DNA from: Antedon mediterranea | Taxonomy: Eukaryota > Echinodermata > Crinoidea > Comatulida > Antedonidae | NCBI RefSeq assembly: GCF_964355755.1 | Contig: NC_092677.1 | Coordinates: 19,438,101 to 19,502,100, forward strand | DNA length: 64,000 nucleotides | Direction of reading: 5' to 3' | Shown here: piece after piece, positions 1-64,000 of the stretch | How the letters are laid out: the number at the start of each line of letters is the position of its first letter | Numbering within the stretch: position 1 is the stretch's first letter | Notes under the pieces: generated by a model | Told to the model about the DNA's origin: nothing | What the model saw: the letters and a program-made list of their open reading frames with translations, nothing else | Database searches by the model: none | Made by a program: the position numbers and the translations under genes

Positions 1-757
1 AAACAGTTACAATCCGTGGAGGTCACGCCTGCTTCAGCATTAACTCTAATAGAAAGTCTAAAGACGTCTCTTCAACAAATTGCTGCAGAAGTGGACTTGG
101 AAGACGGGTTAGGAGAAAAGGGTTCAGGGATTAATTGGACCTGTTTCGGATATTGGGATAGCTACGTAGTTCAGCTTCGAGCAGATTTCTATCATTTTCA
201 AACTATATATAGATCTCATTAGCGATGCTTTGGAACAGAGGTTTGACCAAGCCGACCCGGTTGCAAGCAACAGAGAGACGCTTCTCACTTGTCTGTCCAC
301 TGTCAGATGGGGACTCTGTGGAGTTCGATGAACTTGTGAAAGCCTCGAATTTTCCATCATATTGACCAAAGAAAGCTACGTCGACACTTACTACAAAAAT
401 AAACTATTTAATGCAAGCTGTATCTGAAGGTAAATCTCATCCATTCTTATGCGACCATTTAAACAAGATAGTAACAGTTCTCGGCAAAATGGATAAAATA
501 CAGAGGTCTTTATATAATAAAGTTGAATATCTATTTGAGCTTATTCTGTGTCAAGCTACTAGTCGCCAGTGCTGAAAGGCCGTTTTCTTGTCTCCGACGA
601 CTTAAAACATGGGTCAGGTCTACGATGGCTCAATCTAGTTTAACCCATTCAGCTTTACAAAATATTTACAGGAATTTGATCACTCAGCTTAACACTAGAG
701 ACATTTTACGCACATTTGTGCAGAAAGCACCAGAAGGAAGAGAAGTGTTCGGACAGT
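1..757 (+). pseudogene. hAT transposase C-terminal fragment
   Basis: Decayed C-terminal part of a hAT-superfamily transposase. The clearest piece is the frame ending at the stop near 757. It contains the hAT dimerisation signature around 'SAERPFSCLRRLKTW' followed by 'RSTM', the usual 'S.ERsFS.LrrlKt.lRStM' pattern of hAT and ZMYM-like proteins. Upstream, near 229-318, another frame reads 'DALEQRFDQADPVASNRETL', also hAT-like. Reading needs at least two frame changes, with in-frame stops near 330 and 575, so it is not functional. The 5' part and left end lie outside the window. The superfamily is fairly sure; the subfamily is not resolved. Confidence 0.75.
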
Positions 758-760
758 AGT

Positions 761-2299
761 TAAACGTTGATTTATTATTTTGGTTTTTTTTTATTATCGT
801 TTGTTTTATTTGTTTGGGATTTGTTCAGTGGTGAATATGGCACACTTATAAATGAACAAATTACTTTAATGATATCTATATATAAATTTACGTATGGGCA
901 AAATTCGGTAAATCGCGCCTTACTTCTAGAATTTTTACTCGATGGTATATAAAGTTTGTTCGTACTTTCGGTACTGATTTTAACCACCTGATGTAACCCT
1001 GTTTACTAATTAAATTAAGTTAGATAATTAGTTATTGACGATTAAAACGAATTTAGGTTCAACGATTTGCCCCAAATAGGGGTGTTTTCCGATCGTGGTA
1101 TACACTGTCTAATGGATGTCCATCTTGAAAAATACCCGCCACAAAAATGCGAGGAGGCTTCGCATTTTCCTATCTCCTCCTACGATAATTGTTTTTAATA
1201 GCTGAAAACCGGTTGAACAGCTAGAGTACAGCATCATAATGTTGTAGACAGGCCGATTTTCTTTAAAAAAATACTATTTTGATAGATTTAATATACGATT
1301 ATACAAATGTATTGATTTGCGATGAATGGAACATCCCAATCTCTAAGTCTGCCAGAGTTTGGTTTAACACAAGTAGATAAATTTATGATCCCTTGGTTTA
1401 ACACATACGGTAGGTAAATATATGGGCCCTTTGAGAATAAACTTGCAATACTGTAAATACCTATTAACTATTTTTGGTCCTCATTTGAATCGAGCATTTC
1501 TTACTGTGAATGTTCGTACTGTTAGATGTAATATAAAAATATATACAAATAAACTTTATTACTGAGATTGTGGATAGGCTCTACTGTTTAGATATATAAA
1601 CACATTATTATACAAATAAACTTTATACTGACAGTTCCTTCTCACAGTTTGTATTAATTAATAATTACCAAAAATATAAACGTCGTAGTGGTGTATCGTG
1701 ACATGTACTTTAATATTTCAATCGATTATGACAGTGACAGTTTTAACAAAGTATTACATCGCAAATGTTTTACTGTATTTAGAGGTATATTATTTATAGG
1801 CCTATAAAACATGAAAAAAAAAATTTCGTTACTGAGTGGATAAAGAATATACTTAAAAATTGTTCCTCTTGGTACCTATCCGCTTTCCCATCCCTCAACC
1901 CTAATGTTACATACAAAACACAAATTGGGTTTCTTTAAATGAGTCCAAATCAAAAATTTGGACTCATTTTGTGATAAGTTACTCCTTCGGAAGTAATTCC
2001 CAGGGTGCTAATTTTAGTTGACTACATAAATCATCGTGTCTATTTATTCGTTTCTGTAAACGACAATGTATTATAGTCCCGCGGTACGTACATTTGAAAT
2101 CGCCAGTTTTGTTACGCTGAAATTACTGTGTATTTGAGAACCATCGGTGGGCACGACCTAGATGGTACGCGAGCGTACTTAAAGTGTATTTCCTGGCTTA
2201 TTTTGACCACCATCCATATTTTTAGTTATAAATGTCTCTTTAAGAGAATTTTTTTTCTGGAAAAATATTATTAAATAAACAACTGTATTCAGATACAGA
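761..2299. other. Non-coding spacer with two small hairpins
   Basis: No coding region is recognisable. Two short perfect palindromes stand out: 1144-1167 (arms AAAATGCGA and TCGCATTTT, with GGAGGCT between them) and 1937-1969 (arms AAATGAGTCCAAAT and ATTTGGACTCATTT). Either could be a transposon-end remnant or a small foldback. Neither is placed so as to suggest a terminator of a known gene. Confidence 0.5.
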
Positions 2300-2304
2300 A
2301 TGTG

Positions 2305-3915
2305 TAATAATGATTAACGGTTGGTGTTCAAAAAGCTTCAAAATGCATAGAGGGATCAGACAAGGCCCTTTCTGCCTTACTATTCATTTTATTAGCAGAA
2401 ATAATTGCTATAAGAATTAAAAGTGATCAAAATATCGAAGGGATTGCCCTTCCAGGCAAGGATGACTATACAACTGAAGTCAAAATTGCACAATTAGTAG
2501 ATGACACAGTTTTATTTCTAAAAAATGAAAACAGTATAAAAAATATCATCTCTCGAGATTTGGCAAAGTTATGATTTTAAAAACACTTGGGTTTTAGCAA
2601 AGTTAATCTACAACGCAAGTATTATAGATACCCCAGAATGCGTTTTAAATGAAGTCGATAAAATTGTATTCGACTTTATTTGGAATAATAAAACAGAAAA
2701 GATAAAAAGGTTAACATTAATCAATGATTATAAAAGTGGTGGAGTAAATGCTCCAAACTTCAGATCTCAAGTCAGGGCACTACACATGTCATGGCTTAAA
2801 AGACTGTACAATGATGACACATCAAAATGGAAGTGTTTACCTAAAATGTATTTTAACAAAATAGGTCCAAGAGAGGTTATTGAAAATATATCAAATGTAA
2901 AATATAAAGAAACACATTACAGTAGTATGCCTTTATTATATAAATCAATGTTAAAGTATTTAGCTGAATTCAATCAATATTCTTTTAAATTTCACTTTCC
3001 TATGAACAAATTATAGAACAACCTATATGGGGCAACAACTTGATAACACACAATGTTTTCTCACTCCTTTATAGGAATTGGATTAGATCTGGTATAACAA
3101 AGATGAAACATATTAGGCCTATAATTGATAACAGATTTATTAATAAAAATGAATTACTATTTTTGTTAAATATCAAATCTAATTGGATTGCTGAATTTTC
3201 ATGTCTACTAAAAGCAATACCACGAGAATGGAAAGACAACATCTATTCAAAAATTGATAATGTAAAAGTTAACGAAGTTATATCAATACAGTATAGTAAA
3301 ATTAGTTGTAAAAACATTCGTCTCTTTTTTATCAAAAAAAAATTGTAATTGTAAAGAACCAACCAGTAAAACAAAGTGGGAAACACATTTTAATATAGAG
3401 AACGATTGGTCACTGACATGGAAAAGAAAAGTAAATGATATTAAAGATAACAAATTTAAACAGCTAAATTTCAAACTATTGCATTGTATTATTCCTACCA
3501 ATAGAGGGCTCTTTAAATTTGATCAGACACTTGCCTGCAATGCAATGTAATAGAAGATGATAAACACTTCTTTTACCAATGTACTGAAGCAAATGATTTA
3601 TGGAAATACATTAATGTTATTATACCATATATAAGTTTGGAATTGAAGCAAACTTTCAAAATATTGTACTCGGTACCGAAAACAGATATGTTGACCACAT
3701 GTTCTCTCTTGGATGCAGTCTGTATTTATAAAGCACACATTAAAAAAATAAGTAAAGAAATGGAATTATGGTTCACTTTCTCGCCTCTTTTTGGCATTGG
3801 TATAATAGGTTATACCTTAACCGACTATTATAATACGGTATATTCTACAGAGGTTTATATAACGCTGTGCAATGCCAATAGGTGGTTAAATCTTTATATA
3901 GAATTAATAATATAA
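2305..3915 (+). pseudogene. Decayed L1/Tx1-like LINE ORF2 (RT and C-terminus)
   Basis: Remnant of a non-LTR retrotransposon of the L1/Tx1 type. Across shifting frames one reads the RT motif 'RGIRQG', then 'LLAEIIAIRI' and a degenerate catalytic box 'LVDDTVLFL' (normally YADD) near 2490-2520. Next come the L1-type thumb and C-terminal signatures 'FDFIWNNKTEKIKRL' and 'GGVNAPNF' (2660-2765), continuing into 2786-3016, 3040-3348 and 3637-3915. About 3540-3600 reads like a Cys/His segment (C-N-V-I-E-D-D-K-H-F-F-Y-Q-C). The part between the catalytic box and the thumb is deleted near 2560-2590. Many frameshifts make it inactive. Confidence 0.75.
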
Positions 3916-3933
3916 GTTATATATAAGTAAGCA

Positions 3934-4465
3934 ATGAATATAACCATGAGACATAAAACTAGAAAATACAATGTTAGTTCTCATCTCATTCATATGTTTT
4001 ATTCCTCTGTTGTTCAATCAATCATTTCTTATTGTATTATTGTTTGGTTTTCTCATATTAATGTAAACAGTAAAAGTCAAATTCAGAGATTAGTAAACAA
4101 GGCCAGCAGAGTTATCGGTGTAGAAGTGAAATCTTTAGATGAAATGTTTAATACATTCATACTTAAGAAATTTGACACAATTATGCAAGACCCATCACAT
4201 CCATTACATTCAGACATCATTATAAGTAGATCAGGAAGGGTTAGACTGACACAGGAAAAAATATCCACAAACCGTTTCAGATTTTCACCAATGTACATAG
4301 CATGCAATTTATTTAACAAAAACTTTTCAAGATAGTCACTTGTATCATTTGTATTTATTTATATAGTTATCACATCGTATTATTTATTCTACTCAGGTAC
4401 AAAACATATCTCGAAATTGTTAACAATTTTGACAATAAAGTTATCTTGTATCTTGTATCTTGTAA
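3934..4465 (+). mobile_element. 5'-truncated CR1/L2-like LINE 3' end with heptamer tail
   Basis: A 133-codon frame (3934-4335) encodes the extreme C-terminus of a CR1/L2/Rex-type LINE protein. It shows 'FYSSVVQSIISYCI' and 'DPSHPLHSD', followed by a basic tail. A roughly 110-bp UTR follows and ends in tandem TATCTTG repeats (about 4441-4462), the kind of short 3' tail repeat used by CR1/L2 elements instead of poly-A. A second copy of the same 3' end lies at 30724-30909. The RT and endonuclease domains are missing, so this is a dead 5'-truncated insertion. Confidence 0.8.
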
Positions 4466-4469
4466 AACT

Positions 4470-4796
4470 AGAAAAAAAAGAAAAGAATGTTTAAAACTTA
4501 CTATAATTTTTAGAATTTTATAATTTTACTTATGTTCTTATTGTACAAAAAAAAAGAATTAAGAATAATTGTATTGCATTTTATGTATTGTAAATATTTA
4601 TTTATTTATTTTTTACTAAATCAGCTAGAATGTTGCTTTTAACAAATAAATGACACGAAATTACATAGGCCTAGTGGCCTGCATTTTTTGTACAGAGGCC
4701 AAAATTGACTTTATTGACCAGTGATTTGCCGTTTATATGTTAACTACATAATGATTGAAAATGTTCATCTGGTTTGTAGGTATAAGTATCTTGAAA

Positions 4797-4832
<36 letters not shown>

Positions 4833-5579
4833 CAAACCAAAAACTAACCTTCATTAGCCATAGTAATTATTGGTTTGAAAAAAAGAATATTTTCAAGATA
4901 GTTAACTACATAGCTAGTAATTATTTGTAGATATTGCCTTTATATCAGTGTAATATAACATTGATATCGGTAAGAATTATATTTTTCTCTCATACTAGGC
5001 CTATATCAGGCAATATCTGTTTGACATTTTACCACAGTTACTTGTGCCACAGGAGCATGTGTATCTTATTAGCTTTACAGTATGTACCAAGTGCAGTACG
5101 TGTCTTGTGGACAAGGGTCATTATAACATGCTGAAAAATAATATAAAAATTAGCATAGCTGGTAACCTATGTTAGGCCTAACTGCATACTCAATGATATT
5201 TCAGTTTAAATAAAATATCTTTAATAGACAAAATCTATAATCATAATTAATGAAAAGGCGATATTCATTGCAAATAATCGTTTATACGTGCTGATTTTTG
5301 CTAATAGATAAATATTGAATTACCGGTGTAAAAATGAAAAGATATTTGTCAGATTTGTATAGGCCTAAGTAAAGTACGGTATAGACTTAAACACACGTAC
5401 TTTATTTCCTACACTTTACCTTTAATACAGCTTGTAATAAAATGAAATCATACCTTGACAGTGTACAAGAATCATTTTACAGATGAGTATAAGAAAAACA
5501 CTGGTACTTAATAACTTCCCACATATCTAAAGCTAATTCATTGAATTAAATCACTGAACTGTTTGTAGTTAACAAACAC
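4470..5579. other. AT-rich spacer with poly-T hairpin
   Basis: No gene is seen. About 4739-4915 forms an imperfect inverted repeat: GTTAACTACAT occurs at both ends, 'TATCTTGAAAATATT' pairs with 'AATATTTTCAAGATA', and TTCAAACCAA pairs with TTGGTTTGAA around a T(33) tract at 4800-4832. This looks like a small foldback element or MITE with an expanded homopolymer. The rest, 4930-5579, is featureless AT-rich sequence upstream of the LINE ORF. Confidence 0.5.
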
Positions 5580-8450
5580 ATGATTGACACATTGAATTGT
5601 TTTTTTTTTCCGATAATTATGGGTTTGAATTATAATTTCTCAAGAACTAATGTATCCGCTTTCAAGCGTAAAAGAGGGCGCCGTGCTGGTCGGAATATGC
5701 GGAAGCAAATACTTGTTCAGATCGGAGGAAGAGTAGATAATTCTAATATTAATGGTGAGAGAGGGCCTAGCATTCTTGTTCCAATTTTGTGTAAAGCTAA
5801 ACTTAGTAGGTCTAACATTTACCCTAGTGTTTTTCTGTGTAATGCGCGCTCGTTATGTAATAAGATGAATGAATTTGAGTTAGTTTTAGCAAACAGTAAC
5901 ATTGACATTGCTGGTATAACAGAATCGTGGTTTCATTCTGATTTTTCTTCTGAGTGTTCGGCAGTTCAGGGTTTCTCATGCATTCGGAATGATAGAAGTA
6001 ATCGCGTTGGCGGTGGTGTTGTTCTATATATTAATGAAGTATATGATTACGAAGTTGATGATGCATGTCCTATTGATCTTGAATGCCTATGCGTTGATGT
6101 AAAAATTAACCTCTCTTTCTCAATCGTCACTATTGTCGTCTATTACCCACCTAACTGTAATCGGAATCAACAGCTTACAGAGTTCTTGTGCTCAAGAATT
6201 GACTATTTTCGTAGTGTAAGGGATAATGCTGCTTTCATTATTATGGGTGACTTTAATGACTACGATATTGACCCCCTACTTTATCAAACATCATTAGAAC
6301 AAGTAGTAGATTTTCCCACTCGCGATGATGCATGTCTTGATAAAATGTTAACAAACATCTCTGATCTTTACCAATCCCCTTTAAAACTCTCTCCCCTGGG
6401 TTGCAGTGACCATGCCTCCATTCTTTTAAAACCTAATTTTATTCAAAAGAAACCGGTAAAGAGAAGGTTGCTAGTTCGCCGTCCCTTGAAAGACTCGTCC
6501 ATGCGTGCATTTGGCCAAGTTATTACTGGGATTGACTGGGATGATATAGTTCATGAGGACGACAGTTCTGAATATTTAGCTGCCAAATTTGAAAGTGTGC
6601 TTAAGGAAACCTACGAAAAGTCTTTTCCTTCAGTAGTTATTCGTGTCAGAGACAATGATAAACCTTGGTTTAATCAAAGTATTAAAAAAATGATTGAGAA
6701 AAGACATCGTGCTTATCGAAAGGGTAACCAAACAAGATACCGTCATTTTAGAAGGCTTGTTCGTTCTGAAGTAAGATTGGCAAAATCAAACTTCTATAAA
6801 GAATCTATATCTTCTCTTAGGAAAATTGAGCCCCAGAAGTGGCACAAGAAAGTGCAGAGGATTGCTGGAAAATCAAAACCGCAATCTGCACTTCTTGAAC
6901 CTGGTTGTGACCCTGATGTTGTTGTAGATGTTGTCAACAAACATTTTGCTAGGATTTGTTCTTTTTTACCTGCATTAGATTTGCGAAATTTACCTGCCTT
7001 TCTTCCTTCTGTTAAGCCCCCTGTTATTTTTCCTGGGCAAGTTTTTAAACTATTAAAGGGCATTAATGTGAATAAATCAAGGCATCCTCGTGATATACCT
7101 CTCCGATTAATTAAGGAATTTGCCTTAGAACTTGCCCAACCTCTCGCTAAAATATTGAATTGTTGCCTCCAGGATAATAATTTCCCATCTATCTGGAAGA
7201 ATGCCATCATTACTCCTGTACCCAAAAAGCCAAAGGCTTCTACACCTAATGAACATAGGCCTATATCCATCACGCCTGTTTTTGGTAGAATTTTTGAGAG
7301 CTTCCTTTCTGATTGGATAGCTACTGATTTCAGACCTCTTATGGATTCCCAACAGTTTGGAAATGCGAAGGGTTCATCACCGACTCATTACCTTGTTCAA
7401 CTCTGTAATAGGCTTCTGTCAGGATTAGATAGCTCAGGAATGTATGGTACTATTTGTGCCATAGACTTTAGTAAAGCCTTTGACCGGGTCAACCATTCAA
7501 TTCTGATTGACAAATTAATTGGTCTTAATATCATGCCCTCTATCATTCCAACGGTGTGTAGCTTCCTCTCGCAAAGAAATCAGTGTGTGCGGTTGGGCGG
7601 TTCAGTCTCAGCGCCAGAACCAATTTCGTGCGGAGTGCCTCAGGGTACTAAATTAGGCCCAATCCTATTTACTATCATGGTTAATGATTTGCTCAACAAT
7701 GTACCTGATAGATGGAAGTTTGTTGATGACCTGACGATTGGCGAGGTGATTTCAGTACAGAGACCTGAAGATAGTTCGATTCAAAGCAACCTTGATGCTC
7801 TTTCCAGTTGGTGTGTGGAGAATGATGCAACACCAAATCCTGTAAAGTTTCAAGTGATGCGTGTTCATTTTTTGCGTAATTTTCCCCAATTTGAGCCGTT
7901 ACAAATGGATGGTGTTATACTCGAAGAATCCCAGAGTGTGAAACTTCTTGGAGTGCATCTGCAATGTGACCTCAAGTGGGACAAGCAGATTAAAGAAGTC
8001 GTTTCCAGGGCATCACGTCGTCTATATATGCTATACATTCTGAAGCGTTTTGGAGCCCCAAATGATGATCTGGTTTTCACTTTTATAACATACATTCGTC
8101 CTTTACTTGAGTATGCCAGTCCTCTTTGGCATAGCTCGATCACCAATAAACAGAGTGATCAACTTGAATTCATCCAAAAGCGTGTTGTAAAACTTATTAT
8201 TGGATATCAAAACTATGTTAGTTACGCAAAATCACTTGAAACCCTCAAGTTAAAGACATTGCAGCATAGACGTCAGGTTCTTCTTTATAACTTTGGAAAG
8301 GGGCTGCTAAAGTCAGATCGCTTTAAGGAATGGATCCCTGAAAAAGAAAAGCCGACAAGGTGTTTGCGTAAAGTTATAAGTTTGATGTGCCACGATGTCG
8401 GACTAAAAGACTTGCTGCATCAACAATTCCAACTGTTATTGGACTCTTAA
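5580..8450 (+). CDS. LINE ORF2: AP-endonuclease and reverse transcriptase (CR1/jockey-like)
   Basis: Uninterrupted 956-codon ORF of a non-LTR retrotransposon. A basic leader (KRKRGRRAGR near residue 30) precedes an exonuclease-endonuclease-phosphatase domain at about residues 80-290: 'NARSLCNKMNEFE', 'ITESWF', 'GGGVVLYI', 'GDFND', and the C-terminal 'CSDHASILL' with the catalytic Ser-Asp-His. The RT domain covers about 470-790 with 'AIDFSKAFDRVNH' (motif A), 'GVPQGTKLGP' (motif B) and 'FVDDLTIGE' (motif C). Motif C has Phe-Val-Asp-Asp in place of Tyr-Ala-Asp-Asp; Val at this position recurs in some CR1-like lineages. The C-terminal 'LLEYASPLW' and 'LEFIQKRVVKLI' are typical of the jockey/CR1 group. 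The first of several upstream Met codons is used here and the true start may lie further in. No disabling lesion is visible, which suggests a young copy. The clade name is inference. Confidence 0.9.
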   Translation: MIDTLNCFFFPIIMGLNYNFSRTNVSAFKRKRGRRAGRNMRKQILVQIGGRVDNSNINGERGPSILVPILCKAKLSRSNIYPSVFLCNARSLCNKMNEFELVLANSNIDIAGITESWFHSDFSSECSAVQGFSCIRNDRSNRVGGGVVLYINEVYDYEVDDACPIDLECLCVDVKINLSFSIVTIVVYYPPNCNRNQQLTEFLCSRIDYFRSVRDNAAFIIMGDFNDYDIDPLLYQTSLEQVVDFPTRDDACLDKMLTNISDLYQSPLKLSPLGCSDHASILLKPNFIQKKPVKRRLLVRRPLKDSSMRAFGQVITGIDWDDIVHEDDSSEYLAAKFESVLKETYEKSFPSVVIRVRDNDKPWFNQSIKKMIEKRHRAYRKGNQTRYRHFRRLVRSEVRLAKSNFYKESISSLRKIEPQKWHKKVQRIAGKSKPQSALLEPGCDPDVVVDVVNKHFARICSFLPALDLRNLPAFLPSVKPPVIFPGQVFKLLKGINVNKSRHPRDIPLRLIKEFALELAQPLAKILNCCLQDNNFPSIWKNAIITPVPKKPKASTPNEHRPISITPVFGRIFESFLSDWIATDFRPLMDSQQFGNAKGSSPTHYLVQLCNRLLSGLDSSGMYGTICAIDFSKAFDRVNHSILIDKLIGLNIMPSIIPTVCSFLSQRNQCVRLGGSVSAPEPISCGVPQGTKLGPILFTIMVNDLLNNVPDRWKFVDDLTIGEVISVQRPEDSSIQSNLDALSSWCVENDATPNPVKFQVMRVHFLRNFPQFEPLQMDGVILEESQSVKLLGVHLQCDLKWDKQIKEVVSRASRRLYMLYILKRFGAPNDDLVFTFITYIRPLLEYASPLWHSSITNKQSDQLEFIQKRVVKLIIGYQNYVSYAKSLETLKLKTLQHRRQVLLYNFGKGLLKSDRFKEWIPEKEKPTRCLRKVISLMCHDVGLKDLLHQQFQLLLDS

Positions 8451-8985
8451 ATAATGAATAGATTTGGACAATTAACCTTTAAAGACATTTCGAAGAGTAT
8501 GTTCTATTGTCTCTTTGTCAAGTAGTTGTTTTATGCTTTAAATTTTTTTTTGTAACTACTTATGGGACTATAAAAATGTGATTTATAAGATTCAATTTTT
8601 TAAATTTGTAAATATAATATAAGAATTTGTAATTATTAATATCATCCTTTGAATTTGAATTTTGTGCAATTTTTATTGTACTTTTAGTTTAATGAATTTT
8701 ACATATATTTTATTGGTGTTTAAAAATAATGTGATTATTAATATTAGTCTCTATTTTTTAAAATTGTATATTTAAGAATTTGTGCATTTTTTATAGTAAT
8801 TTTAAGTTTAACGAATTATACAGTAATTATTACTGTTTCTTAGGCTTTAATGTGTTTTTTCTTCGTTTAACTTTGTTTAGGCTATGTGAATTATCATTTT
8901 CATATGTAAGCTCTTCATTTCAACTATGAGTTGTATTTTGAGTCTTTTTATACCGATTAAATAAAAAAAAAATAAAAATAAAATT
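8451..8985 (+). mobile_element. 3' UTR and A-rich tail of the preceding LINE
   Basis: A T/A-rich, non-coding 530-bp stretch follows the LINE stop. It contains internally similar segments ('TTTGTAAATATAATATAAG' and 'TTGTATATTTAAGAATTTG') and ends in AAATAAAAAAAAAATAAAAAT at about 8960-8985. It is taken as the LINE 3' UTR and tail. The next LINE begins directly after it. Confidence 0.6.
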
Positions 8986-9029
8986 GAGTACCATATTCAA
9001 TCAAACAAAACATTGTTGATCCTAATAAA

Positions 9030-9205
9030 TGAATTAGATCATACATAAATGAGTGTTTAAAATGTGGATTAACAAATCATCAAACCAGAGACTGTTTTTA
9101 TGCTCATCCAATTCGATGTGCTATTTGTGGTGAGTATGGACACAAAGCATACCTTTGTCGCACACAAGATCACAAACACGTCGTCCACTTCAACAATCGT
9201 GAAGC
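9030..9205 (+). pseudogene. LINE ORF1 remnant with two CCHC zinc knuckles
   Basis: The frame beginning near 9030 reads 'RSYINECLKCGLTNHQTRDC' and continues to a second knuckle. Both knuckles have the spacing C-x2-C-x4-H-x4-C: C-L-K-C...H...C, then C-A-I-C-G-E-Y-G-H-K-A-Y-L-C. The frame ends at a stop near 9208. This is the nucleic-acid-binding tail of the ORF1 (gag-like) protein of the LINE that continues downstream. The 5' part of ORF1 is missing, so this insertion is 5'-truncated. Confidence 0.75.
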
Positions 9206-12200
9206 ATAGGACAACGGCAACAGCAATGTAAGCACTAACAATAAATTCACTGTCCTATTAGACGAAGCAGAACATTTAGAGATTGAGAACAATGACAATT
9301 ATTTTCCTACAAATACTACATCAGCATCTACGACTGGAAGCGTTTTTAAACGTCACAGACGTGGTCATGGTAAAAGAAATAAGACTGGTAAGAATATTAC
9401 AAATCATGGCAAATGTCTTCTAAATATTGGTTTCAACAATGTAAATCGATTACGCTCTAAAGTTCCAGAAATTTTAAGATTAATGAATTCGGAAAATATA
9501 CACATATTTGGAGTTGTAGAAACTTTTTTAAAAGGTGAATTAACTGATGATATTAATGGGTTCCAATGGATAGGTAAAAACAGAAGTTCAAAGGGAGGTG
9601 GTGGAATTGGTGCATTTATATCAAAAAATGTTAAGATTATTGATGACAATGTTTTGAACTCGCGAGATGATACATATGAAAGATTATGGTTCAAAATCTC
9701 TCCTGATGAAAATCAAATTTATATAGCCGTTGCATATTTTCCTGTTGAGGGAGTAGATAATGATTTATGTGATGAATTATATAACCAATTGCTTGCTGAT
9801 ATAATTTGTATCGAGAATGATCATGGAGACCCCGATCCCCAAATCATAATAATGTCTGATATGAATGCTAGGATTGGTAAAGAAATCCCTTATGGCGATC
9901 CAGTTCTAAACTCAAATGGCGAGCGTCTTTTAAATTTTCGTAACGACACATGTTTAAATATTCTTAATTGTACTCGGAAATGTGTAGGTAAATTCACATG
10001 GTTTAGAAACAATTTCCAAAGTACTATTGATTATATGCTTTGTTCTGATAATTTAGTCGATTCTGTTAAAGAATTTTTAATTGATGAAGATCGAATAATG
10101 GGTTTGGGGAGTGACCATAATGTTTTATTATTAAAATTATTTGTAAAATGTGTTGGTAAAGTATACGTTAATCGTAATACCAGATATAGCTGGGACTTTA
10201 AACAAGGGCAAGATTTTGAATTATTTCATGGTAAAATAGAAGAAAAGTTTAAAGATTGGAATGCCGATTCATACCATGATGTTGACATGCTTTGGGAATC
10301 ATGGAAACAAAATTTAATTGAAGCGGCCCGCGAAGGAATTGGTGTACGTAAACAAAAAAATAGTAATAAATGCAATGCTTGGTTTGACAAGGAAGTCGAA
10401 ACTGCTATAAAACAAAGAAGAGATGCAGCTCGTCTTCATAGAAAATGGGCAAAGAATAAAAGTAATTTAGATGAAGGGGAGAAGCTATGGCAAAGCTATC
10501 TTGATAAGAAAAATCATACAAAGAATCTAATTAGAAATAAGATTACTGAAATGCAAGTAAATAGATCGATTGATATTGCCAACAAAGGTGGTCGTAATTG
10601 CCGTGACTTTTGGAAAGTGCTTAAAGGAAATACGCGCAAAAATGACACTGTACAATGCTTAAAAATACCGGGCACCAATGAAATAACTTGTGACCGAAAT
10701 AAAATGAACTATACCGTCTTAGAGTATTGGAGTACACTAGGAAAGATGAATAGAAATTTAAATTCCGAGTATGATAAAGATTATATAGAGACAGTCAACT
10801 TCGTTAATAACCTTAAAATAAATAATGACTGTAGGCAAAATGTTGAGGATAGCACTAAATCAATAGTTGACATTAAACTCACATTAGATATAGTTAAATC
10901 TGCTATCTACCAATCAAAAAACAACAAATCTGCTGGTTCTGACAATATATCTAATGAATTACTTAAAAACGGTGGGACGATTTTAAATAGATTAATGTTA
11001 TCTCTATTAAAAAAAAATTGTTAGTCTTGAAAAAGTACCGTCGGAATGGAATAGTAGCATTGTTGTACCAATATATAAAAAGGGTGATAGAAGGGACCTA
11101 AATAACTTTAGAGGAATATCTTTAACATCTTGCGTTTCTAAAATATTCAATAGAGTTGTACATTACACAGTTTCCGACTTCTTAGAAGAAAACAATACCC
11201 TTTCAGAAGTTCAGGGAGGGTTTAGACCCCACCGAAGATGTGAAGACCACATTTTCACTCTTAAAAACATTGCTAGTTGCCGACTTGCGGAAGGCAAGAA
11301 GACTTACTTAGCATTCCTTGACATAAAAAAAGCATTTGATAGCGTATGGAGAGATGGATTGCTAATGGCAATATGGAATATTGGAATTCGTGGTAGATTA
11401 TGGAATATTATAAGTAGCTTGTACGACAATGTTAAGGGGCAAGTAAGATTTGGTGACATTGAAACACAGTCTTTTGATATAGAAGAAGGTGTTAAGCAAG
11501 GGTGTGTCCTTTCCCCAACCCTGTTTTGCATAATAATGAACGAACTCACTAAATTATTACGAGAACACGCGTTAGGTGTGCGCATACACGATATCTGCCT
11601 TGGTAGCCTTTTTTGGGCCGACGATATTGTACTTTTAGCAGATAGCGAAAAAGAACTCAATAAAATGTTAGATTTAGTATCCTTATTTGCTAAAAAATGG
11701 AAATTTAATTTTAATAGTGAAAAGTCAAATGTTTTGATAATAGGCCAGAATCTGAATAGCGAAAAACTTTGGAAATTGGGGGATACTTTTATATCTGAAG
11801 TTGAAACATATAAGTATCTTGGTGTATACATTTCTAGAAATCTAAAAGACAATTTCCACATCAATCAAGTTATTAAAAAGGGCAATAGGATCATTGCGTA
11901 CATTAAATATATTATAGATAGACTCAACAATTTTGATCGTGTTGTATATGGAGATATCCTTTGGAGAAGTATCGGCCTTCCGACTATTAACTATGCTTGT
12001 GCTGTATGTGTCAATACAAATACTAAAGACATACAAAGGATTGAGTCTCTTCAATTACAAATGGCGCGAACAATTCTTAAAGCGAGTAGAAGCACTGCAA
12101 AAGAGGCACTTTATGGCGATCTAGGTTGGCAACCAATTAAAGTAACTCAGGATATTTTTAAAGCAAAATATATAAGAAATGTTATGTGTATGGAAATGTA

Positions 12201-12897
12201 TCGTTGGCCAAAACTTATATTAAACACAATTATTAGACATAAGAATTTTAATTCAAGGTACCAATTTATTAATGAATTTGAAAAAACTTGTGATTATATT
12301 AAGTTCGATTTCAATGCCATTCTTAATGATATATGTACAGGTACTGATATTGATATAAACTGGGTCAAGCCATTTGAAAATACAATTAAACAATCGTATT
12401 CTACTTTTTGGAAACAAGAAGTATTAAGAAAATCATCTTTGCTTGATTACTCTTTGATAAAGGAGTCACCTAGCCTAGAACCTTACCTACTGGATAAAAC
12501 AGATTTTTATGGCTCAAGTTTAAAATTTAAACTTCGTTCAAACACTTTACCACTTGGAAAAAATACAAATAAGTGGAACATTGATAATCTAAATGACAAG
12601 TGTAAGGTTTGTGGGTCAGGTGAAGAAGATGTTATTTCCTGTTTATTTGTAATAAGTTACATTGTATTAGAATGGAAGAATTACAAACACTTCAACATAA
12701 ACTTATTGCAATAAATTGTGTAGATACTTGGGTAAATTTTATTTCTGGTGACCTATCTATTAAGGTTCAATATGTCCTAGGAAGCACGTTATTCCATAAA
12801 AATAACTCTCACGACATTTATGCTGTATTTGACAGTTATTGTAAAATGTACACAAGCCGTGCTTGGAAATTAAGAAATGCAATTGTATTACAAATTT
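9206..12897 (+). pseudogene. APE-type LINE ORF2 with two frameshifts
   Basis: Endonuclease-RT ORF of a second non-LTR element. The endonuclease covers about 9420-10150: 'GFNNVNRLRSK', 'GVVETFL', 'GGGGIGAFI', 'SDMNARIG', and the final 'LGSDHNVLLL'. A linker and RT follow, with 'FLDIKKAFDSVWRDG' (about 11310-11355), 'GVKQGCVLSPTLF' and 'FWADDIVLLAD'. A Cys-rich C-terminus starts 'CKVCGSGEED' near 12600. The frame breaks at an A9 homopolymer near 11006-11017 (one extra A restores nothing in frame) and again near 12640-12660, after which the true frame runs to the stop at about 12897. Otherwise it is well preserved, so it is recently dead or the shifts are assembly errors. The ORF1 zinc knuckles suggest an I/jockey-type relative; the clade is not resolved. 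Confidence 0.85.
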
Positions 12898-13175
12898 GAA
12901 CTGTTTTATTTTTTTTTTTTTTTAAGTGTTTTCTTTTCCATTGCTGTTGCAAAATTAGTAGTTGTATATTAGTGTAGTTTTAGTTTGTAAATAAGTTTTG
13001 TAATAGCGTCGAGTCAAATTTTATGTCTATCTCAAATATGTTTTATTTTCGTTTCAGTTTTTATTTTTCATTGTTTTTGTATTGAATTTTGTAATTGGTA
13101 TGGACGCACCATCTACGCATGTGTGCCACTGTTAAAAAAGTGTTGTTCCAAATAAATATTATATTATTATTAAAT
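12898..13175 (+). mobile_element. 3' UTR of the zinc-knuckle LINE
   Basis: T-rich non-coding sequence after the LINE stop, ending in an ATT-rich tract (AATATTATATTATTATTAAAT, about 13153-13173) that may be the microsatellite-like 3' terminus. The exact end is uncertain. Confidence 0.4.
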
Positions 13176-14465
13176 ACAATACTATGTATAATATCTAATT
13201 TCCATTACCAATTACCATATCCGAAATGCAGATGCAGTTTTCTTAACATTTTTATATTTGGTCTTAGTAATAGTTAACCTGTGTAATACATGCACAACAT
13301 AAATCCACTCCTCAAAAGTTGGTGCTGAGAGTTAAATTTTCGTGTAAATTGGGACACGGATCCTGGCGTATATCAATATTTAGTTATCTATTTATTTAGA
13401 GTTTATATTTTTGTTATTGTTACTAGTCAGTCATTATGTGCATTATTTTGTTGGTCGATCATTTTATACAACCGAAGTTAACTATCAAGTATCGTTCGAT
13501 TATCATCATCATTATTAGCTTCATCAACATATTATGATCATCTTCTGTCCTATATCATGCATCTTCACAGTGGCGGTGATGTTCGATTATATACTACACT
13601 AGAAATAATTATAGTAAGTTATGCTATTAACACAGAAAGAAAAGAAACAAATATTTACATAACTAAATGGAAGAATGAAATAAATTAGCATCGTCAACAT
13701 GTAATTTACACACAACACAAATAAGTTAAGCTTTCTCAGTTTATTCAGAGTATGCATATTTAACAATACATAATATTTATTTCTACTGATACTGTACAAG
13801 CAATGTTAAATACTACTAGACTAGCTTAATAATATGGGGGATACCACTCATATGACATCGCTGTATTAAAGGTCCAGTGTGTTGTCACAGGAGCCAGTAA
13901 ATCAAATGGTTGTTATTAAGTATATCGGTAAGGATGTGTGTGACCTATTGAACGGCTAATTTAACAATGAAGTGTACTAGTGTGCATCTTATTAAACAAC
14001 TAAAAACACTATGAATTCCCCTTGATTGCCAATTAGAAATTAGCCTATTCTACATGTTTGTGGTTCCTCTATAGATATACCCATTGGTCTATAGAATACA
14101 TCGTCAATTACTGTGGTTGGAACTTTGATAAAGTGAATCCCTTGACTAACATTCACTTTTTATTTACCCTGTAGAAACATTCATCTTAATTACTCTGAAA
14201 TCTACCCACATTTATATACCACATCCTTGGTTAAAAGAAAGTACTTGTGCTGTGTATAAACTATAATTTATTACTTTAAATTAAAAAATGTTATTACTTA
14301 ACAATCTTATATAACTGTTTTATTTTAGGCCTAAAGTATACCATTGTCACCATCCATTATCTTTATCTAACTCCTTTCCAAGTTAGAAAAACGTTTAGTT
14401 CGTGCTGGTATATCATGACAAAACGTTAACATGTAATAATGACCGATCTTTGAATAATTTGTACT

Positions 14466-14467
<2 letters not shown>
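13176..14467. other. Spacer without recognisable gene
   Basis: AT-rich sequence with no ORF resembling a known protein, and no clear repeat or RNA gene on either strand. Confidence 0.5.

Positions 14468-14501
<34 letters not shown>
14468..14501. repeat. (TA)n microsatellite
   Basis: About 17 uninterrupted TA dinucleotides at the downstream border of the Penelope-like element. Confidence 0.95.
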
Positions 14502-14504
<3 letters not shown>

Positions 14505-14626
14505 CCAAAGACAAATTACTGAGAAAAATGACAATGCTGTGGGTATCAGTGGCTGGATCTCAATGGAGATACAAAAATAAAAAGCGAAAAGCTAAATCAA
14601 AACGATAAAGTAAACAGCCAGAAAAG

Positions 14627-14668
14627 TTAGCAGAGCTTTCGGGCAACACTAGCCCTTCATCAGTGCAA
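14627..14668 (-). ncRNA. Hammerhead-ribozyme-like motif in PLE 3' region
   Basis: Reading the minus strand from 14668: TTGCA (stem I), the box CTGATGA at 14663-14657, one extra A, stem II GGGC-TAGTGTT-GCCC, then GAAA at 14640-14637, GCTC and TGCTAA. The last pairs with TTGCA if one T is bulged. This gives a type I hammerhead with a near-absent stem III and a predicted scission between 14633 and 14632. PLE terminal repeats are known to carry minimal type I hammerheads. The extra A between the CUGAUGA box and stem II departs from the canonical core, so activity is uncertain. Confidence 0.5.
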
Positions 14669-14892
14669 GTGAAGGAATTTGGATAACGTCATAGTATAAA
14701 GCTGGCAAGTGCTGCCTGGGTGGACATGAATAAAAGAAATATAACAAAGGGAGCCAGGGTGGAGTCTGAATAAGAGTGGAAAACAAAGAAGGTAGCTTGG
14801 TAGAGATATAAACAATTTTGGAATGAGACTAAAAAACAGCTTAAATGGTGGTTAATATTGAAACTTAAATTTTGGTAGTCAATGGAATAATT

Positions 14893-15579
14893 TTACCGAT
14901 CTGGGAGTATGTTCCTAATGTTAAGTCCAAAAGGTTTTGTGGTTTTAAGTAGTAATTCCCAGTGGTTTTCTTTGTCTTTGCGAGTTTTGTCGCTCCATTT
15001 GACATCGTGGTCTATTGCAATAACTCTGAAATTTGCAATCGAGTGACCAGCTGAATTAAAATGTTCGGCTACAGGTTGATCAAGCTTTAATGTTTTGATA
15101 GCTGATCTATGTTGTGTCATTCTCATACGGAGAGTGTTTTTTGTTTCTCCGACGTACTGTTTGCCACAAATATTACAGTATATGAGATAAATGACGTTTT
15201 TGGTTAGACAATTAATTGATTGTCTTATCCGAAAAATGCGGCCAGTTTGGTTACTCACAAATTTTTCAGTAGAATCAACCAATGAACAAGTTTTGCAAGA
15301 TTTGCCGCAAAGGTGACTGCCCAAATTTTGGCTGTCATGAGAGTTAATTTCACTCTTAAATTTGGATCTGACTAATATATCACAAAGGTTGGGAGGTCTA
15401 CGAAATGCAATAATGGGTGGTTCCGGAAAAACAGTCCTGAGACGTTCTGTGGACTGTAGAATGGGCATATGTTTCTCAATAATAGCCCGTAATGGAGGCA
15501 ACCTAGGGTGTAGGTTGTGACCAATGGCACTCTGGTCGATTTGTTTGGCTGACGTGGTTTGTACGTCAGTGTTTGACAT
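14893..15579 (-). pseudogene. PLE GIY-YIG endonuclease domain
   Basis: C-terminal domain of a Penelope-like polyprotein (228 codons open). The linker 'HPRLPPLRAIIEKHMPIL' and 'PEPPIIAFRRPPNL' is characteristic of PLEs. A Cys-rich segment (C-G-K-S-C-K-T-C) precedes the nuclease core 'VIYLIYCNICGKQYVGET' and 'LRMRMTQHRSAI'. Here Tyr and the Y-V-G stand for the GIY and YIG boxes, Arg lies in helix 1, and the His of 'RSAI..H'-type boxes follows at 'AEHFNSAGH'. PLE endonucleases nick DNA to prime reverse transcription. Because the RT is gone, this is a dead fragment. The listed Met is not a real start. Confidence 0.8.
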
Positions 15580-15659
15580 CGAGGAATATCTTTTGCTTTC
15601 TTTATAGCAGTTTCGATGAATTCCTTCTTGTAATTTCTATTCCGGAGAAGTCCGGTTAT

Positions 15660-17785
15660 ATATATATATATAAAAGTGTATATAAAAGTGAAGGTACATA
15701 AAATAAAAAATTAAAAATTAAATTATAGAAGTTATGATAAACCAGGCAATTATATAATATAATGATAAAAGGGATAATGATAACAATAAGAGTATAATAT
15801 GAAATATAATTAAATAAAGTATAATAACAAGTATAACGATACAATGTAGCGGAGATTATTGAATACCAGGGTGGAGGATTTAATGCCATGTATCACCACC
15901 AAATAAATAAGGATAAAAGATCGGCGAAAAAATATGTAGCATATTCTGACACCATTTTGTGTTTGAAATTAGATTTAAAACTAGAAAATGAAGATTTCTG
16001 TTTAAATTCATTTGAGAGTGAAGTTCAAAGTTTGGGACCAAAATAATAATTAGAAGATCGTCGAGTCTTAACATTTAAATTATCAAAAATATAATTGTTT
16101 ACAGAGGATCGGGTTTGATAGGAATGACGTTCGTCAATTCTTAAAGTAAATAAAGCACTAAAATGTAAAGCCAGTAAATTGTTAGATAAACGGTACATAA
16201 ATGAGGCAACTTGTAATTTATTTAAATCATAAATGTTTAAAACGATAAATCTTTTAAAGAGTAATGATTCTCCCGCACAAATCCGAAGTGCACGTTTTTG
16301 TAGTTTAAAAAGGCGGTCTATTTGAGTTTTCTCTAGACTTGTCCAGGGGCATAACGTATCAAATTTATCTAGAGTAATTGCCCAACATAAATTGGCATAA
16401 GAAAGGTAAGGCAAAACTAAAGTATTATAAAGGGTTAATGTCATTGTTAATAAAGTGAGAAGGGAACGGTTTACGAGATTTCTTGTCAAGGACTCCATAA
16501 TTGATTGCCAGGTTTTTTGGATGTTATTTTTATGGAATTCAAATTTGTCACTGTAGTAATTCTTTTGGGCAGTACGAAGGATTTTGGTAAGTACATTTCG
16601 ATATTTAACATATATCTTTGTCCTTTTTCTTTTTAGATATAAGAATGTTTTTATATAATTTGTGTTTTTTGTCGATAGATTTAATTAAGCCTTTAGTTAT
16701 CCAGTTTTTTTTCTTTCCGAATATTGAGTTTGGAACGAGTGGTTTTAATGTTGTTATTATAATGTACTAAATATGTCGTTGAATAATGCGTATGCCTGAT
16801 TGAGTTCATTGGAGTTATAAATACTAGTCCAGTCAACATTTGACAAATCATTACTTAAGGCAGAAATTGAAATATCATTTACTTTTTTTGTGTATATATA
16901 TTTATAATTTGGTTTCAGATGTTGGAGAGGTTCTGATTTATGTATTGGCAAGAAAACAGGAAAGTGATCCGAGATGTCCGAATATAGAATTCCGGAAGAA
17001 ATGTTATCGTATAAATTGTTACAACAAATATTGTCGATTAAAGTTGCAGAATTACGCGTAATTCTAGTTGGCCTAGTAATAAGAGCGTAATAATTGGATT
17101 GAAATAAAGTATCAACAAAATCAGAAGAAGAAATTAGAGATATCTTTATTAAATGTGTTAATAGATAATTCAGGCAAACGATATACTACTCCAAGGATTA
17201 TGTTTTTGGGTTGTGCGTCGATTTCAATGAAAAGAGATTCCGAACCATTAGTAATGATAAATGATAAATCAGGGCGAAGAATATATTTAAATCTCTGGTG
17301 TAGGTAAATGGCAACGCCTCCTCCTGGTCTATCAGCTCGTGGAACATGCAAAAGATTATAATTGGTAATATTATAAAAGGAAAAGGGCGTGTTATGATTA
17401 AAAAAAATTTCGGTAAAACATAGTGCTGAGAATTCATGGTTAATAGCACCTACGCATACATTGATATCGTTAAAATTTTAACAAGACTGCGTGCGTTTAA
17501 GTGAAAGATACTAAATGAATAATCTTGTGTTGAATATTTGTTGTTAAGACTATCGATAGGCCTATATTCATAGGCACAAGAGTCAATATTTTCGGAAAAT
17601 AATTGGGCATCGTTGTCATTAATAACATCTTTAAAATTAATATCAAAAGGGTTAAACATTAAAGAATTAAATCTATCAAAGTCAATTCTATCGTCACAAA
17701 GGTAATAGTGAATGACATGCAAGAATTCAGCATCATCGATAATGTGATTAAATGGGAATGCATCTATATTGTCAAAAGGGTCCAT
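15660..17785 (-). pseudogene. Internally deleted CR1/L2-like LINE ORF2
   Basis: Minus-strand ORF2 remnant. The start (17450-17785) ends with the endonuclease opening 'FSIFHLNARSL'. The domain continues after a frameshift at 17121-17351 with 'RADRPGGGVAIYLHQRFKY' and 'ILGVVYRLPE'. A linker-like frame is at 16757-16951, and the C-terminal region at 16025-16498 has 'LYNTLVLPYLSYANLCW' and 'LFKLQKRALRIC'. The whole RT core between about 16500 and 16757 is missing, and a T8 tract near 17401-17408 breaks the frame. The sequence down to 15660 is probably its 3' UTR. It is non-functional. Confidence 0.75.
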
Positions 17786-18299
17786 GAGAATATCTAACGA
17801 TACATAATGTGATTAGTTTATTCAATAGTATGTAATAAAAGATGCCTGGTAATATTACGTAAAAACAGAAAAGTACAAGAACGTAAATATAAAGAAACAA
17901 GTTGAGAATTAGGGGGTAACAATAAAACAAAGATGAACAAATGGTTTTAAGTAGCTTAAACATCTTATGACAATGCAATTATGTGAGAACAGATTCCTGA
18001 AAACGCTATTGTAAAATTATTATGTAAAATCAATCAAGATCAGGCTTATACAAATTGAGCAAAGTATGCAGATGTAAGGAAAATAATGGATGAAAGATTC
18101 TTAGTCTAATGTTAAACTTTATAATGAATTAAATTTGCAAGGAAAAAACGTTTCTTAGACTGTCCAAGTGTTTACAACAACATTCCGATCGCTAGTATGG
18201 CAATGGAATTTTGAAAAGTTTACCGGAACTATTTCAATGGAATTTCGAAAAGTTTACCGGAATGCCAGTTGATGTTCACCATTTTCCAGCCGTAAAACG
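17786..18299. other. Spacer inside LINE remnant
   Basis: AT-rich sequence between the ORF1 and ORF2 remnants. A short direct repeat of GGAATTTTGAAAAGTTTACC type occurs twice (about 18208-18228 and 18238-18259). No coding signal is seen. Confidence 0.4.
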
Positions 18300-18850
18300 A
18301 AGCTTGGTATCTTTGTTGTACATCTCTTTTACTTGTGATCTCCATTTCTTTTTTCCAGTAGATCGGCAGCAGTAAGATCATCTATGATATAACATTTCTG
18401 GCTATCTAGCTCAGAACTTCGTTGTTTCATAACTTCAATCAGCGTATGAGAGAAAACGGGCAATGATACGCCTTGGCCTACGGTGGGCCCGTGCGCTTGT
18501 TGGCCTGGGATCGAGTGTGAAAAAATCAGAAAGAATTTTCTCAAAGATTAAATTACAGTTTTCTTTTGTGTTCTCTTCCACACCAACAATTCTTACGTTA
18601 TTACGACGAGAAAAGCGTTAATTTTTGCCAACAGGTCAGTTGTACTACCTTGTAAATTAGCAACTGTTGTTGTCAGCTCTGTGACAGTCGTTCTTAATTC
18701 CTTGTTTACATCTTCAAGGGCATCTATTCTAGCAGAATTAAACGATATTGCTTCGTAAAGCTCAGCTTTATTAGATTCTTGGCCCTTTAAAATAGATTCA
18801 AGTTTTTTTTTAAACAAACGATTCAAACGATAGCTGGTCTTCGCTTTCGA
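18300..18850 (-). pseudogene. LINE ORF1 remnant (coiled coil and RRM-like start)
   Basis: Two minus-strand frames. 18593-18826 encodes an alpha-helical, heptad-rich stretch (residues about 15-65, with repeats like 'DVNKELRTTVTELTTTVANL') typical of the trimerising coiled coil of LINE ORF1 proteins. Directly after it another frame reads 'RRNNVRIVGVEENTKENC', the usual start of the ORF1 RNA-binding (RRM-like) domain. 18329-18544 carries a shifted continuation. It belongs with the ORF2 remnant downstream. It is frameshifted and dead. Confidence 0.65.
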
Positions 18851-19068
18851 GTTCAGCGGGATTGGTTTGTCGTGATTGGCCTAGAGAGAATTAATATGCT
18901 ATGTATTGAAACATAACATGATATGGAACTTTAAATGTCAGGCCTTCACATTATTAAAGCATCCAAAGTAACAGAATAGTAAGAAATAACAATTACTTTT
19001 ATTATATTTCACCAATCTAATATCCTAACCACACAAGATTATTCACATTAACTTAAAGTACGATGACC
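18851..19068. other. Probable 3' flank/UTR of gene A
   Basis: Non-coding AT-rich sequence immediately beyond the gene A stop codon on the minus strand. It may include its 3' UTR. No clear polyadenylation signal could be singled out. Confidence 0.35.
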
Positions 19069-19267
19069 TTATTGTAATGTAATATACGTATGTAATTCAA
19101 CATCATCATAATTAGAGTGCTCGTTATTACAAAGGGTTGGTATGCTGGTTTCATATTCTGCTTCTGCTGATTTATTTATTATTTTCGCTGGACAACTCAT
19201 ATCTCCCCGATTGGTAATTTTAATTGCTGTGTCATTCACTACCGGTACCCTGTTATTCTTTTGAGAC
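19069..19267 (-). CDS. Gene A cytoplasmic-tail exon
   Basis: Acceptor TTATTACAG|G at 19268-19269; the stop TAA is at 19069-19071. The exon continues the TM exon in phase 2 and encodes 65 residues starting SQKNNRVPVVND. It has three tyrosines near the end: 'EAEYETS', 'SNYDDVEL' and 'HTYITLQ'. S-N-Y-D-D-V fits the ITIM pattern [SIVL]xYxx[ILV]; H-T-Y-I-T-L has the YxxL half only. It is too short and unstructured for an enzyme domain. Confidence 0.75.
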
Positions 19268-21291
19268 CTGTAATAAATGTATATAATACAATATCATGAA
19301 GTTAGGGTTTTATATGGCTCTATAACCGACAACAAATGGAAGAGAAAAAGAACAAATTGAAGTGGAAATTGAAGTGTTTAAAACAAATAATGATTTCAAA
19401 TACTAAACGTAACATCCTAATTGCGCAGATGTTGTTTATTTGAATGAGTCACAAGTAAATTACCCAAAGACATCAGCAATCACGGTGCAATACTAACAAT
19501 ACCCAAAGCTCTGTCTACACTATCAAACTAACAAAAAATGTTATGTGGCCATATGGACATATCACTACCATATTTAGGCACATCACACTTTTTTTTGTCA
19601 AACTAGTTTGCTAGTGTAGACAGAGCTTTAGTTTTTTATATCAACATAATATAAATGTACAAACCTGCGATAACAGAATACACTTAGAATAATCACCAAT
19701 ATGATGATAACAAGAATAATTATTACAACCAATATGTAAACTGGCAATTCAGCAGATGAATCTGAACTTGGTGTTGATCCATTTGGTCTTTGAACTTTCC
19801 GTTGTTTGGTTAATGCTGTGTCAGAGGTTATTGGTGATCCTTCGGTTACTAAGTTACGCAAATAAAAACGATTCGTTCATCTATTTGATAAATACATTTC
19901 ATATAAACACAAAAATGCTATCTACCAAATACAAAAATAACAAACATAAACCCTCAGAATTTTGTAACAATTATTACATGTAACACCATTATCATCGTAC
20001 ATGCATAAATTTTTATAATGTAATTACCATCTGCTGGTGTGGAACTAATGTTAGCGCAGTCAGGTACGTTTTCTGGTTGAAGACACTGATCAGAAGTCTC
20101 GTCGTAGGCCAATCCACTAGGACATGGCTGAACTGTACTACCTCCATTTACACAGGCCACATAGACAGAACAGTTGGTCGGATGAGCATAATTACCATCA
20201 GATCTCTGATTACACACGTCATCGGGATCTGTAAAACAATCACTTTGACCATCAGATCTCGGATCACACAGATCATCGGGATCTGTAAAACAATCACATT
20301 GGCTATCAATGGTAATATGAACAACACATTTCCGTAAAGTATGAAATAAATGATCATATCTTCAGAAATGATTATGGTCTTCATCATAGCCATGTGTATT
20401 TACCATCTGCTGGTGTGGAACTAATGTTAGCGCAGTCAGGTACGTTTTCTGGTTGAAGGCACTGATTAGAAGTCTCATCGTAGGCCAATCCGTTAGGACA
20501 TGGCTGAATTATACTTCGTCCATTTGAACAGGCCACATAGACAGAACAGTTGGTCGGATGAGCATAATTACCATCAGATCTCAGATCACACACGTCATCG
20601 GGATCTGTAAAACAATCACATTGGCTATCAATGGTAATATGAACAACACATTTCCGTAAAGTATGAAATAAATGATCATATCTTCAGAAATAATTATGGT
20701 CTTCATCATAGCCATGTATAGTTACCATCTGCTGGTGTGGAACTAATGTTAGCGCAGTCAGGTACGTTTTCTGGTTGAAGGCACTGATTAGAAGTCTCAT
20801 CGTAGGCCAATCCATTAGGACATGGCTGAATTATGCTTCGTCCACTTGAACAGACCACATAGACAGAACAGTTGGTCGGATGAGCATAATTACCATCAGT
20901 TCTCAGATCACACACGTCATCGGGATCTGTAAAACAATCACATTGACCATCAGATCTCGGATCACACAGATCATCGGGATCTGTAAAACAATCACATTGG
21001 CTATCAATGGTAATAATATGAACAACACATTTCCGTAAAGTATGAAATAAATCATCATATCTTCAGAAATAATTATGGTCTTCATCATAGCCATGTGTAG
21101 TTACCATCTGCTGGTGTGGAACTAATGTTAGCGCAGTCAGGTACGTTTTCTGGTTGAAGGCACTGATTAGAAATCTCATCGTAGGCCAATCCATTAGGAC
21201 ATGGCTGAATTATACCTCGTCCACTTGAACAGGCCACATAGCCAGAACAGTTGGCCGGATGAGCATAATTATCATCAGATCTCTGATCACA
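19069..21291 (-). CDS. Gene A: membrane receptor with tandem chitin-binding (CBM14) domains
   Basis: Multi-exon minus-strand gene, 3' part. Exons in transcript order: four CBM14 exons (21105-21291 incomplete, 20726-20926, 20404-20604, 20028-20228), a juxtamembrane/TM exon (19665-19848) and a tail exon with stop (19069-19267). Phases agree throughout: CBM14 exons are 1-1, the TM exon is 1-2, and the tail enters in phase 2 (AG|G = Arg). Predicted type I membrane protein: chitin-binding ectodomain, Ser/Thr/Pro stalk, TM helix, 65-residue tail with an S-N-Y-D-D-V motif. CBM14 binds chitin; in invertebrates it occurs in peritrophins and in immune proteins such as VCBPs. The 5' exons (signal peptide) were not found: the outermost CBM14 exon is cut at the edge of a large inverted-repeat element. 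Function as a recognition receptor is inference. Confidence 0.75.
19505..19629. mobile_element. 125-bp MITE in gene A intron
   Basis: Terminal inverted repeats AAAGCTCTGTCTACACTA (left, last base variable) and the matching TAGTGTAGACAGAGCTTT at the right, extending inwards with CAAACT. It lies in the intron between the TM and tail exons. No target duplication could be fixed with confidence (outer bases CCC versus CT), so the superfamily is open. Confidence 0.8.
19665..19848 (-). CDS. Gene A stalk and transmembrane exon
   Basis: 184-nt exon, acceptor AACTTAG|TA (19849-19850) and donor CGCAG|GTTTG. It encodes a Ser/Thr/Pro-rich stalk (VTEGSPITSDTALTK, later 'GSTPSSDSSAE') and one Ile/Val/Leu-rich transmembrane helix of about 22 residues beginning LPVYILVVIII, followed by 'CYRR' as stop-transfer. 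A decayed copy lacking the TM part lies at 32500-32625. Confidence 0.8.
20028..20282 (-). CDS. CBM14 exon 1 of gene A with two in-frame acceptors
   Basis: Chitin-binding type-2 domain with six Cys spaced C-x13-C-x5-C-x9-C-x12-C-x8-C (VCNQRSDGNYAHPTNC, then 'VYVAC', 'QPC', 'DQC', 'PDC') and the usual aromatics. Donor GCAGATG|GTAATT at 20028. Acceptor TTTTACAG|ATCCC gives the start at 20228. The same acceptor sequence recurs 54 nt upstream (start 20282), still in phase 1, and would add an 18-residue DPDD/Cys mini-repeat. Confidence 0.8.
20404..20604 (-). CDS. CBM14 exon 2 of gene A
   Basis: Same six-Cys chitin-binding module as exon 1, with 'VCDLRSDGNYAHPTNC' and 'NGRSIIQPCPNGL'. Acceptor TTTTACAG|ATCC and donor GATG|GTAAAT, phase 1-1. 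Flanking intron sequence (the AAATGATCATATCTTCAG segment) is nearly identical to that of the other copies, so whole exon-intron units of about 320-370 bp were duplicated recently. Confidence 0.8.
20726..20980 (-). CDS. CBM14 exon 3 of gene A with two in-frame acceptors
   Basis: Six-Cys chitin-binding module; nearly identical to exon 2 apart from 'VVCSSGRS' in the centre. Donor GATG|GTAACT at 20726. The proximal acceptor gives the start at 20926; an identical upstream acceptor, start 20980, adds the same 18-residue mini-repeat as in exon 1. Confidence 0.8.
21105..21291 (-). CDS. CBM14 exon 4 of gene A, cut at its 5' side
   Basis: Chitin-binding module with donor GATG|GTAACT. On the minus strand its 5' end is interrupted at about 21291, where the terminal inverted repeat of the 21.3-25.5 kb element begins; the expected DPDDV start and acceptor are missing. 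Sequence beyond the other end of that element (after 25466) does not resume the exon, so this is not a simple reversible insertion. The exon is probably not spliced normally. Confidence 0.65.
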
Positions 21292-21671
21292 TAGTCCAAG
21301 AGCATTAGTTCATAAGTATAGGCAGACTCGGACATTTCTGGTAACAAGCTAATTTTTTCAGGAAAGGTCCAGAACTATGATTGGAATATCATACTAAAAG
21401 TCCCGAAAAATCCTCCTTGTGCTCGCCGAGAAATCCAAGATGGCGTCCAAAATGGCTGCCATTTTAATTAGTCTATAACTATGTAACCGCTTGTCATAGA
21501 GTATTGATTTTGGTGTCAAATAGTTCACATTATATACATTCCTATTTGCTGTAACAGAAAATTTTGTCAAAAAATGGCCGCTACTACAGTTTCTGGTAGT
21601 TTGACCTTTAACCTGGTCTTATCATATCTCGGTAATGGTTTTTCATAGAGAATTGAGATTAGGCCCAAATT

Positions 21672-22628
21672 TAGTCTGGGTTCCAGACGGAGTTTTGTCT
21701 TAATATTAGTTAAAAGATAAATATTTTGGCACATATGGCGTTTCATACGTATACTACTTGATTTTGGATACTCCGTCTGGGGAAACACGCACAAGTCACG
21801 TGGTTTGACACCAAGAATTCTTGGTGCATACGATTATCCGGTTGACTAGTTTCAGCTGCATGCGATTGGCTACTCTCTCGTACACCGTTTAAATATTCAT
21901 ATTTAAGAATTTCAAAGACTCAACAAATAAGATGATGCGCATGCGCTATGTTACGTTTAGACAATGTGTACTTGGGTACATTTATGAAAGTTCTGAAGGC
22001 TAGAAATTATTTTATATGCCTAGTAGTCTGGTAAACATTTGATGGGATCTTTGAAACATGAAAACTCGTCTTGATATATGATAGGCTAGCTTCTCCGCAA
22101 ATCAAACATTGAATGGATCATTTATTACGCGGAGATAATTTTGATTTAATTCCCACCCAGACCCTGTCCTGTTCTGTGTGTGGTGGTGTAGCCCTGTTGT
22201 GTGCCGGTGGTATGTAGGCCTACTTCATTGGCGTTTTATTTGGCAGGTCATACGTGCGAGTTGAGTAGGACCTACGAAAGAGGCCTAGGCCAAGGACTAA
22301 ACAATTAATAAACAAAACAACTTGGCATTACTATTTTATATTTCAACAGTCTCGATCGTACATTAAGCACTGGTAGGCCTACGTACTCGATCTCTTTCAT
22401 TTTGAAACAAAATGATCATTGGTTGATTCGAAATCCATATTTACATACCGCCCGCCCCATATAGCCAAATACGGTATGATAACCTACGTCATTCTTATCA
22501 TAATGTTTGCGGTCTGCAAATCGATTTCTATACGTGTTTCACAAGTCTGTATTTTCAGACAAAAATCGCGGTCGAAATAAAAACAAATAAATAAAAAAAA
22601 AAGATAATACAGACTTGGGGCAAGTCTA
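21672..22628. mobile_element. 957-bp DNA transposon with 9-bp target duplication
   Basis: Flanked by perfect GCCCAAATT at 21663-21671 and 22629-22637. The uninterrupted target is visible in the opposite arm of the host element (reverse complement near 25125-25145), which proves the borders. Ends are TAGTCTGGGTTCCAGAC and CAGACTTGGGGCAAGTCTA. Each end is itself a small hairpin, and both share only TAGWCT outermost. No ORF. A 162-bp deletion derivative lies at 48365-48526. The 9-bp duplication suggests Mutator-like mobilisation. Confidence 0.9.
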
Positions 22629-23128
22629 GCCCAAATTGTTCAGAACATGCATATTTATATTTGGTGTAATAAAATATTTTATCCCAAAATGACTGGAAGT
22701 GAGGTTATTGACCTCTTATTGACATATTCAAATATCTTTTACCGTATCTCAGGAAATATTTGTCGTAGGTCATAACTTTTGGTGTCAAATTGTTTGGAAC
22801 ATATACATTTCTATTTAGTCTAATACAACAGTTTCCCTTAAAATGCTCGGAAGTAAGTTAATTTATTGAAAATTAAAAAAATCAAAGAGCTGCATAGGCA
22901 GAGTATATATGAATACTGTAGATAAAATGAAAATCAAAGTTTTAACTCTGCCTTCAACTCTTCTCTGTGGTTCGGGCATACCACATCATCAGGTAAAGTG
23001 AATTGTTACAAAAAGAAAATATAAAGTCAATAACTTAAAAGAACAACTGTCAGTGGCTAATCAAAGTTGGTTAAGTAACCAAAAGACAATTGGCAAATAC
23101 CCTTTATCTGCAATGTTTAGATTAGAAT

Positions 23129-23620
23129 TTTAAAAGCGACTCTATAGCTCACTATGTCGGTCGGTAAACACTAACTCATATAAATATTTTTTCACTATTT
23201 TGACACTGGATATTAATACTTGGAGGCAAGTATAAATGTTTTTAAACATTTTTCAACATTTTTTAACATTTTCAGTAATTTCGGTCGGTTGGTCAGTCGG
23301 TTAACACTAACTCATATTCATATTTTTTCGTTATTTTGATACTGGATAATAACACTTGGAGGGAAATATAAATGTTTTTAAACATTGTTCAACATTTTTT
23401 AACATTTTCAGCAATTTCAGTTGGTCGGTTGGTAAACACTAACTCATATTCATATTTGTTCGTTATTTTGACACTGGATATTAATACTTGGAGGCAAATA
23501 TAAATGTTTTTAAAAATTGTTAAACATTTTTTTAACATTTTCAGCAATTTCGGTCGGTTGGTTGGTCGGTCAGTCAGTAAACAATAACTCAAATTTGCAC
23601 ACGCGACTGCAGCCATGTTG
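23129..23620. repeat. ~135-bp tandem repeat, three to four units
   Basis: Units start with 'GGTAAACACTAACTCAT' at about 23163, 23299, 23431 and (partial) 23575. Each contains 'ACTGGATATTAATACTTGGAGG' and runs of TTTTTAACATT, and is separated by CGGTCGGTTGGT. The block is bounded by GCGACTCTATAGCTCAC and CACACGCGACTGCAGCC. A short version of the same element without the tandem units is at 46785-46915. Confidence 0.85.
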
Positions 23621-23799
23621 ACTTTGTAAAAATAATCCATTTGAAACATTTCTTGTTTTAAATGTTCGTTATATGGTTTATTTATGATAAAAAGAGAATG
23701 TACCCTAGGTATTTCGCGTGAAACGCTCTTTACTCGGCATGCATATACTTTTTTTTTTCAGATTCAGATTTGTTTTGGTCCTTGCGGAAATCCATGAAA

Positions 23800-23882
23800 A
23801 ATAGATAGGAAGACCCGGGCAATGACCCGGTACCTCCCACATGCTAAGTGAGCGCTCTACCATTTGATCTAGTCCACCAGTT
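23800..23882 (-). tRNA. tRNA-Ala(AGC)-like pseudogene or SINE head
   Basis: On the minus strand the sequence reads TAGATCAAATGGTAGAGCG (A-box and D-arm), then GCTCACTTAGCATGTGGGAG (anticodon arm with AGC) and GGTACCGGGTCATTGCCCGG (T-arm). This matches tRNA-Ala in order and spacing. The T-loop reads GTCATTG in place of GTTCGAT and the acceptor stem is imperfect, so it is a pseudogene or the head of a SINE rather than a working tRNA. Confidence 0.6.
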
Positions 23883-25465
23883 ACATATTTAACTGTTTAA
23901 AGAAAAAATTATTGCCATATGCCCTATAGGATTTATTATATATTGAAAATATGCAAAATAAGGGTCTTTAAATCACTGTAACATTGATCAGCAGCATTCT
24001 GTTACAGTCATTCATCATCTGATGTTGCATCTTCAACATCTTGGTGTTTGTTGCTTCTTTCACATCATTATCTTCATGTTCATCTGTATGGATGCCGTTG
24101 CATATTTGCCATAAAAAGTTATGATGTTAATTTGTTGTCATCTTTAAACAGTTAAAAATGTCTAGTCTGGGCTTCCCGGTTAGAGAACATTCAAGAGTGC
24201 ATTCTCTTTTAAAACGAGGAATGACCTGATTTCAGGTTCCAAAATGCATTATTTTTACAAATAAAATGGTGTTTAACATTTGTTTTTGACAATCCAGAGC
24301 AAACACTATGTACATAGTGTTTGCCAATGCAATGTATTTCCATGCGAAATGTATATGACCTGAAAATTTCATTCTCAAAGTATCATAAAGTCTATACATT
24401 TCCTAAATTACATAAAAGTTATACTTCTTCTATGAACAAAAATAATTATCGAAATTCCTATAAAATTTCTGAAAATATGAAGACAAAAGCATTAATTCGT
24501 GTATAACGCGAGTTACAGACGAATAAAGCATTTAAAATGTATTCATGACATCTAAATATTATTGGTGAAATTTTGTAGCAATAACTTTTCAACCATAGCT
24601 AGTATGGAAATTTCAATTAACGTGTCTCTTTTTTTGGTCATGTCCATTTTTTGTAACAAGAGTTACCGATATATTCTTTGTTCTATCGAAATTAAATAAA
24701 TGATTATTTTGGTTTTTTCTTTTCTAGTATAGTTCATACCCAATGTAACACTTGTTTGTAACAATTCACTTTACCTGATTATGTGCTATGCCCGAACCAT
24801 GGAGAAGAGTTGAAGGCAGAGTTAAAACTTTGATTTTCATTTTTATCTACAGTATTCATATACTCTGCCTATGCAGCTCTTTGATTTTTTTTAATTTTCA
24901 ATAAATTAACTTACTTCCGAGCATTTTAGGGGAAACTGTTGTATTAGACTAAATAGAAATGTATATGTTCCAAACAATTTGACACCAAAAGTTACGGCCT
25001 ACGACAAATATTTCCTGAGATACGGTAAAAGATATTTGAATAGGTCAATAAGAGGTCAATAACCTCACTTCCAGTCATTTTGAGATAAAATATTTTATTA
25101 CACCAAATATAAATATGCATGTTCTGAACAATTTGGGCCTAATCTCAATTCTCTATGACAAGCCATTACCGAGATATGATAAGACCAGGTCAAAGGTCAA
25201 ACTACCAGAAACTGTAGTAGTGGCCATTTTTTGACAAAATTTTCTGTTAGAGCAAATAGGAATCAATATACTGTGAACTATTTAACACCAAAATCAATGC
25301 TAAAATGGCAGCCATTTTGGACGCCATCTTGGATTTCTCGGAGAGCACAAGGAGGATTTTTCGGGACTTTTACTATGATGTTCCAATCATAGTTCTGGAC
25401 CTTTCCTGAAAAAAATTAGCTTGTTACCAGAAATGTCCGAGACAAACCCTAATGCTCCTGGACTA

Positions 25466-25760
25466 ATAGGTCATTAACATCTGCAAAGACTGTGTATTTT
25501 AAAAGACTACAACAAACAAGTGAAAGATCTTCACGTTTTCTTTATTTATTTGTTTCAGTGTACATACACCAAATGTATAATAATGCATATAGCTGTAACA
25601 TAAGAGGTAAGAGGTTTCAAACGTGAAAACTAAAATAATGAAATAAATAGTAAAATAAATAAAATTAGATTACCACATCATTATTACCAATGCTCGTATT
25701 ATGAATTAATAATTTTTTCATATTTTCTGATGCATTTCTTCATCTCTCAGCTGGATTGTA
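25466..25760. other. AT-rich spacer
   Basis: Flank of the inverted-repeat element. No coding or repeat signal is recognised. Confidence 0.4.
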
Positions 25761-25761
25761 T

Positions 25762-26090
25762 TCAATCACTCAGTGAGTGGCCGAGCGGTTAAGACAGTGG
25801 AACCGTAATCACGTAGCCATAACATCGGCAGGGGTTCGAGGCTCACTCACTCCATGGTTCTGGTGGTAGAACGAGTCTTCTCGGATAAGGACTATAAACC
25901 GTAGGTCCAGTGTACACAACTTGCTCGTGTGCACTTTAAAGAACCTAGTACATCTTTCGAGACGAGTAGGGGGTTACCCCGGTGTATTAGTACATCACAG
26001 CCACTGATCACCAACTGGGCCCTCTGGGAGATCAGTCTTTGACTGAAGAGGTCACCCAGTATAAAGATAAAACAAACAAACAAACATCTC
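25762..26090 (+). mobile_element. tRNA-derived SINE, near full length
   Basis: The head resembles a Ser/Leu-type tRNA: GTGGCCGAGCGGTTAAGAC (A-box) and, about 60 nt later, GGGGTTCGAGGCTCACTC (B-box). The body runs through CTTTCGAGACGAGTAGGGGG and TCTTTGACTGAAGAGGTCAC and ends in an (AAAC)n tail near 26070-26088. A 5'-truncated inverted copy is at 40068-40291. Two copies sharing the body support a dispersed SINE family. Confidence 0.85.
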
Positions 26091-27309
26091 AAGAAGACGG
26101 TCGGTCATGTTTCGACAATTATGTGTAAACCATCAGTCATTAGGAAATAATCGTCATTATTGGTACGATACTAAATAAGTAATTTACATTCTACAGATGT
26201 CAAAATATAACATCCATAGGCCGGTTTAGAGGGTACCAAGGGACTCTTGCCATTATAGAAAGTGCACAAATGGACAAAATAGAGGCTCTTAGGAAAGGTT
26301 TTTTTCCTGGTTAGGACCTCAGAACCCCACAATCATAGATTCGCCCTTAACATTTAATCAAATTCAATTCATCTTTAAATACAATTAAAAAAAAAATCAG
26401 AAAATCATACTACCTTGACCATAAACATATTTCGGCTTACAAGTAACTATAAAGAAAATACTTATAATAAATGACCACATATTAGATTACTAAAAACTGC
26501 TACATGTATTAGTTGAGAGAATTCTTTATGCATACTGAATATGATTGGTAGTATGACCAGTGAGTTGTACAACAACAATGAATATTCATTTTTCTTACAC
26601 GAATGATATGTTATTCATTGAAAACAGGAAAACAAATGCTCTATGCTCCGGATTCATTAAAGTGTATAGGCTCATTATTCATCTGATGATGTTTTTCTTT
26701 CGTAATATAGGCAATGTTTATGCATATCCTCACGAAAGATATTTAAACATACAGACTACGATTAACCTATTTTTCGTAGTTTGATGTAAAGTAGGAAATA
26801 ATAAAAAGCACTGTGAACCTTTCCAATCGGGATTTACAGTAGCCTATTGTTATTTTTACATGTTAATGTTAAAATTCGTTAAATAGTCTGGACAATAATT
26901 TACTGTACAATAGTTAAACACACAAACAATATTACTCCAACGTATGTTAACTATCTTTTCATCTTTCTTCTTTTTGAATATATAATACCGTAACAATTAA
27001 ATTATTTTGAAATGATTGTCATTGTACATTTAATCTGAAATGCAGAAAAAAAAATATTGTTAAAATAAACTAGTTATTAGTTTATTAGTGTTATCTTAAT
27101 TATATAATATAATTATGTATTACCCTTATTTATATTGAAATTGTGTATTGCCAAAGTTGTCACTCCAAGACATTTAGCTATTTTAGGATCAGTTGTTGTA
27201 CCAGCAACTTTGAGTTTTGTTATTGTTTGTTTATTTCTCCTGAAGAAATCCATAAATATATTGTACTTTGTAGCATTAGAGAAGATGGATTATAATAAAA
27301 CCATGTTAC
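26091..27309. other. Spacer between gene B transmembrane exon and SINE
   Basis: No recognisable tail exon homologous to that of gene C is present. A possible acceptor, TGCATTTCAG near 27041, would add only a few codons (Leu-Asn-Val-Gln, stop) to the TM exon. Otherwise AT-rich and featureless. Confidence 0.4.
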
Positions 27310-27391
27310 CTGTACATTGTTATCAACACGATGACTACCAGCACGACGAGTACAACAATGATAGGAAGGGTGATAGTCATGTTCTTTAAAT
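27310..27391 (-). pseudogene. Gene B transmembrane exon
   Basis: Acceptor ATTTTCAG|ATTTAAAG and donor TACAG|GTAAC, phase 1-2. It encodes a single hydrophobic helix with 'TLPIIVVLVVLVVIVL', a near match to the gene C TM exon (35064-35133). The exon itself is intact; the gene around it is not. Confidence 0.7.
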
Positions 27392-29240
27392 CTGAAAATA
27401 TGAAAGTACGTTGTCAGCATGTGACCACCAATCAAATCTGATTTTTAGAGAATTGCTTAGAAATGTAGTAAACTGCATACATGTAGTAAATTGTCAAACC
27501 CTTTTGGGTACATGGAAATAAACATGGTCGTTACCAGAAGGGTTACAGAGGAACACAGAGAAGATTTATTTCAAAGATAGGCCTTACGAATTTTCACAAA
27601 ATGTTCAATTTATATTACATACATTTCTCGCCACATTGCATTCCTGAATATCCCGCCTTACAAGTGCATTGGTAAAGAGCTATTCCGGCGAATACATTCA
27701 CTATTCCTGGAGCATGACATGGTGGCACAAACTATGAAATACAACCTTAATCAACTATCACAATTTCATAAAAACTAATCTGTTGTTCTTCTTTATATCA
27801 TAATTCACATCACGGATCACCATATTCACAATCATCATTATCTAACTATCCCACAAAATCGATACCGGTAATATATTATAGTTTCCTAACAATCGAAATA
27901 TTATGGTTGATTTTAATGTACCATCTATGGTGCACTGATTTCCAGAAAATCCCGTGACACACTCATAAACGTAGCCGTATGCCACTGGAACACATGTTCC
28001 TGAATTATAACAGGGATCACTTGCACATGCTAAAAATGCATTAACCATATGGATGATGTTGACAACTAAACGCAATGGATGTAACTTTTTGTGTGTGTAA
28101 AGTATTAATTATAAATAACAATTATAAAGATGTTAATTTTAATAATTGTTATGGAAGATTAAGTTACTTTAATTTATAAACTATATAGAGGGCGCTATCT
28201 TCTCCTTCTAATTAAATTGCATTATTTGAGTGCAATTTGCATACACTACTGGGTAGAATATTAGTTGAAAATGCCAGGCCAACTTACCGTAAACTTCGCA
28301 ATCGTGACCTACATATCCGATTTGACAGGCGCATGAAGACCCAGTTTCACCTCTGATACATGTTGACCCTTCCTGACACGTATTGTTGGAGCAAACAAAA
28401 AACAACACTATTGCGTGAGTTTTATGTAAATATCCAAATATAACTATAATAAAGCTGTTCTCATCAAAATTTACTTTACAGATGCTTGTTTGTTGATTTA
28501 GATGTGACGGTAATAATTCCAGCTTTTGGAAATTAGAAGAATAAACACTTTAGTTTAAACTTATCGATTTTTAACATCTTAAATAAAACTAGGACACTCA
28601 TAATTGTAAATCGCCAAAACAAGATACGTATTTCTTTAATAGACGATAACTGTTCGTTGTTCAGGTAACTCGATATCTTCTATCAGCAAAATAATAGTTC
28701 GGATCTTTAACTTAGATATTCAAAAAGTTCCGAAAAACAAGTTAAAGCTTATAATAAAATATGTAAGCTCTACCAAATGTGGTTGCCACAACTTCATTTA
28801 AAAGTGGAAGGTTTGCACCATAAATAGAACATGATTGTGACAATACAAACATTCAGGGCACCTGAAATACACTGCAAGAGAACTTGTTGTATTGATATGA
28901 AATATTATTGAAATATTTTAAGAATGATTGCAGTTTACCATCATATTGACACCTTGTTCCAAAATAACCAACTCACAGTGACAAGTGTACCGACCTCTAG
29001 CGCATAGTCCATAATTAAGGCATGGGTTAGGCTCACACGCTGCAGAAAAAAAAATGAAGTTTACTAAAGATCTTAAATGAAAATATATTCATTCTATTTA
29101 TGCTGCTTAGGGCTGTAGTAGGTACTTACAATCAACTTGGCACATTTATCCTGAAAAACAAATACCACAGCTACAATTAAAACTACTACCAGGACCTCGA
29201 ATACAAGTACCATTATTGGTACATGGGTTTGAAGCACATG
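27310..29240 (-). pseudogene. Gene B: decayed partial copy of the EGF receptor gene C
   Basis: Exons in transcript order: 29130-29240 (EGF; in-frame stop between 'CFSG' and 'MCQ'), 28939-29039 (EGF; one base lost after 'YTCHC'), 28288-28390 (EGF intact, but the acceptor AG has become TG), 27922-28029 (EGF; a Cys replaced by Tyr in 'YVYECV'), 27623-27731 (EGF; two bases lost before 'CTCKAGYSG') and 27310-27391 (TM). Each has a counterpart in gene C in the same order, and introns are alignable (for example 'GTGGTTGCCAC'). No convincing tail exon. The lesions make a functional receptor unlikely. Confidence 0.75.
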
Positions 29241-29344
29241 CTAATAGAAATAAAACTTGTGATTCATTAACTGGTAAGTTGTATGACATTCTTTAATTAT
29301 TATAACTTATATACAGTAGGTATGTGGTTGGGCGTACATTCTTC

Positions 29345-29545
29345 CTACAAGATGCTCCCTATACCACTGAATTAGGGAATAAATAAGATAACCTAGACTA
29401 AGCTGAATATTATAACAATAACAATATAATATTGTTGGAATATGTGTGTAACGGAGTCTCTATGCCAATATTTTGAAACACCATTATATGCTGTAGATAA
29501 CAATATCTTGTTATCCATCATGCTCGCATATTCCTCCAGAATAGC
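29345..29545 (-). repeat. Duplicated block with half an EGF exon (copy 1)
   Basis: From 'ACAAGATGCTCCCTATACC' to the half-exon encoding CNIGYSGGICEHDG. The same block occurs at 33005-33235 with about 95% identity by eye. The exon's first half is missing here; its relative in gene C is the EGF exon at 41138-41248. Confidence 0.75.
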
Positions 29546-29571
29546 CAATATTGCAGTCGACTAAAATTGAC

Positions 29572-29980
29572 TTGCTGCAACCACTGGTTGCCAAGATACA
29601 AGTACCTATTTGTGTTTGTTCATATAACCCTTGACCCTGACCCTTTGACCTTTTGTAACATTTTTCAAAATGTGCAACAAATAACAAAATGTATATTGCG
29701 AACAATTGAAGACCCAATTCAAGTGTCTACGACCAGAACTTACGGAGATACATACATGCCCTGTGTAGTGGGTCAAAGGTCAGAAATAGCATTTCCGGTC
29801 ATTTTTGACTAAAATTAGACTGCATATAAATATATACCTTCTGATCAATTTGAGACCAAAATTACCTTTCTGTGACCAGTGGTTGTTGAGATTTAAGGAC
29901 CTATTGGTGTTTGGTGTTATAACGTTTCACCCTGACCTTTTGACCTTTCGCCACAATTTCAAAATGTGTAACCAAGCCAA
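29572..29980. repeat. Two-unit diverged repeat rich in TGACC
   Basis: Segments starting 'ACCACTGGTTGCCAAGAT' (about 29578) and 'ACCAGTGGTTGTTGAGAT' (about 29873) align over some 100 bp, each with CCTGACC and TTTGACCTTT followed by 'TTTCAAAATGTG'. Spacing is about 296 bp. They resemble the subunit style of the terminal repeats at 21.3-23 kb. No gene. Confidence 0.65.
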
Positions 29981-30487
29981 AATTGATTGTTTGACCACCC
30001 TAAACCAATTTCTTAAGTCAAATTCTCTGGACCTCAAAGTGCATACGAAAGTTGATCTAGCTACTAGAGTAAAAGAAATTCTGAATAATCAGTTTGAAAA
30101 AGAAATAAAAAAGTTGCATAACCCAATATCAACTACAGTAATACTACTGTATTTTAAGATACTTGCCACTGGTTCAGTTCTTTCATTATACCTCATCATT
30201 ATGTCTAACTGTACAGGGAATATACAGTATAGTACGCTAGTACTCTCATTATATACTGTACATTATAATTTTAAAGTAGGTAATACCAATACTATTATTT
30301 AATAATAGATAGAAATATAATGTTGGACGTATACAACAAACAGTATCGTAAATAACAGCATTTAAATTTATTTATATACAAACACAATTGACAGCACGAT
30401 GCCAAATGGATGCCTTAATAATAAAGCCTAGCCTATGGAAAATTCACAACAATTCTTTCTGTGTAAAAATAATATATAATATTATGA
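29981..30487. other. Spacer without recognised gene
   Basis: AT-rich, no homology recognised. An open frame that extends through this stretch has repeat-like composition and is not regarded as coding. Confidence 0.4.
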
Positions 30488-30723
30488 TAATGATCATTTA
30501 TAAGGATGTTATAAAACTTAAAACAAAAAGGGTAAAGATGCAGTTATTTAGGCATATCGTTTTTGTTTTCATGTCTTAAACTTCTTTGGAAAGTGTAAGT
30601 ATAGCAAAATATAGGAAAATTAATGAAAAAAGGGAGGTAATATGCAAACCAAAGTGAGTGAGACAGATGACATTAATGTGAATAAAGTGGTGTTTACGCC
30701 ACAAAAGAGAAAACATAATAAAG

Positions 30724-30909
30724 GCAGATTTTCACCAATGTACATAGCATGCAATTTATTTAACAAAAACTTTTCAAGATAGTCACTTGTATCATTTTTA
30801 TTTATTTATATAGTTATCACATCGTATTATTTATTCTACTCAGGTACAAAACATATCTCGAAATTGTTAACAATTTTGACAATACAGTTATCTTGTATCT
30901 TGTATCTTG
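30724..30909 (+). mobile_element. 5'-truncated CR1/L2-like LINE 3' end (second copy)
   Basis: Same 3' end as 4275-4465: 'ATTTTCACCAATGTACATAG' through to the TATCTTG tail repeats. The empty site is visible in the duplicate block near 33735 (AATAAAGCACATTGCC), giving a short AAAG-type target duplication whose exact length is ambiguous. Confidence 0.85.
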
Positions 30910-31334
30910 TAAAGCATGTTGCCACCAAAACGAAACATGACAAACAATAAGTTACAGCATTCAGTTACAAACATGAAAGTAAATAATGATTGTATATATA
31001 AGTATTATCGGTATTTAGGCATATGTATACAGTATTCTAAATAATATGCAACGTACAAACAACAACAAAAGTTTTAATAATAAGAAATATGATAACCAGA
31101 ATTATAATTTTCTGTACAGTAGGCCTACCGGTACCAGTTTTGGTTCATTAACATAGTGTCAAATATTACAATATACTGGGTAATACAGTAAGTAATATCA
31201 ACCACACACCAAATTCAAACTCCACAATTGCTATCGAGTTTGTATTAAACTCAATTCTGTTTATTATATAATTTTCATAAAATACATAGAAATCGTGTTG
31301 ATCTGAGACTACGGCACAATACAATACAAACAAA

Positions 31335-32324
31335 TGGTATCCTATCCAACAAAGAATCTACCAGTGTTGGAGCTCCTCAAGGATGTGTTATCTCCCCAAT
31401 TTTGTTCTCTTTTTATTCTAGTAGTTTTAATATTTTAAGTAAAGATTGCAATATTGTAAAATACGCTGACGATACTGTAATTAGTGGTTTTCTTTGCGAT
31501 AGTAAGCATAATGTAAATGAATTTGTTAATGAAGTTGGAAGATTTGTTAATTGGTGTGAAGATATGAACTTAATACTTAATATTACTAAAACCAAAGAGA
31601 TGATAATAGATTTTCGTAAAACCGCAGTTGAACATAATGTAATAACTATTAAAGAAACCGAGTTGAAAGAGTAACCCAATACAAATACTTAGGTACTATA
31701 ATTGACAACAAATTAAAATGGGAGTCAAACTCTCTCATGATTTCCAAGAAGGCATCTCAAAGGCTCTACTTTCTCAGAAAACTCAAGCAAATTAGAGTTG
31801 ATAACACTATTTTAATTCTATTTTATCAAAGTATTATTCAAAGTATTTTATCTTATAGCATTGGATGTTTTTATGGTAACTTTACTGAAAATGATAAGAA
31901 AAATATTGAGAGACCACGTAAAATTGCACAACGTATTATTAAAGCTGATCTAACGCCTTGTTCATTTATCTATGAAAAGAGTATTCTAAAAAAAGTAAAC
32001 AATATTATGAAAGACCCCACTCATCCGTTACATTACTGTTATAACTTAAATAGATCAGGCATTAGGCTACGACCTCCAAGAGCAAATCTTTGTAGAACTA
32101 GAAAATCCTTCGTTGTAAATAGCATTCATATTTTTTATTCTAATGTAAGACGTTAATGCAATTTTTAATAGTTTTAACAGTATTTTTAACTTTTTATCTT
32201 GTATTTTTAATCTGTTATAATACTGCACGTTTTTAAATTGTTGCAATACTGTTGTTTTAATCTACCAAGCAAAGTGAATTTCCATTTTTATGGACAAATA
32301 AAATTTCTTGAATCTTGAATCTTG
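31335..32324 (+). mobile_element. 5'-truncated L2/Rex-like LINE with RT fragment
   Basis: Begins inside the RT: 'VGAPQGCVISPILFS' (motif B), then 'KYADDTVISGF' (motif C, about 31460-31490), breaks frame near 31670, and continues at 31737-32156 with 'FYQSIIQSILSYSI' and 'DPTHPLHYC'. It ends in tandem TTGAATC repeats near 32308-32324. The duplicate block at about 34153 lacks it, showing the insertion came after the segmental duplication or was lost from the other copy. It is dead. Confidence 0.85.
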
Positions 32325-32499
32325 AACATCCATGACACATCATTCGGTGCTCTAATGGAACATGGATAAAAGCTATTACGGAATCCATTTATGCGGGAGG
32401 TGATTAATCGGAAGCGTCTGCCGCTCCTAAGAACAGGGGATGGGTTGGGATGATTGGGTCATTGATTACAATACAATACGAATACGTTTATTCATCAAA

Positions 32500-33003
32500 T
32501 ATGTAAACTGGCAATTCATCAAATTAATCTAAACTTGGTGTTGATCCATTGGGTCTGAACTTTCCGTTGTTTGGTTAATGCTGTGTCAGAGGTTATTGGT
32601 GATCCTTCGGTTACTAAGTTACGCAAATAAAAACGATTCGTTCATTTATTTGATAATTACATTTCATATAAACACAAAAATGCTATCTACCAAATACAAA
32701 AATAACAAACATAAACCCTCAGAATGTTGTAACAATTATTACATGTAACACCATTATTATCGTACATGCATAATTGTTTATAATGTAATTACCATCTGCT
32801 GGTGTGGAACTAATGTTAGCACAGCCAGGTACGTACGTTTTCTGGTTGAAGACACTGATCAGAAGTCTCGTCGTAGGCCAATCCACTAGGACGTGGCTGA
32901 ACTGTACTACCTCCATTTACACAGGCCACATAGACAGAACAGTTGGTCGGATGAGCATAATTACCATCAGATCTCTGATCACACACGTCATCGGGATCTG
33001 TAG
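32500..33003 (-). pseudogene. Displaced copy of gene A stalk and CBM14 exons
   Basis: Collinear with 19733-20233. The stalk part (about 32500-32625) has a three-base-class indel in 'GGGTCTGAACTTTCC' and lacks the TM segment. The CBM14 exon (32786-32997) has Cys changed to Arg ('VQPRPSG') and a four-base duplication (GTACGTAC) that shifts frame near the end. It joins directly to the gene B-derived block at 33003. Clearly non-functional. Confidence 0.8.
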
Positions 33004-33004
33004 G

Positions 33005-33310
33005 CCTACAAGATGCTCCCTATACCACTGAATTAGGGAATAAATGAGATAACCTAGACTAAACTGAATATTATAACAATAACAATATAATATTGTTGGA
33101 ATATGTGTGTAACGAAGTCTCTAGGCCAATATTTTGAAGAAAAAAAAAAAAATATTTTGAAACACCATTATATGCTGCAGAGAACAATATCTTGTTATCC
33201 ATCATGCTCGCATATTCCTCCAGAATAGCCAGTCGCAACGGTATTCACTACCTGGACCTCGATCACAATTACGAAAATGTAAACACGGATTGGGAACACA
33301 CGATTACAAG
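33005..33310 (-). pseudogene. Displaced EGF-exon block (copy 2)
   Basis: 33005-33235 duplicates 29345-29545. It is fused near 33230 to the front half of an EGF exon ('CVPNPCLHFRNCDRGPGSEY'), so the two halves are out of frame with each other. The flanking A-rich insertion (about 33140-33152) is new to this copy. Confidence 0.7.
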
Positions 33311-33542
33311 ACGAAAAAAGTAATGCCTTATTATTTTGTTCTACCATGGAGCTATAAAATTAGATAGCTTCATAGTTCTACTACTAAAACACGTAAAATA
33401 AAAGGATAACAAATCAATAATCACTATATTTTCAATTGATATCATTCGTATCCAGCTTTCTCTGTTGTTAAAACAACCATGATGATGAAATTACATGATT
33501 TTTTGTTATTGTGACTTCAAAATTAACTATAGTAATGTAATT

Positions 33543-33590
33543 ACCATCAATTACGCAATTCAGACCGGAATAACCAACATCACAATGATC
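33543..33590 (-). pseudogene. Half EGF exon
   Basis: Encodes 'CDVGYSGLNCVID' followed by a donor (ATG|GTAATT), i.e. the 3' half of an EGF exon like that at 41523-41636. Its 5' half is lost at the junction with the segmental duplication (ATGATCATTTATAA). Confidence 0.65.
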
Positions 33591-34345
33591 ATTTATAAAG
33601 ATAAAAATTTAAACAAAAAGGGCAAAGATGCAGTTAATGAAAAAAAGGAGGTAATATGGAAAACAAAGTGAGTGAGACAGATGACATTAATGTGAATAAA
33701 GTGGTGTTTACGCCACAAAAAAGAAAACATAATAAAGCACATTGCCACAAAAACGAAACTTGACAAACAATAAGTTACAGCATACAGTTACAAACGTGAA
33801 AGTAAATAATGATTGTATATAAGTATTATCGGTATTTAGGCATATGTATACAGTATTCTAAATAATATGCAACGTACAAACAAACACAAGTTTTAATAAT
33901 AAGAAATATGATGACCAGAATTATAATTTTCTGTACAGTAGGCCTACCGGTACCAGTTTTGGTCCATTAACATAGTGTCAAATATTACAATATACTGGGT
34001 AATACAGTAAGTAATATCAACCACACACCAAATTCAAACTCCGCAATTGCTATCGAGTTTGTATTAAACTCAATTCTGTTTATTATATAATTTTCATAAA
34101 ATACATAGTAATCGTGTTGATCTGAGACTACGGCACAATACAATACAAACAAATTACAACATCCTTGACACATCATTCGGTGCTCTAATGGAACATGGAT
34201 AAAAACTATTACGGAATCCATTTATGCGGGAGGTGATTAATCGGAAGCGTCTGCCGCTCCTAAGAAAATGGGATGGGTTGGGATGATTGGGTCATTGATT
34301 ACAATACAATACGAATACGTTTATTCATCAAATCATAATATGTAC
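33585..34345. repeat. Segmental duplication, copy 2 (empty sites)
   Basis: Duplicate of 30488-32500 without the two LINE fragments. It lies just downstream of gene C's stop codon. A stretch of about 80 bp present near 30545-30625 is also missing here. Confidence 0.85.
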
Positions 34346-34522
34346 AGTGTTTAGAAAAATGGAAAATGATGACATAGAGTCTCAGGAAACCAGGAAGGTT
34401 TGTATGAAAGAGACCTCAGATTACTTTAAAAAAGTAATTAAAATGGTATATATAAATTACATTAGGAATTACAAACGTGGTAGATATACATGGGTATCCC
34501 AGGAAGTATAATCTATATTCAA
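34346..34522. other. Probable gene C 3' UTR
   Basis: Short AT-rich stretch between the gene C stop codon and the segmental duplication. Likely untranslated sequence. Confidence 0.35.
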
Positions 34523-34742
34523 TTATTTACTCAACGGTTTCAAATCAGTATATGTTTGTTCCACTGATAAATGAATGTGAAGATCTTGATATTCAGGACT
34601 AACCCTCTTTCCAGACTTGGACAGTGGTGGTAGCGCTGCAACATTACTAATAGTTGAAATAGCAACATTTTCATAAGTAGCCATATTCATTCCTGTAGTA
34701 GGCATATCGTTCATTCGTTTGTTCTTCATGTAAACATACGAC
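34523..34742 (-). CDS. Gene C cytoplasmic-tail exon
   Basis: Acceptor TTTTATATAG|G, phase 2 entry completing Arg after the TM helix; the stop is at 34523-34525. It encodes about 72 residues starting SYVYMKNKRMND. Tyrosine motifs: 'ATYENVAI', 'PEYQDLHIHL' and 'QTYTDLKPL'. The last two are YxxL boxes nine residues apart, close to the 6-8 spacing of an ITAM (with Glu three before the last Tyr), and each is also a possible hemITAM. No enzymatic domain. Confidence 0.75.
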
Positions 34743-37700
34743 CTATATAAAATGTGTTTGTAGCTTGTCATGATTATAATTGTCGTAGAAGAAAAGTGAT
34801 TTCATAATTTTGTTTAAAGCCACCAAGCAATAAAGCTACCAAGCAATAAAGCTAAAATCAATACGATAAAAACTGTAAAGATTAGAAAGTACACGAGGGT
34901 GCCACAAGTACGTATTCATTACTGTAGTAGGCCTATAGTTCATTCATGGGTGCCACAGATTGATCCAATTGATACAATATAAATTAGTATATTAAAATAT
35001 TACTCTAGTAAAATTAATAGTATATTGTACATAAACAATACCTGAAAGTGAAATATCAATTACCTGTAAATGATGACTGCCAGCACGACGAGTACAACAA
35101 TGATAGGAAAAGTGATTATCATAGTTTTTAAATCTTCAAATGAAGTAGAATACAATTGAACTAAAGTGTACGCATTAAATCCGTTACTTGAAATTGCCGG
35201 CCACACAGGCACAGAGAAAAACTAAAGAGTTTTTTCGAAAACACTATACTTAAACAGAAATAACATGTTAAGCATTTTCTATTACTTACATTTCTCGCCA
35301 CATAGCGTTCCTGAATACCCTGCCTCACAAGTGCATTGGTAGAAAGAGCTATTCTGGCGAACACATGCACCATTGTTAGAGCATGATACGTTGGCACAAA
35401 CTAAGAAATACAGTATTAATAAAATACAAATTATTATGTTTCCATGTATTATCTTTATGTAAGATAATAATGAGTAGTACAACCCATAATCACCTTATTG
35501 TATAATCATTTAATTATTTTTTTTTTTTTTTTTTTATTTCATCATATAATACATTACAAAGGAAAAACATAATCAAATAAAAAATTAAAATAAAAAGCAA
35601 CAAACAAAAACAACAAAGATATCCATCTAACAAATTAAATAAAGGTTCATAAAAATTATTCTACTCTATAAACCATTTTATATTTGATTTATAAATTCTT
35701 CTAATTTTATCCATTTTCTATTAAAAATACTGTCCTCAAAATTCTGATGATAAATAAATTTTTCTGTTTCATAAAACCTTTTTAACTCGTTCATAACCAT
35801 TCTGATAGTTGGCTTACATTTAACTAGTTTACATTTATAAATAAATGATTTTACAATTAGAATAATTGCATTAATGGCTTTTAAATTAAAAAACTGATGC
35901 GCATCTTGGTATCCGAAAATTATGCTCTCTTTACTAAAAATAAATTGCACTCCAGTTTTTTCTGAAATTTTTTCCTGGAGGAGGTTCCATATCCTTTTTA
36001 CTATTGGAAAATTACAGAACAAATGCTGAATGGTTTCAATTTTACCATCTCCAAATGAGCACATTGAAGTTTCTTTTATATTCATTTTAAATAATTGTTC
36101 ATTTGTTGCAATTATTCTATTTACAATTTTATATTGAAAATATATTAAAGCAATATTCATTGTACACGTATGTGGAGCTAGGTAGATTGTTTTCCATTGT
36201 TCGTTATTGAATACAAATTTATTTTCTGCCCATTTCTTTTGTGCTTTCCATGATTTAAACATTGAGTTATTTAAAACATCATAAAAAATACGACATCCCT
36301 TTCTTTGTTGAAAGAGTACTTTTATGTGAAATGGAATATCTGGCAAAACTGTTTTTTTAATTTCACATATCATTAAATTGTTAAATTTTTCCCTAAGAAG
36401 CCTTTTTAATCCTATTAATTTTATATAATTTATCTTAATACCATAGGTATCTTCGACTTCTTTTTTATTCATAAATTGCCCATTGCTGTTAAACAAATCA
36501 TTAACAAACAAAATACCTGCTTTTTCCCAATTTCCATATCTTATACATTCGTTGCCTATTCTTATTACTTCATTATTCCAAATTTGCATTCGTAATAGCT
36601 CGTCAACAGACTTTGGATAATGAATAGAAATAAAATTACTCCATGCATCTATTACCTCTTTCCAGAAGAGAATTTTAACATTATCTCTAATGCTGGACAG
36701 ACGTTTACAATTCGTTTCAAGTTGCATAGAGTTAGACAAATTTGTTATGTACTTAAATAGCTTAAATATTGGGTTGTCTTCGGATTTATTCTACGCAACC
36801 AAGTTATTTTTAATGACATAAAAAAAAAGTTCAAATCTACCATTCTTAATCCACCATGTAAGTAATCACTTTTCATCTGATGCCGGTTTATTTTATCAGG
36901 TTTGTTTTGCCAAATAAAACGAAAAAATAAATTATTAAGACGTACTACGTATTCATTTGATGGGTTCGGTAAGGACATGATCATATGAATGAGTTTTGGT
37001 AACAAGAGTGATTTAATAATAGTTATTTTACCAATTACTGTCAAGTTTCTTTTAGACCATTGGTTTATCATACGCTCTATCGTTAAAAACACTCTTTCAT
37101 AGTTTACATTAATCATTTGAACTGCATCTAATGAAAAGTCAATACCTAAAATTGAAAATATGGCATTGCCTATCCAGTTTATCTTTTTTCTTGTTTTTAA
37201 CCTTACATTGCTACCTCTCTTACTACCTATCCATACAACTTTTGTTTTTTCTTCATTTATTCTTAAACCGGAAATACTCTCGTATGTATCCAGTGTATCG
37301 AGTGTTGCATGCAGTGATGCTTCAGACCCATCAAGTATAATGGTAGTGTCGTCTGCATATTGAGATATTGTATATTCCTTATCTCTAATTTTAACTCCCT
37401 TAATTAGTTTGTTTTGCTTTATTAAATTATTCAATATTTCTGCACAAATTATAAAAATATATGGAGAAAGAGGGTCTCCTTGTCTACAGCCTCTTTCAAT
37501 TTTAAAACGATTTGACATAGCACCGTTAACATTAACTGAGGAATACATTTCCGAATAAAAAATTGTAATCCACCTTCTAATAGACTCGCCAAAGTTAAAC
37601 ATTTCCATGGCTCTATCAATGAATATATGTGAAACAGAGTCGAAGGCTTTTTCGAAGTCAATTAATAATAGCATACCGGGAATCTTTAACTGTTCACTAA

Positions 37701-40700
37701 GACATATAATGTCATTCATTAGTCTAATATTTTCGCCAATAAATCTATCTGGCATAAAACCGTTTTGCTCTCTACTTATAATATGACTTAATACATTCTT
37801 TATTCGATTAGCTATACATCCAGACGCTAACTTATAGGTGATGCTTAATAGTGATATAGGTCGCCAATTTTTTAGAAGGTCCCTTGGTTTATTCGGTTTA
37901 GGTATAAGCGTTATGATTCCAATTTGTTGAGATTGAGATAGTTTTCCGTTCTTATACACCCAATCGAGCATTCTAACTAAATAACCACTAATATTAATCC
38001 AGAAAAATTTAAAGAATTCGGCGGAGAAACCATCTTGTCCGGGACTTTTATTGTTTTTCATATTTTTAAGAACTTGTAATATTTCATCAATTGTTAATGG
38101 CCCTTCAATTTCCTCCTTTTGTTTTTGTGATAATTTTGTCATACTATTTTTTTCAAATATTGTTTTCATAGTTACAAGATCAATTTTAACGTCTTTGTTT
38201 TTGTACAATTTGTTATAATAACTTTCTACATTCTTTATAATTTGTTTATTATCAGTTATATCCTGACACATTTCCCTCCTAATTTTATTCAAACTTTTAT
38301 TTACAATCTTTTTTTTCTCCAAATTAAGGAAGAAAGAAGATGGTTTTTCCCCTTGTTCCACCAACTGAGCTCGCGATCTCAGCATGATCCCTTCAATTTT
38401 AACCATACGTAATTGTTGTAATTCAATCTTTATGGAATTTAGCTCTTCAATATTGTTGTCCATTTCTGGACCAATTTGAAGTTCATCCATCTTTCTTTCA
38501 ATTACATTAATTTTATCTTCTAATTCTTTTTCTCGCTTTTCATTTTCTTTTTTTAACCTTGAGGAGAACGAAATTGTTTTGCCTCTTATTCCTAAGAGCA
38601 ACATTTCAAAAAATAATGCATCATTAATAGAAAGGGACAAATCTGAGACTGGGATATCTTTAATTGTGTCTCTTTTGTATGGCGACGCAGCATATAGTTC
38701 TGTAATTGTTTGGATTTCTTTTTTAACTATTTTAACATATTCCTCATTTCTTAACAAGCTATTATTGAACTTCAATTAGGTGATTCTATCTTTTTCATTT
38801 AATTATGATCAATACTATACTATTCTAATAATAATATTATTGTGATGAAAGTTTACCATCTATGGTGCACTGATTTCCAGAAAATCCCGTGACACACTCA
38901 CAAACGTAGCCGTATGCCACTGGAACACATGTTCCTGAATTATAACAGGGATCACTTGCAGATGCTAAAATATTCAGTAATTATGTTTCAATTACTATTC
39001 AATCTCACAACTATATATATATATATATATAGGGCCTACATCAAATGCTCTGCTATTGGCATTAGAATTCACGGGAAGTAATAATAATAGAAAGTAATTT
39101 TATGTTTTACCATGTACAATGTAATGTCTTTGGAAACTCAGCATTAAAGCCCTCTTTGGCTTACTTGAGATTCCACGCATAAACAAAGACTTACCAAGAT
39201 TTTTAGTATGATCTTTAGTTTTTTCTTACTTTATGTGGAACAATAACAAATAAAAATGGAAATAATGTTTCAATAACCTGTTACCGTTTAAATGACAATA
39301 CGGGGCACTTTTTTTATGTAATTTTTGAGAATTGTAGTAAAATTTTCATACTTTTCAGGTGTACATTATCATCAACTGTTAATAAATTTGAACTTACCGT
39401 ACATCTCACAATAATCACCTACATATCCAATTTGACAGGCGCATGACGAACTAATTTGGCCCCTGATACACGTTGACCCTTTCTGACACGTGTTGTTGGC
39501 GCAAACTAAAGGGAAAAACACAGCACTATTTCGTGATTCTACGCGTTTCGTATACAAACTCATTATAGCAACATTATAGGCCGAAACCTTAGTAAAAGGT
39601 TCTCATCAAAATGTACTATAGTCTGTATTTTTAATTAGAAAATCAACATCGTAAGCAAAATTAACTTTAATATTTTCTACATCCACTAACTCACGTGGTT
39701 GCCACTTCAAGTGGAATGTCATACCATAACTACATGATTGGGACAGTAAAGGTAAACTAAGGTAGCTGCATGAGTTTAAGAGAACGTCTTTATACGGAGT
39801 TATACCATATTACATATTATATACATTATCATATTTTAAAACGTATTGCAGTTTACCATCATCTTGACACATTGTTCCAAAATAACCAACTCCACAAAAA
39901 CAAGTACTGTATACCGACTACCTGGACCTCTAGCGCATACTCCAAAATTAAGACATGGGTTAGGCTTACATGCTGAAGAAAATTGGAGACACAACAACAA
40001 TGTTACTACAGACATTATGTTTCTTCATTCATTATTGGAATTTCATTTTTGTATGATCTATTATTATTTTATACTGGGTAGCCTCTTCAGTCAAAGACTG
40101 TTCTCTCCGAGGTCCCAGTTATGATCAGTGGCTGCGTGTGGTAACCCCCTACTCGTCTCGAAAGATGTACTAGGTTCTGCACATGCACTGGACCTATTGT
40201 AACAGTATATAGACTCATTCTACCACCAGAACTATGGAGCATGGAACTCTTGCCGATGTTATGGCTACGTAATTACGGTTCCACTGTCTTATAGAAATTG
40301 TTTGACTTAAAATTATAAGTTAACGTTCAACAAATTCCAATAATCAATTTTAATTGATTTTCTTCTCGTAGGTACTTACCATCATGTTGGCACATTTCTC
40401 CTGAAAAACCAATACTACATCTGCAATTAAAGCCACTACCAGGACCCCGAATACATGTACCATTATTGGTACATGGGTTTGAAGCACATGCTATTAAAAG
40501 AACAGAGCTTACTTATTAAATCAACACAGATATTGTACAACAATAAACAACAACAATCCAAACTATACAAAAAATTTAACCGGTTTTAGAGTTTTTAATT
40601 TGAAACACTACAGTACTGCTTAAACGCTCCTAATACCACTCACATTGTTCATAATTTTAGATACATGTAGTGGCAAGATTCCTGTTCAAAAGAATTGTTC

Positions 40701-43700
40701 ATTGTGATTTGCATTGTTTTTTCATTAATTCTTTGCTTAATGTTGAACACCTTTATCTAAATTACTATAGAACAAAACTGTAATTGCACGGCGTAGCGTG
40801 TGGCAGTTCAGTTCTTTTTGCTATTTGAAACAGGCGGTTCGTAATGGTCATTGGTAGTACTGTAGTACTATACGAATTAATTAAAATGAAATCGTTCCCA
40901 AATGATTTGTCATTTGTTGCTGTCTACGTGAATTTTAGGTTGAATTGGTAACGTTGTTTGAAACGATTCCCATTGGCCCAAAGTGCCAGATGCAAATGTG
41001 AACTCAATGCTTTACTCATATTGCTGATATGAAATTATTATAGAATTGTGTTACTGAATGTGTTCATTGTGTAACAAGACAGGTATATTTAAGCCTAAAG
41101 TATTCTACTTTGGTCAATAAAATGTAGTAAACAATACCATCATGTTCGAAAGTTTCTCCAGAATAACCAATATCACAATTACAACGATATTCACTCACTG
41201 GAATTCGATCACAGGTACCAACATTTAAACATGGATTTGGAACGCATGCTTCAAATAAGAAAATAAATCAATTAAAAATTCTTTCTGCTAAATAATTAAT
41301 ACAATTTAAGATTAAAAACAATACTTTAGAATATATTAATATTAATACTACTATTAATACTACTACTATTAATTTTTCATCTGATATTATTCATATCCAG
41401 TTTTACTCTATCATTACTATGGTTGCAAAGGTAAGCTTGATTCATGATTTGTAACTTGTTTTTATTTTGTAACTTGTTTTTATTGTGTAACTTAAGGAAT
41501 AAATAAAATATAAATAAAATACCATCAATTTCGCAATTTTCTCCAGAATAACCGACTCCACAGTCACACGTATACTGACTTCCAGAACCCGATCGAACGC
41601 ACGTTCCAGAATTTAAGCATGGACTTGGTACACAAGCTAGAAGAGAGATAAGGCCTATAAGTTACTGTTAAATTAGTTTAATGATTAAGATTATCGGATG
41701 GTATTTTGACGAAAGTACATGACTAGGCATATAGTGCTAATACTATCTAATAAAATCTCTTAATACCAGATCCTTTTAATGAAAACTGCACGTGTTATCC
41801 TCAATCTAGAAAAAGACTACGTAGAAGTTGGTATTAAATATTATTTTAATATTACAGCATTTACTAAACGAGTCATCCTGTTTTTACTTAATCGCAATGT
41901 TTTACCATGTTCATTCACATGCGTGTTTATCGAATAGTGATGTTAGAGTTGAGTACCGGACTGTTTAACATTCACAAAACATTATTTATCATTCTTTAAA
42001 AATGGAATTCAATAAAAGAAACACTTACTGTTGAGGCTAGCCCGTTGTATTTGAAAGAGTTCTATCTATTCAATTCCAATGTTGTTGTTTATTGATGTTG
42101 TGTTTTTTTTTTGTATTTTAGTAGTATACTATAAATACCCTTTATGTTATGGATACGTTGTAAAAAGCTCCGTGGGGTATTTATAAGTTAACAACAAATT
42201 TGTATTGATATACTCTACTCTTTATAACATAGTTGATGAAGGGAACTTTAAACAAGTTGACAAAGGCTATATTGTATAATATTATTCTGTGTATTACAGA
42301 CTCATACGTCACCATCGTCTTGACGGCTAAGTCCATGAATATATTTATCTAGACATATTATGCACGACGGTCCACTGCTTTTTGATCTTACTACAAATTT
42401 CATTATAACAAAGATTTGGATTACAGGTTATATCAAACAAAATAATAATTGTATTATAACAACACCTGCCAATACCATTCAAAATAATATAATACACAAA
42501 TCAAACTTCTTACCGTCGTCACATGTGTATCCACTGCCCGGACCTCGAATACAACTTCCAGAATTATAACAAGGATGATTCGGACTAAAGGCTAAATAAT
42601 TATAATAATAACGGTTGACAATACTATAATACAGTGATTGCAGATAGTATGTACAATTAGTTAAGAACATGTTCCAATCCGTTTATCCGTTCCCCTACTG
42701 TAAGTGCAGTACCATATAACTCTACAACATTGCAAATGTACGAAAGCCATTACATTCCGTTGTTCAAACGAATTAGTAAACCGGCGTTTGAACGGATTAT
42801 ACACATTAAAACATACTTAAAATGGCACTTATAGGCTTTCGTAGACATGTGGAAGAACAATATTATTACCTCCGCCAAGGAGGTTATGTTTTCACCCCTG
42901 TATGTTTGTGTGTGTGTTTGTTTGTGTGTGTGTGTGTGTGTGGGTGTGTTTGTGTGTGTGTCTGTGAACAGCCTGGAGGCCACAGTTTTTATCCGATTCT
43001 AACCAAATTTGGACACAATGATCTATGCCCAAAAAGCTCGGACGAGTTCGAATTTGAGGGGGAAAGGTCATAGGTCAAGGTCACAACTAACAAAAAACTA
43101 TTTTACTGCCTATAGACCACAGTTTTGATCCGATTCTCACCAAACTTAGCCACAATGATCAATGACACATCATATAATTGTGGTTAAATTTTGAAGGGTC
43201 AGGGTCAAAGATCAAGGTTCACAAAAAAAAAAAGAAATTTAAAAAAAATAATTTAAAAAAAACCCCTCAGTGGGACTTGAACCAGCGATCTCAACTGTGA
43301 GAGGCTGGATACATAACCATTACACCACACTGTCATCCACAACTTCGTAGTGTGCAGTTAACATATTTACACTTAGAACTAATAAAAAAAAATGTAAAAA
43401 AAAAATATTCAGGGGGCATTTCATGTAGGGGAATTTTACAGTAGGCGGAGGTTTGTACTCTCGGAGTACCCTCTAGTTTACTATTTAATTACTGGATACA
43501 GCTCATACTGCTTTACCGTCTTTGACTACAATTTCCTGATTTATAACATGAGATGGTGGGACCAGCCTTAATCAAAGATTGTATCTACTCTATAACGACG
43601 TGCCAATAGAAATCAACTCGATCCTGAATATCCATCTGTGCAGTCACACGTATATTCACTTTATGGACCTCGAATACACATTTCAGAATTACAAGGATTC

Positions 43701-45196
43701 AGATTACATGCTATATAATTCAAATTTTACACTTATAATAATTGAGAATGCAAATAAGATAAAAAGTTCTAGCAACAACGTTTAACAATTATATTATAAA
43801 TTACAAAATAAACAAGTTACCGTCGGTTTGGCATCTAGTTTCTGAATATCCATCCCGACAGCCACATGTGTATCCACTGCCCGGACCTCGAATACAACGT
43901 CCAGAATTATAACAGGGATTCGGATTACAGACTAAATTTTAAATAATAGTGACAACGACTGAAAATACATTTAAATTTGTAAAAAGTATAGTAATTAAGA
44001 GTGTAAATAATGGTAAAAAGTTCTAAAAAACGTTTTACGATAATTATTATATTATAAATTACAAAATAAAACTTCTTACCGTCGTTTTGGCATCTAGTTC
44101 CTGTATATTCATGCCGACAGTCACATGTGTATCCACTGCTGCCCAAACCTCGAATACAACGTCCAGAATTATAACAAGGATTCGGACTACAGACTAAAAT
44201 AAAAAAATAGCAAAACAAAACAAAATTATAATTGTTAACGTCATCTGACATGGCATCTTTGTCACACGTGTATTATATTTGCTGGTCCTCGATTACAACT
44301 TCCAGGGTTCCGATTACAGTTTATAACATTCTACTAAATTTGTATTAGTTTTTGTCAGTGCAGTAAAGTAGGCTCTACTGTAAAATTGTACAGTCTTTTT
44401 ATGTTATAAAGAAATATTAACAAAACTGTAGATGATAAATTAATGCTACCCCCCACATGTAATTTTAAAGGGGTTAGTGGTTAAGGTAATTTTTCAAACA
44501 AAAATTAGAATTCAATTTAAATGCAATTTATTTATTATTATATTGTTTATATACTTGTTTATGCCGTCAATAAGTATAGTTAATTTATATTTGAAATATT
44601 CTGAATAATATTACCATCAACATCACAGGTTGGTCCTGAAAACCCCGGCTCACAGACGTTGCATTCGCAAGTTCTTGCAGTACGGCATGGACAAGAAGGT
44701 CCTGGGGCAGGAACTATTGGGACAAGGGAACAATCAGTAATCAAACATACATATTATTTATAAATACCACGGCACCATAGTTAATTATCTATTTTTGGTT
44801 CAATGCAACTATATACCCACCACTTTATTGGCTATTATTTCCACCTATAGCCTACCCGTGAATTCACGGCTAGCTATACAGATATAGTCTGAGCTTGTTG
44901 AGATTTACCAACCTACTAGGTCAGGTGGTCAGTGTCAGCTCGTGACTCCCAATTATTCCAATTTCCAGCTGAAAACTACCGTATTATTTTCCAACAAACC
45001 TTTTTTTGTAATCTTATATCTAACAATTTGTCCATTTCATGTTTGTTTTTTTTCAATTCAATATCAATAATTCCAGTTAATGAATTAATGTGTGTTATAT
45101 TCACCACATTAAAGCTAAAATAACATAAAATAACATACCAAATATCATCGTTGCTTTAAACAAAAGAAATAACGACTTTAATAACCAAGATCTCAT
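34523..45196 (-). CDS. Gene C: multi-EGF type I membrane receptor with tyrosine-motif tail
   Basis: Exons in transcript order: signal peptide 45139-45196; Cys-rich start 44616-44713; EGF 44080-44193, 43821-43931, (43612-43710 disabled), 42514-42591 (shortened), 41523-41636, 41138-41248, 40380-40490, (39857-39972 frameshifted), 39398-39505, 38857-38964, 35290-35400; TM 35064-35133; tail 34523-34742 with stop. All ectodomain exons are phase 1-1, so a damaged exon could be skipped without loss of frame. The model gives a signal peptide, about ten EGF repeats, one TM helix and a 72-residue tail with three YxxL/V motifs. EGF arrays with short tyrosine-motif tails occur in phagocytic and adhesion receptors. 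A 3.3-kb LINE lies in the intron between 38857 and 35400. Splicing is predicted, not shown. Confidence 0.75.
35064..35133 (-). CDS. Gene C transmembrane exon
   Basis: 70-nt exon, acceptor TTTGAAG|ATTTA and donor TACAG|GTAATT, phase 1-2. It encodes 'MIITFPIIVVLVVLAVIIY', a single helix followed by Arg from the next exon. Close paralogue of the gene B TM exon. Confidence 0.8.
35290..35400 (-). CDS. Gene C membrane-proximal EGF exon
   Basis: Six-Cys EGF module: 'VCANVSCSNNGACVRQN', then 'YQCTCEAGYSGTLCGEK'. Acceptor TTCTTAG|TTTG and donor AAAT|GTAAGT. Intact, unlike its gene B counterpart. Confidence 0.8.
35678..36739 (-). pseudogene. L1/Tx1-like LINE ORF2: C-terminal region
   Basis: 353 open codons continuing the RT ORF after one frame break near 36740. 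It ends with a Cys/His segment 'CSFGDGKIETIQHLFCNF', the C-x(n)-H-x3-C arrangement seen at L1/Tx1 C-termini. Since the only lesions are the 5' truncation and this shift, the insertion is probably young. Confidence 0.85.
36745..38775 (-). pseudogene. L1/Tx1-like LINE ORF2: RT domain
   Basis: 676 open codons. A helical, Lys/Glu-rich linker (residues 70-120) precedes the RT: 'SPGQDGFSAEFFKFFW', 'NWRPISLLSITYKL', 'LLLIDFEKAFDSV' (motif A), 'RGCRQGDPLSPYIF' (motif B) and 'QYADDTTIIL' (motif C). The L1-type thumb follows with 'FFRFIWQNKPDKI' and 'HGGLRMVDL'. All catalytic Asp residues are present. The listed start is a TTG at the truncation edge and is not a genuine initiator. The frame ends at 36745 with a shift into the C-terminal ORF. 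Confidence 0.9.
38807..38856. other. Intron remainder next to LINE
   Basis: Short intronic stretch between the LINE's distal target duplication and the EGF exon donor. Confidence 0.5.
38857..38964 (-). CDS. Gene C EGF exon
   Basis: EGF module 'SDPCYNSGTCVPVAYGY' then 'VCECVTGFSGNQCTID'. The first Cys is replaced by Ser ('ASASD' where gene B has 'ACASD'), so one disulphide partner is missing. Acceptor TTTTAG|CATC and donor GATG|GTAAAC. Confidence 0.75.
39011..39031. repeat. (TA)n microsatellite
   Basis: Ten TA dinucleotides in a gene C intron. Confidence 0.9.
39398..39505 (-). CDS. Gene C EGF exon
   Basis: Six-Cys EGF module 'VCANNTCQKGSTCIRG' and 'CACQIGYVGDYCEMY'. Acceptor CTTTAG|TTTG and donor TACG|GTAAGT, phase 1-1. 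Its gene B copy has lost the acceptor AG. Confidence 0.8.
39857..39972 (-). pseudogene. Gene C EGF exon, frameshifted
   Basis: 'ACKPNPCLNFGVCARGPGSR' reads normally, then an insertion (ACAGT class, net +2) before 'TCFCGVGYFGTMCQDD' shifts frame. Splice sites CTTCAG|CATG and GATG|GTAAAC remain. Skipping it would keep the mRNA in frame. Confidence 0.7.
40068..40291 (-). mobile_element. tRNA-derived SINE, 5'-truncated copy
   Basis: Reverse orientation relative to 25762-26090. It shares the body segments 'CCCCCTACTCGTCTCGAAAG', 'CCAGAACTATGGAG' and 'ATGTTATGGCTACGTAAT'. It stops at 'CCACTGTCTTA', within the tRNA-like head, so the A-box is lost. It sits in an intron of gene C. Confidence 0.85.
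40380..40490 (-). CDS. Gene C EGF exon
   Basis: Six-Cys EGF module 'ACASNPCTNNGTCIRG', 'FNCRCSIGFSGEMCQHD'. Acceptor TTAATAG|CATG and donor GATG|GTAAGT. Intact; the gene B counterpart carries a stop codon. Confidence 0.8.
41138..41248 (-). CDS. Gene C EGF exon lacking last Cys
   Basis: 'ACVPNPCLNVGTCDRI' then 'YRCNCDIGYSGETFEHD'. The sixth Cys is Phe (TTC), so the last disulphide cannot form. Acceptor TTGAAG|CATG and donor GATG|GTATTG, phase 1-1. Confidence 0.75.
41523..41636 (-). CDS. Gene C EGF exon
   Basis: Six-Cys EGF module 'ACVPSPCLNSGTCVRSG' and 'YTCDCGVGYSGENCEID'. Acceptor TTCTAG|CTTG and donor GATG|GTATTT, phase 1-1. Intact. Confidence 0.8.
42514..42591 (-). CDS. Gene C shortened EGF exon
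   Basis: 'SPNHPCYNSGSCIRGPGSGY' then 'TCDD' and the donor. The second half of the module (two Cys and the GYSG turn) has been deleted in frame, so splicing still preserves frame but the domain cannot fold as a normal EGF. Acceptor ATTTAG|CC. Confidence 0.65.
42868..43478. mobile_element. Repeat element bounded by CCTCCGCC / GGCGGAGG with tRNA-like segment
   Basis: Starts TACCTCCGCCAAGGAGG and ends GTAGGCGGAGGTTTG. Inside are a (GT)n run (42902-42962) and two related segments, 'CACAGTTTTTATCCGATTCT' and 'CACAGTTTTGATCCGATTCT' with 'AGGTCAAGGTCAC'. Such 'acctccgccaaggaggtta' repeats recur in marine invertebrates. A tRNA-like block lies at about 43266-43338. It sits in a gene C intron. Confidence 0.7.
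43266..43338 (-). tRNA. tRNA-like segment (pseudogene/SINE-like)
   Basis: Minus strand: GTGGTGTAATGGTTATG (A-box-like) and, some 45 nt later, GGTTCAAGTCCCACTGAG (B-box). Size and order fit a Glu/Val-type tRNA, but the anticodon stem pairs poorly. Probably a tRNA-derived insertion rather than a gene. Confidence 0.45.
43612..43710 (-). pseudogene. Disabled EGF exon of gene C
   Basis: 'ACNLNPCNSEMCIRGP' is followed by a stop (TAA), then 'YTCDCTDGYSGS'. The donor is also not recognisable. A decayed copy of the adjacent EGF exons; presumably skipped. Confidence 0.7.
43821..43931 (-). CDS. Gene C EGF exon
   Basis: Six-Cys EGF module 'VCNPNPCYNSGRCIRGPG' and 'YTCGCRDGYSETRCQTD'. Acceptor ATTTAG|TCTG and donor GACG|GTAACT, phase 1-1. 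Nearly identical to the next upstream exon, showing recent local duplication. Confidence 0.8.
44080..44193 (-). CDS. Gene C EGF exon
   Basis: Six-Cys EGF module 'VCSPNPCYNSGRCIRGLG' and 'YTCDCRHEYTGTRCQND'. Acceptor ATTTTAG|TCTG and donor GACG|GTAAGA, phase 1-1. Confidence 0.8.
44245..44330 (-). pseudogene. EGF-exon remnant
   Basis: Fragments 'CNRNPGSCNRGPA' and then a stop within the former 'YTCDC' region. Two deletions relative to neighbouring exons. A relic of the expanding EGF array. Confidence 0.55.
44616..44713 (-). CDS. Gene C first Cys-rich exon
   Basis: Acceptor CCCAATAG|TTCC and donor GATG|GTAATA, phase 1-1. It encodes 'VPAPGPSCPCRTARTC' and 'CNVCEPGFSGPTCDVD', a compact Cys-rich module resembling half a laminin-type EGF. 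It is the mature N-terminus after signal cleavage. Confidence 0.7.
45139..45196 (-). CDS. Gene C signal-peptide exon
   Basis: ATG at 45194-45196; the 58-nt coding part encodes MRSWLLKSLFLLFKATMIF and ends phase 1 at donor TTTG|GTATGT. The short basic start and Leu/Phe-rich core fit a signal peptide, and the phase matches the next exon. No other ATG in frame lies nearby upstream. Confidence 0.65.
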
Positions 45197-46784
45197 ATTG
45201 GGAATAAAGTGAGAGACAAACTATATGTATTCTTTCTACATTGATGACTGAATGAACATTGCTTGAATATACTATGATATTTTAAAGCAACCCTCTGTTA
45301 GTAACCAGTCATGTGTACTAATGATGCTTTATTGTATTTTATTTATTTACTTATTTATTTGGATGTACACCATTAGATAGGTGGCACACTTTTTTGGGGA
45401 TTTCGGTGGCACACGTACAAGTCTGCATATTTTAACATAAAAATAATAAACTATATAAAATACAAAAAAAAAACAACCCAAAATTACATACAAAAAATGT
45501 GTAAGGTAGAACATGGGTTCCATCGTTGGAAAGATGATCCTCCACTATTGAATATGAAAAAGTAAAGGCAATTTAATGAAAGTCTTTTTTGTAATGTAAG
45601 GTAATGTAAAGGTAGTCATACTGTGTTCAAATTCGTCCAGTTTCCACATCTGTATTCACACTTTTTCTGACAAAAGTCCAGCTTCCAATACGATATAATG
45701 AGAACAAACATAACTACATTTATAAACACATTCTTTCTTCTTTTTCAGCAATGCACAATGCTTGTATATAACTGAACATTTACTATATTGGTCAGATATT
45801 TGCCCTACTCTAACCCAAAGCTACTTCGCAGTAGAAGTAGTAACAATTATCATTACCGATATTATTCTAAAACAATAAATAAATATATTACATACAAAAA
45901 TTAACTAAGAATTTCCGATAAAGTCGTTTTTATAGAATTTTCAAATACAGTAGTAATTCTGGAAAACTATGGTACATACAATAGAAGTTACAACGATTTG
46001 TTGATCTAATTCTAGTTTCTTGTAAATGTCTATTGTTACTGTTTACACATTGAAATTTTGTTCAGCAGTATTTCTAATCAGTATCTGTTATTTTTTCCTA
46101 ATATTGCATTAACTTAGTAAGACAACATTGTATTGGATTACATAATAAGACATACGTGTAGTCGTGCTTAACATGCTAGATAACTCTCTTCTTCTGCTGG
46201 GGTGTGTTGACTGACTCTGGATTTTATCTTCTCTATTCTTGGGATATTATCTCGAGAGCTGCTGTTTTGGGAAGAGCTACCTATACAAATGCAAAATATA
46301 ATTATATTATGGATAAGCATACAATAACAAGGTATTTAATAACGATACAAACAGTCTCAACTTTAAGCGACAATAACCAATGCCTACAGTCATTATATAG
46401 GCCTACCCTCTTAACAACTGTATGTAAATGTGGCAAGTATAACAATCAAATTAATACGTGATATAAAGGGGCTTCCATAAATTGGGTATAATTTTCTCGT
46501 AAAATGCCAAGTTTTGCAAGATGCAACATCAAGAAATGTTATTACCAATATAAATAGGACCTACGGATGCAATTTATTAGGGTACGTTCTTATACCATGA
46601 TGAGGGTGATTTTTGACCGGACTATAACTTTAAGTTTAAATGAGGAATCTGCAGAATCCAAAAAGGTTTTACCGAGATCTTTACATTCCAATTACATACA
46701 GTTGTTAAAAAGGTATAATGACCGTTAATAGTTTATACAATTGTATTGACTTGACTTGTTGTTTGTTCACTTACCATGTATGGT
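45197..46784. other. Upstream region of gene C, no other gene seen
   Basis: Should contain the gene C promoter on the minus strand; no TATA or initiator could be assigned with confidence. A segment near 45385-45440 ('CGGTGGCACACG') has a weak relative near 51600. Otherwise AT-rich. Confidence 0.4.
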
Positions 46785-46915
46785 GGAGTTTAAGAGTCGC
46801 ATTTTTAGTCACGTGGACGCGACTCTATAGTTCACTATGTCGGTCTGTCTGTCGGTCCGGTATCACTATGCGTTTTAGCACGCGACTTATGGCTGTTGGC
46901 CTTGTTACCATATGC
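46785..46915. repeat. Short relative of the 23.1-kb repeat
   Basis: 'GCGACTCTATAGTTCACTATG' followed by TCGGTC repeats and 'GCACGCGACTTATGGC' matches the borders of 23129-23620, without the 135-bp tandem units. Suggests a dispersed element with a variable interior. Confidence 0.65.
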
Positions 46916-47719
46916 ACTGCTTTCATAATTGTCTTCTTCTTCCTCCTCCTCTTCCTCAACCTCATTGTGAGTAAGATTCTGCAGCTACGTTAAGTCTAAA
47001 TATTCCTTTAAAACAAATTAATACACATATTGTACATAAGTAGTCTACATCTACCTGTTCTTTTTCTCTAGCTCTTATATTTTATATATCTTATATATAA
47101 TATATTTATTTGTACGATAACTACATCATTTTCAGGTTATCGTCATCAAATGTTTTTTTATTATTACGATGACGTCAAAAAAATGTTATTAACGATTTTG
47201 GGCGCCCGAAACAGAGATGTCTTTTATAAACATGATCATTGGACAAGAAATGTACTAATTGATTGTATACCGTACCTTTGCAGCATATTTATAAACAAAA
47301 TAATGTAGTGGCAGAGGCTAAAATCACAAGGCATTCTATTAAAAATGAATATGATATTCTCTATGAAAGAGAGAAAGGTAAACAAATGAGAAAAGATAAA
47401 TAATAGTATTTTATCAATTTATAGACAAAATGTTGGTTTTGAAATAAGTGTATGATAGAACAAGTTTAAAAATGTCTGTATGACGATCGGTAAAAATGTT
47501 ATTGCTGTACGGTAAACATAGCTTTTGATTAGCATGGTTTACATTTACTTATATATATTTGAAAACAATTTGAAGAGGCATTGCTTTTCTATAGTCTAAT
47601 GAATCAGAGTATCGTGTTAGGCCTAATTCTTTTTTTACAAAAGATGCCAAATGTGATGCAATCGACAGCCAAAATGTTTGCCGATGACACAAAAAATATA
47701 GAGAAATATTAAGAGCCAT
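46916..47719. other. Spacer without recognised gene
   Basis: AT-rich. No ORF with recognisable homology, no clear repeat. Confidence 0.4.
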
Positions 47720-48364
47720 TGTCTGTAAAAATCAAAGATTTGGTGGCAGATATAAAAAAATGGATTTCTCTCAAATTTTTACCATGAATAGACACTTCAA
47801 TAAAAAGCATATCTACAACATTCATTTTAATTTTTAGCCTTCGTTGCCATGACAACGGTCAATTATCCAAATGTTGATGTTTTTGCCATTTTTCACAGAT
47901 TTTCTATAGTGAAAAAGTACAAACTTGTATACTTGTTTTAACCAGAAATACTTACAGTATACAGTTTTTGTTTATATCAGTGTAAACAACTAAGTATTGA
48001 GTTCCATTTAATGTAGAAAAAAAAAATTACAAAATGGAGTTTGGTTCATACCATTATTTTTAAAAGGGGTGTTTTTAAAAAATATTTTTTTATAAAAGTA
48101 TACCTCATAAACGTACCTATAACTTCCAAAGTGGTGTTTTTATATCAATGAGGTTTTGTAATTTGATAGTCAATAGGTTTTTCAACAATAATCTCGAAAA
48201 AAAAAACTGGGGTAAATTTTGTACATAGATTTTGTGTTGCCAGGGAAATACAGAAAATACAAAAAAATACAATAAAAAAAAGGCAATAAACAAAACACAA
48301 GAATAAATATTTAAATATGGCTAATCCAATGATAAAATATATATTTGGCTTGTCATAATGCTAC

Positions 48365-48526
48365 TAGACTTGCCCCAAGTCTGTATTTATTGTCTTTTTT
48401 AAAAATTATTTGTTTTTATTTCGACCGCGATTTTTGTCTGAAAATAACTCCAGTAATACACGTATGAAACGCCATATGTGCAAAAATATTTATATTTTTA
48501 CAAAATTCCGTCTGGAGCCCAGACTA
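48365..48526. mobile_element. 162-bp deletion derivative of the 957-bp element
   Basis: Ends TAGACTTGCCCCAAGTCTG and CCGTCTGGAGCCCAGACTA, flanked by perfect 9-bp TAATGCTAC (48356-48364 and 48527-48535). Its two halves match, in inverse orientation, the two ends of 21672-22628 ('CGACCGCGATTTTTGTCTG' and 'ACGTATGAAACGCCATATG'); about 800 bp of the middle is missing. A MITE formed by internal deletion. Confidence 0.9.
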
Positions 48527-48849
48527 TAATGCTACTAGAGTCATACGAATAGTTTAGATAAAATACGAGAATGTGTTGCCAGGTTTATTTCAATTAATTG
48601 CCAGAAAAAACAGTATTTTGCATTGAAATATTTAGTTGATGGAAACTAATGTTAAACTTTGAAATAATTGCCTCCAGGTTTTTTTTTTAGTTTTGACATC
48701 TATTTTTTGTAAAGAGATACAAAAAGACGTCCCAAAAAATCTGAACATGTAAATAGGTCATTTGAGGTCAAAACAGGACAGGTCCCCACTTTAGTTCAAA
48801 TATTAATGTTTTATCAAAATTTACAAGATAATTTAATTTTAATTTAATT

Positions 48850-49520
48850 TTTTAACTATAGTTTTACCTTAGCAACCATTTCTATGTGTAACTAAGGAAA
48901 GAAATTTTAAAAAAACGTTAAAAAAATGACGTTTTTATGAATACAAAGAATTGATTGCATTTGTACTTTTTTTCAATTTTACTTCTACTGCATTCTAATA
49001 ATCATAAAGTGATGACAAACTCATTCACCTTGGAAATTCATTCATTTTGAGGTCAAATGAGGTCAACATTTTACCATAGTAACTGTTTCTATGCGAAAAT
49101 ATTTTTAAAATAAGGGGTTTTCATAAATACTACTTAGTTTTACATTTCTACTTTTTCCCAAATTTACTTTAATTACTGAATCCTATTAATCTCAGAAAAA
49201 AGTCTTGACAAATCTAAATAAAGGTAAAAAATTGACCTTTAGTGTTATCTTAAAACCTGTTTCTATATATAACTATAAAGGATAATTTAAAAAAAAAATA
49301 AAATATGGGGTTTTCATGAAAAAAATATAATTACATTTTACATTGAGGTCAATTGACATCAACATGTTACCTATAGTGTGTTTTAGCAACTCTTTCTATG
49401 CGTAACTAAGTACAATTTTTTTATTACGGGGTTTCATGACTACAAACAATTGATTACATAGCTTTACTAATTTTTCCCAAATTTACGTATCTACTGAATC
49501 CCAAAAATCACACAACAGGG
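48850..49520. repeat. Diverged tandem repeat, four units
   Basis: Units begin near 48855, 49072, 49243 and 49383 with variants of 'TTAGCAACCATTTCTATG' and 'GTAACTAAG'. They continue through 'GGGGTTTTCATGA' and 'TTTTTCCCAAATTTAC' to 'CTACTGAATCC'. Length is about 140-215 bp with many indels. Lies inside the 47.7-50.2 kb element. Confidence 0.65.
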
Positions 49521-50222
49521 GTTGTGTGGGGAGTCGGAAGTGGTGGTTGATGGTCATGTGGAATGGGCACAACTAGAATTATATAAAACATTAAGAATTG
49601 TTCTGACCAATGGGTTTAAAATCAGATAAATCAAAGAAAATAAAATGTTTTTAATAATTTACCATGTTTTTTTTTATAAAAATGCCCATGTTTCTGGCAA
49701 CACTGCTTGTAGATATTTAAATTACCCAAAATTACCCCAGTATTTTATTTTAGAAATCACTTATTAAACATTAGAACTACCTATTTGTAATAAATCAGCT
49801 AAAAAAACACCACTTTGGGCGTTATGGTGAAGTAGTTTTTAGCAATTAATAAAAACTGAAAAACACCCCTTTTTAAATAAATGGTATCTCCCAAAGTATG
49901 AAATCAAAATTTAAAAAAAAATATGAAACAGATACACAATGCATTGTTATTATGCATACACTAATTATTTTTTATAATCAAATAAACAAAACAAAAATAT
50001 CGTTCATCAAAGTACTATCAATATCCATTTTAAAAAACCTTTAAAAAGGACAAAATTTGTCAAAAACACCAATTTGCCCGTTGCCATGGAAATATATGTG
50101 TGAAATAAAAAATACTTCATATTTGATTTCTCTCAACACATATACAAGTGCAAAATTTGAAAGAAATCCATTTTTTTTTAGTCTGCCACTATTTTTGATA
50201 TTTCTTTGATTCTTACAGACAA

Positions 50223-52226
50223 TAGATTGAATATCTCAACGCCTTGCACTTTGCAGCATGATCATCTCTTTTGGTTATTCAATTCCAACTAAATGTGCTG
50301 TTGTTCTAAGATTCTATTTTTTTAAATGAAGAAGTGCCAGTGTAAAATAACAACTATTTCAACAACATGAAACCTGCAAAATTACACGTAGGCCTACAAG
50401 AAATTTGCAAACGAGCAAATGAACGAATTGGAATCGATGATCAAAAGATGTTTTAATTTTCATTTTTTCCCCGTGAATTGATTCACCACTCACTGTTATG
50501 ATTATTAGGCCTACCCAGATTTATTCAGGAAGGGTTTAGGGAAAGGTCTTATTATGATACCTCACAAAAACAGTGTAGTTTCAGATGGAATCATTGTCTT
50601 TAGACTACATCGATTCGTATGACATAATTAACATCGATCACAATTCCTTATTTGGTACAGTAGTAGTAGGCCTATCACACAACACAAGTTGGGATAGACG
50701 TGTCTTCCATTGCATTATTATTAAGCCAACACAACTAAATGCCGCTCACTATAGGGCCTCCAGACGAATACTAAGATCAAAGAATATATATCACAAGAAT
50801 GAGTATTCCGCGATTTTTGCATGAGAAATTTGTAACAGAGAGCTCCGGAGAGTGATGCCCGCCCTCATAAGGGCGGATGTATACATACTAAATAAGACTT
50901 GATTTAATAGATATTATACATGTCACATTAAATAGAATTATGATAATATATTTCGCAATTGTAAACTATTTTATAATACATATTTATTAACAAACTAGTG
51001 TACATTCACTTTTACAGACAATTATTTACTAACATGCTAAATTAGTTCACAAAAAAGGCCTAACACAGCAACACCAAAATCAACAAATCGTTACTCAGCA
51101 CTGGCCTATTCTTTACCATTGCCGCGTACTACTCTACGCCCGGTAAATTAAGTATTGTTTTTATGATATAAATTAGTATAAAATACATGTTATTAATAGG
51201 ATAAAATGTTAAATGTCATTAACATTTATTTGTTTTACCAGAAACAAGTTAAATATAGGAATATTATTAAACTATCCTACGTGAAAACGCGTAAACACCA
51301 ACACGCCCGGTCACGCTATTGTAGCGCCCGGTTGATAAAGCAAACTGTTTATACGGCAGTTTTTACTAAATAAATTGCATAAAACGAACAATTAAATATC
51401 CAAATAGTATTTAACATGATGTTGGCATGTAGTTGATAACATTTTTTATCATGAAAATACTACCGGTGGTCCAGCCTTTGATTAGTGAAACCGTCACAAA
51501 AAGTTGTATACATCCCAGATACATCCACACTTATGGCGGCGCCCTACCACATGGACAATATTACTTTTAATTAATTTATTAGGAAATGACACCTTTGCAT
51601 CGGTGGCACACACAGAAGTGGTGCATCCAATTTAACATAATACATCAAAACAATACATTATATGACGGATACAGGTTCTTAAACTGTTTGCAAAAATATA
51701 AAAGAAAAATCATTACCAACATGGTAATATAGGTACTGTATTAAATTGTCCTACGGTATCATAGGTTTGAGTTGATAAAGAGGTATATAAAAATAAACAT
51801 AAAATATACTGTAGTAAAGAGTTTACAAACCATTGTGTTTCAACATCAGGTACTGTTACAGGGAAAATCGCGGATTACTCATTCTTGTGATATATATTCT
51901 TTGCTAAGATACTGTAATCAGTTACAATTAAGATACATAGACATCCTAGGCCTACTATTTTTATTCCAATTACCATGGAGGAATAATAGTCAATTGACTA
52001 TTATATATAATAGGCTATGATGAGAGGTAAACAGACGGTCAGATATTAGTGACTTAATGAACTGTTTATTATTCATGAGTGAAGAGTGTTATTCAGCCTC
52101 CGTGAACGTGTACAGTATTCAATGGAGCAAATTTTGCATCGATTTCCCTCCGATTCCGAGAAAATTATGTTCTCGCCGTGTGAATAGACTTGTTTCTGAA
52201 TTCACTGCTGCTGTGTGAATAATATG
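50223..52226. other. Spacer without recognised gene
   Basis: AT-rich with scattered AGGCCTA words. A short hairpin near 50858-50876 (GCCCGCCCTCATAAGGGCGG) is the only structured feature seen. No gene. Confidence 0.4.
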
Positions 52227-52232
52227 GTTCAG

Positions 52233-53165
52233 TATGGAACGCCGTTACTGCCTTCTTCGGCTCTTTTACCATTCGGCCCTTTACCATTTGGCTCTTTCAC
52301 CATTTTATCTTTTACCATTACGTTCGGCACTTTTACCATTACGTTCGGCACTTTTACCATTTCATATGGCTCTTACCATTTCATACGGCTCTTTCATCAT
52401 TTCATACGGCTTTTTCATCATTTTCATACTGCTCTTTTATCGTTTGGTGCTTTTCTATTCGGCCCCTTTACCATTACGTTCGGTGCTTTCATCATTCAGT
52501 GCTTTTACCTTTCGGCCCTTTTCACGTTTCAACAAATATGACCCTTGACATCGGGTAAAATGAGAAAATGTGACTGCTGTATGGAGCCTAGTCCAACTTG
52601 CTCAAACTTGCCCAAGTACACGCGCGGCACATCAAGTCCTAAGGCAGGAGGTTGTTTTCGTCCCAACACCACCAATAGGTGAAAAATTGTTCAACCAATC
52701 AAAACTTTTTCGATTCGTGTGAATATATTCTATATTTTATACACTGTTTCTATATACCCAGTTTAGGGTGTCACGAAACCTAAGACCACGAAAGCTAAGA
52801 CCCCCTAAGACCTAAGATCACGAAAGCTAAGACCCAAGACCTAAGATTACAAATATTTCGTGACACCCACCTAGTTTAGACCTATATCGCGTATTTTTCA
52901 CCTATTGGAAACGACCTGCCTCGGACTCAATGTGCCGCGCGTGTACTTGGGCAAGTTTGAGCAAGTTAGACTAGGCACATTTTCTCATTTACCCGGTGTC
53001 ATATTTGTTGAGACGTGAAAAGGGCCGAAAAGTAAAAGCACTGAAAGATTTTTATTTTTATTTTTTGAACGTAATGGTGAAAGAGCCGTATAAAATGGTG
53101 AAAGAGCCAAATGGTAAAGGGCGGAATGGTAAAAGAGCCAAAGAAGGCAATAACGGCGTTCCATA
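52233..53165. mobile_element. 933-bp foldback element, 6-bp target duplication
   Basis: Nearly the whole element is one inverted repeat of about 430 bp per arm. Ends are TATGGAACGCCGTTA and its complement, flanked by GTTCAG at 52227-52232 and 53166-53171. The arms carry iterations of a TTTTACCATTTCGGC-like unit, then 'CAAACTTGCCCAAGTACACG'. At the centre (52768-52872) a smaller inverted repeat GGGTGTCACGAAA/TTTCGTGACACCC encloses three CACGAAAGCTAAGACC-type units. No ORF. It sits about 170 bp upstream of the HEATR3-like start codon. Confidence 0.9.
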
Positions 53166-53171
53166 GTTCAG

Positions 53172-53337
53172 GTAGTAACAAAACATGTGCGTTTGTGTGA
53201 GGGAGAGAACGAGTATTGTTGAGTACCGTTGAGTCACAGTACTGTACAACAATTATTGCTTTTAATTTGAAAAATAAATGTACTTAATAAGGTAAATGAA
53301 GTGCCAATGATCTGTTATGTAGTAATTGACGGCGACG
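53172..53337 (+). promoter_or_regulatory. Presumed 5' UTR/promoter of the HEATR3-like gene
   Basis: 166 bp between the foldback element and the start codon. No TATA box or recognised motif. Inferred only from position. Confidence 0.3.
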
Positions 53338-53490
53338 ATGGGCAAGAGTAAGAGAAACAAGAGATTTAGAGCGAAAAAATCCAGGCCCACTGGATTACCA
53401 AGCGTGAAAGAAATGGAGGAGCTCGGTGAAACGGAAGATTTGTCAGCTGGTGGTGATCTGCAACAAACAGTGTTTGGCCTTATGGAAAAG
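53338..53490 (+). CDS. HEATR3: First exon of a HEATR3-like gene
   Basis: ATG at 53338 opens 51 codons starting MGKSKRNKRFRAKK, then 'PTGLPSVKEMEELGE', and ending 'QTVFGLMEK' at a possible donor AAAAG|GTTGGC (53490/53491). The basic MGK-K-RF start, the 'PTGLPSV' segment and a final helix leading into the first HEAT repeat fit HEATR3 (Syo1 homologue), the chaperone of ribosomal protein uL18/uL5 and 5S RNP assembly. The donor is weak (GTTGGC). No second exon was found; intron 1 would contain the transposons that follow. Alternatively this is a retained or orphan exon. Confidence 0.55.
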
Positions 53491-53609
53491 GTTGGCTCAT
53501 TTAACTATTATTGTTTGTACCACTGATTCACGTTTTTATCGGATAGTTGGCGCTAATGAAGTTTCGTACCCACCCCTTAAAATTACTCAAAATCTTCATC
53601 CAACCTACT

Positions 53610-53674
53610 CACTAGGGCCAGGCCTAACTAGGCCTAGGGCCTAGTAGGCCTAGGCTAGGCCTAGGCCTAGTTGT
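53610..53674. repeat. AGGCCTA-rich low-complexity patch
   Basis: At least eight overlapping AGGCCT/CCTAGG words in 65 bp. The same word is scattered across the window, often as TAGGCCTA. Confidence 0.9.
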
Positions 53675-55125
53675 CTACAAATCGATAATTTATAAATAAC
53701 TATTTTTAATCAATTAATATTGAGCAACCTTCATAAACCCATCGCCAGCTTAGCTTTGTAAAAATCATGGATCAACTGCCGTTTTGGCTCCGGAGTTTTC
53801 TTTAGGGTTATTCCATTATTAAAGTGGGGGTGTGTTGTTATGAATATTGTGTGCAGGTACGTCAATAGAAATGACATTGAGAGCCCTCTTCTGTCAGTTG
53901 ACTGGTTGCCGGTCTACCGCCTTGTAATTGACTTAATCATGATCGAATTCCAACAACTTAAGAATAATACAAAATGTTTACATAATTATATAACAATGTA
54001 GATCTATCTAATAATTTTTTTTTTTTTTTTGCAGATAAAGGAGGATCATCAATAAAATAAAATGATAAAAATTCCAGGCATTTAATATACGGTTTACTGA
54101 TAAAATATAATGTACCAATGAAATAAACCTGGTGTTCTGAAACATATTTTAATAACTTTTGTCGGCCTAGCGCCTATGTGTATCTAAATCTATCTAAATA
54201 ATTAAGTTAGTACAGTATTAACAAATAAAGGGTTAGGGTTATGTATAATAAAACGATAGAAATGAGGCATTATCTAATAATGTTTTTATTGATTTTTTTT
54301 TCAAATTTTTATAGTTTTAAAATTCAAGTACCCGTTATAGCGTTATGTATCCTGTAAATGCTAACCTAAAAACGTTATCTGAATGTTTCTTTTTACGTTA
54401 TAGAAATATAATAAAATAACGGTTATTAGTGAACCTAAACATTAACCAAACACTAACGTTAGAAAACCACTATGTGATTGCTGGACTGCCACAATGGAAC
54501 AATAGACCTAGGTATGTTAAACAAAGAAATCACGTCAAAGCAGGGTGGAGACGGAATTTTAAGACAAAGGCGTTCTATACAAATGCAAATCTGGTGGTGG
54601 AATACAACATGATCAATGCTGACAGAAATTCACGTAAACTCTGCAGTAAAAAAAATGTAGAAACATTATTTGCGTATTAAATCACTATATAAAATGTTCA
54701 GCTTGTTTAATTAATATACTGTACAATAATAACCGTACTATGATTTTCTTTTTTAACCTGTTTTGAACGTCTCTTTTATCTACTACAAGGAATAATTTCG
54801 CCAGTGTGGCATAGCAAAAAGCTATACAAAACAACCTTATTGCTACACATTTCGAAAATTGTGTAGCAAAAAATACAATACAAAACTATGTTTCTCGACT
54901 AAATCAGTTTGATTAGCAATTTTGCTAAAATTTTGAAATGAAATTTTTCACAGTATCACAGACTCCCACTTGTAATTTTAATGCTAGTCGATATATGATT
55001 TCTATACTGTACTTACTGTTTATTACAGCTCATACATAGTTGCTATTCTCTTGAGGCTCAAGACGACCAAATAGACAGTTTGATATCCAATAACTAGAAT
55101 TTAATTCGTCACTTTGACGAATTAT

Positions 55126-55830
55126 AGGTGATCATTTTTATCATTTTATTGACATTCATATTTTTTAAACATGCACCTACGTTAACATACAATCGGAAAA
55201 TGTTGATGTATGCCATCCTATTATACGCTTATAGTGCTGAGTTGTGCCTATTATATGCCATATACAATATGTACAGTATATACTGTACCGTGTATATCTA
55301 TATACAGTGTAGCATAGGTGAAATTACGGGACCCACATCATGTTCTAATTTTTTGGTATGATGACGTTGTCAAAATAAACTTGAAGATAACAATATCGAA
55401 AGATAATGAATTGAGTAATAAAATATAACAATTGGAAGAAAATTTGGCACGTAGAAGGGCGGTGCGCGCTATTTAAAAATTGTATAACTTTTACGAAAGC
55501 GATGAAAAAAATACTTTTTAACTTCAACTGGCCATACGGTAACGTCACAACATCCAATAGGCTTAATTTTTATATGAATTAATATAAGCTTCACTTGACG
55601 ACGTTACACAAATGTCAAAATGTTAACATAGTTCACAAAATGTTATGTTTGCAAGTTTCAGAGAAAAGCGTTGCACAAAAATCATACAGAAAGAAAGAAG
55701 AGAAATAAAAAGTTGATGTTGATTATGATTTCGTACAATCACAAGAGGTTATCAGCAACCTCGTTGCGGATAACCAATAAAGATTTGATACAATAACAAT
55801 AGGTGATCATTTTATTCTAAATGATCACCT
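55126..55830. mobile_element. 705-bp nested DNA transposon, 6-bp target duplication
   Basis: Terminal inverted repeat AGGTGATCATTT, flanked by AATTAT at 55120-55125 and 55831-55836. The right end carries an extra inward copy (55800-55813), making a 31-bp hairpin. No ORF. Sits inside the Merlin-like element and is therefore younger. Superfamily not assigned. Confidence 0.75.
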
Positions 55831-56494
55831 AATTATGAATATTAAATTCCTGCTTCCAGAAGACGTCACACTTGGGTTTAATCAGACCTTAAAAAACCTA
55901 GTATTTGATTTTCTTTACCAAAATGATTATATATTGTACCGTTACTACTGTATTATTCCAACACGTAATTGCTATTCTCTCTCTCTCTCTTTTATTTCTA
56001 GGCGTTTTTTAAAGATAAATCAGTCCTTAAAAACCTACCTATTTTGGTTTGAAATAATCATAACCTATTGTACCGTTATGTTGATTTGTTAAACAGTACA
56101 GTACATACAATTTCATTAAATTCAATCTTCAATTTGAATGAAAAAGCTAAATTTTGAGTTTAAAAAAAAATGGTTGGGAAGAATAAATATTAATAAAATA
56201 TATGTAATCAGGTTAAGAAACAAAAACCGCTGTAGCATAGTTTTACTTTTTTTTTATCGCTGCACAAAGGTGTCTCATTGAAGCTTACAATATTACATAA
56301 TAAAGCATAACAATATCACTCATGCCGACATGGAGCTATGTATACAAACTAAAATATGGCACATGTTATAAACCAAGATCAGTTGTCTTCAAATCACTCA
56401 TTTTTCGAAAAAATTTCAACTATATTATAGGCCTACAACTCCGATATTTTACTGCGTTCTCGATTTGATTTTACTGCGATTTAAACCAAGGACC

Positions 56495-56630
56495 ATGCTG
56501 CCGAAGATAGGACCACATTTGTTTAATGGATTTGATGACTACCTGGACTTTTTCCAACGAAGGGGTTTTTATCCAACTGCCAAGGATTGCTCGTACTGTA
56601 ATGTACCAATGTACATGTCTACTCGTAACC
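56495..56630 (+). pseudogene. Merlin transposase N-terminal exon (zinc ribbon)
   Basis: Encodes 'MLPKIGPHLFNGFDDYLDFF', then 'QRRGFYPTAKDCSYCNVPM' and 'YMSTRN', ending at a strong donor C|GTAAGTG. The 'rG.i....C..C...M' pattern is that of the Merlin/ISXO2 N-terminal half zinc ribbon. The following 400 bp up to the right terminal repeat has no DGY.WRC or DDE segment, so the rest of the transposase is lost. Confidence 0.5.
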
Positions 56631-57989
56631 GTAAGTGTTCTCATCATTAATTATTATAATTACATTTAAAAAACGTAATTTAAATATTTATAACCTGTAC
56701 CATTATAATGTATACTTATGTCTTTATTATAACCTGCATTTTATGTGCAATTATTTAGTAATTTTATGTACCATTTATTAAGTTACTGTAATGTAAGTTA
56801 AGTAATTAATTAATTGTAAGTAAATAATGATGTAATTTAATAAAAAATATTTATATTATTCAAATGAATTTCTAAATAAAAGTACATTGTCAATTTAATT
56901 TTGTTGTTGTTATGTTTGGTTTATTTTTGGCTATCCTATGTATTATGATAATTTTGCTATTCTATGTATTAGAATATTTATATATAACAGCATATCAAAA
57001 TCTTTTAATAAAGAAACTAAACAAAATTTGTAAAAAGTATACATGAATGATTTGCATTTGTATAGAACGCCTTTGTCTTAAAATTCCGTCTCCACCCTGC
57101 TTTGACGCGATTTCTTTGTTTAACATACCTAGGTCTATTGTTCCATTGTGGCAGTCCAGCAAACACATAGTGGTTTTCTAATGTTAGTGTTTGGTTAATG
57201 TTTAGGTTCACTATAACCGTTATTTTATTACATTTCTATAACGTAAAAAGAAACATTCAGATAACGTTTTTAGGTTAGCATTTACAGGATACATAACGCT
57301 ATAAAAACGGTACTTGAATTTTAAAACCATAAAAATCAGAAAAAAAAATCAATAAAAACATTATTAGATAATGCCTCATTTCTATCATTTTATTATACAT
57401 AACCCTAACCCTTTATTTGTTAATACTGTACTAACTTAATTATTTAGATAGATTTAGATACACAAAGGCGCTAGGCCGGCAAAAGTTATTAAAATATGTT
57501 TCAGAACACAAGGTTTATTTCATTGGTACATTATATTTTATCAGTAAACCGTATATTAAATGCCTGGAATTTTTATCATTTTATTTTATTGATGATCCTC
57601 CTTTATCTGCAAAAAAATAAAGACATTATTAGATAGATCTACATTGTTATATGTAAACATTTTGTATATTCTTAAGTTGTTGGAATTCGATCATGATTAA
57701 GTCAATTACAAGGCGGTAGACCGGGAACCAGTCAACTGACAGAAGAGGGCTCTCAATGTCATTTCTATTGACGTACCTGCACACAATATTCATAACCACA
57801 CACCCCCACTTTAATAATGGAATAACCCTAAAGAAAACTCCGGAGCCAAAACGGCAGTTGATCCAAAATCATTGCTAGGTCTGCTAATAAAAGTTTGATG
57901 GAGGCCTCGCAGGACATAACTCTATAGAGTAAATGGTTGCGCTCTATAAAGTAAAGGGCCTAGGCTAGTTACTAATGTTTAAAGATGTA

Positions 57990-58760
57990 CGCCGTGGCTA
58001 AGATACGGTACCGTATTCTAACTTCTGTTTACTAAAGGTACGGTAAAATTGCATTACGTCATAACCAACCAATGGGGTGCTGGTACGTGTGTGACGTCAT
58101 CGTATAAGGACTTGAGATTTTTTTTCATATCGCGTCTCTGTTGTTTTGTGTAGAGAATTCCTATCGGCGGCGCCAGGCTGCGTGGGGGTGTGTGCGCTGC
58201 AGATGAGGGTTTTATTTTTATTCCAAATGGCCTATTTAGGCCTATATTTTTTATTAAACTTTGTTTACAATGGGGATCATAAACAACAAGCAAATGCGGA
58301 CAATAAAGGGGCCCTCAAATACTATGATTTAGACAGTAGCCCCAGGGCTAACGAGTCACAGAAATCAGCGCAAACATGCAGCTGGCCCCAGCCTGGCATC
58401 GCTTTCCCTACACAAGCAAACTCATATAATGAGGTTATAGTAGGCGTAGTAAGTAGGCCTAGCCTAGGCCTCTTTTGAAACGGTTTTCTGTATTCTAGAA
58501 TTAAAATCAACATGTTTTGGCTTTTCAATAATAATAACAGACGTAGGCTACATTTAGTTTTTGTCACACACGACGGCGATAATAGCGATAAATATAAAGC
58601 ATAAAGAAAATGCGGCTGTTTTCGCGATATGAAAAAAATCCACAAAGTCCTTATACGATGACGTCACACGTCCCAGCACCCCATTGGCTGGTTATGACGT
58701 AATGCAATTTTACCGTATCTTTAGAAGTTAGAATACGGTACCGTATCTTTAGCCACGGCG
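57990..58760. mobile_element. 771-bp Mutator-like element, 9-bp target duplication
   Basis: Terminal inverted repeats of about 140 bp starting CGCCGTGGCTAA, with the palindrome ATACGGTACCGTAT. Perfect duplication AAAGATGTA lies at 57981-57989 and 58761-58769, which splits the end of the surrounding TTAA element. Both arms contain GTGACGTCATCGTATAAGG, a CRE-like site next to a TATA-like word. No transposase. Confidence 0.9.
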
Positions 58761-59430
58761 AAAGATGTATTGTCCCTTGAAACACAAAAAAATGAAGGTA
58801 AAAATATTCTAAATTTAAATTGGCCATATCAAAGTAATATTAAAGTTAATGACTTTAAGTCGAAAATTTGAGTCAAAAACAACAAGTTTACGTAATTAAC
58901 AGGTTTTCGTCTGGAAAATCGTCATGAGCGAGAGTAAACAAAGATTTCAAACCACGAGTATGCATTATGCATAATCCTAATTAGGATTGTTTACAACTCG
59001 TCACGATTGAGAAGGTGTTTTCACACAGATCGCGAGGAAGTTTTATGATTATGCATACAGAGTAGAGTTTTGATCGAAAACTTTGACTGGATGGAAGTCA
59101 AAGTTATTTTTTGAACAAAAAAACGTCTGTATTTCAGTTAAATTATTATTTTTTCTACTAATTTTTAGTGAAAGTTAAAGCCCCCTTCCCTACGTTTTTT
59201 AGATCTAATTTAAGATCACAAACTATATTTAAATTTAATGTCAAAATAATACTATATGGTCCTATTGCGATAACTTTTTTCGTCTTTAAACGGTTAAAAA
59301 TGTGAAAAGTAAGTCGATTCTAATAATTATAGCGGCCCGCTATAAATCCCAAAATGCATTGCGCGCGGATTGATATTTTTGTTTTTCACCTGTAATTCGC
59401 CCACTTTTCGATCGATCGTGAGGCCAAAAC

Positions 59431-60677
59431 AGGGATGTCACCAGCTTTTTGGAGTGCCGGTCGCCAAATTTACCCCCGGGGTTTGTCGTTATTTTAGCGA
59501 AACATAAAGAATTATGAAAATAAATAACAACAAATTGCGTCAGGTCTAGGCCTACCCTTGTACCACCGGGGAGTCGCCGTTATTATTCGCGAAAACAAAA
59601 AAAACGCTTACAAAATGAATAGCAATAGATCGCGTCAGGCCTAGGGCTAGCCTTGTGGACACTACGACCACTAGGCCTAGCTAAGACTTAGATAGATGCC
59701 CCAAAATCTGAATTCCACAAAAACAGGCGCTTCCTTATTTAGGCCTAACCCCTAATCAAATACTGTAGATAAATTATTAGCCTAGACCTTACTACTTGTT
59801 GCTCGATATAATATGTTTGTGTTCTTTCGCGAATTCCGGATTTGTTGTTTCACAACTGTGCGGCAAGCATGTAGTGCATGGCCGGCAAGAACAGACACGT
59901 GTTTATGGGTTAACTGAAGTTCAGCAACCTGAAGTTATCCAGGGACGTCCAGTCCAGTAAGTTTTATAGCAGTTAGCAGGGGAAGTCCCCTGCCGCTGCG
60001 CGCGTGGTTGTTGTTGTTGTCTTTGTGCCGTACGTATTTGTTTGTCTTTCTTTAGTGTTAATGTATTCAGTGTTTTTAGAGTAAAATAATAATAATAAAT
60101 AAAAAACAGTTTATATTTTCATTTGTCTGCTTTATTTTTACTTCATTCTACAGTAAATCGATCTCATTTTACTGGCACTTTTAACATATATAATATTCAC
60201 AAAATAAGAAACATGGCATAACATAATAATTCGGTGGCATAAGAAAGTACTGCGTACTTGTTGTATTTTTAATCTGTGCAAAATAAAACGCTTGAATGGT
60301 CGCTATGTGAACTTTAAACTTGTACACTGTGCTGTGTAGCACGTTGTTCGCCATGACTCACAAGCTGTAACAATGAATACCAGGGCAGGGTAGGCCTGGT
60401 ATTGTGTTACAAATAAACATGGAGGTATAAATAGAAATAAAGTAACGTACGTAACCACGGAAACATTTGCTGTAGTCTTTTGTCTTATCTATATGAGGCT
60501 AGCTTGTCTGTAATTAACGATGTGCTAGGTAAAATGTTTCAGTACGAATTTTAGTAAGGCCTAGGCCTAATATAAATATCGTAATGATTAATAAATAATA
60601 GTGGTGGTCGGCAGCCTGTAAATCCTGGTCGGAAATTTTGAGTGCTGGACGGGGCCGACCAGCGTGGTGACATCCCT
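59431..60677. mobile_element. 1.25-kb hAT-like non-autonomous element, 8-bp target duplication
   Basis: Ends AGGGATGTCACCAGC and GCGTGGTGACATCCCT, flanked by GCCAAAAC at 59423-59430 and 60678-60685. With the neighbouring C/G the termini read CAGGG...CCCTG, the usual hAT form. Subterminal 'CCGGTCGCC' and 'GGTCGGCCC' are loosely inverted. No ORF. Nested in the TTAA element. Confidence 0.85.
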
Positions 60678-61163
60678 GCCAAAACAAATGGAAGACTCCT
60701 AACTTTTCAGCGAAAATACCGGGTTTTCCCCAATTTGTATCAACGGAGTCTGGCAAAAATAGAAAGACAATTAATGCAGCAACTATACAACGTCAGGCTA
60801 GGTATATAGCTAGCGTAAGATGTTCGTACGTTACCGATGTTTACCAGCTAGGCCTACAAAACTAAGCCTAGCTAGGCTAGGCCTAAGACCGTCCACGAGA
60901 GGTCGATCACCGCGAGCTACTTGGGTAGTGCATTGTTTCTCACTTTTTATCATAATTTACCATAAAACGTACATTTAAGACAAGGAATGACATGGTTTAA
61001 TGTTTTTAAAGTGATATATATGTATTATTTTCCAAAAAACGTCCAAAATTGCAGGGAAGGGGTCTTTAATAACTATTTTGATACTTCAAAATGACCCACT
61101 TTTTTTCGAAATCTTTCATTTTTTATTTGTTTTGAATTAGTCAAAGGGACAATACATCTTTAA

Positions 61164-61830
61164 AGCACGCACTAACTGAATAATAATTTGCATTAGTTTG
61201 ACATGAGTTTCGTATTTTTTAATAAAGAAATAATATTGTTGTATTCATCATTGTGTGTATCATAATGTTATATTTTTAATTTGTTCTTTTGTTTTTTTTT
61301 TAATATTAGAATTTTACACAGGAAATATGATGGGACTGCCAGAGCTCCAAAGTTTCCCGAAATATGTGTGTTTTTCCGATTTTCCCAGATTTTCTATTCA
61401 GATCCCCGCCTACCCGAAAATGGGTTATTATCCCCCGGAAAATGGGTTATTATCCCCCCGAAAATCAGGGCCTAGGCCGGGCCTAGCCTAGAGAATTTCA
61501 TCTAAAATAACTGAAATTAATTTAAACAACATTTTCCCAAAGCAAATGTTATTTCACAATTAATACTCCTGGCACTGTTTATAATGACACCCAGTATTTA
61601 AACAAAAGCATTTATTAGGGCTTTCTTTCACGAATTAACAGCCATCCATCAACTGCCAAGCCAATCACACATGTGACACTAGCTGGGTTCACATTCAGAA
61701 ATTATTGTGAGTTTCTTTATCATGATGTTCTATATGAACCTGCAGGAAGGATCTTGTTTTATCAAGTTAATTCTCACGTTAATTATCATGATTTTACGAA
61801 GTTATCAATGATATACTGTATTAGACACCG
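61164..61830. other. Spacer without recognised gene
   Basis: A short direct repeat of GAAAATGGGTTATTATCCCC occurs twice near 61418-61458. No coding region is supported. Confidence 0.4.
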
Positions 61831-61834
61831 TTAA

Positions 61835-62446
61835 GGCCAATTTACACAGACGAGCGGTAACGATAAGCGGTAAAGTTGAGCTGAAAAGCAAAACGCAAAA
61901 ATAGAATCTATGTTATTTCTTATGACCATTTATACAGAACGCGGAGCAGTTGAGCGAAACAGATTCGATTTTGTGAAAATACCGCGCGGTAATTGTGGAT
62001 TCTGGCCAATCAACGACTGATGATTGATGTGACGTCATCTATCAACACCTTTTTTTTAGCGTCTGTCGAGTCAAAGACCACAATAAATACGAGTGCCGTA
62101 GTAGACCTAGCCTAGTTTTGCAACTTTTTATTCAGAAATGCAAACAACTACGACGCGACTAATTGTCCGTATAAGGATAGTGAAAAAAAATATACATTTT
62201 AGTACGTTATTAGGCAACAAGTCCCTCTAAAACTCAAAAGGCCTGTGTGTGCTGGGCCTACTGACACATCCAGGCCAGCAGTGACTGTAACATGCATTAG
62301 CCTCAAAGCCCACACGCACGTAGGCCTACTTTTCACCACTCCGTTCACGAACTCTGCGTGCTGTGTAAATGGGAAAAGCCATGCGGTTTTTTGCTTACAA
62401 TTACCGCTTACCGTTACCGCTCGTCTGTGTAAAAAATATACAGCCC
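61835..62446. mobile_element. 612-bp TTAA-flanked MITE-like element
   Basis: TTAA at 61831-61834 and 62447-62450. Subterminal inverted repeat TTACACAGACGAGCGGTAACG with AAGCGGTAA; outermost bases GGCC and GGGC. The interior holds a TGACGTCA site (62030). No transposase. Kolobok- or piggyBac-type mobilisation is inferred from TTAA only. Confidence 0.75.
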
Positions 62447-62450
62447 TTAA

Positions 62451-63370
62451 AATTAACGCCGGCGTAAACGGCAACGTGAGCCTAGCTAGGCCTGATAATT
62501 ATCTACGCGTCCATCGAAAGGTGGTTCGTAGGGTTAGTAAACACCATTGTCCTCGCCTTTAGAAGCATTGCAATATTGCAAACAAACAATGTATTGTTCG
62601 CTATTTAAAATCCTATCTACGCCCTACGCATCGGTTATCCTAATTTGGCTGGACATTCGCCGACGAGACGACATTGGGCCCCTGGGCCTTCAGTTCACGC
62701 AGAGAGAGTTTTGGCGGCCTACACTACTGTATAACTGTTTAATACTACCTTGGGTTAGCGAATTATTAAAAAAAAGACTAGGCCTAGGCTAGAACACCAA
62801 CAAAATATAGGCAAAATAAATATATATTCTATGTTAAGATTTAAGGTCTGTATTAATTATGGTCTTCTGTCGGCAGTCTTTTTGACTGAACGTTTTTTAC
62901 TATATTTAGAATGAATTGTTGATGATCTTTTTTGTCTGGATCGTTTCTGGATCAACTGGGCGTTCGCTATATATTATTTTTATTAGTTGGCCTAGTTCAT
63001 TGTGTTGGATCGTTTCTCTACGTTCGTTTACATCGTGGGAAATTTATATTCGCCATTGAGTAAGTAAACATGCACGAAGGAAACGATTACGATTAAAAAA
63101 TGTTATATATTTCTTATTATTTTACAACTGGTCCTCCGCCAGTCAAAATTAACACATTAATTACACCTTGTTACTTCACTAAAAACATCCAGTGTTCTCC
63201 CCAGGATTCAAATCAAGCGTCGTGCTTCACGAGGGGGAGGGGGCATTCCGACACTAAGTACTTGAGTCACAGGCCCACCATGGTTGGGGCTGTGGCGAAG
63301 CGATTTTTGGTAATTTACACCCTAGATGGCCGGAAATGGTACTCTCGCACATAGCATTTATGTTGAATGA
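62451..63370. other. Spacer without recognised gene
   Basis: Mixed-composition sequence with AGGCCTA words. Open frames here lack recognisable similarity or splice context. Confidence 0.4.
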
Positions 63371-63374
63371 CACC

Positions 63375-64000
63375 TCTGGTTTGGCAGGAAATAACACTTA
63401 TAGCGCGCTAGCAAACAACAAAACGATCGTAGCCAACTTTTTCCGCCGGTAAACGTCAGGGGGAAGCCCCAATGAAAAAAATAGGCCTAATCTATTAGCC
63501 TACTCATCAGTAGGACAACTCTAGTTGGGCGGAAACGAAACTTTATAGCGCACTAGCAAACAGTAAAACCATCGTAGCATACTTTTTCCGCCAGTAAACA
63601 TACGCGATAAAAAAATGTTTTTGCGGTCAAGGGGAATTCCCCGATGAAATAAAACTAGGCCTACTCATGAGTAGGACAACTCTGTAGTTGGCCGGAAAGA
63701 CACTTCATAGCGCGCTAGCAAACCGCACAATCGTAGCCTGCTTTTTCCGCCGGTAAACATACGCGATAAGAAACATTTTTTGCGTTCATTACGAACGTCA
63801 AGGGGAATTCCCCGATGAAATAAAAAATGCCTACTCATCAGTAGGACAACTCTGTAGTTGGCCGGAAAGGACACTTCATAGCACGCTAGCAAACAGCCCG
63901 ATTGAGCCTACTTTTCCGCAGGTAAACATACTGTACGCGATATATGAAAAAAAAAATATGCCTACTCATCAGTAGGCAACTGTAGTTAGCCGGAAACGAC
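63375..64000. repeat. Tandem satellite, ~130-170-bp unit, truncated by window end
   Basis: 'CAGTAGGACAACTC'-type starts occur at about 63508, 63669 and 63839, and a shorter one at 63971. Each unit contains GCCGGAAA, 'CATAGCGCGCTAGCAAAC', 'CTTTTTCCGC' and 'GTAAACATACGCGATA', with 'AAGGGGAATTCCCCGATG' in two. A partial first unit begins near 63386. The array runs beyond the window. Confidence 0.85.

Follow-up and report, generated by a model that had tools for sequence, protein, structure and literature searches.

A candidate family of single-pass receptors with exon-shuffled ectodomains and a shared tyrosine-box tail in the crinoid Antedon mediterranea

The locus analysed here raises the question of whether two neighbouring genes of Antedon mediterranea form a pair of receptors with opposite signalling, as a sequence-only reading had proposed, or belong to a wider family with a similar tail. 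The window is the whole stretch of DNA that was analysed, 64,000 nucleotides long, and other loci of the same genome are named by contig label and position (C6:277k, for example). The features that the argument needs, all within the window, are the following.

19069..19267, minus strand: gene A tail exon, with AEYETSI, SNYDDV and TYITL
19665..19848, minus strand: gene A TM exon, phase 1 to 2
20028..21309, minus strand: gene A array of four CBM14 exons, the first copy interrupted by a TIR element
20926-20726, 20604-20404 and 20228-20028, minus strand: the CBM14 exons used in the gene A splice model, all phase 1-1
26414..26480, minus strand: candidate signal-peptide exon of gene A (MWSFIISIFFIVT...), with a phase-1 donor, from a scan with controls; may be a chance find
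27120..29560, minus strand: gene B, a pseudogene duplicating the 3' half of gene C (repeats D6, D11, D12, D19 and D20)
32556..33019, minus strand: fragment of the gene A kind (repeats D1 and D3), holding a single CBM14 exon and the 5' portion of the TM exon; 279 nt match gene A at 97%
34523..34742, minus strand: gene C tail exon, with TYENV and YQDL-x9-YTDL
35064..35160, minus strand: gene C TM exon, phase 1 to 2
35290..35400, minus strand: membrane-proximal EGF exon of gene C, downstream of a LINE insertion
38857..44713, minus strand: eight EGF exons of the gene C model, all phase 1-1 (44713-44615, 44193-44080, 43931-43821, 41636-41523, 41248-41138, 40490-40380, 39505-39398 and 38964-38857)
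45139..45196, minus strand: signal-peptide exon of gene C (MRSWLLKSLFLLFKATMIF), with a phase-1 donor, spliced in frame

Both genes splice in frame in silico from ectodomain to tail, which agrees with the earlier description of two minus-strand genes that each end in a single TM helix and a short tail. For gene A, the three CBM14 exons, the TM exon and the tail exon give one open frame with AG/GT borders, and Pfam CBM_14 matches three stretches of the chain (E=8.1e-47), which places the product by its domains among the CBM14 chitin-binding proteins; it would be expected to bind chitin. Pairwise comparison of the four CBM14 exons gave 92.0-97.5% identity among three of them and 97.5-98.2% in the adjacent introns, as expected from the exon duplication that had been suggested. 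The far flank of the TIR element in the first copy, near 25480, has an in-frame acceptor for that exon. CBM14 matches at C1:24.5M were considered as relatives of gene A and dropped; the one of four that was read, at C1:24.520M, follows a chitinase-like end (by eye). For gene C, the signal-peptide exon, nine EGF exons, the TM exon and the tail exon join into an open chain of 453 amino acids, in which Pfam EGF matches eight stretches (E=5.2e-48). The EGF exons at 41248 and 38964 have five cysteines, not six, and the model omits extra EGF exons that look degenerate by eye, at about 43.7, 42.6 and 39.9 kb. The signal-peptide call leans on position, frame and donor, since its hydrophobic score is under the scan cut-off.

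Gene B is a broken copy of gene C, with a frameshift in the juxtamembrane EGF and a stop in an upstream EGF (both by eye), so that the expectation of pseudogenes at the locus was borne out; its TM is open and the short tail frame that follows is without tyrosine (by eye). Decay at the locus is also suggested by the LINE and TIR insertions, the broken EGF exons and the broken first CBM14 exon.

Whole-genome searches added 12 tail exons to those of genes A and C, spread over five contigs; seven are strong and five were reached by weaker links. The gene C tail retrieved C6:277k (5.9e-7), C6:430k, C3:38.06M and C6:300k; the C6:277k tail retrieved C6:430k, C3:38.06M, C6:300k, C6:290k, C6:127k and C6:403k at E<0.001 and C9:7.68M at 0.02; and the C9:7.68M tail retrieved C9:7.69M (4e-26), C9:7.63M (0.03) and C8:22.97M (0.016). 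The tail at C1:6.84M is a weak match (0.21) where HYR-like, TM and tail frames lie in order, and it was left out of the motif, shuffle, profile, constraint and box counts. A TM reading frame lies upstream of the tail in 10 of these 12 paralogues; none was seen upstream of C6:300k, in the DNA read, or of C8:22.97M, near which no ectodomain exon was seen either. Eight of the 12 have HYR and/or EGF exons upstream, among them C6:290k with both (Pfam) and C6:430k with HYR, and CUB occurs at C9:7.68M (Pfam). A domain upstream of C6:277k, C6:290k and C9:7.68M is fucolectin- or F5/8C-like by eye, and Pfam gave no such match for it. The arrangement of a TM exon of phase 1 to 2 followed by a single tail exon fits both gene A and gene C, and a phase-2-compatible acceptor precedes the tail exons at C6:277k, C6:430k, C3:38.06M and C6:300k (by eye). 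A search of the assembly for COX1 gave no match.

The place of gene A in this family is less direct, its boxes being diverged. Used as a query against the whole genome, its tail found only itself at E<=0.1, and a profile built without gene A scores it at 8.7 bits, below some shuffles of its own tail. The gene A tail is nevertheless nearer to four of the six C6 tails than to that of gene C: its real score against four C6 tails was reached by 0 of 2000 shuffles, whereas 942 of 2000 reached its score against gene C, to which it is thus no closer than shuffles are. It does not beat shuffles against C6:403k, C9:7.63M or C8:22.97M, and the highest scores of its TM/juxtamembrane part are with C6 copies. 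These comparisons suggest that gene A belongs to the tail family as a diverged copy. Against the gene C tail, C8:22.97M and C9:7.63M are likewise no closer than shuffles (193/500 and 65/500).

The motifs first reported are present: S-N-Y-D-D-V in gene A, and Y-E-N-V, Y-Q-D-L and Y-T-D-L in gene C, the last two nine residues apart. The gene A tail also has Y-I-T-L, which the earlier account lacked, with its tyrosine eight residues further on. An ITAM is YxxL/I-x(6-8)-YxxL/I, or 6-12 with looser spacing, so that the gene C pair lies beyond the strict range and within the loose one. Among the 13 tails compared, genes A and C included, the ITAM pattern occurs in 5 and the ITIM pattern [SIVL]xYxx[ILV] in 6, once in gene A; taken alone, gene A has an ITIM and not an ITAM, and gene C an ITAM and not an ITIM. 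Single motifs are weak evidence because they are frequent in shuffled tails, the ITIM pattern appearing in 14.4% of 20000 shuffles of the gene A tail and the ITAM pattern in 2.25% of shuffles of the gene C tail. The gene C motifs go beyond chance because they recur in paralogues of the same genome, and for gene C the proposed conservation of the tyrosines among relatives therefore holds. Its tail has three of the four boxes of the family series, and in the eight tails nearest to it (itself included) boxes 1 and 2 are each retained in 7 and boxes 3 and 4 each in 6; in the three C9 tails and C8:22.97M most boxes are lost or rearranged.

Dividing the tail comparisons by substitution type gave dN/dS of 0.38 for gene C against C6:277k and 0.39 against C6:300k (Fisher P=0.006 each), and 0.47 against C6:430k and 0.45 against C3:38.06M (P=0.024 each), all P values being uncorrected and the pairs not independent; constraint was not significant against C6:290k (0.83) and C6:127k (0.65). 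The tyrosine boxes show no greater constraint than the remaining tail (pooled pN/pS 0.70 vs 0.61; 21 pairs from 7 of the 13 tails, excluding gene A, C6:403k, the C9 tails, three in number, and C8:22.97M). As far as substitution patterns go, some of the comparisons thus show constraint on the whole tail.

The proposal that the adjacent receptors signal oppositely, gene A inhibiting by an ITIM and gene C activating by an ITAM, draws on the fit of SNYDDV to an ITIM and of YQDL-x9-YTDL to a loose ITAM, and the genome does encode a SYK-like N-SH2 exon at C6:544.9k (PDB SYK, E=1.9e-36) and a SHP2-like one at C3:14.098M (E=7.2e-32). However, an ITIM-like SxYxxL and the first ITAM-like box fall on one tyrosine in 3 of the 13 tails (C6:277k, C6:430k and C3:38.06M), so that opposite signs cannot be read from the motifs, and this overlap together with the YITL of gene A means that the two labels do not separate two kinds of tail; labels taken from short tails can land on the same tyrosine. 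Add the ease with which gene A shuffles yield an ITIM, the unrelated ectodomains (CBM14 in A, EGF in C) and the shuffle result between the two tails, and the opposing pair becomes highly improbable; the paired-receptor interpretation of the locus is not supported. That the boxes serve mainly in endocytic sorting, as YxxPhi signals on scavenger or adhesion receptors, rather than as phosphotyrosine docking sites, seems to us unlikely, if less strikingly so: each of the 13 tails has at least one YxxPhi box, a known sorting signal, and CBM14, EGF and HYR are binding modules, whereas the acidic residues at the boxes (YDDV, YENV, YQDL) and the retained box pair suit kinase and SH2 use, with which sorting may coexist.

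The signs of decay invite the thought that none of genes A, B and C is functional and that the three are relics of a family still at work at other loci of the genome. Gene B is broken, the TIR element splits the first CBM14 exon of gene A, and gene C has several degenerate EGF exons and a LINE in an intron. Yet the chains of A and C without their broken exons stay open to the tail stop, and skipping such exons can keep the frame because the exons around them are phase 1-1. The gene C tail is constrained against four of six paralogues, part of which may fall on the paralogues' branches, and an AATAAA comes after the tail in both A and C, although AT-rich DNA often contains this hexamer and one comes after the tail of B as well. 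We give this explanation a minority chance, small but appreciable. A single transcription unit with alternative 3' ends, in which the signal peptide at 45.2 kb would be shared and joined by splicing to any of the three tails (C, B or A), would suit the shared strand and the phase 1-1 of the checked ectodomain exons; the candidate signal-peptide exon of gene A at 26480-26414 and the AATAAA after each tail argue weakly against it, and we regard it as very remote.

We favour, with a probability of roughly 0.6, the reading that genes A and C are type I single-pass receptors of a family that shuffles its ectodomain exons and keeps a conserved TM/tail cassette, and that at this locus they are partly decaying members of it. 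The ectodomains would be built from EGF, HYR, CUB and CBM14 exons and a domain that Pfam does not recognise, phase 1-1 where checked; the 3' cassette would consist of a TM exon, whose phase was checked in A and C and is 1 at entry and 2 at exit, followed by a single tail exon that carries as many as four tyrosine boxes (TYDDV, EYEISL, SGYQDL, TYTDLK). The cassette probably docks SH2 proteins. Ligand binding would cluster the receptors, a Src-family kinase would phosphorylate the boxes and SH2 proteins would dock, the YQDL-x9-YTDL pair on the tandem SH2 of Syk and the same or single boxes on SHP2, Grb2 or PLC-gamma. As the boxes would suit Syk as well as these others, one tail could activate, inhibit or both, and tyrosine loss in individual copies would tune the output. 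Expression, phosphorylation, the partners and an immune role are what such an architecture would predict. More tentatively, and with a doubtful chance of being right, the fixed TM and four-tyrosine tail with exchangeable HYR, EGF, CUB and CBM14 exons may form a recognition repertoire that signals via Syk and SHP2, with copy-specific tyrosine loss setting the sign.

ITAM- and ITIM-like receptors are already known in invertebrates. Vertebrate paired receptors (FcR-like, LILR, Siglec) have tyrosine-box tails, copy-number change and pseudogenes; the activating and inhibitory partners usually share homologous ectodomains, one having an ITIM only and the other an ITAM only or an adaptor, and they send opposing signals within one cell. 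Genes A and C, with non-homologous CBM14 and EGF ectodomains, are unlike them in that respect. Draper is an EGF-repeat single-pass receptor, and an N-terminal EMI domain marks the Draper/CED-1/MEGF10 family. Gene C resembles that family in joining EGF repeats to an ITAM-like pair and differs in that its own family also uses HYR, CUB and CBM14 exons; a Pfam search of the gene C chain at E<=0.01 gave no EMI match, and no NPXY was seen by eye in the gene A or gene C tails. The ITAM of Drosophila Draper-I is phosphorylated by Src42A and recruits the Syk-related kinase Shark, and the ITIM of Draper-II recruits Corkscrew (PMC4503800). The FcoR genes of the Botryllus schlosseri fuhc locus are described as clustered, with tails bearing ITIMs, hemITAMs or a core Y-x-x-I/L/V, each adjoining a fester-family partner and having Ig and sushi ectodomains; Hydractinia candidate allorecognition genes carry ITAM and ITIM domains (as cited there; PMC12065747). 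On that description, FcoR and the present genes are alike as an invertebrate receptor cluster with tyrosine-motif tails and unlike in ectodomain, Ig/sushi there against EGF, HYR, CUB and CBM14 here, and in the partner relation described for FcoR. The Hydractinia allorecognition receptors are similar, on the cited account, in having ITAM/ITIM motifs in an invertebrate, and differ in their Ig-like ectodomains. Among the literature matches listed, none describes, by title or abstract opening, a receptor family that joins HYR, EGF and CBM14 domains to a tail of this kind. If the favoured reading is true, it adds a receptor family with exon-shuffled, non-Ig ectodomains to the invertebrate users of Src-ITAM-Syk/SHP2 logic, and offers a route to study the divergence of activating from inhibitory tails out of one common ancestor with several tyrosines.

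The assembled genome comprises 354 Mb in 18 contigs, and the window, which lies within contig C8, contains three receptor-like units, all minus-strand, spread from 45.2 down to 19.1 kb:

Gene C (EGF receptor-like), minus strand: signal-peptide exon, EGF exons, transmembrane (TM) exon and cytoplasmic tail exon.
Gene B, between A and C, minus strand: copy of the 3' half of gene C, from repeat comparison, with a frameshift and a stop read by eye.
Gene A (CBM14 receptor-like), minus strand: CBM14 exons, TM exon and tail exon; candidate signal-peptide exon at 26480-26414.

Joining readable exons with AG/GT borders gave an open chain of 453 aa for gene C, containing eight EGF stretches by Pfam; gene A gave an open chain of 350 aa with three CBM_14 stretches by Pfam. 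The signal-peptide candidate of gene A (one start with three donors within 1.8 kb) is plausible but not secure, because two 15-kb control stretches produced 2 and 5 hits. A TIR element of ~4 kb (about 21292-25465) interrupts gene A's first CBM14 exon; the arms of the element contain blocks that are 94-98% complementary, and its borders, by eye, show TA on both sides. A segmental duplication (29344-32500 / 33005-34333; blocks 93-98% identical) lies downstream of the gene C tail, with reverse-transcriptase-like frames seen by eye between the blocks of one copy, and a gene C intron holds a LINE reverse-transcriptase frame at 36745-38775 (RVT_1, E=2.2e-37).

The sequence-only reading had located SNYDDV in tail A and YENV, YQDL and YTDL in tail C, and the sequence bears out these positions. 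Taken alone, these motifs are weak evidence: in 20000 shuffles each, the ITIM pattern occurred in 14.4% for tail A, the ITAM pattern in 2.25% for tail C, and the number of YxxLIV boxes was matched by 9.1% of the tail A shuffles and 4.2% of the tail C shuffles.

Using tail C as the query, four other genomic places matched. The tail exon at C6:277k (labels give contig and position) recovered C6:430k, C3:38.06M, C6:300k, C6:290k, C6:127k and C6:403k at E<0.001, apart from itself, and also gene C; it matched C9:7.68M at E=0.02, and the latter as query gave a strong match to C9:7.69M and weak ones to C9:7.63M and C8:22.97M. C1:6.84M is a weak match (E=0.21) that we judged a family member because HYR-like, TM-like and tail frames stand in order. 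Leaving A and C aside, the genome therefore has 12 tail copies (C6 carries six, C9 three, and C3, C1 and C8 one each), 7 strong and 5 linked more weakly; the score against tail C was reached by 193/500 shuffles for C8:22.97M and 65/500 for C9:7.63M. The common series is TYDDV, EYEISL, SGYQDL-HTYSS and TYTDLK (boxes 1 to 4). Among the eight tails nearest C, itself included, boxes 1 and 2 are each retained in seven and boxes 3 and 4 each in six, box 2 being missing from tail C. Within the C3 tail exon, boxes 1 and 2 (the TYDDV/EYEISL unit) are duplicated in tandem (1360-1710 of the read C3 stretch), and most boxes are lost or rearranged in the C9 copies and C8:22.97M.

We regard gene A, with moderate support, as a diverged member of this family. 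Compared with the six C6 tails, its tail gave a score reached by 0/2000 shuffles in four cases, and compared with tail C one reached by 942/2000; shuffles were likewise not beaten against C6:403k, C9:7.63M or C8:22.97M. Its exon phases are identical to those of gene C. Its TM/juxtamembrane scores were highest with C6:430k (87), C6:277k (81) and C3 (78), followed by C (46) and C6:127k (40), which is soft evidence because TM segments are alike in composition. Some shuffles of A outscored A on a family profile built without it, and tail A as a genome query found no other copy at E<=0.1.

Tail C gave dN/dS of 0.38-0.47 against C6:277k, C6:300k, C6:430k and C3 (Fisher P 0.006-0.024, uncorrected), and 0.83 against C6:290k and 0.65 against C6:127k, neither significant. 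Extra constraint on the tyrosine boxes was sought in 7 of 13 tails and was absent (pooled pN/pS 0.70 for boxes versus 0.61 for the rest). From these results the whole tail is constrained in some comparisons, with the tyrosines not singled out.

A TM frame stands upstream of the tail in 10 of the 12 paralogues, and HYR and/or EGF exons in eight (C6:127k, C6:290k, C6:403k, C6:430k, the three C9 copies and C1). Ectodomains were called by eye, except those supported by Pfam: HYR and EGF at C6:290k, HYR at C6:430k (where EGF and CUB fall slightly below the curated cut-offs) and CUB at C9:7.68M. The only ectodomain seen at C6:277k is a domain unrecognised by Pfam. The C6:127k tail is preceded, at a distance of ~10 kb, by a partial CBM14 exon (36/53 profile positions) that closely resembles, by eye, that of gene A. 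Ectodomain exons were not found in ~1.8 kb upstream of the C3 TM, in ~5 kb at C6:300k or in ~6.6 kb at C8:22.97M. HYR is greatly expanded in the genome (150 scored, 1413 first-look candidates), with very large exon clusters at C1 6.5-7.3 Mb and 39.0-39.7 Mb; because the C1:6.84M copy in this cluster region carries a diverged family tail, the clusters may hold further members, and its tail as query did not find a second C1 copy.

We consider it likeliest (probability about 0.6) that the family comprises receptors that would dock SH2 proteins and carry exchangeable ectodomains. The genome has 53 SH2 matches at E<=0.001, including, as exons, a SYK-like N-terminal SH2 at C6:544.9k and a SHP2-like one at C3:14.098M; because both are encoded, SYK-type and SHP2-type outputs are possible in principle. 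The SYK-like exons (C6:542500-545300) lie ~112 kb from the nearest C6 tail copy, C6:430k, the six C6 copies extending over C6:127k-430k. The YxxL-x9-YxxL pair occurs in 5 of 13 tails (C1 left out), the ITIM pattern in 6, and both patterns on one and the same tyrosine in 3; that A is an ITIM receptor opposing a neighbouring ITAM receptor C, as the sequence-only reading proposed, is very improbable. Tail A contains YITL besides SNYDDV and therefore two YxxPhi boxes. Uptake through YxxPhi boxes, as a rival or coexisting role of the receptors, is judged rather unlikely. Gene B has, by eye, an open TM and a frame after it without tyrosine. Local decay of all three genes is a real risk, if an unlikely one. 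Because these readings overlap, their probabilities do not sum to one.

The combination of HYR, EGF, CUB and CBM14 with a tail of this kind was not found among the papers listed by searches of open PMC text. The ITAM of Draper-I recruits Shark and the ITIM of the Draper-II isoform recruits Corkscrew (PMC4503800), and Botryllus FcoR presents ITIM, hemITAM or core motifs with partner genes adjoining (PMC12065747). Given these cases, the receptor-tail principle itself is already known in invertebrates.
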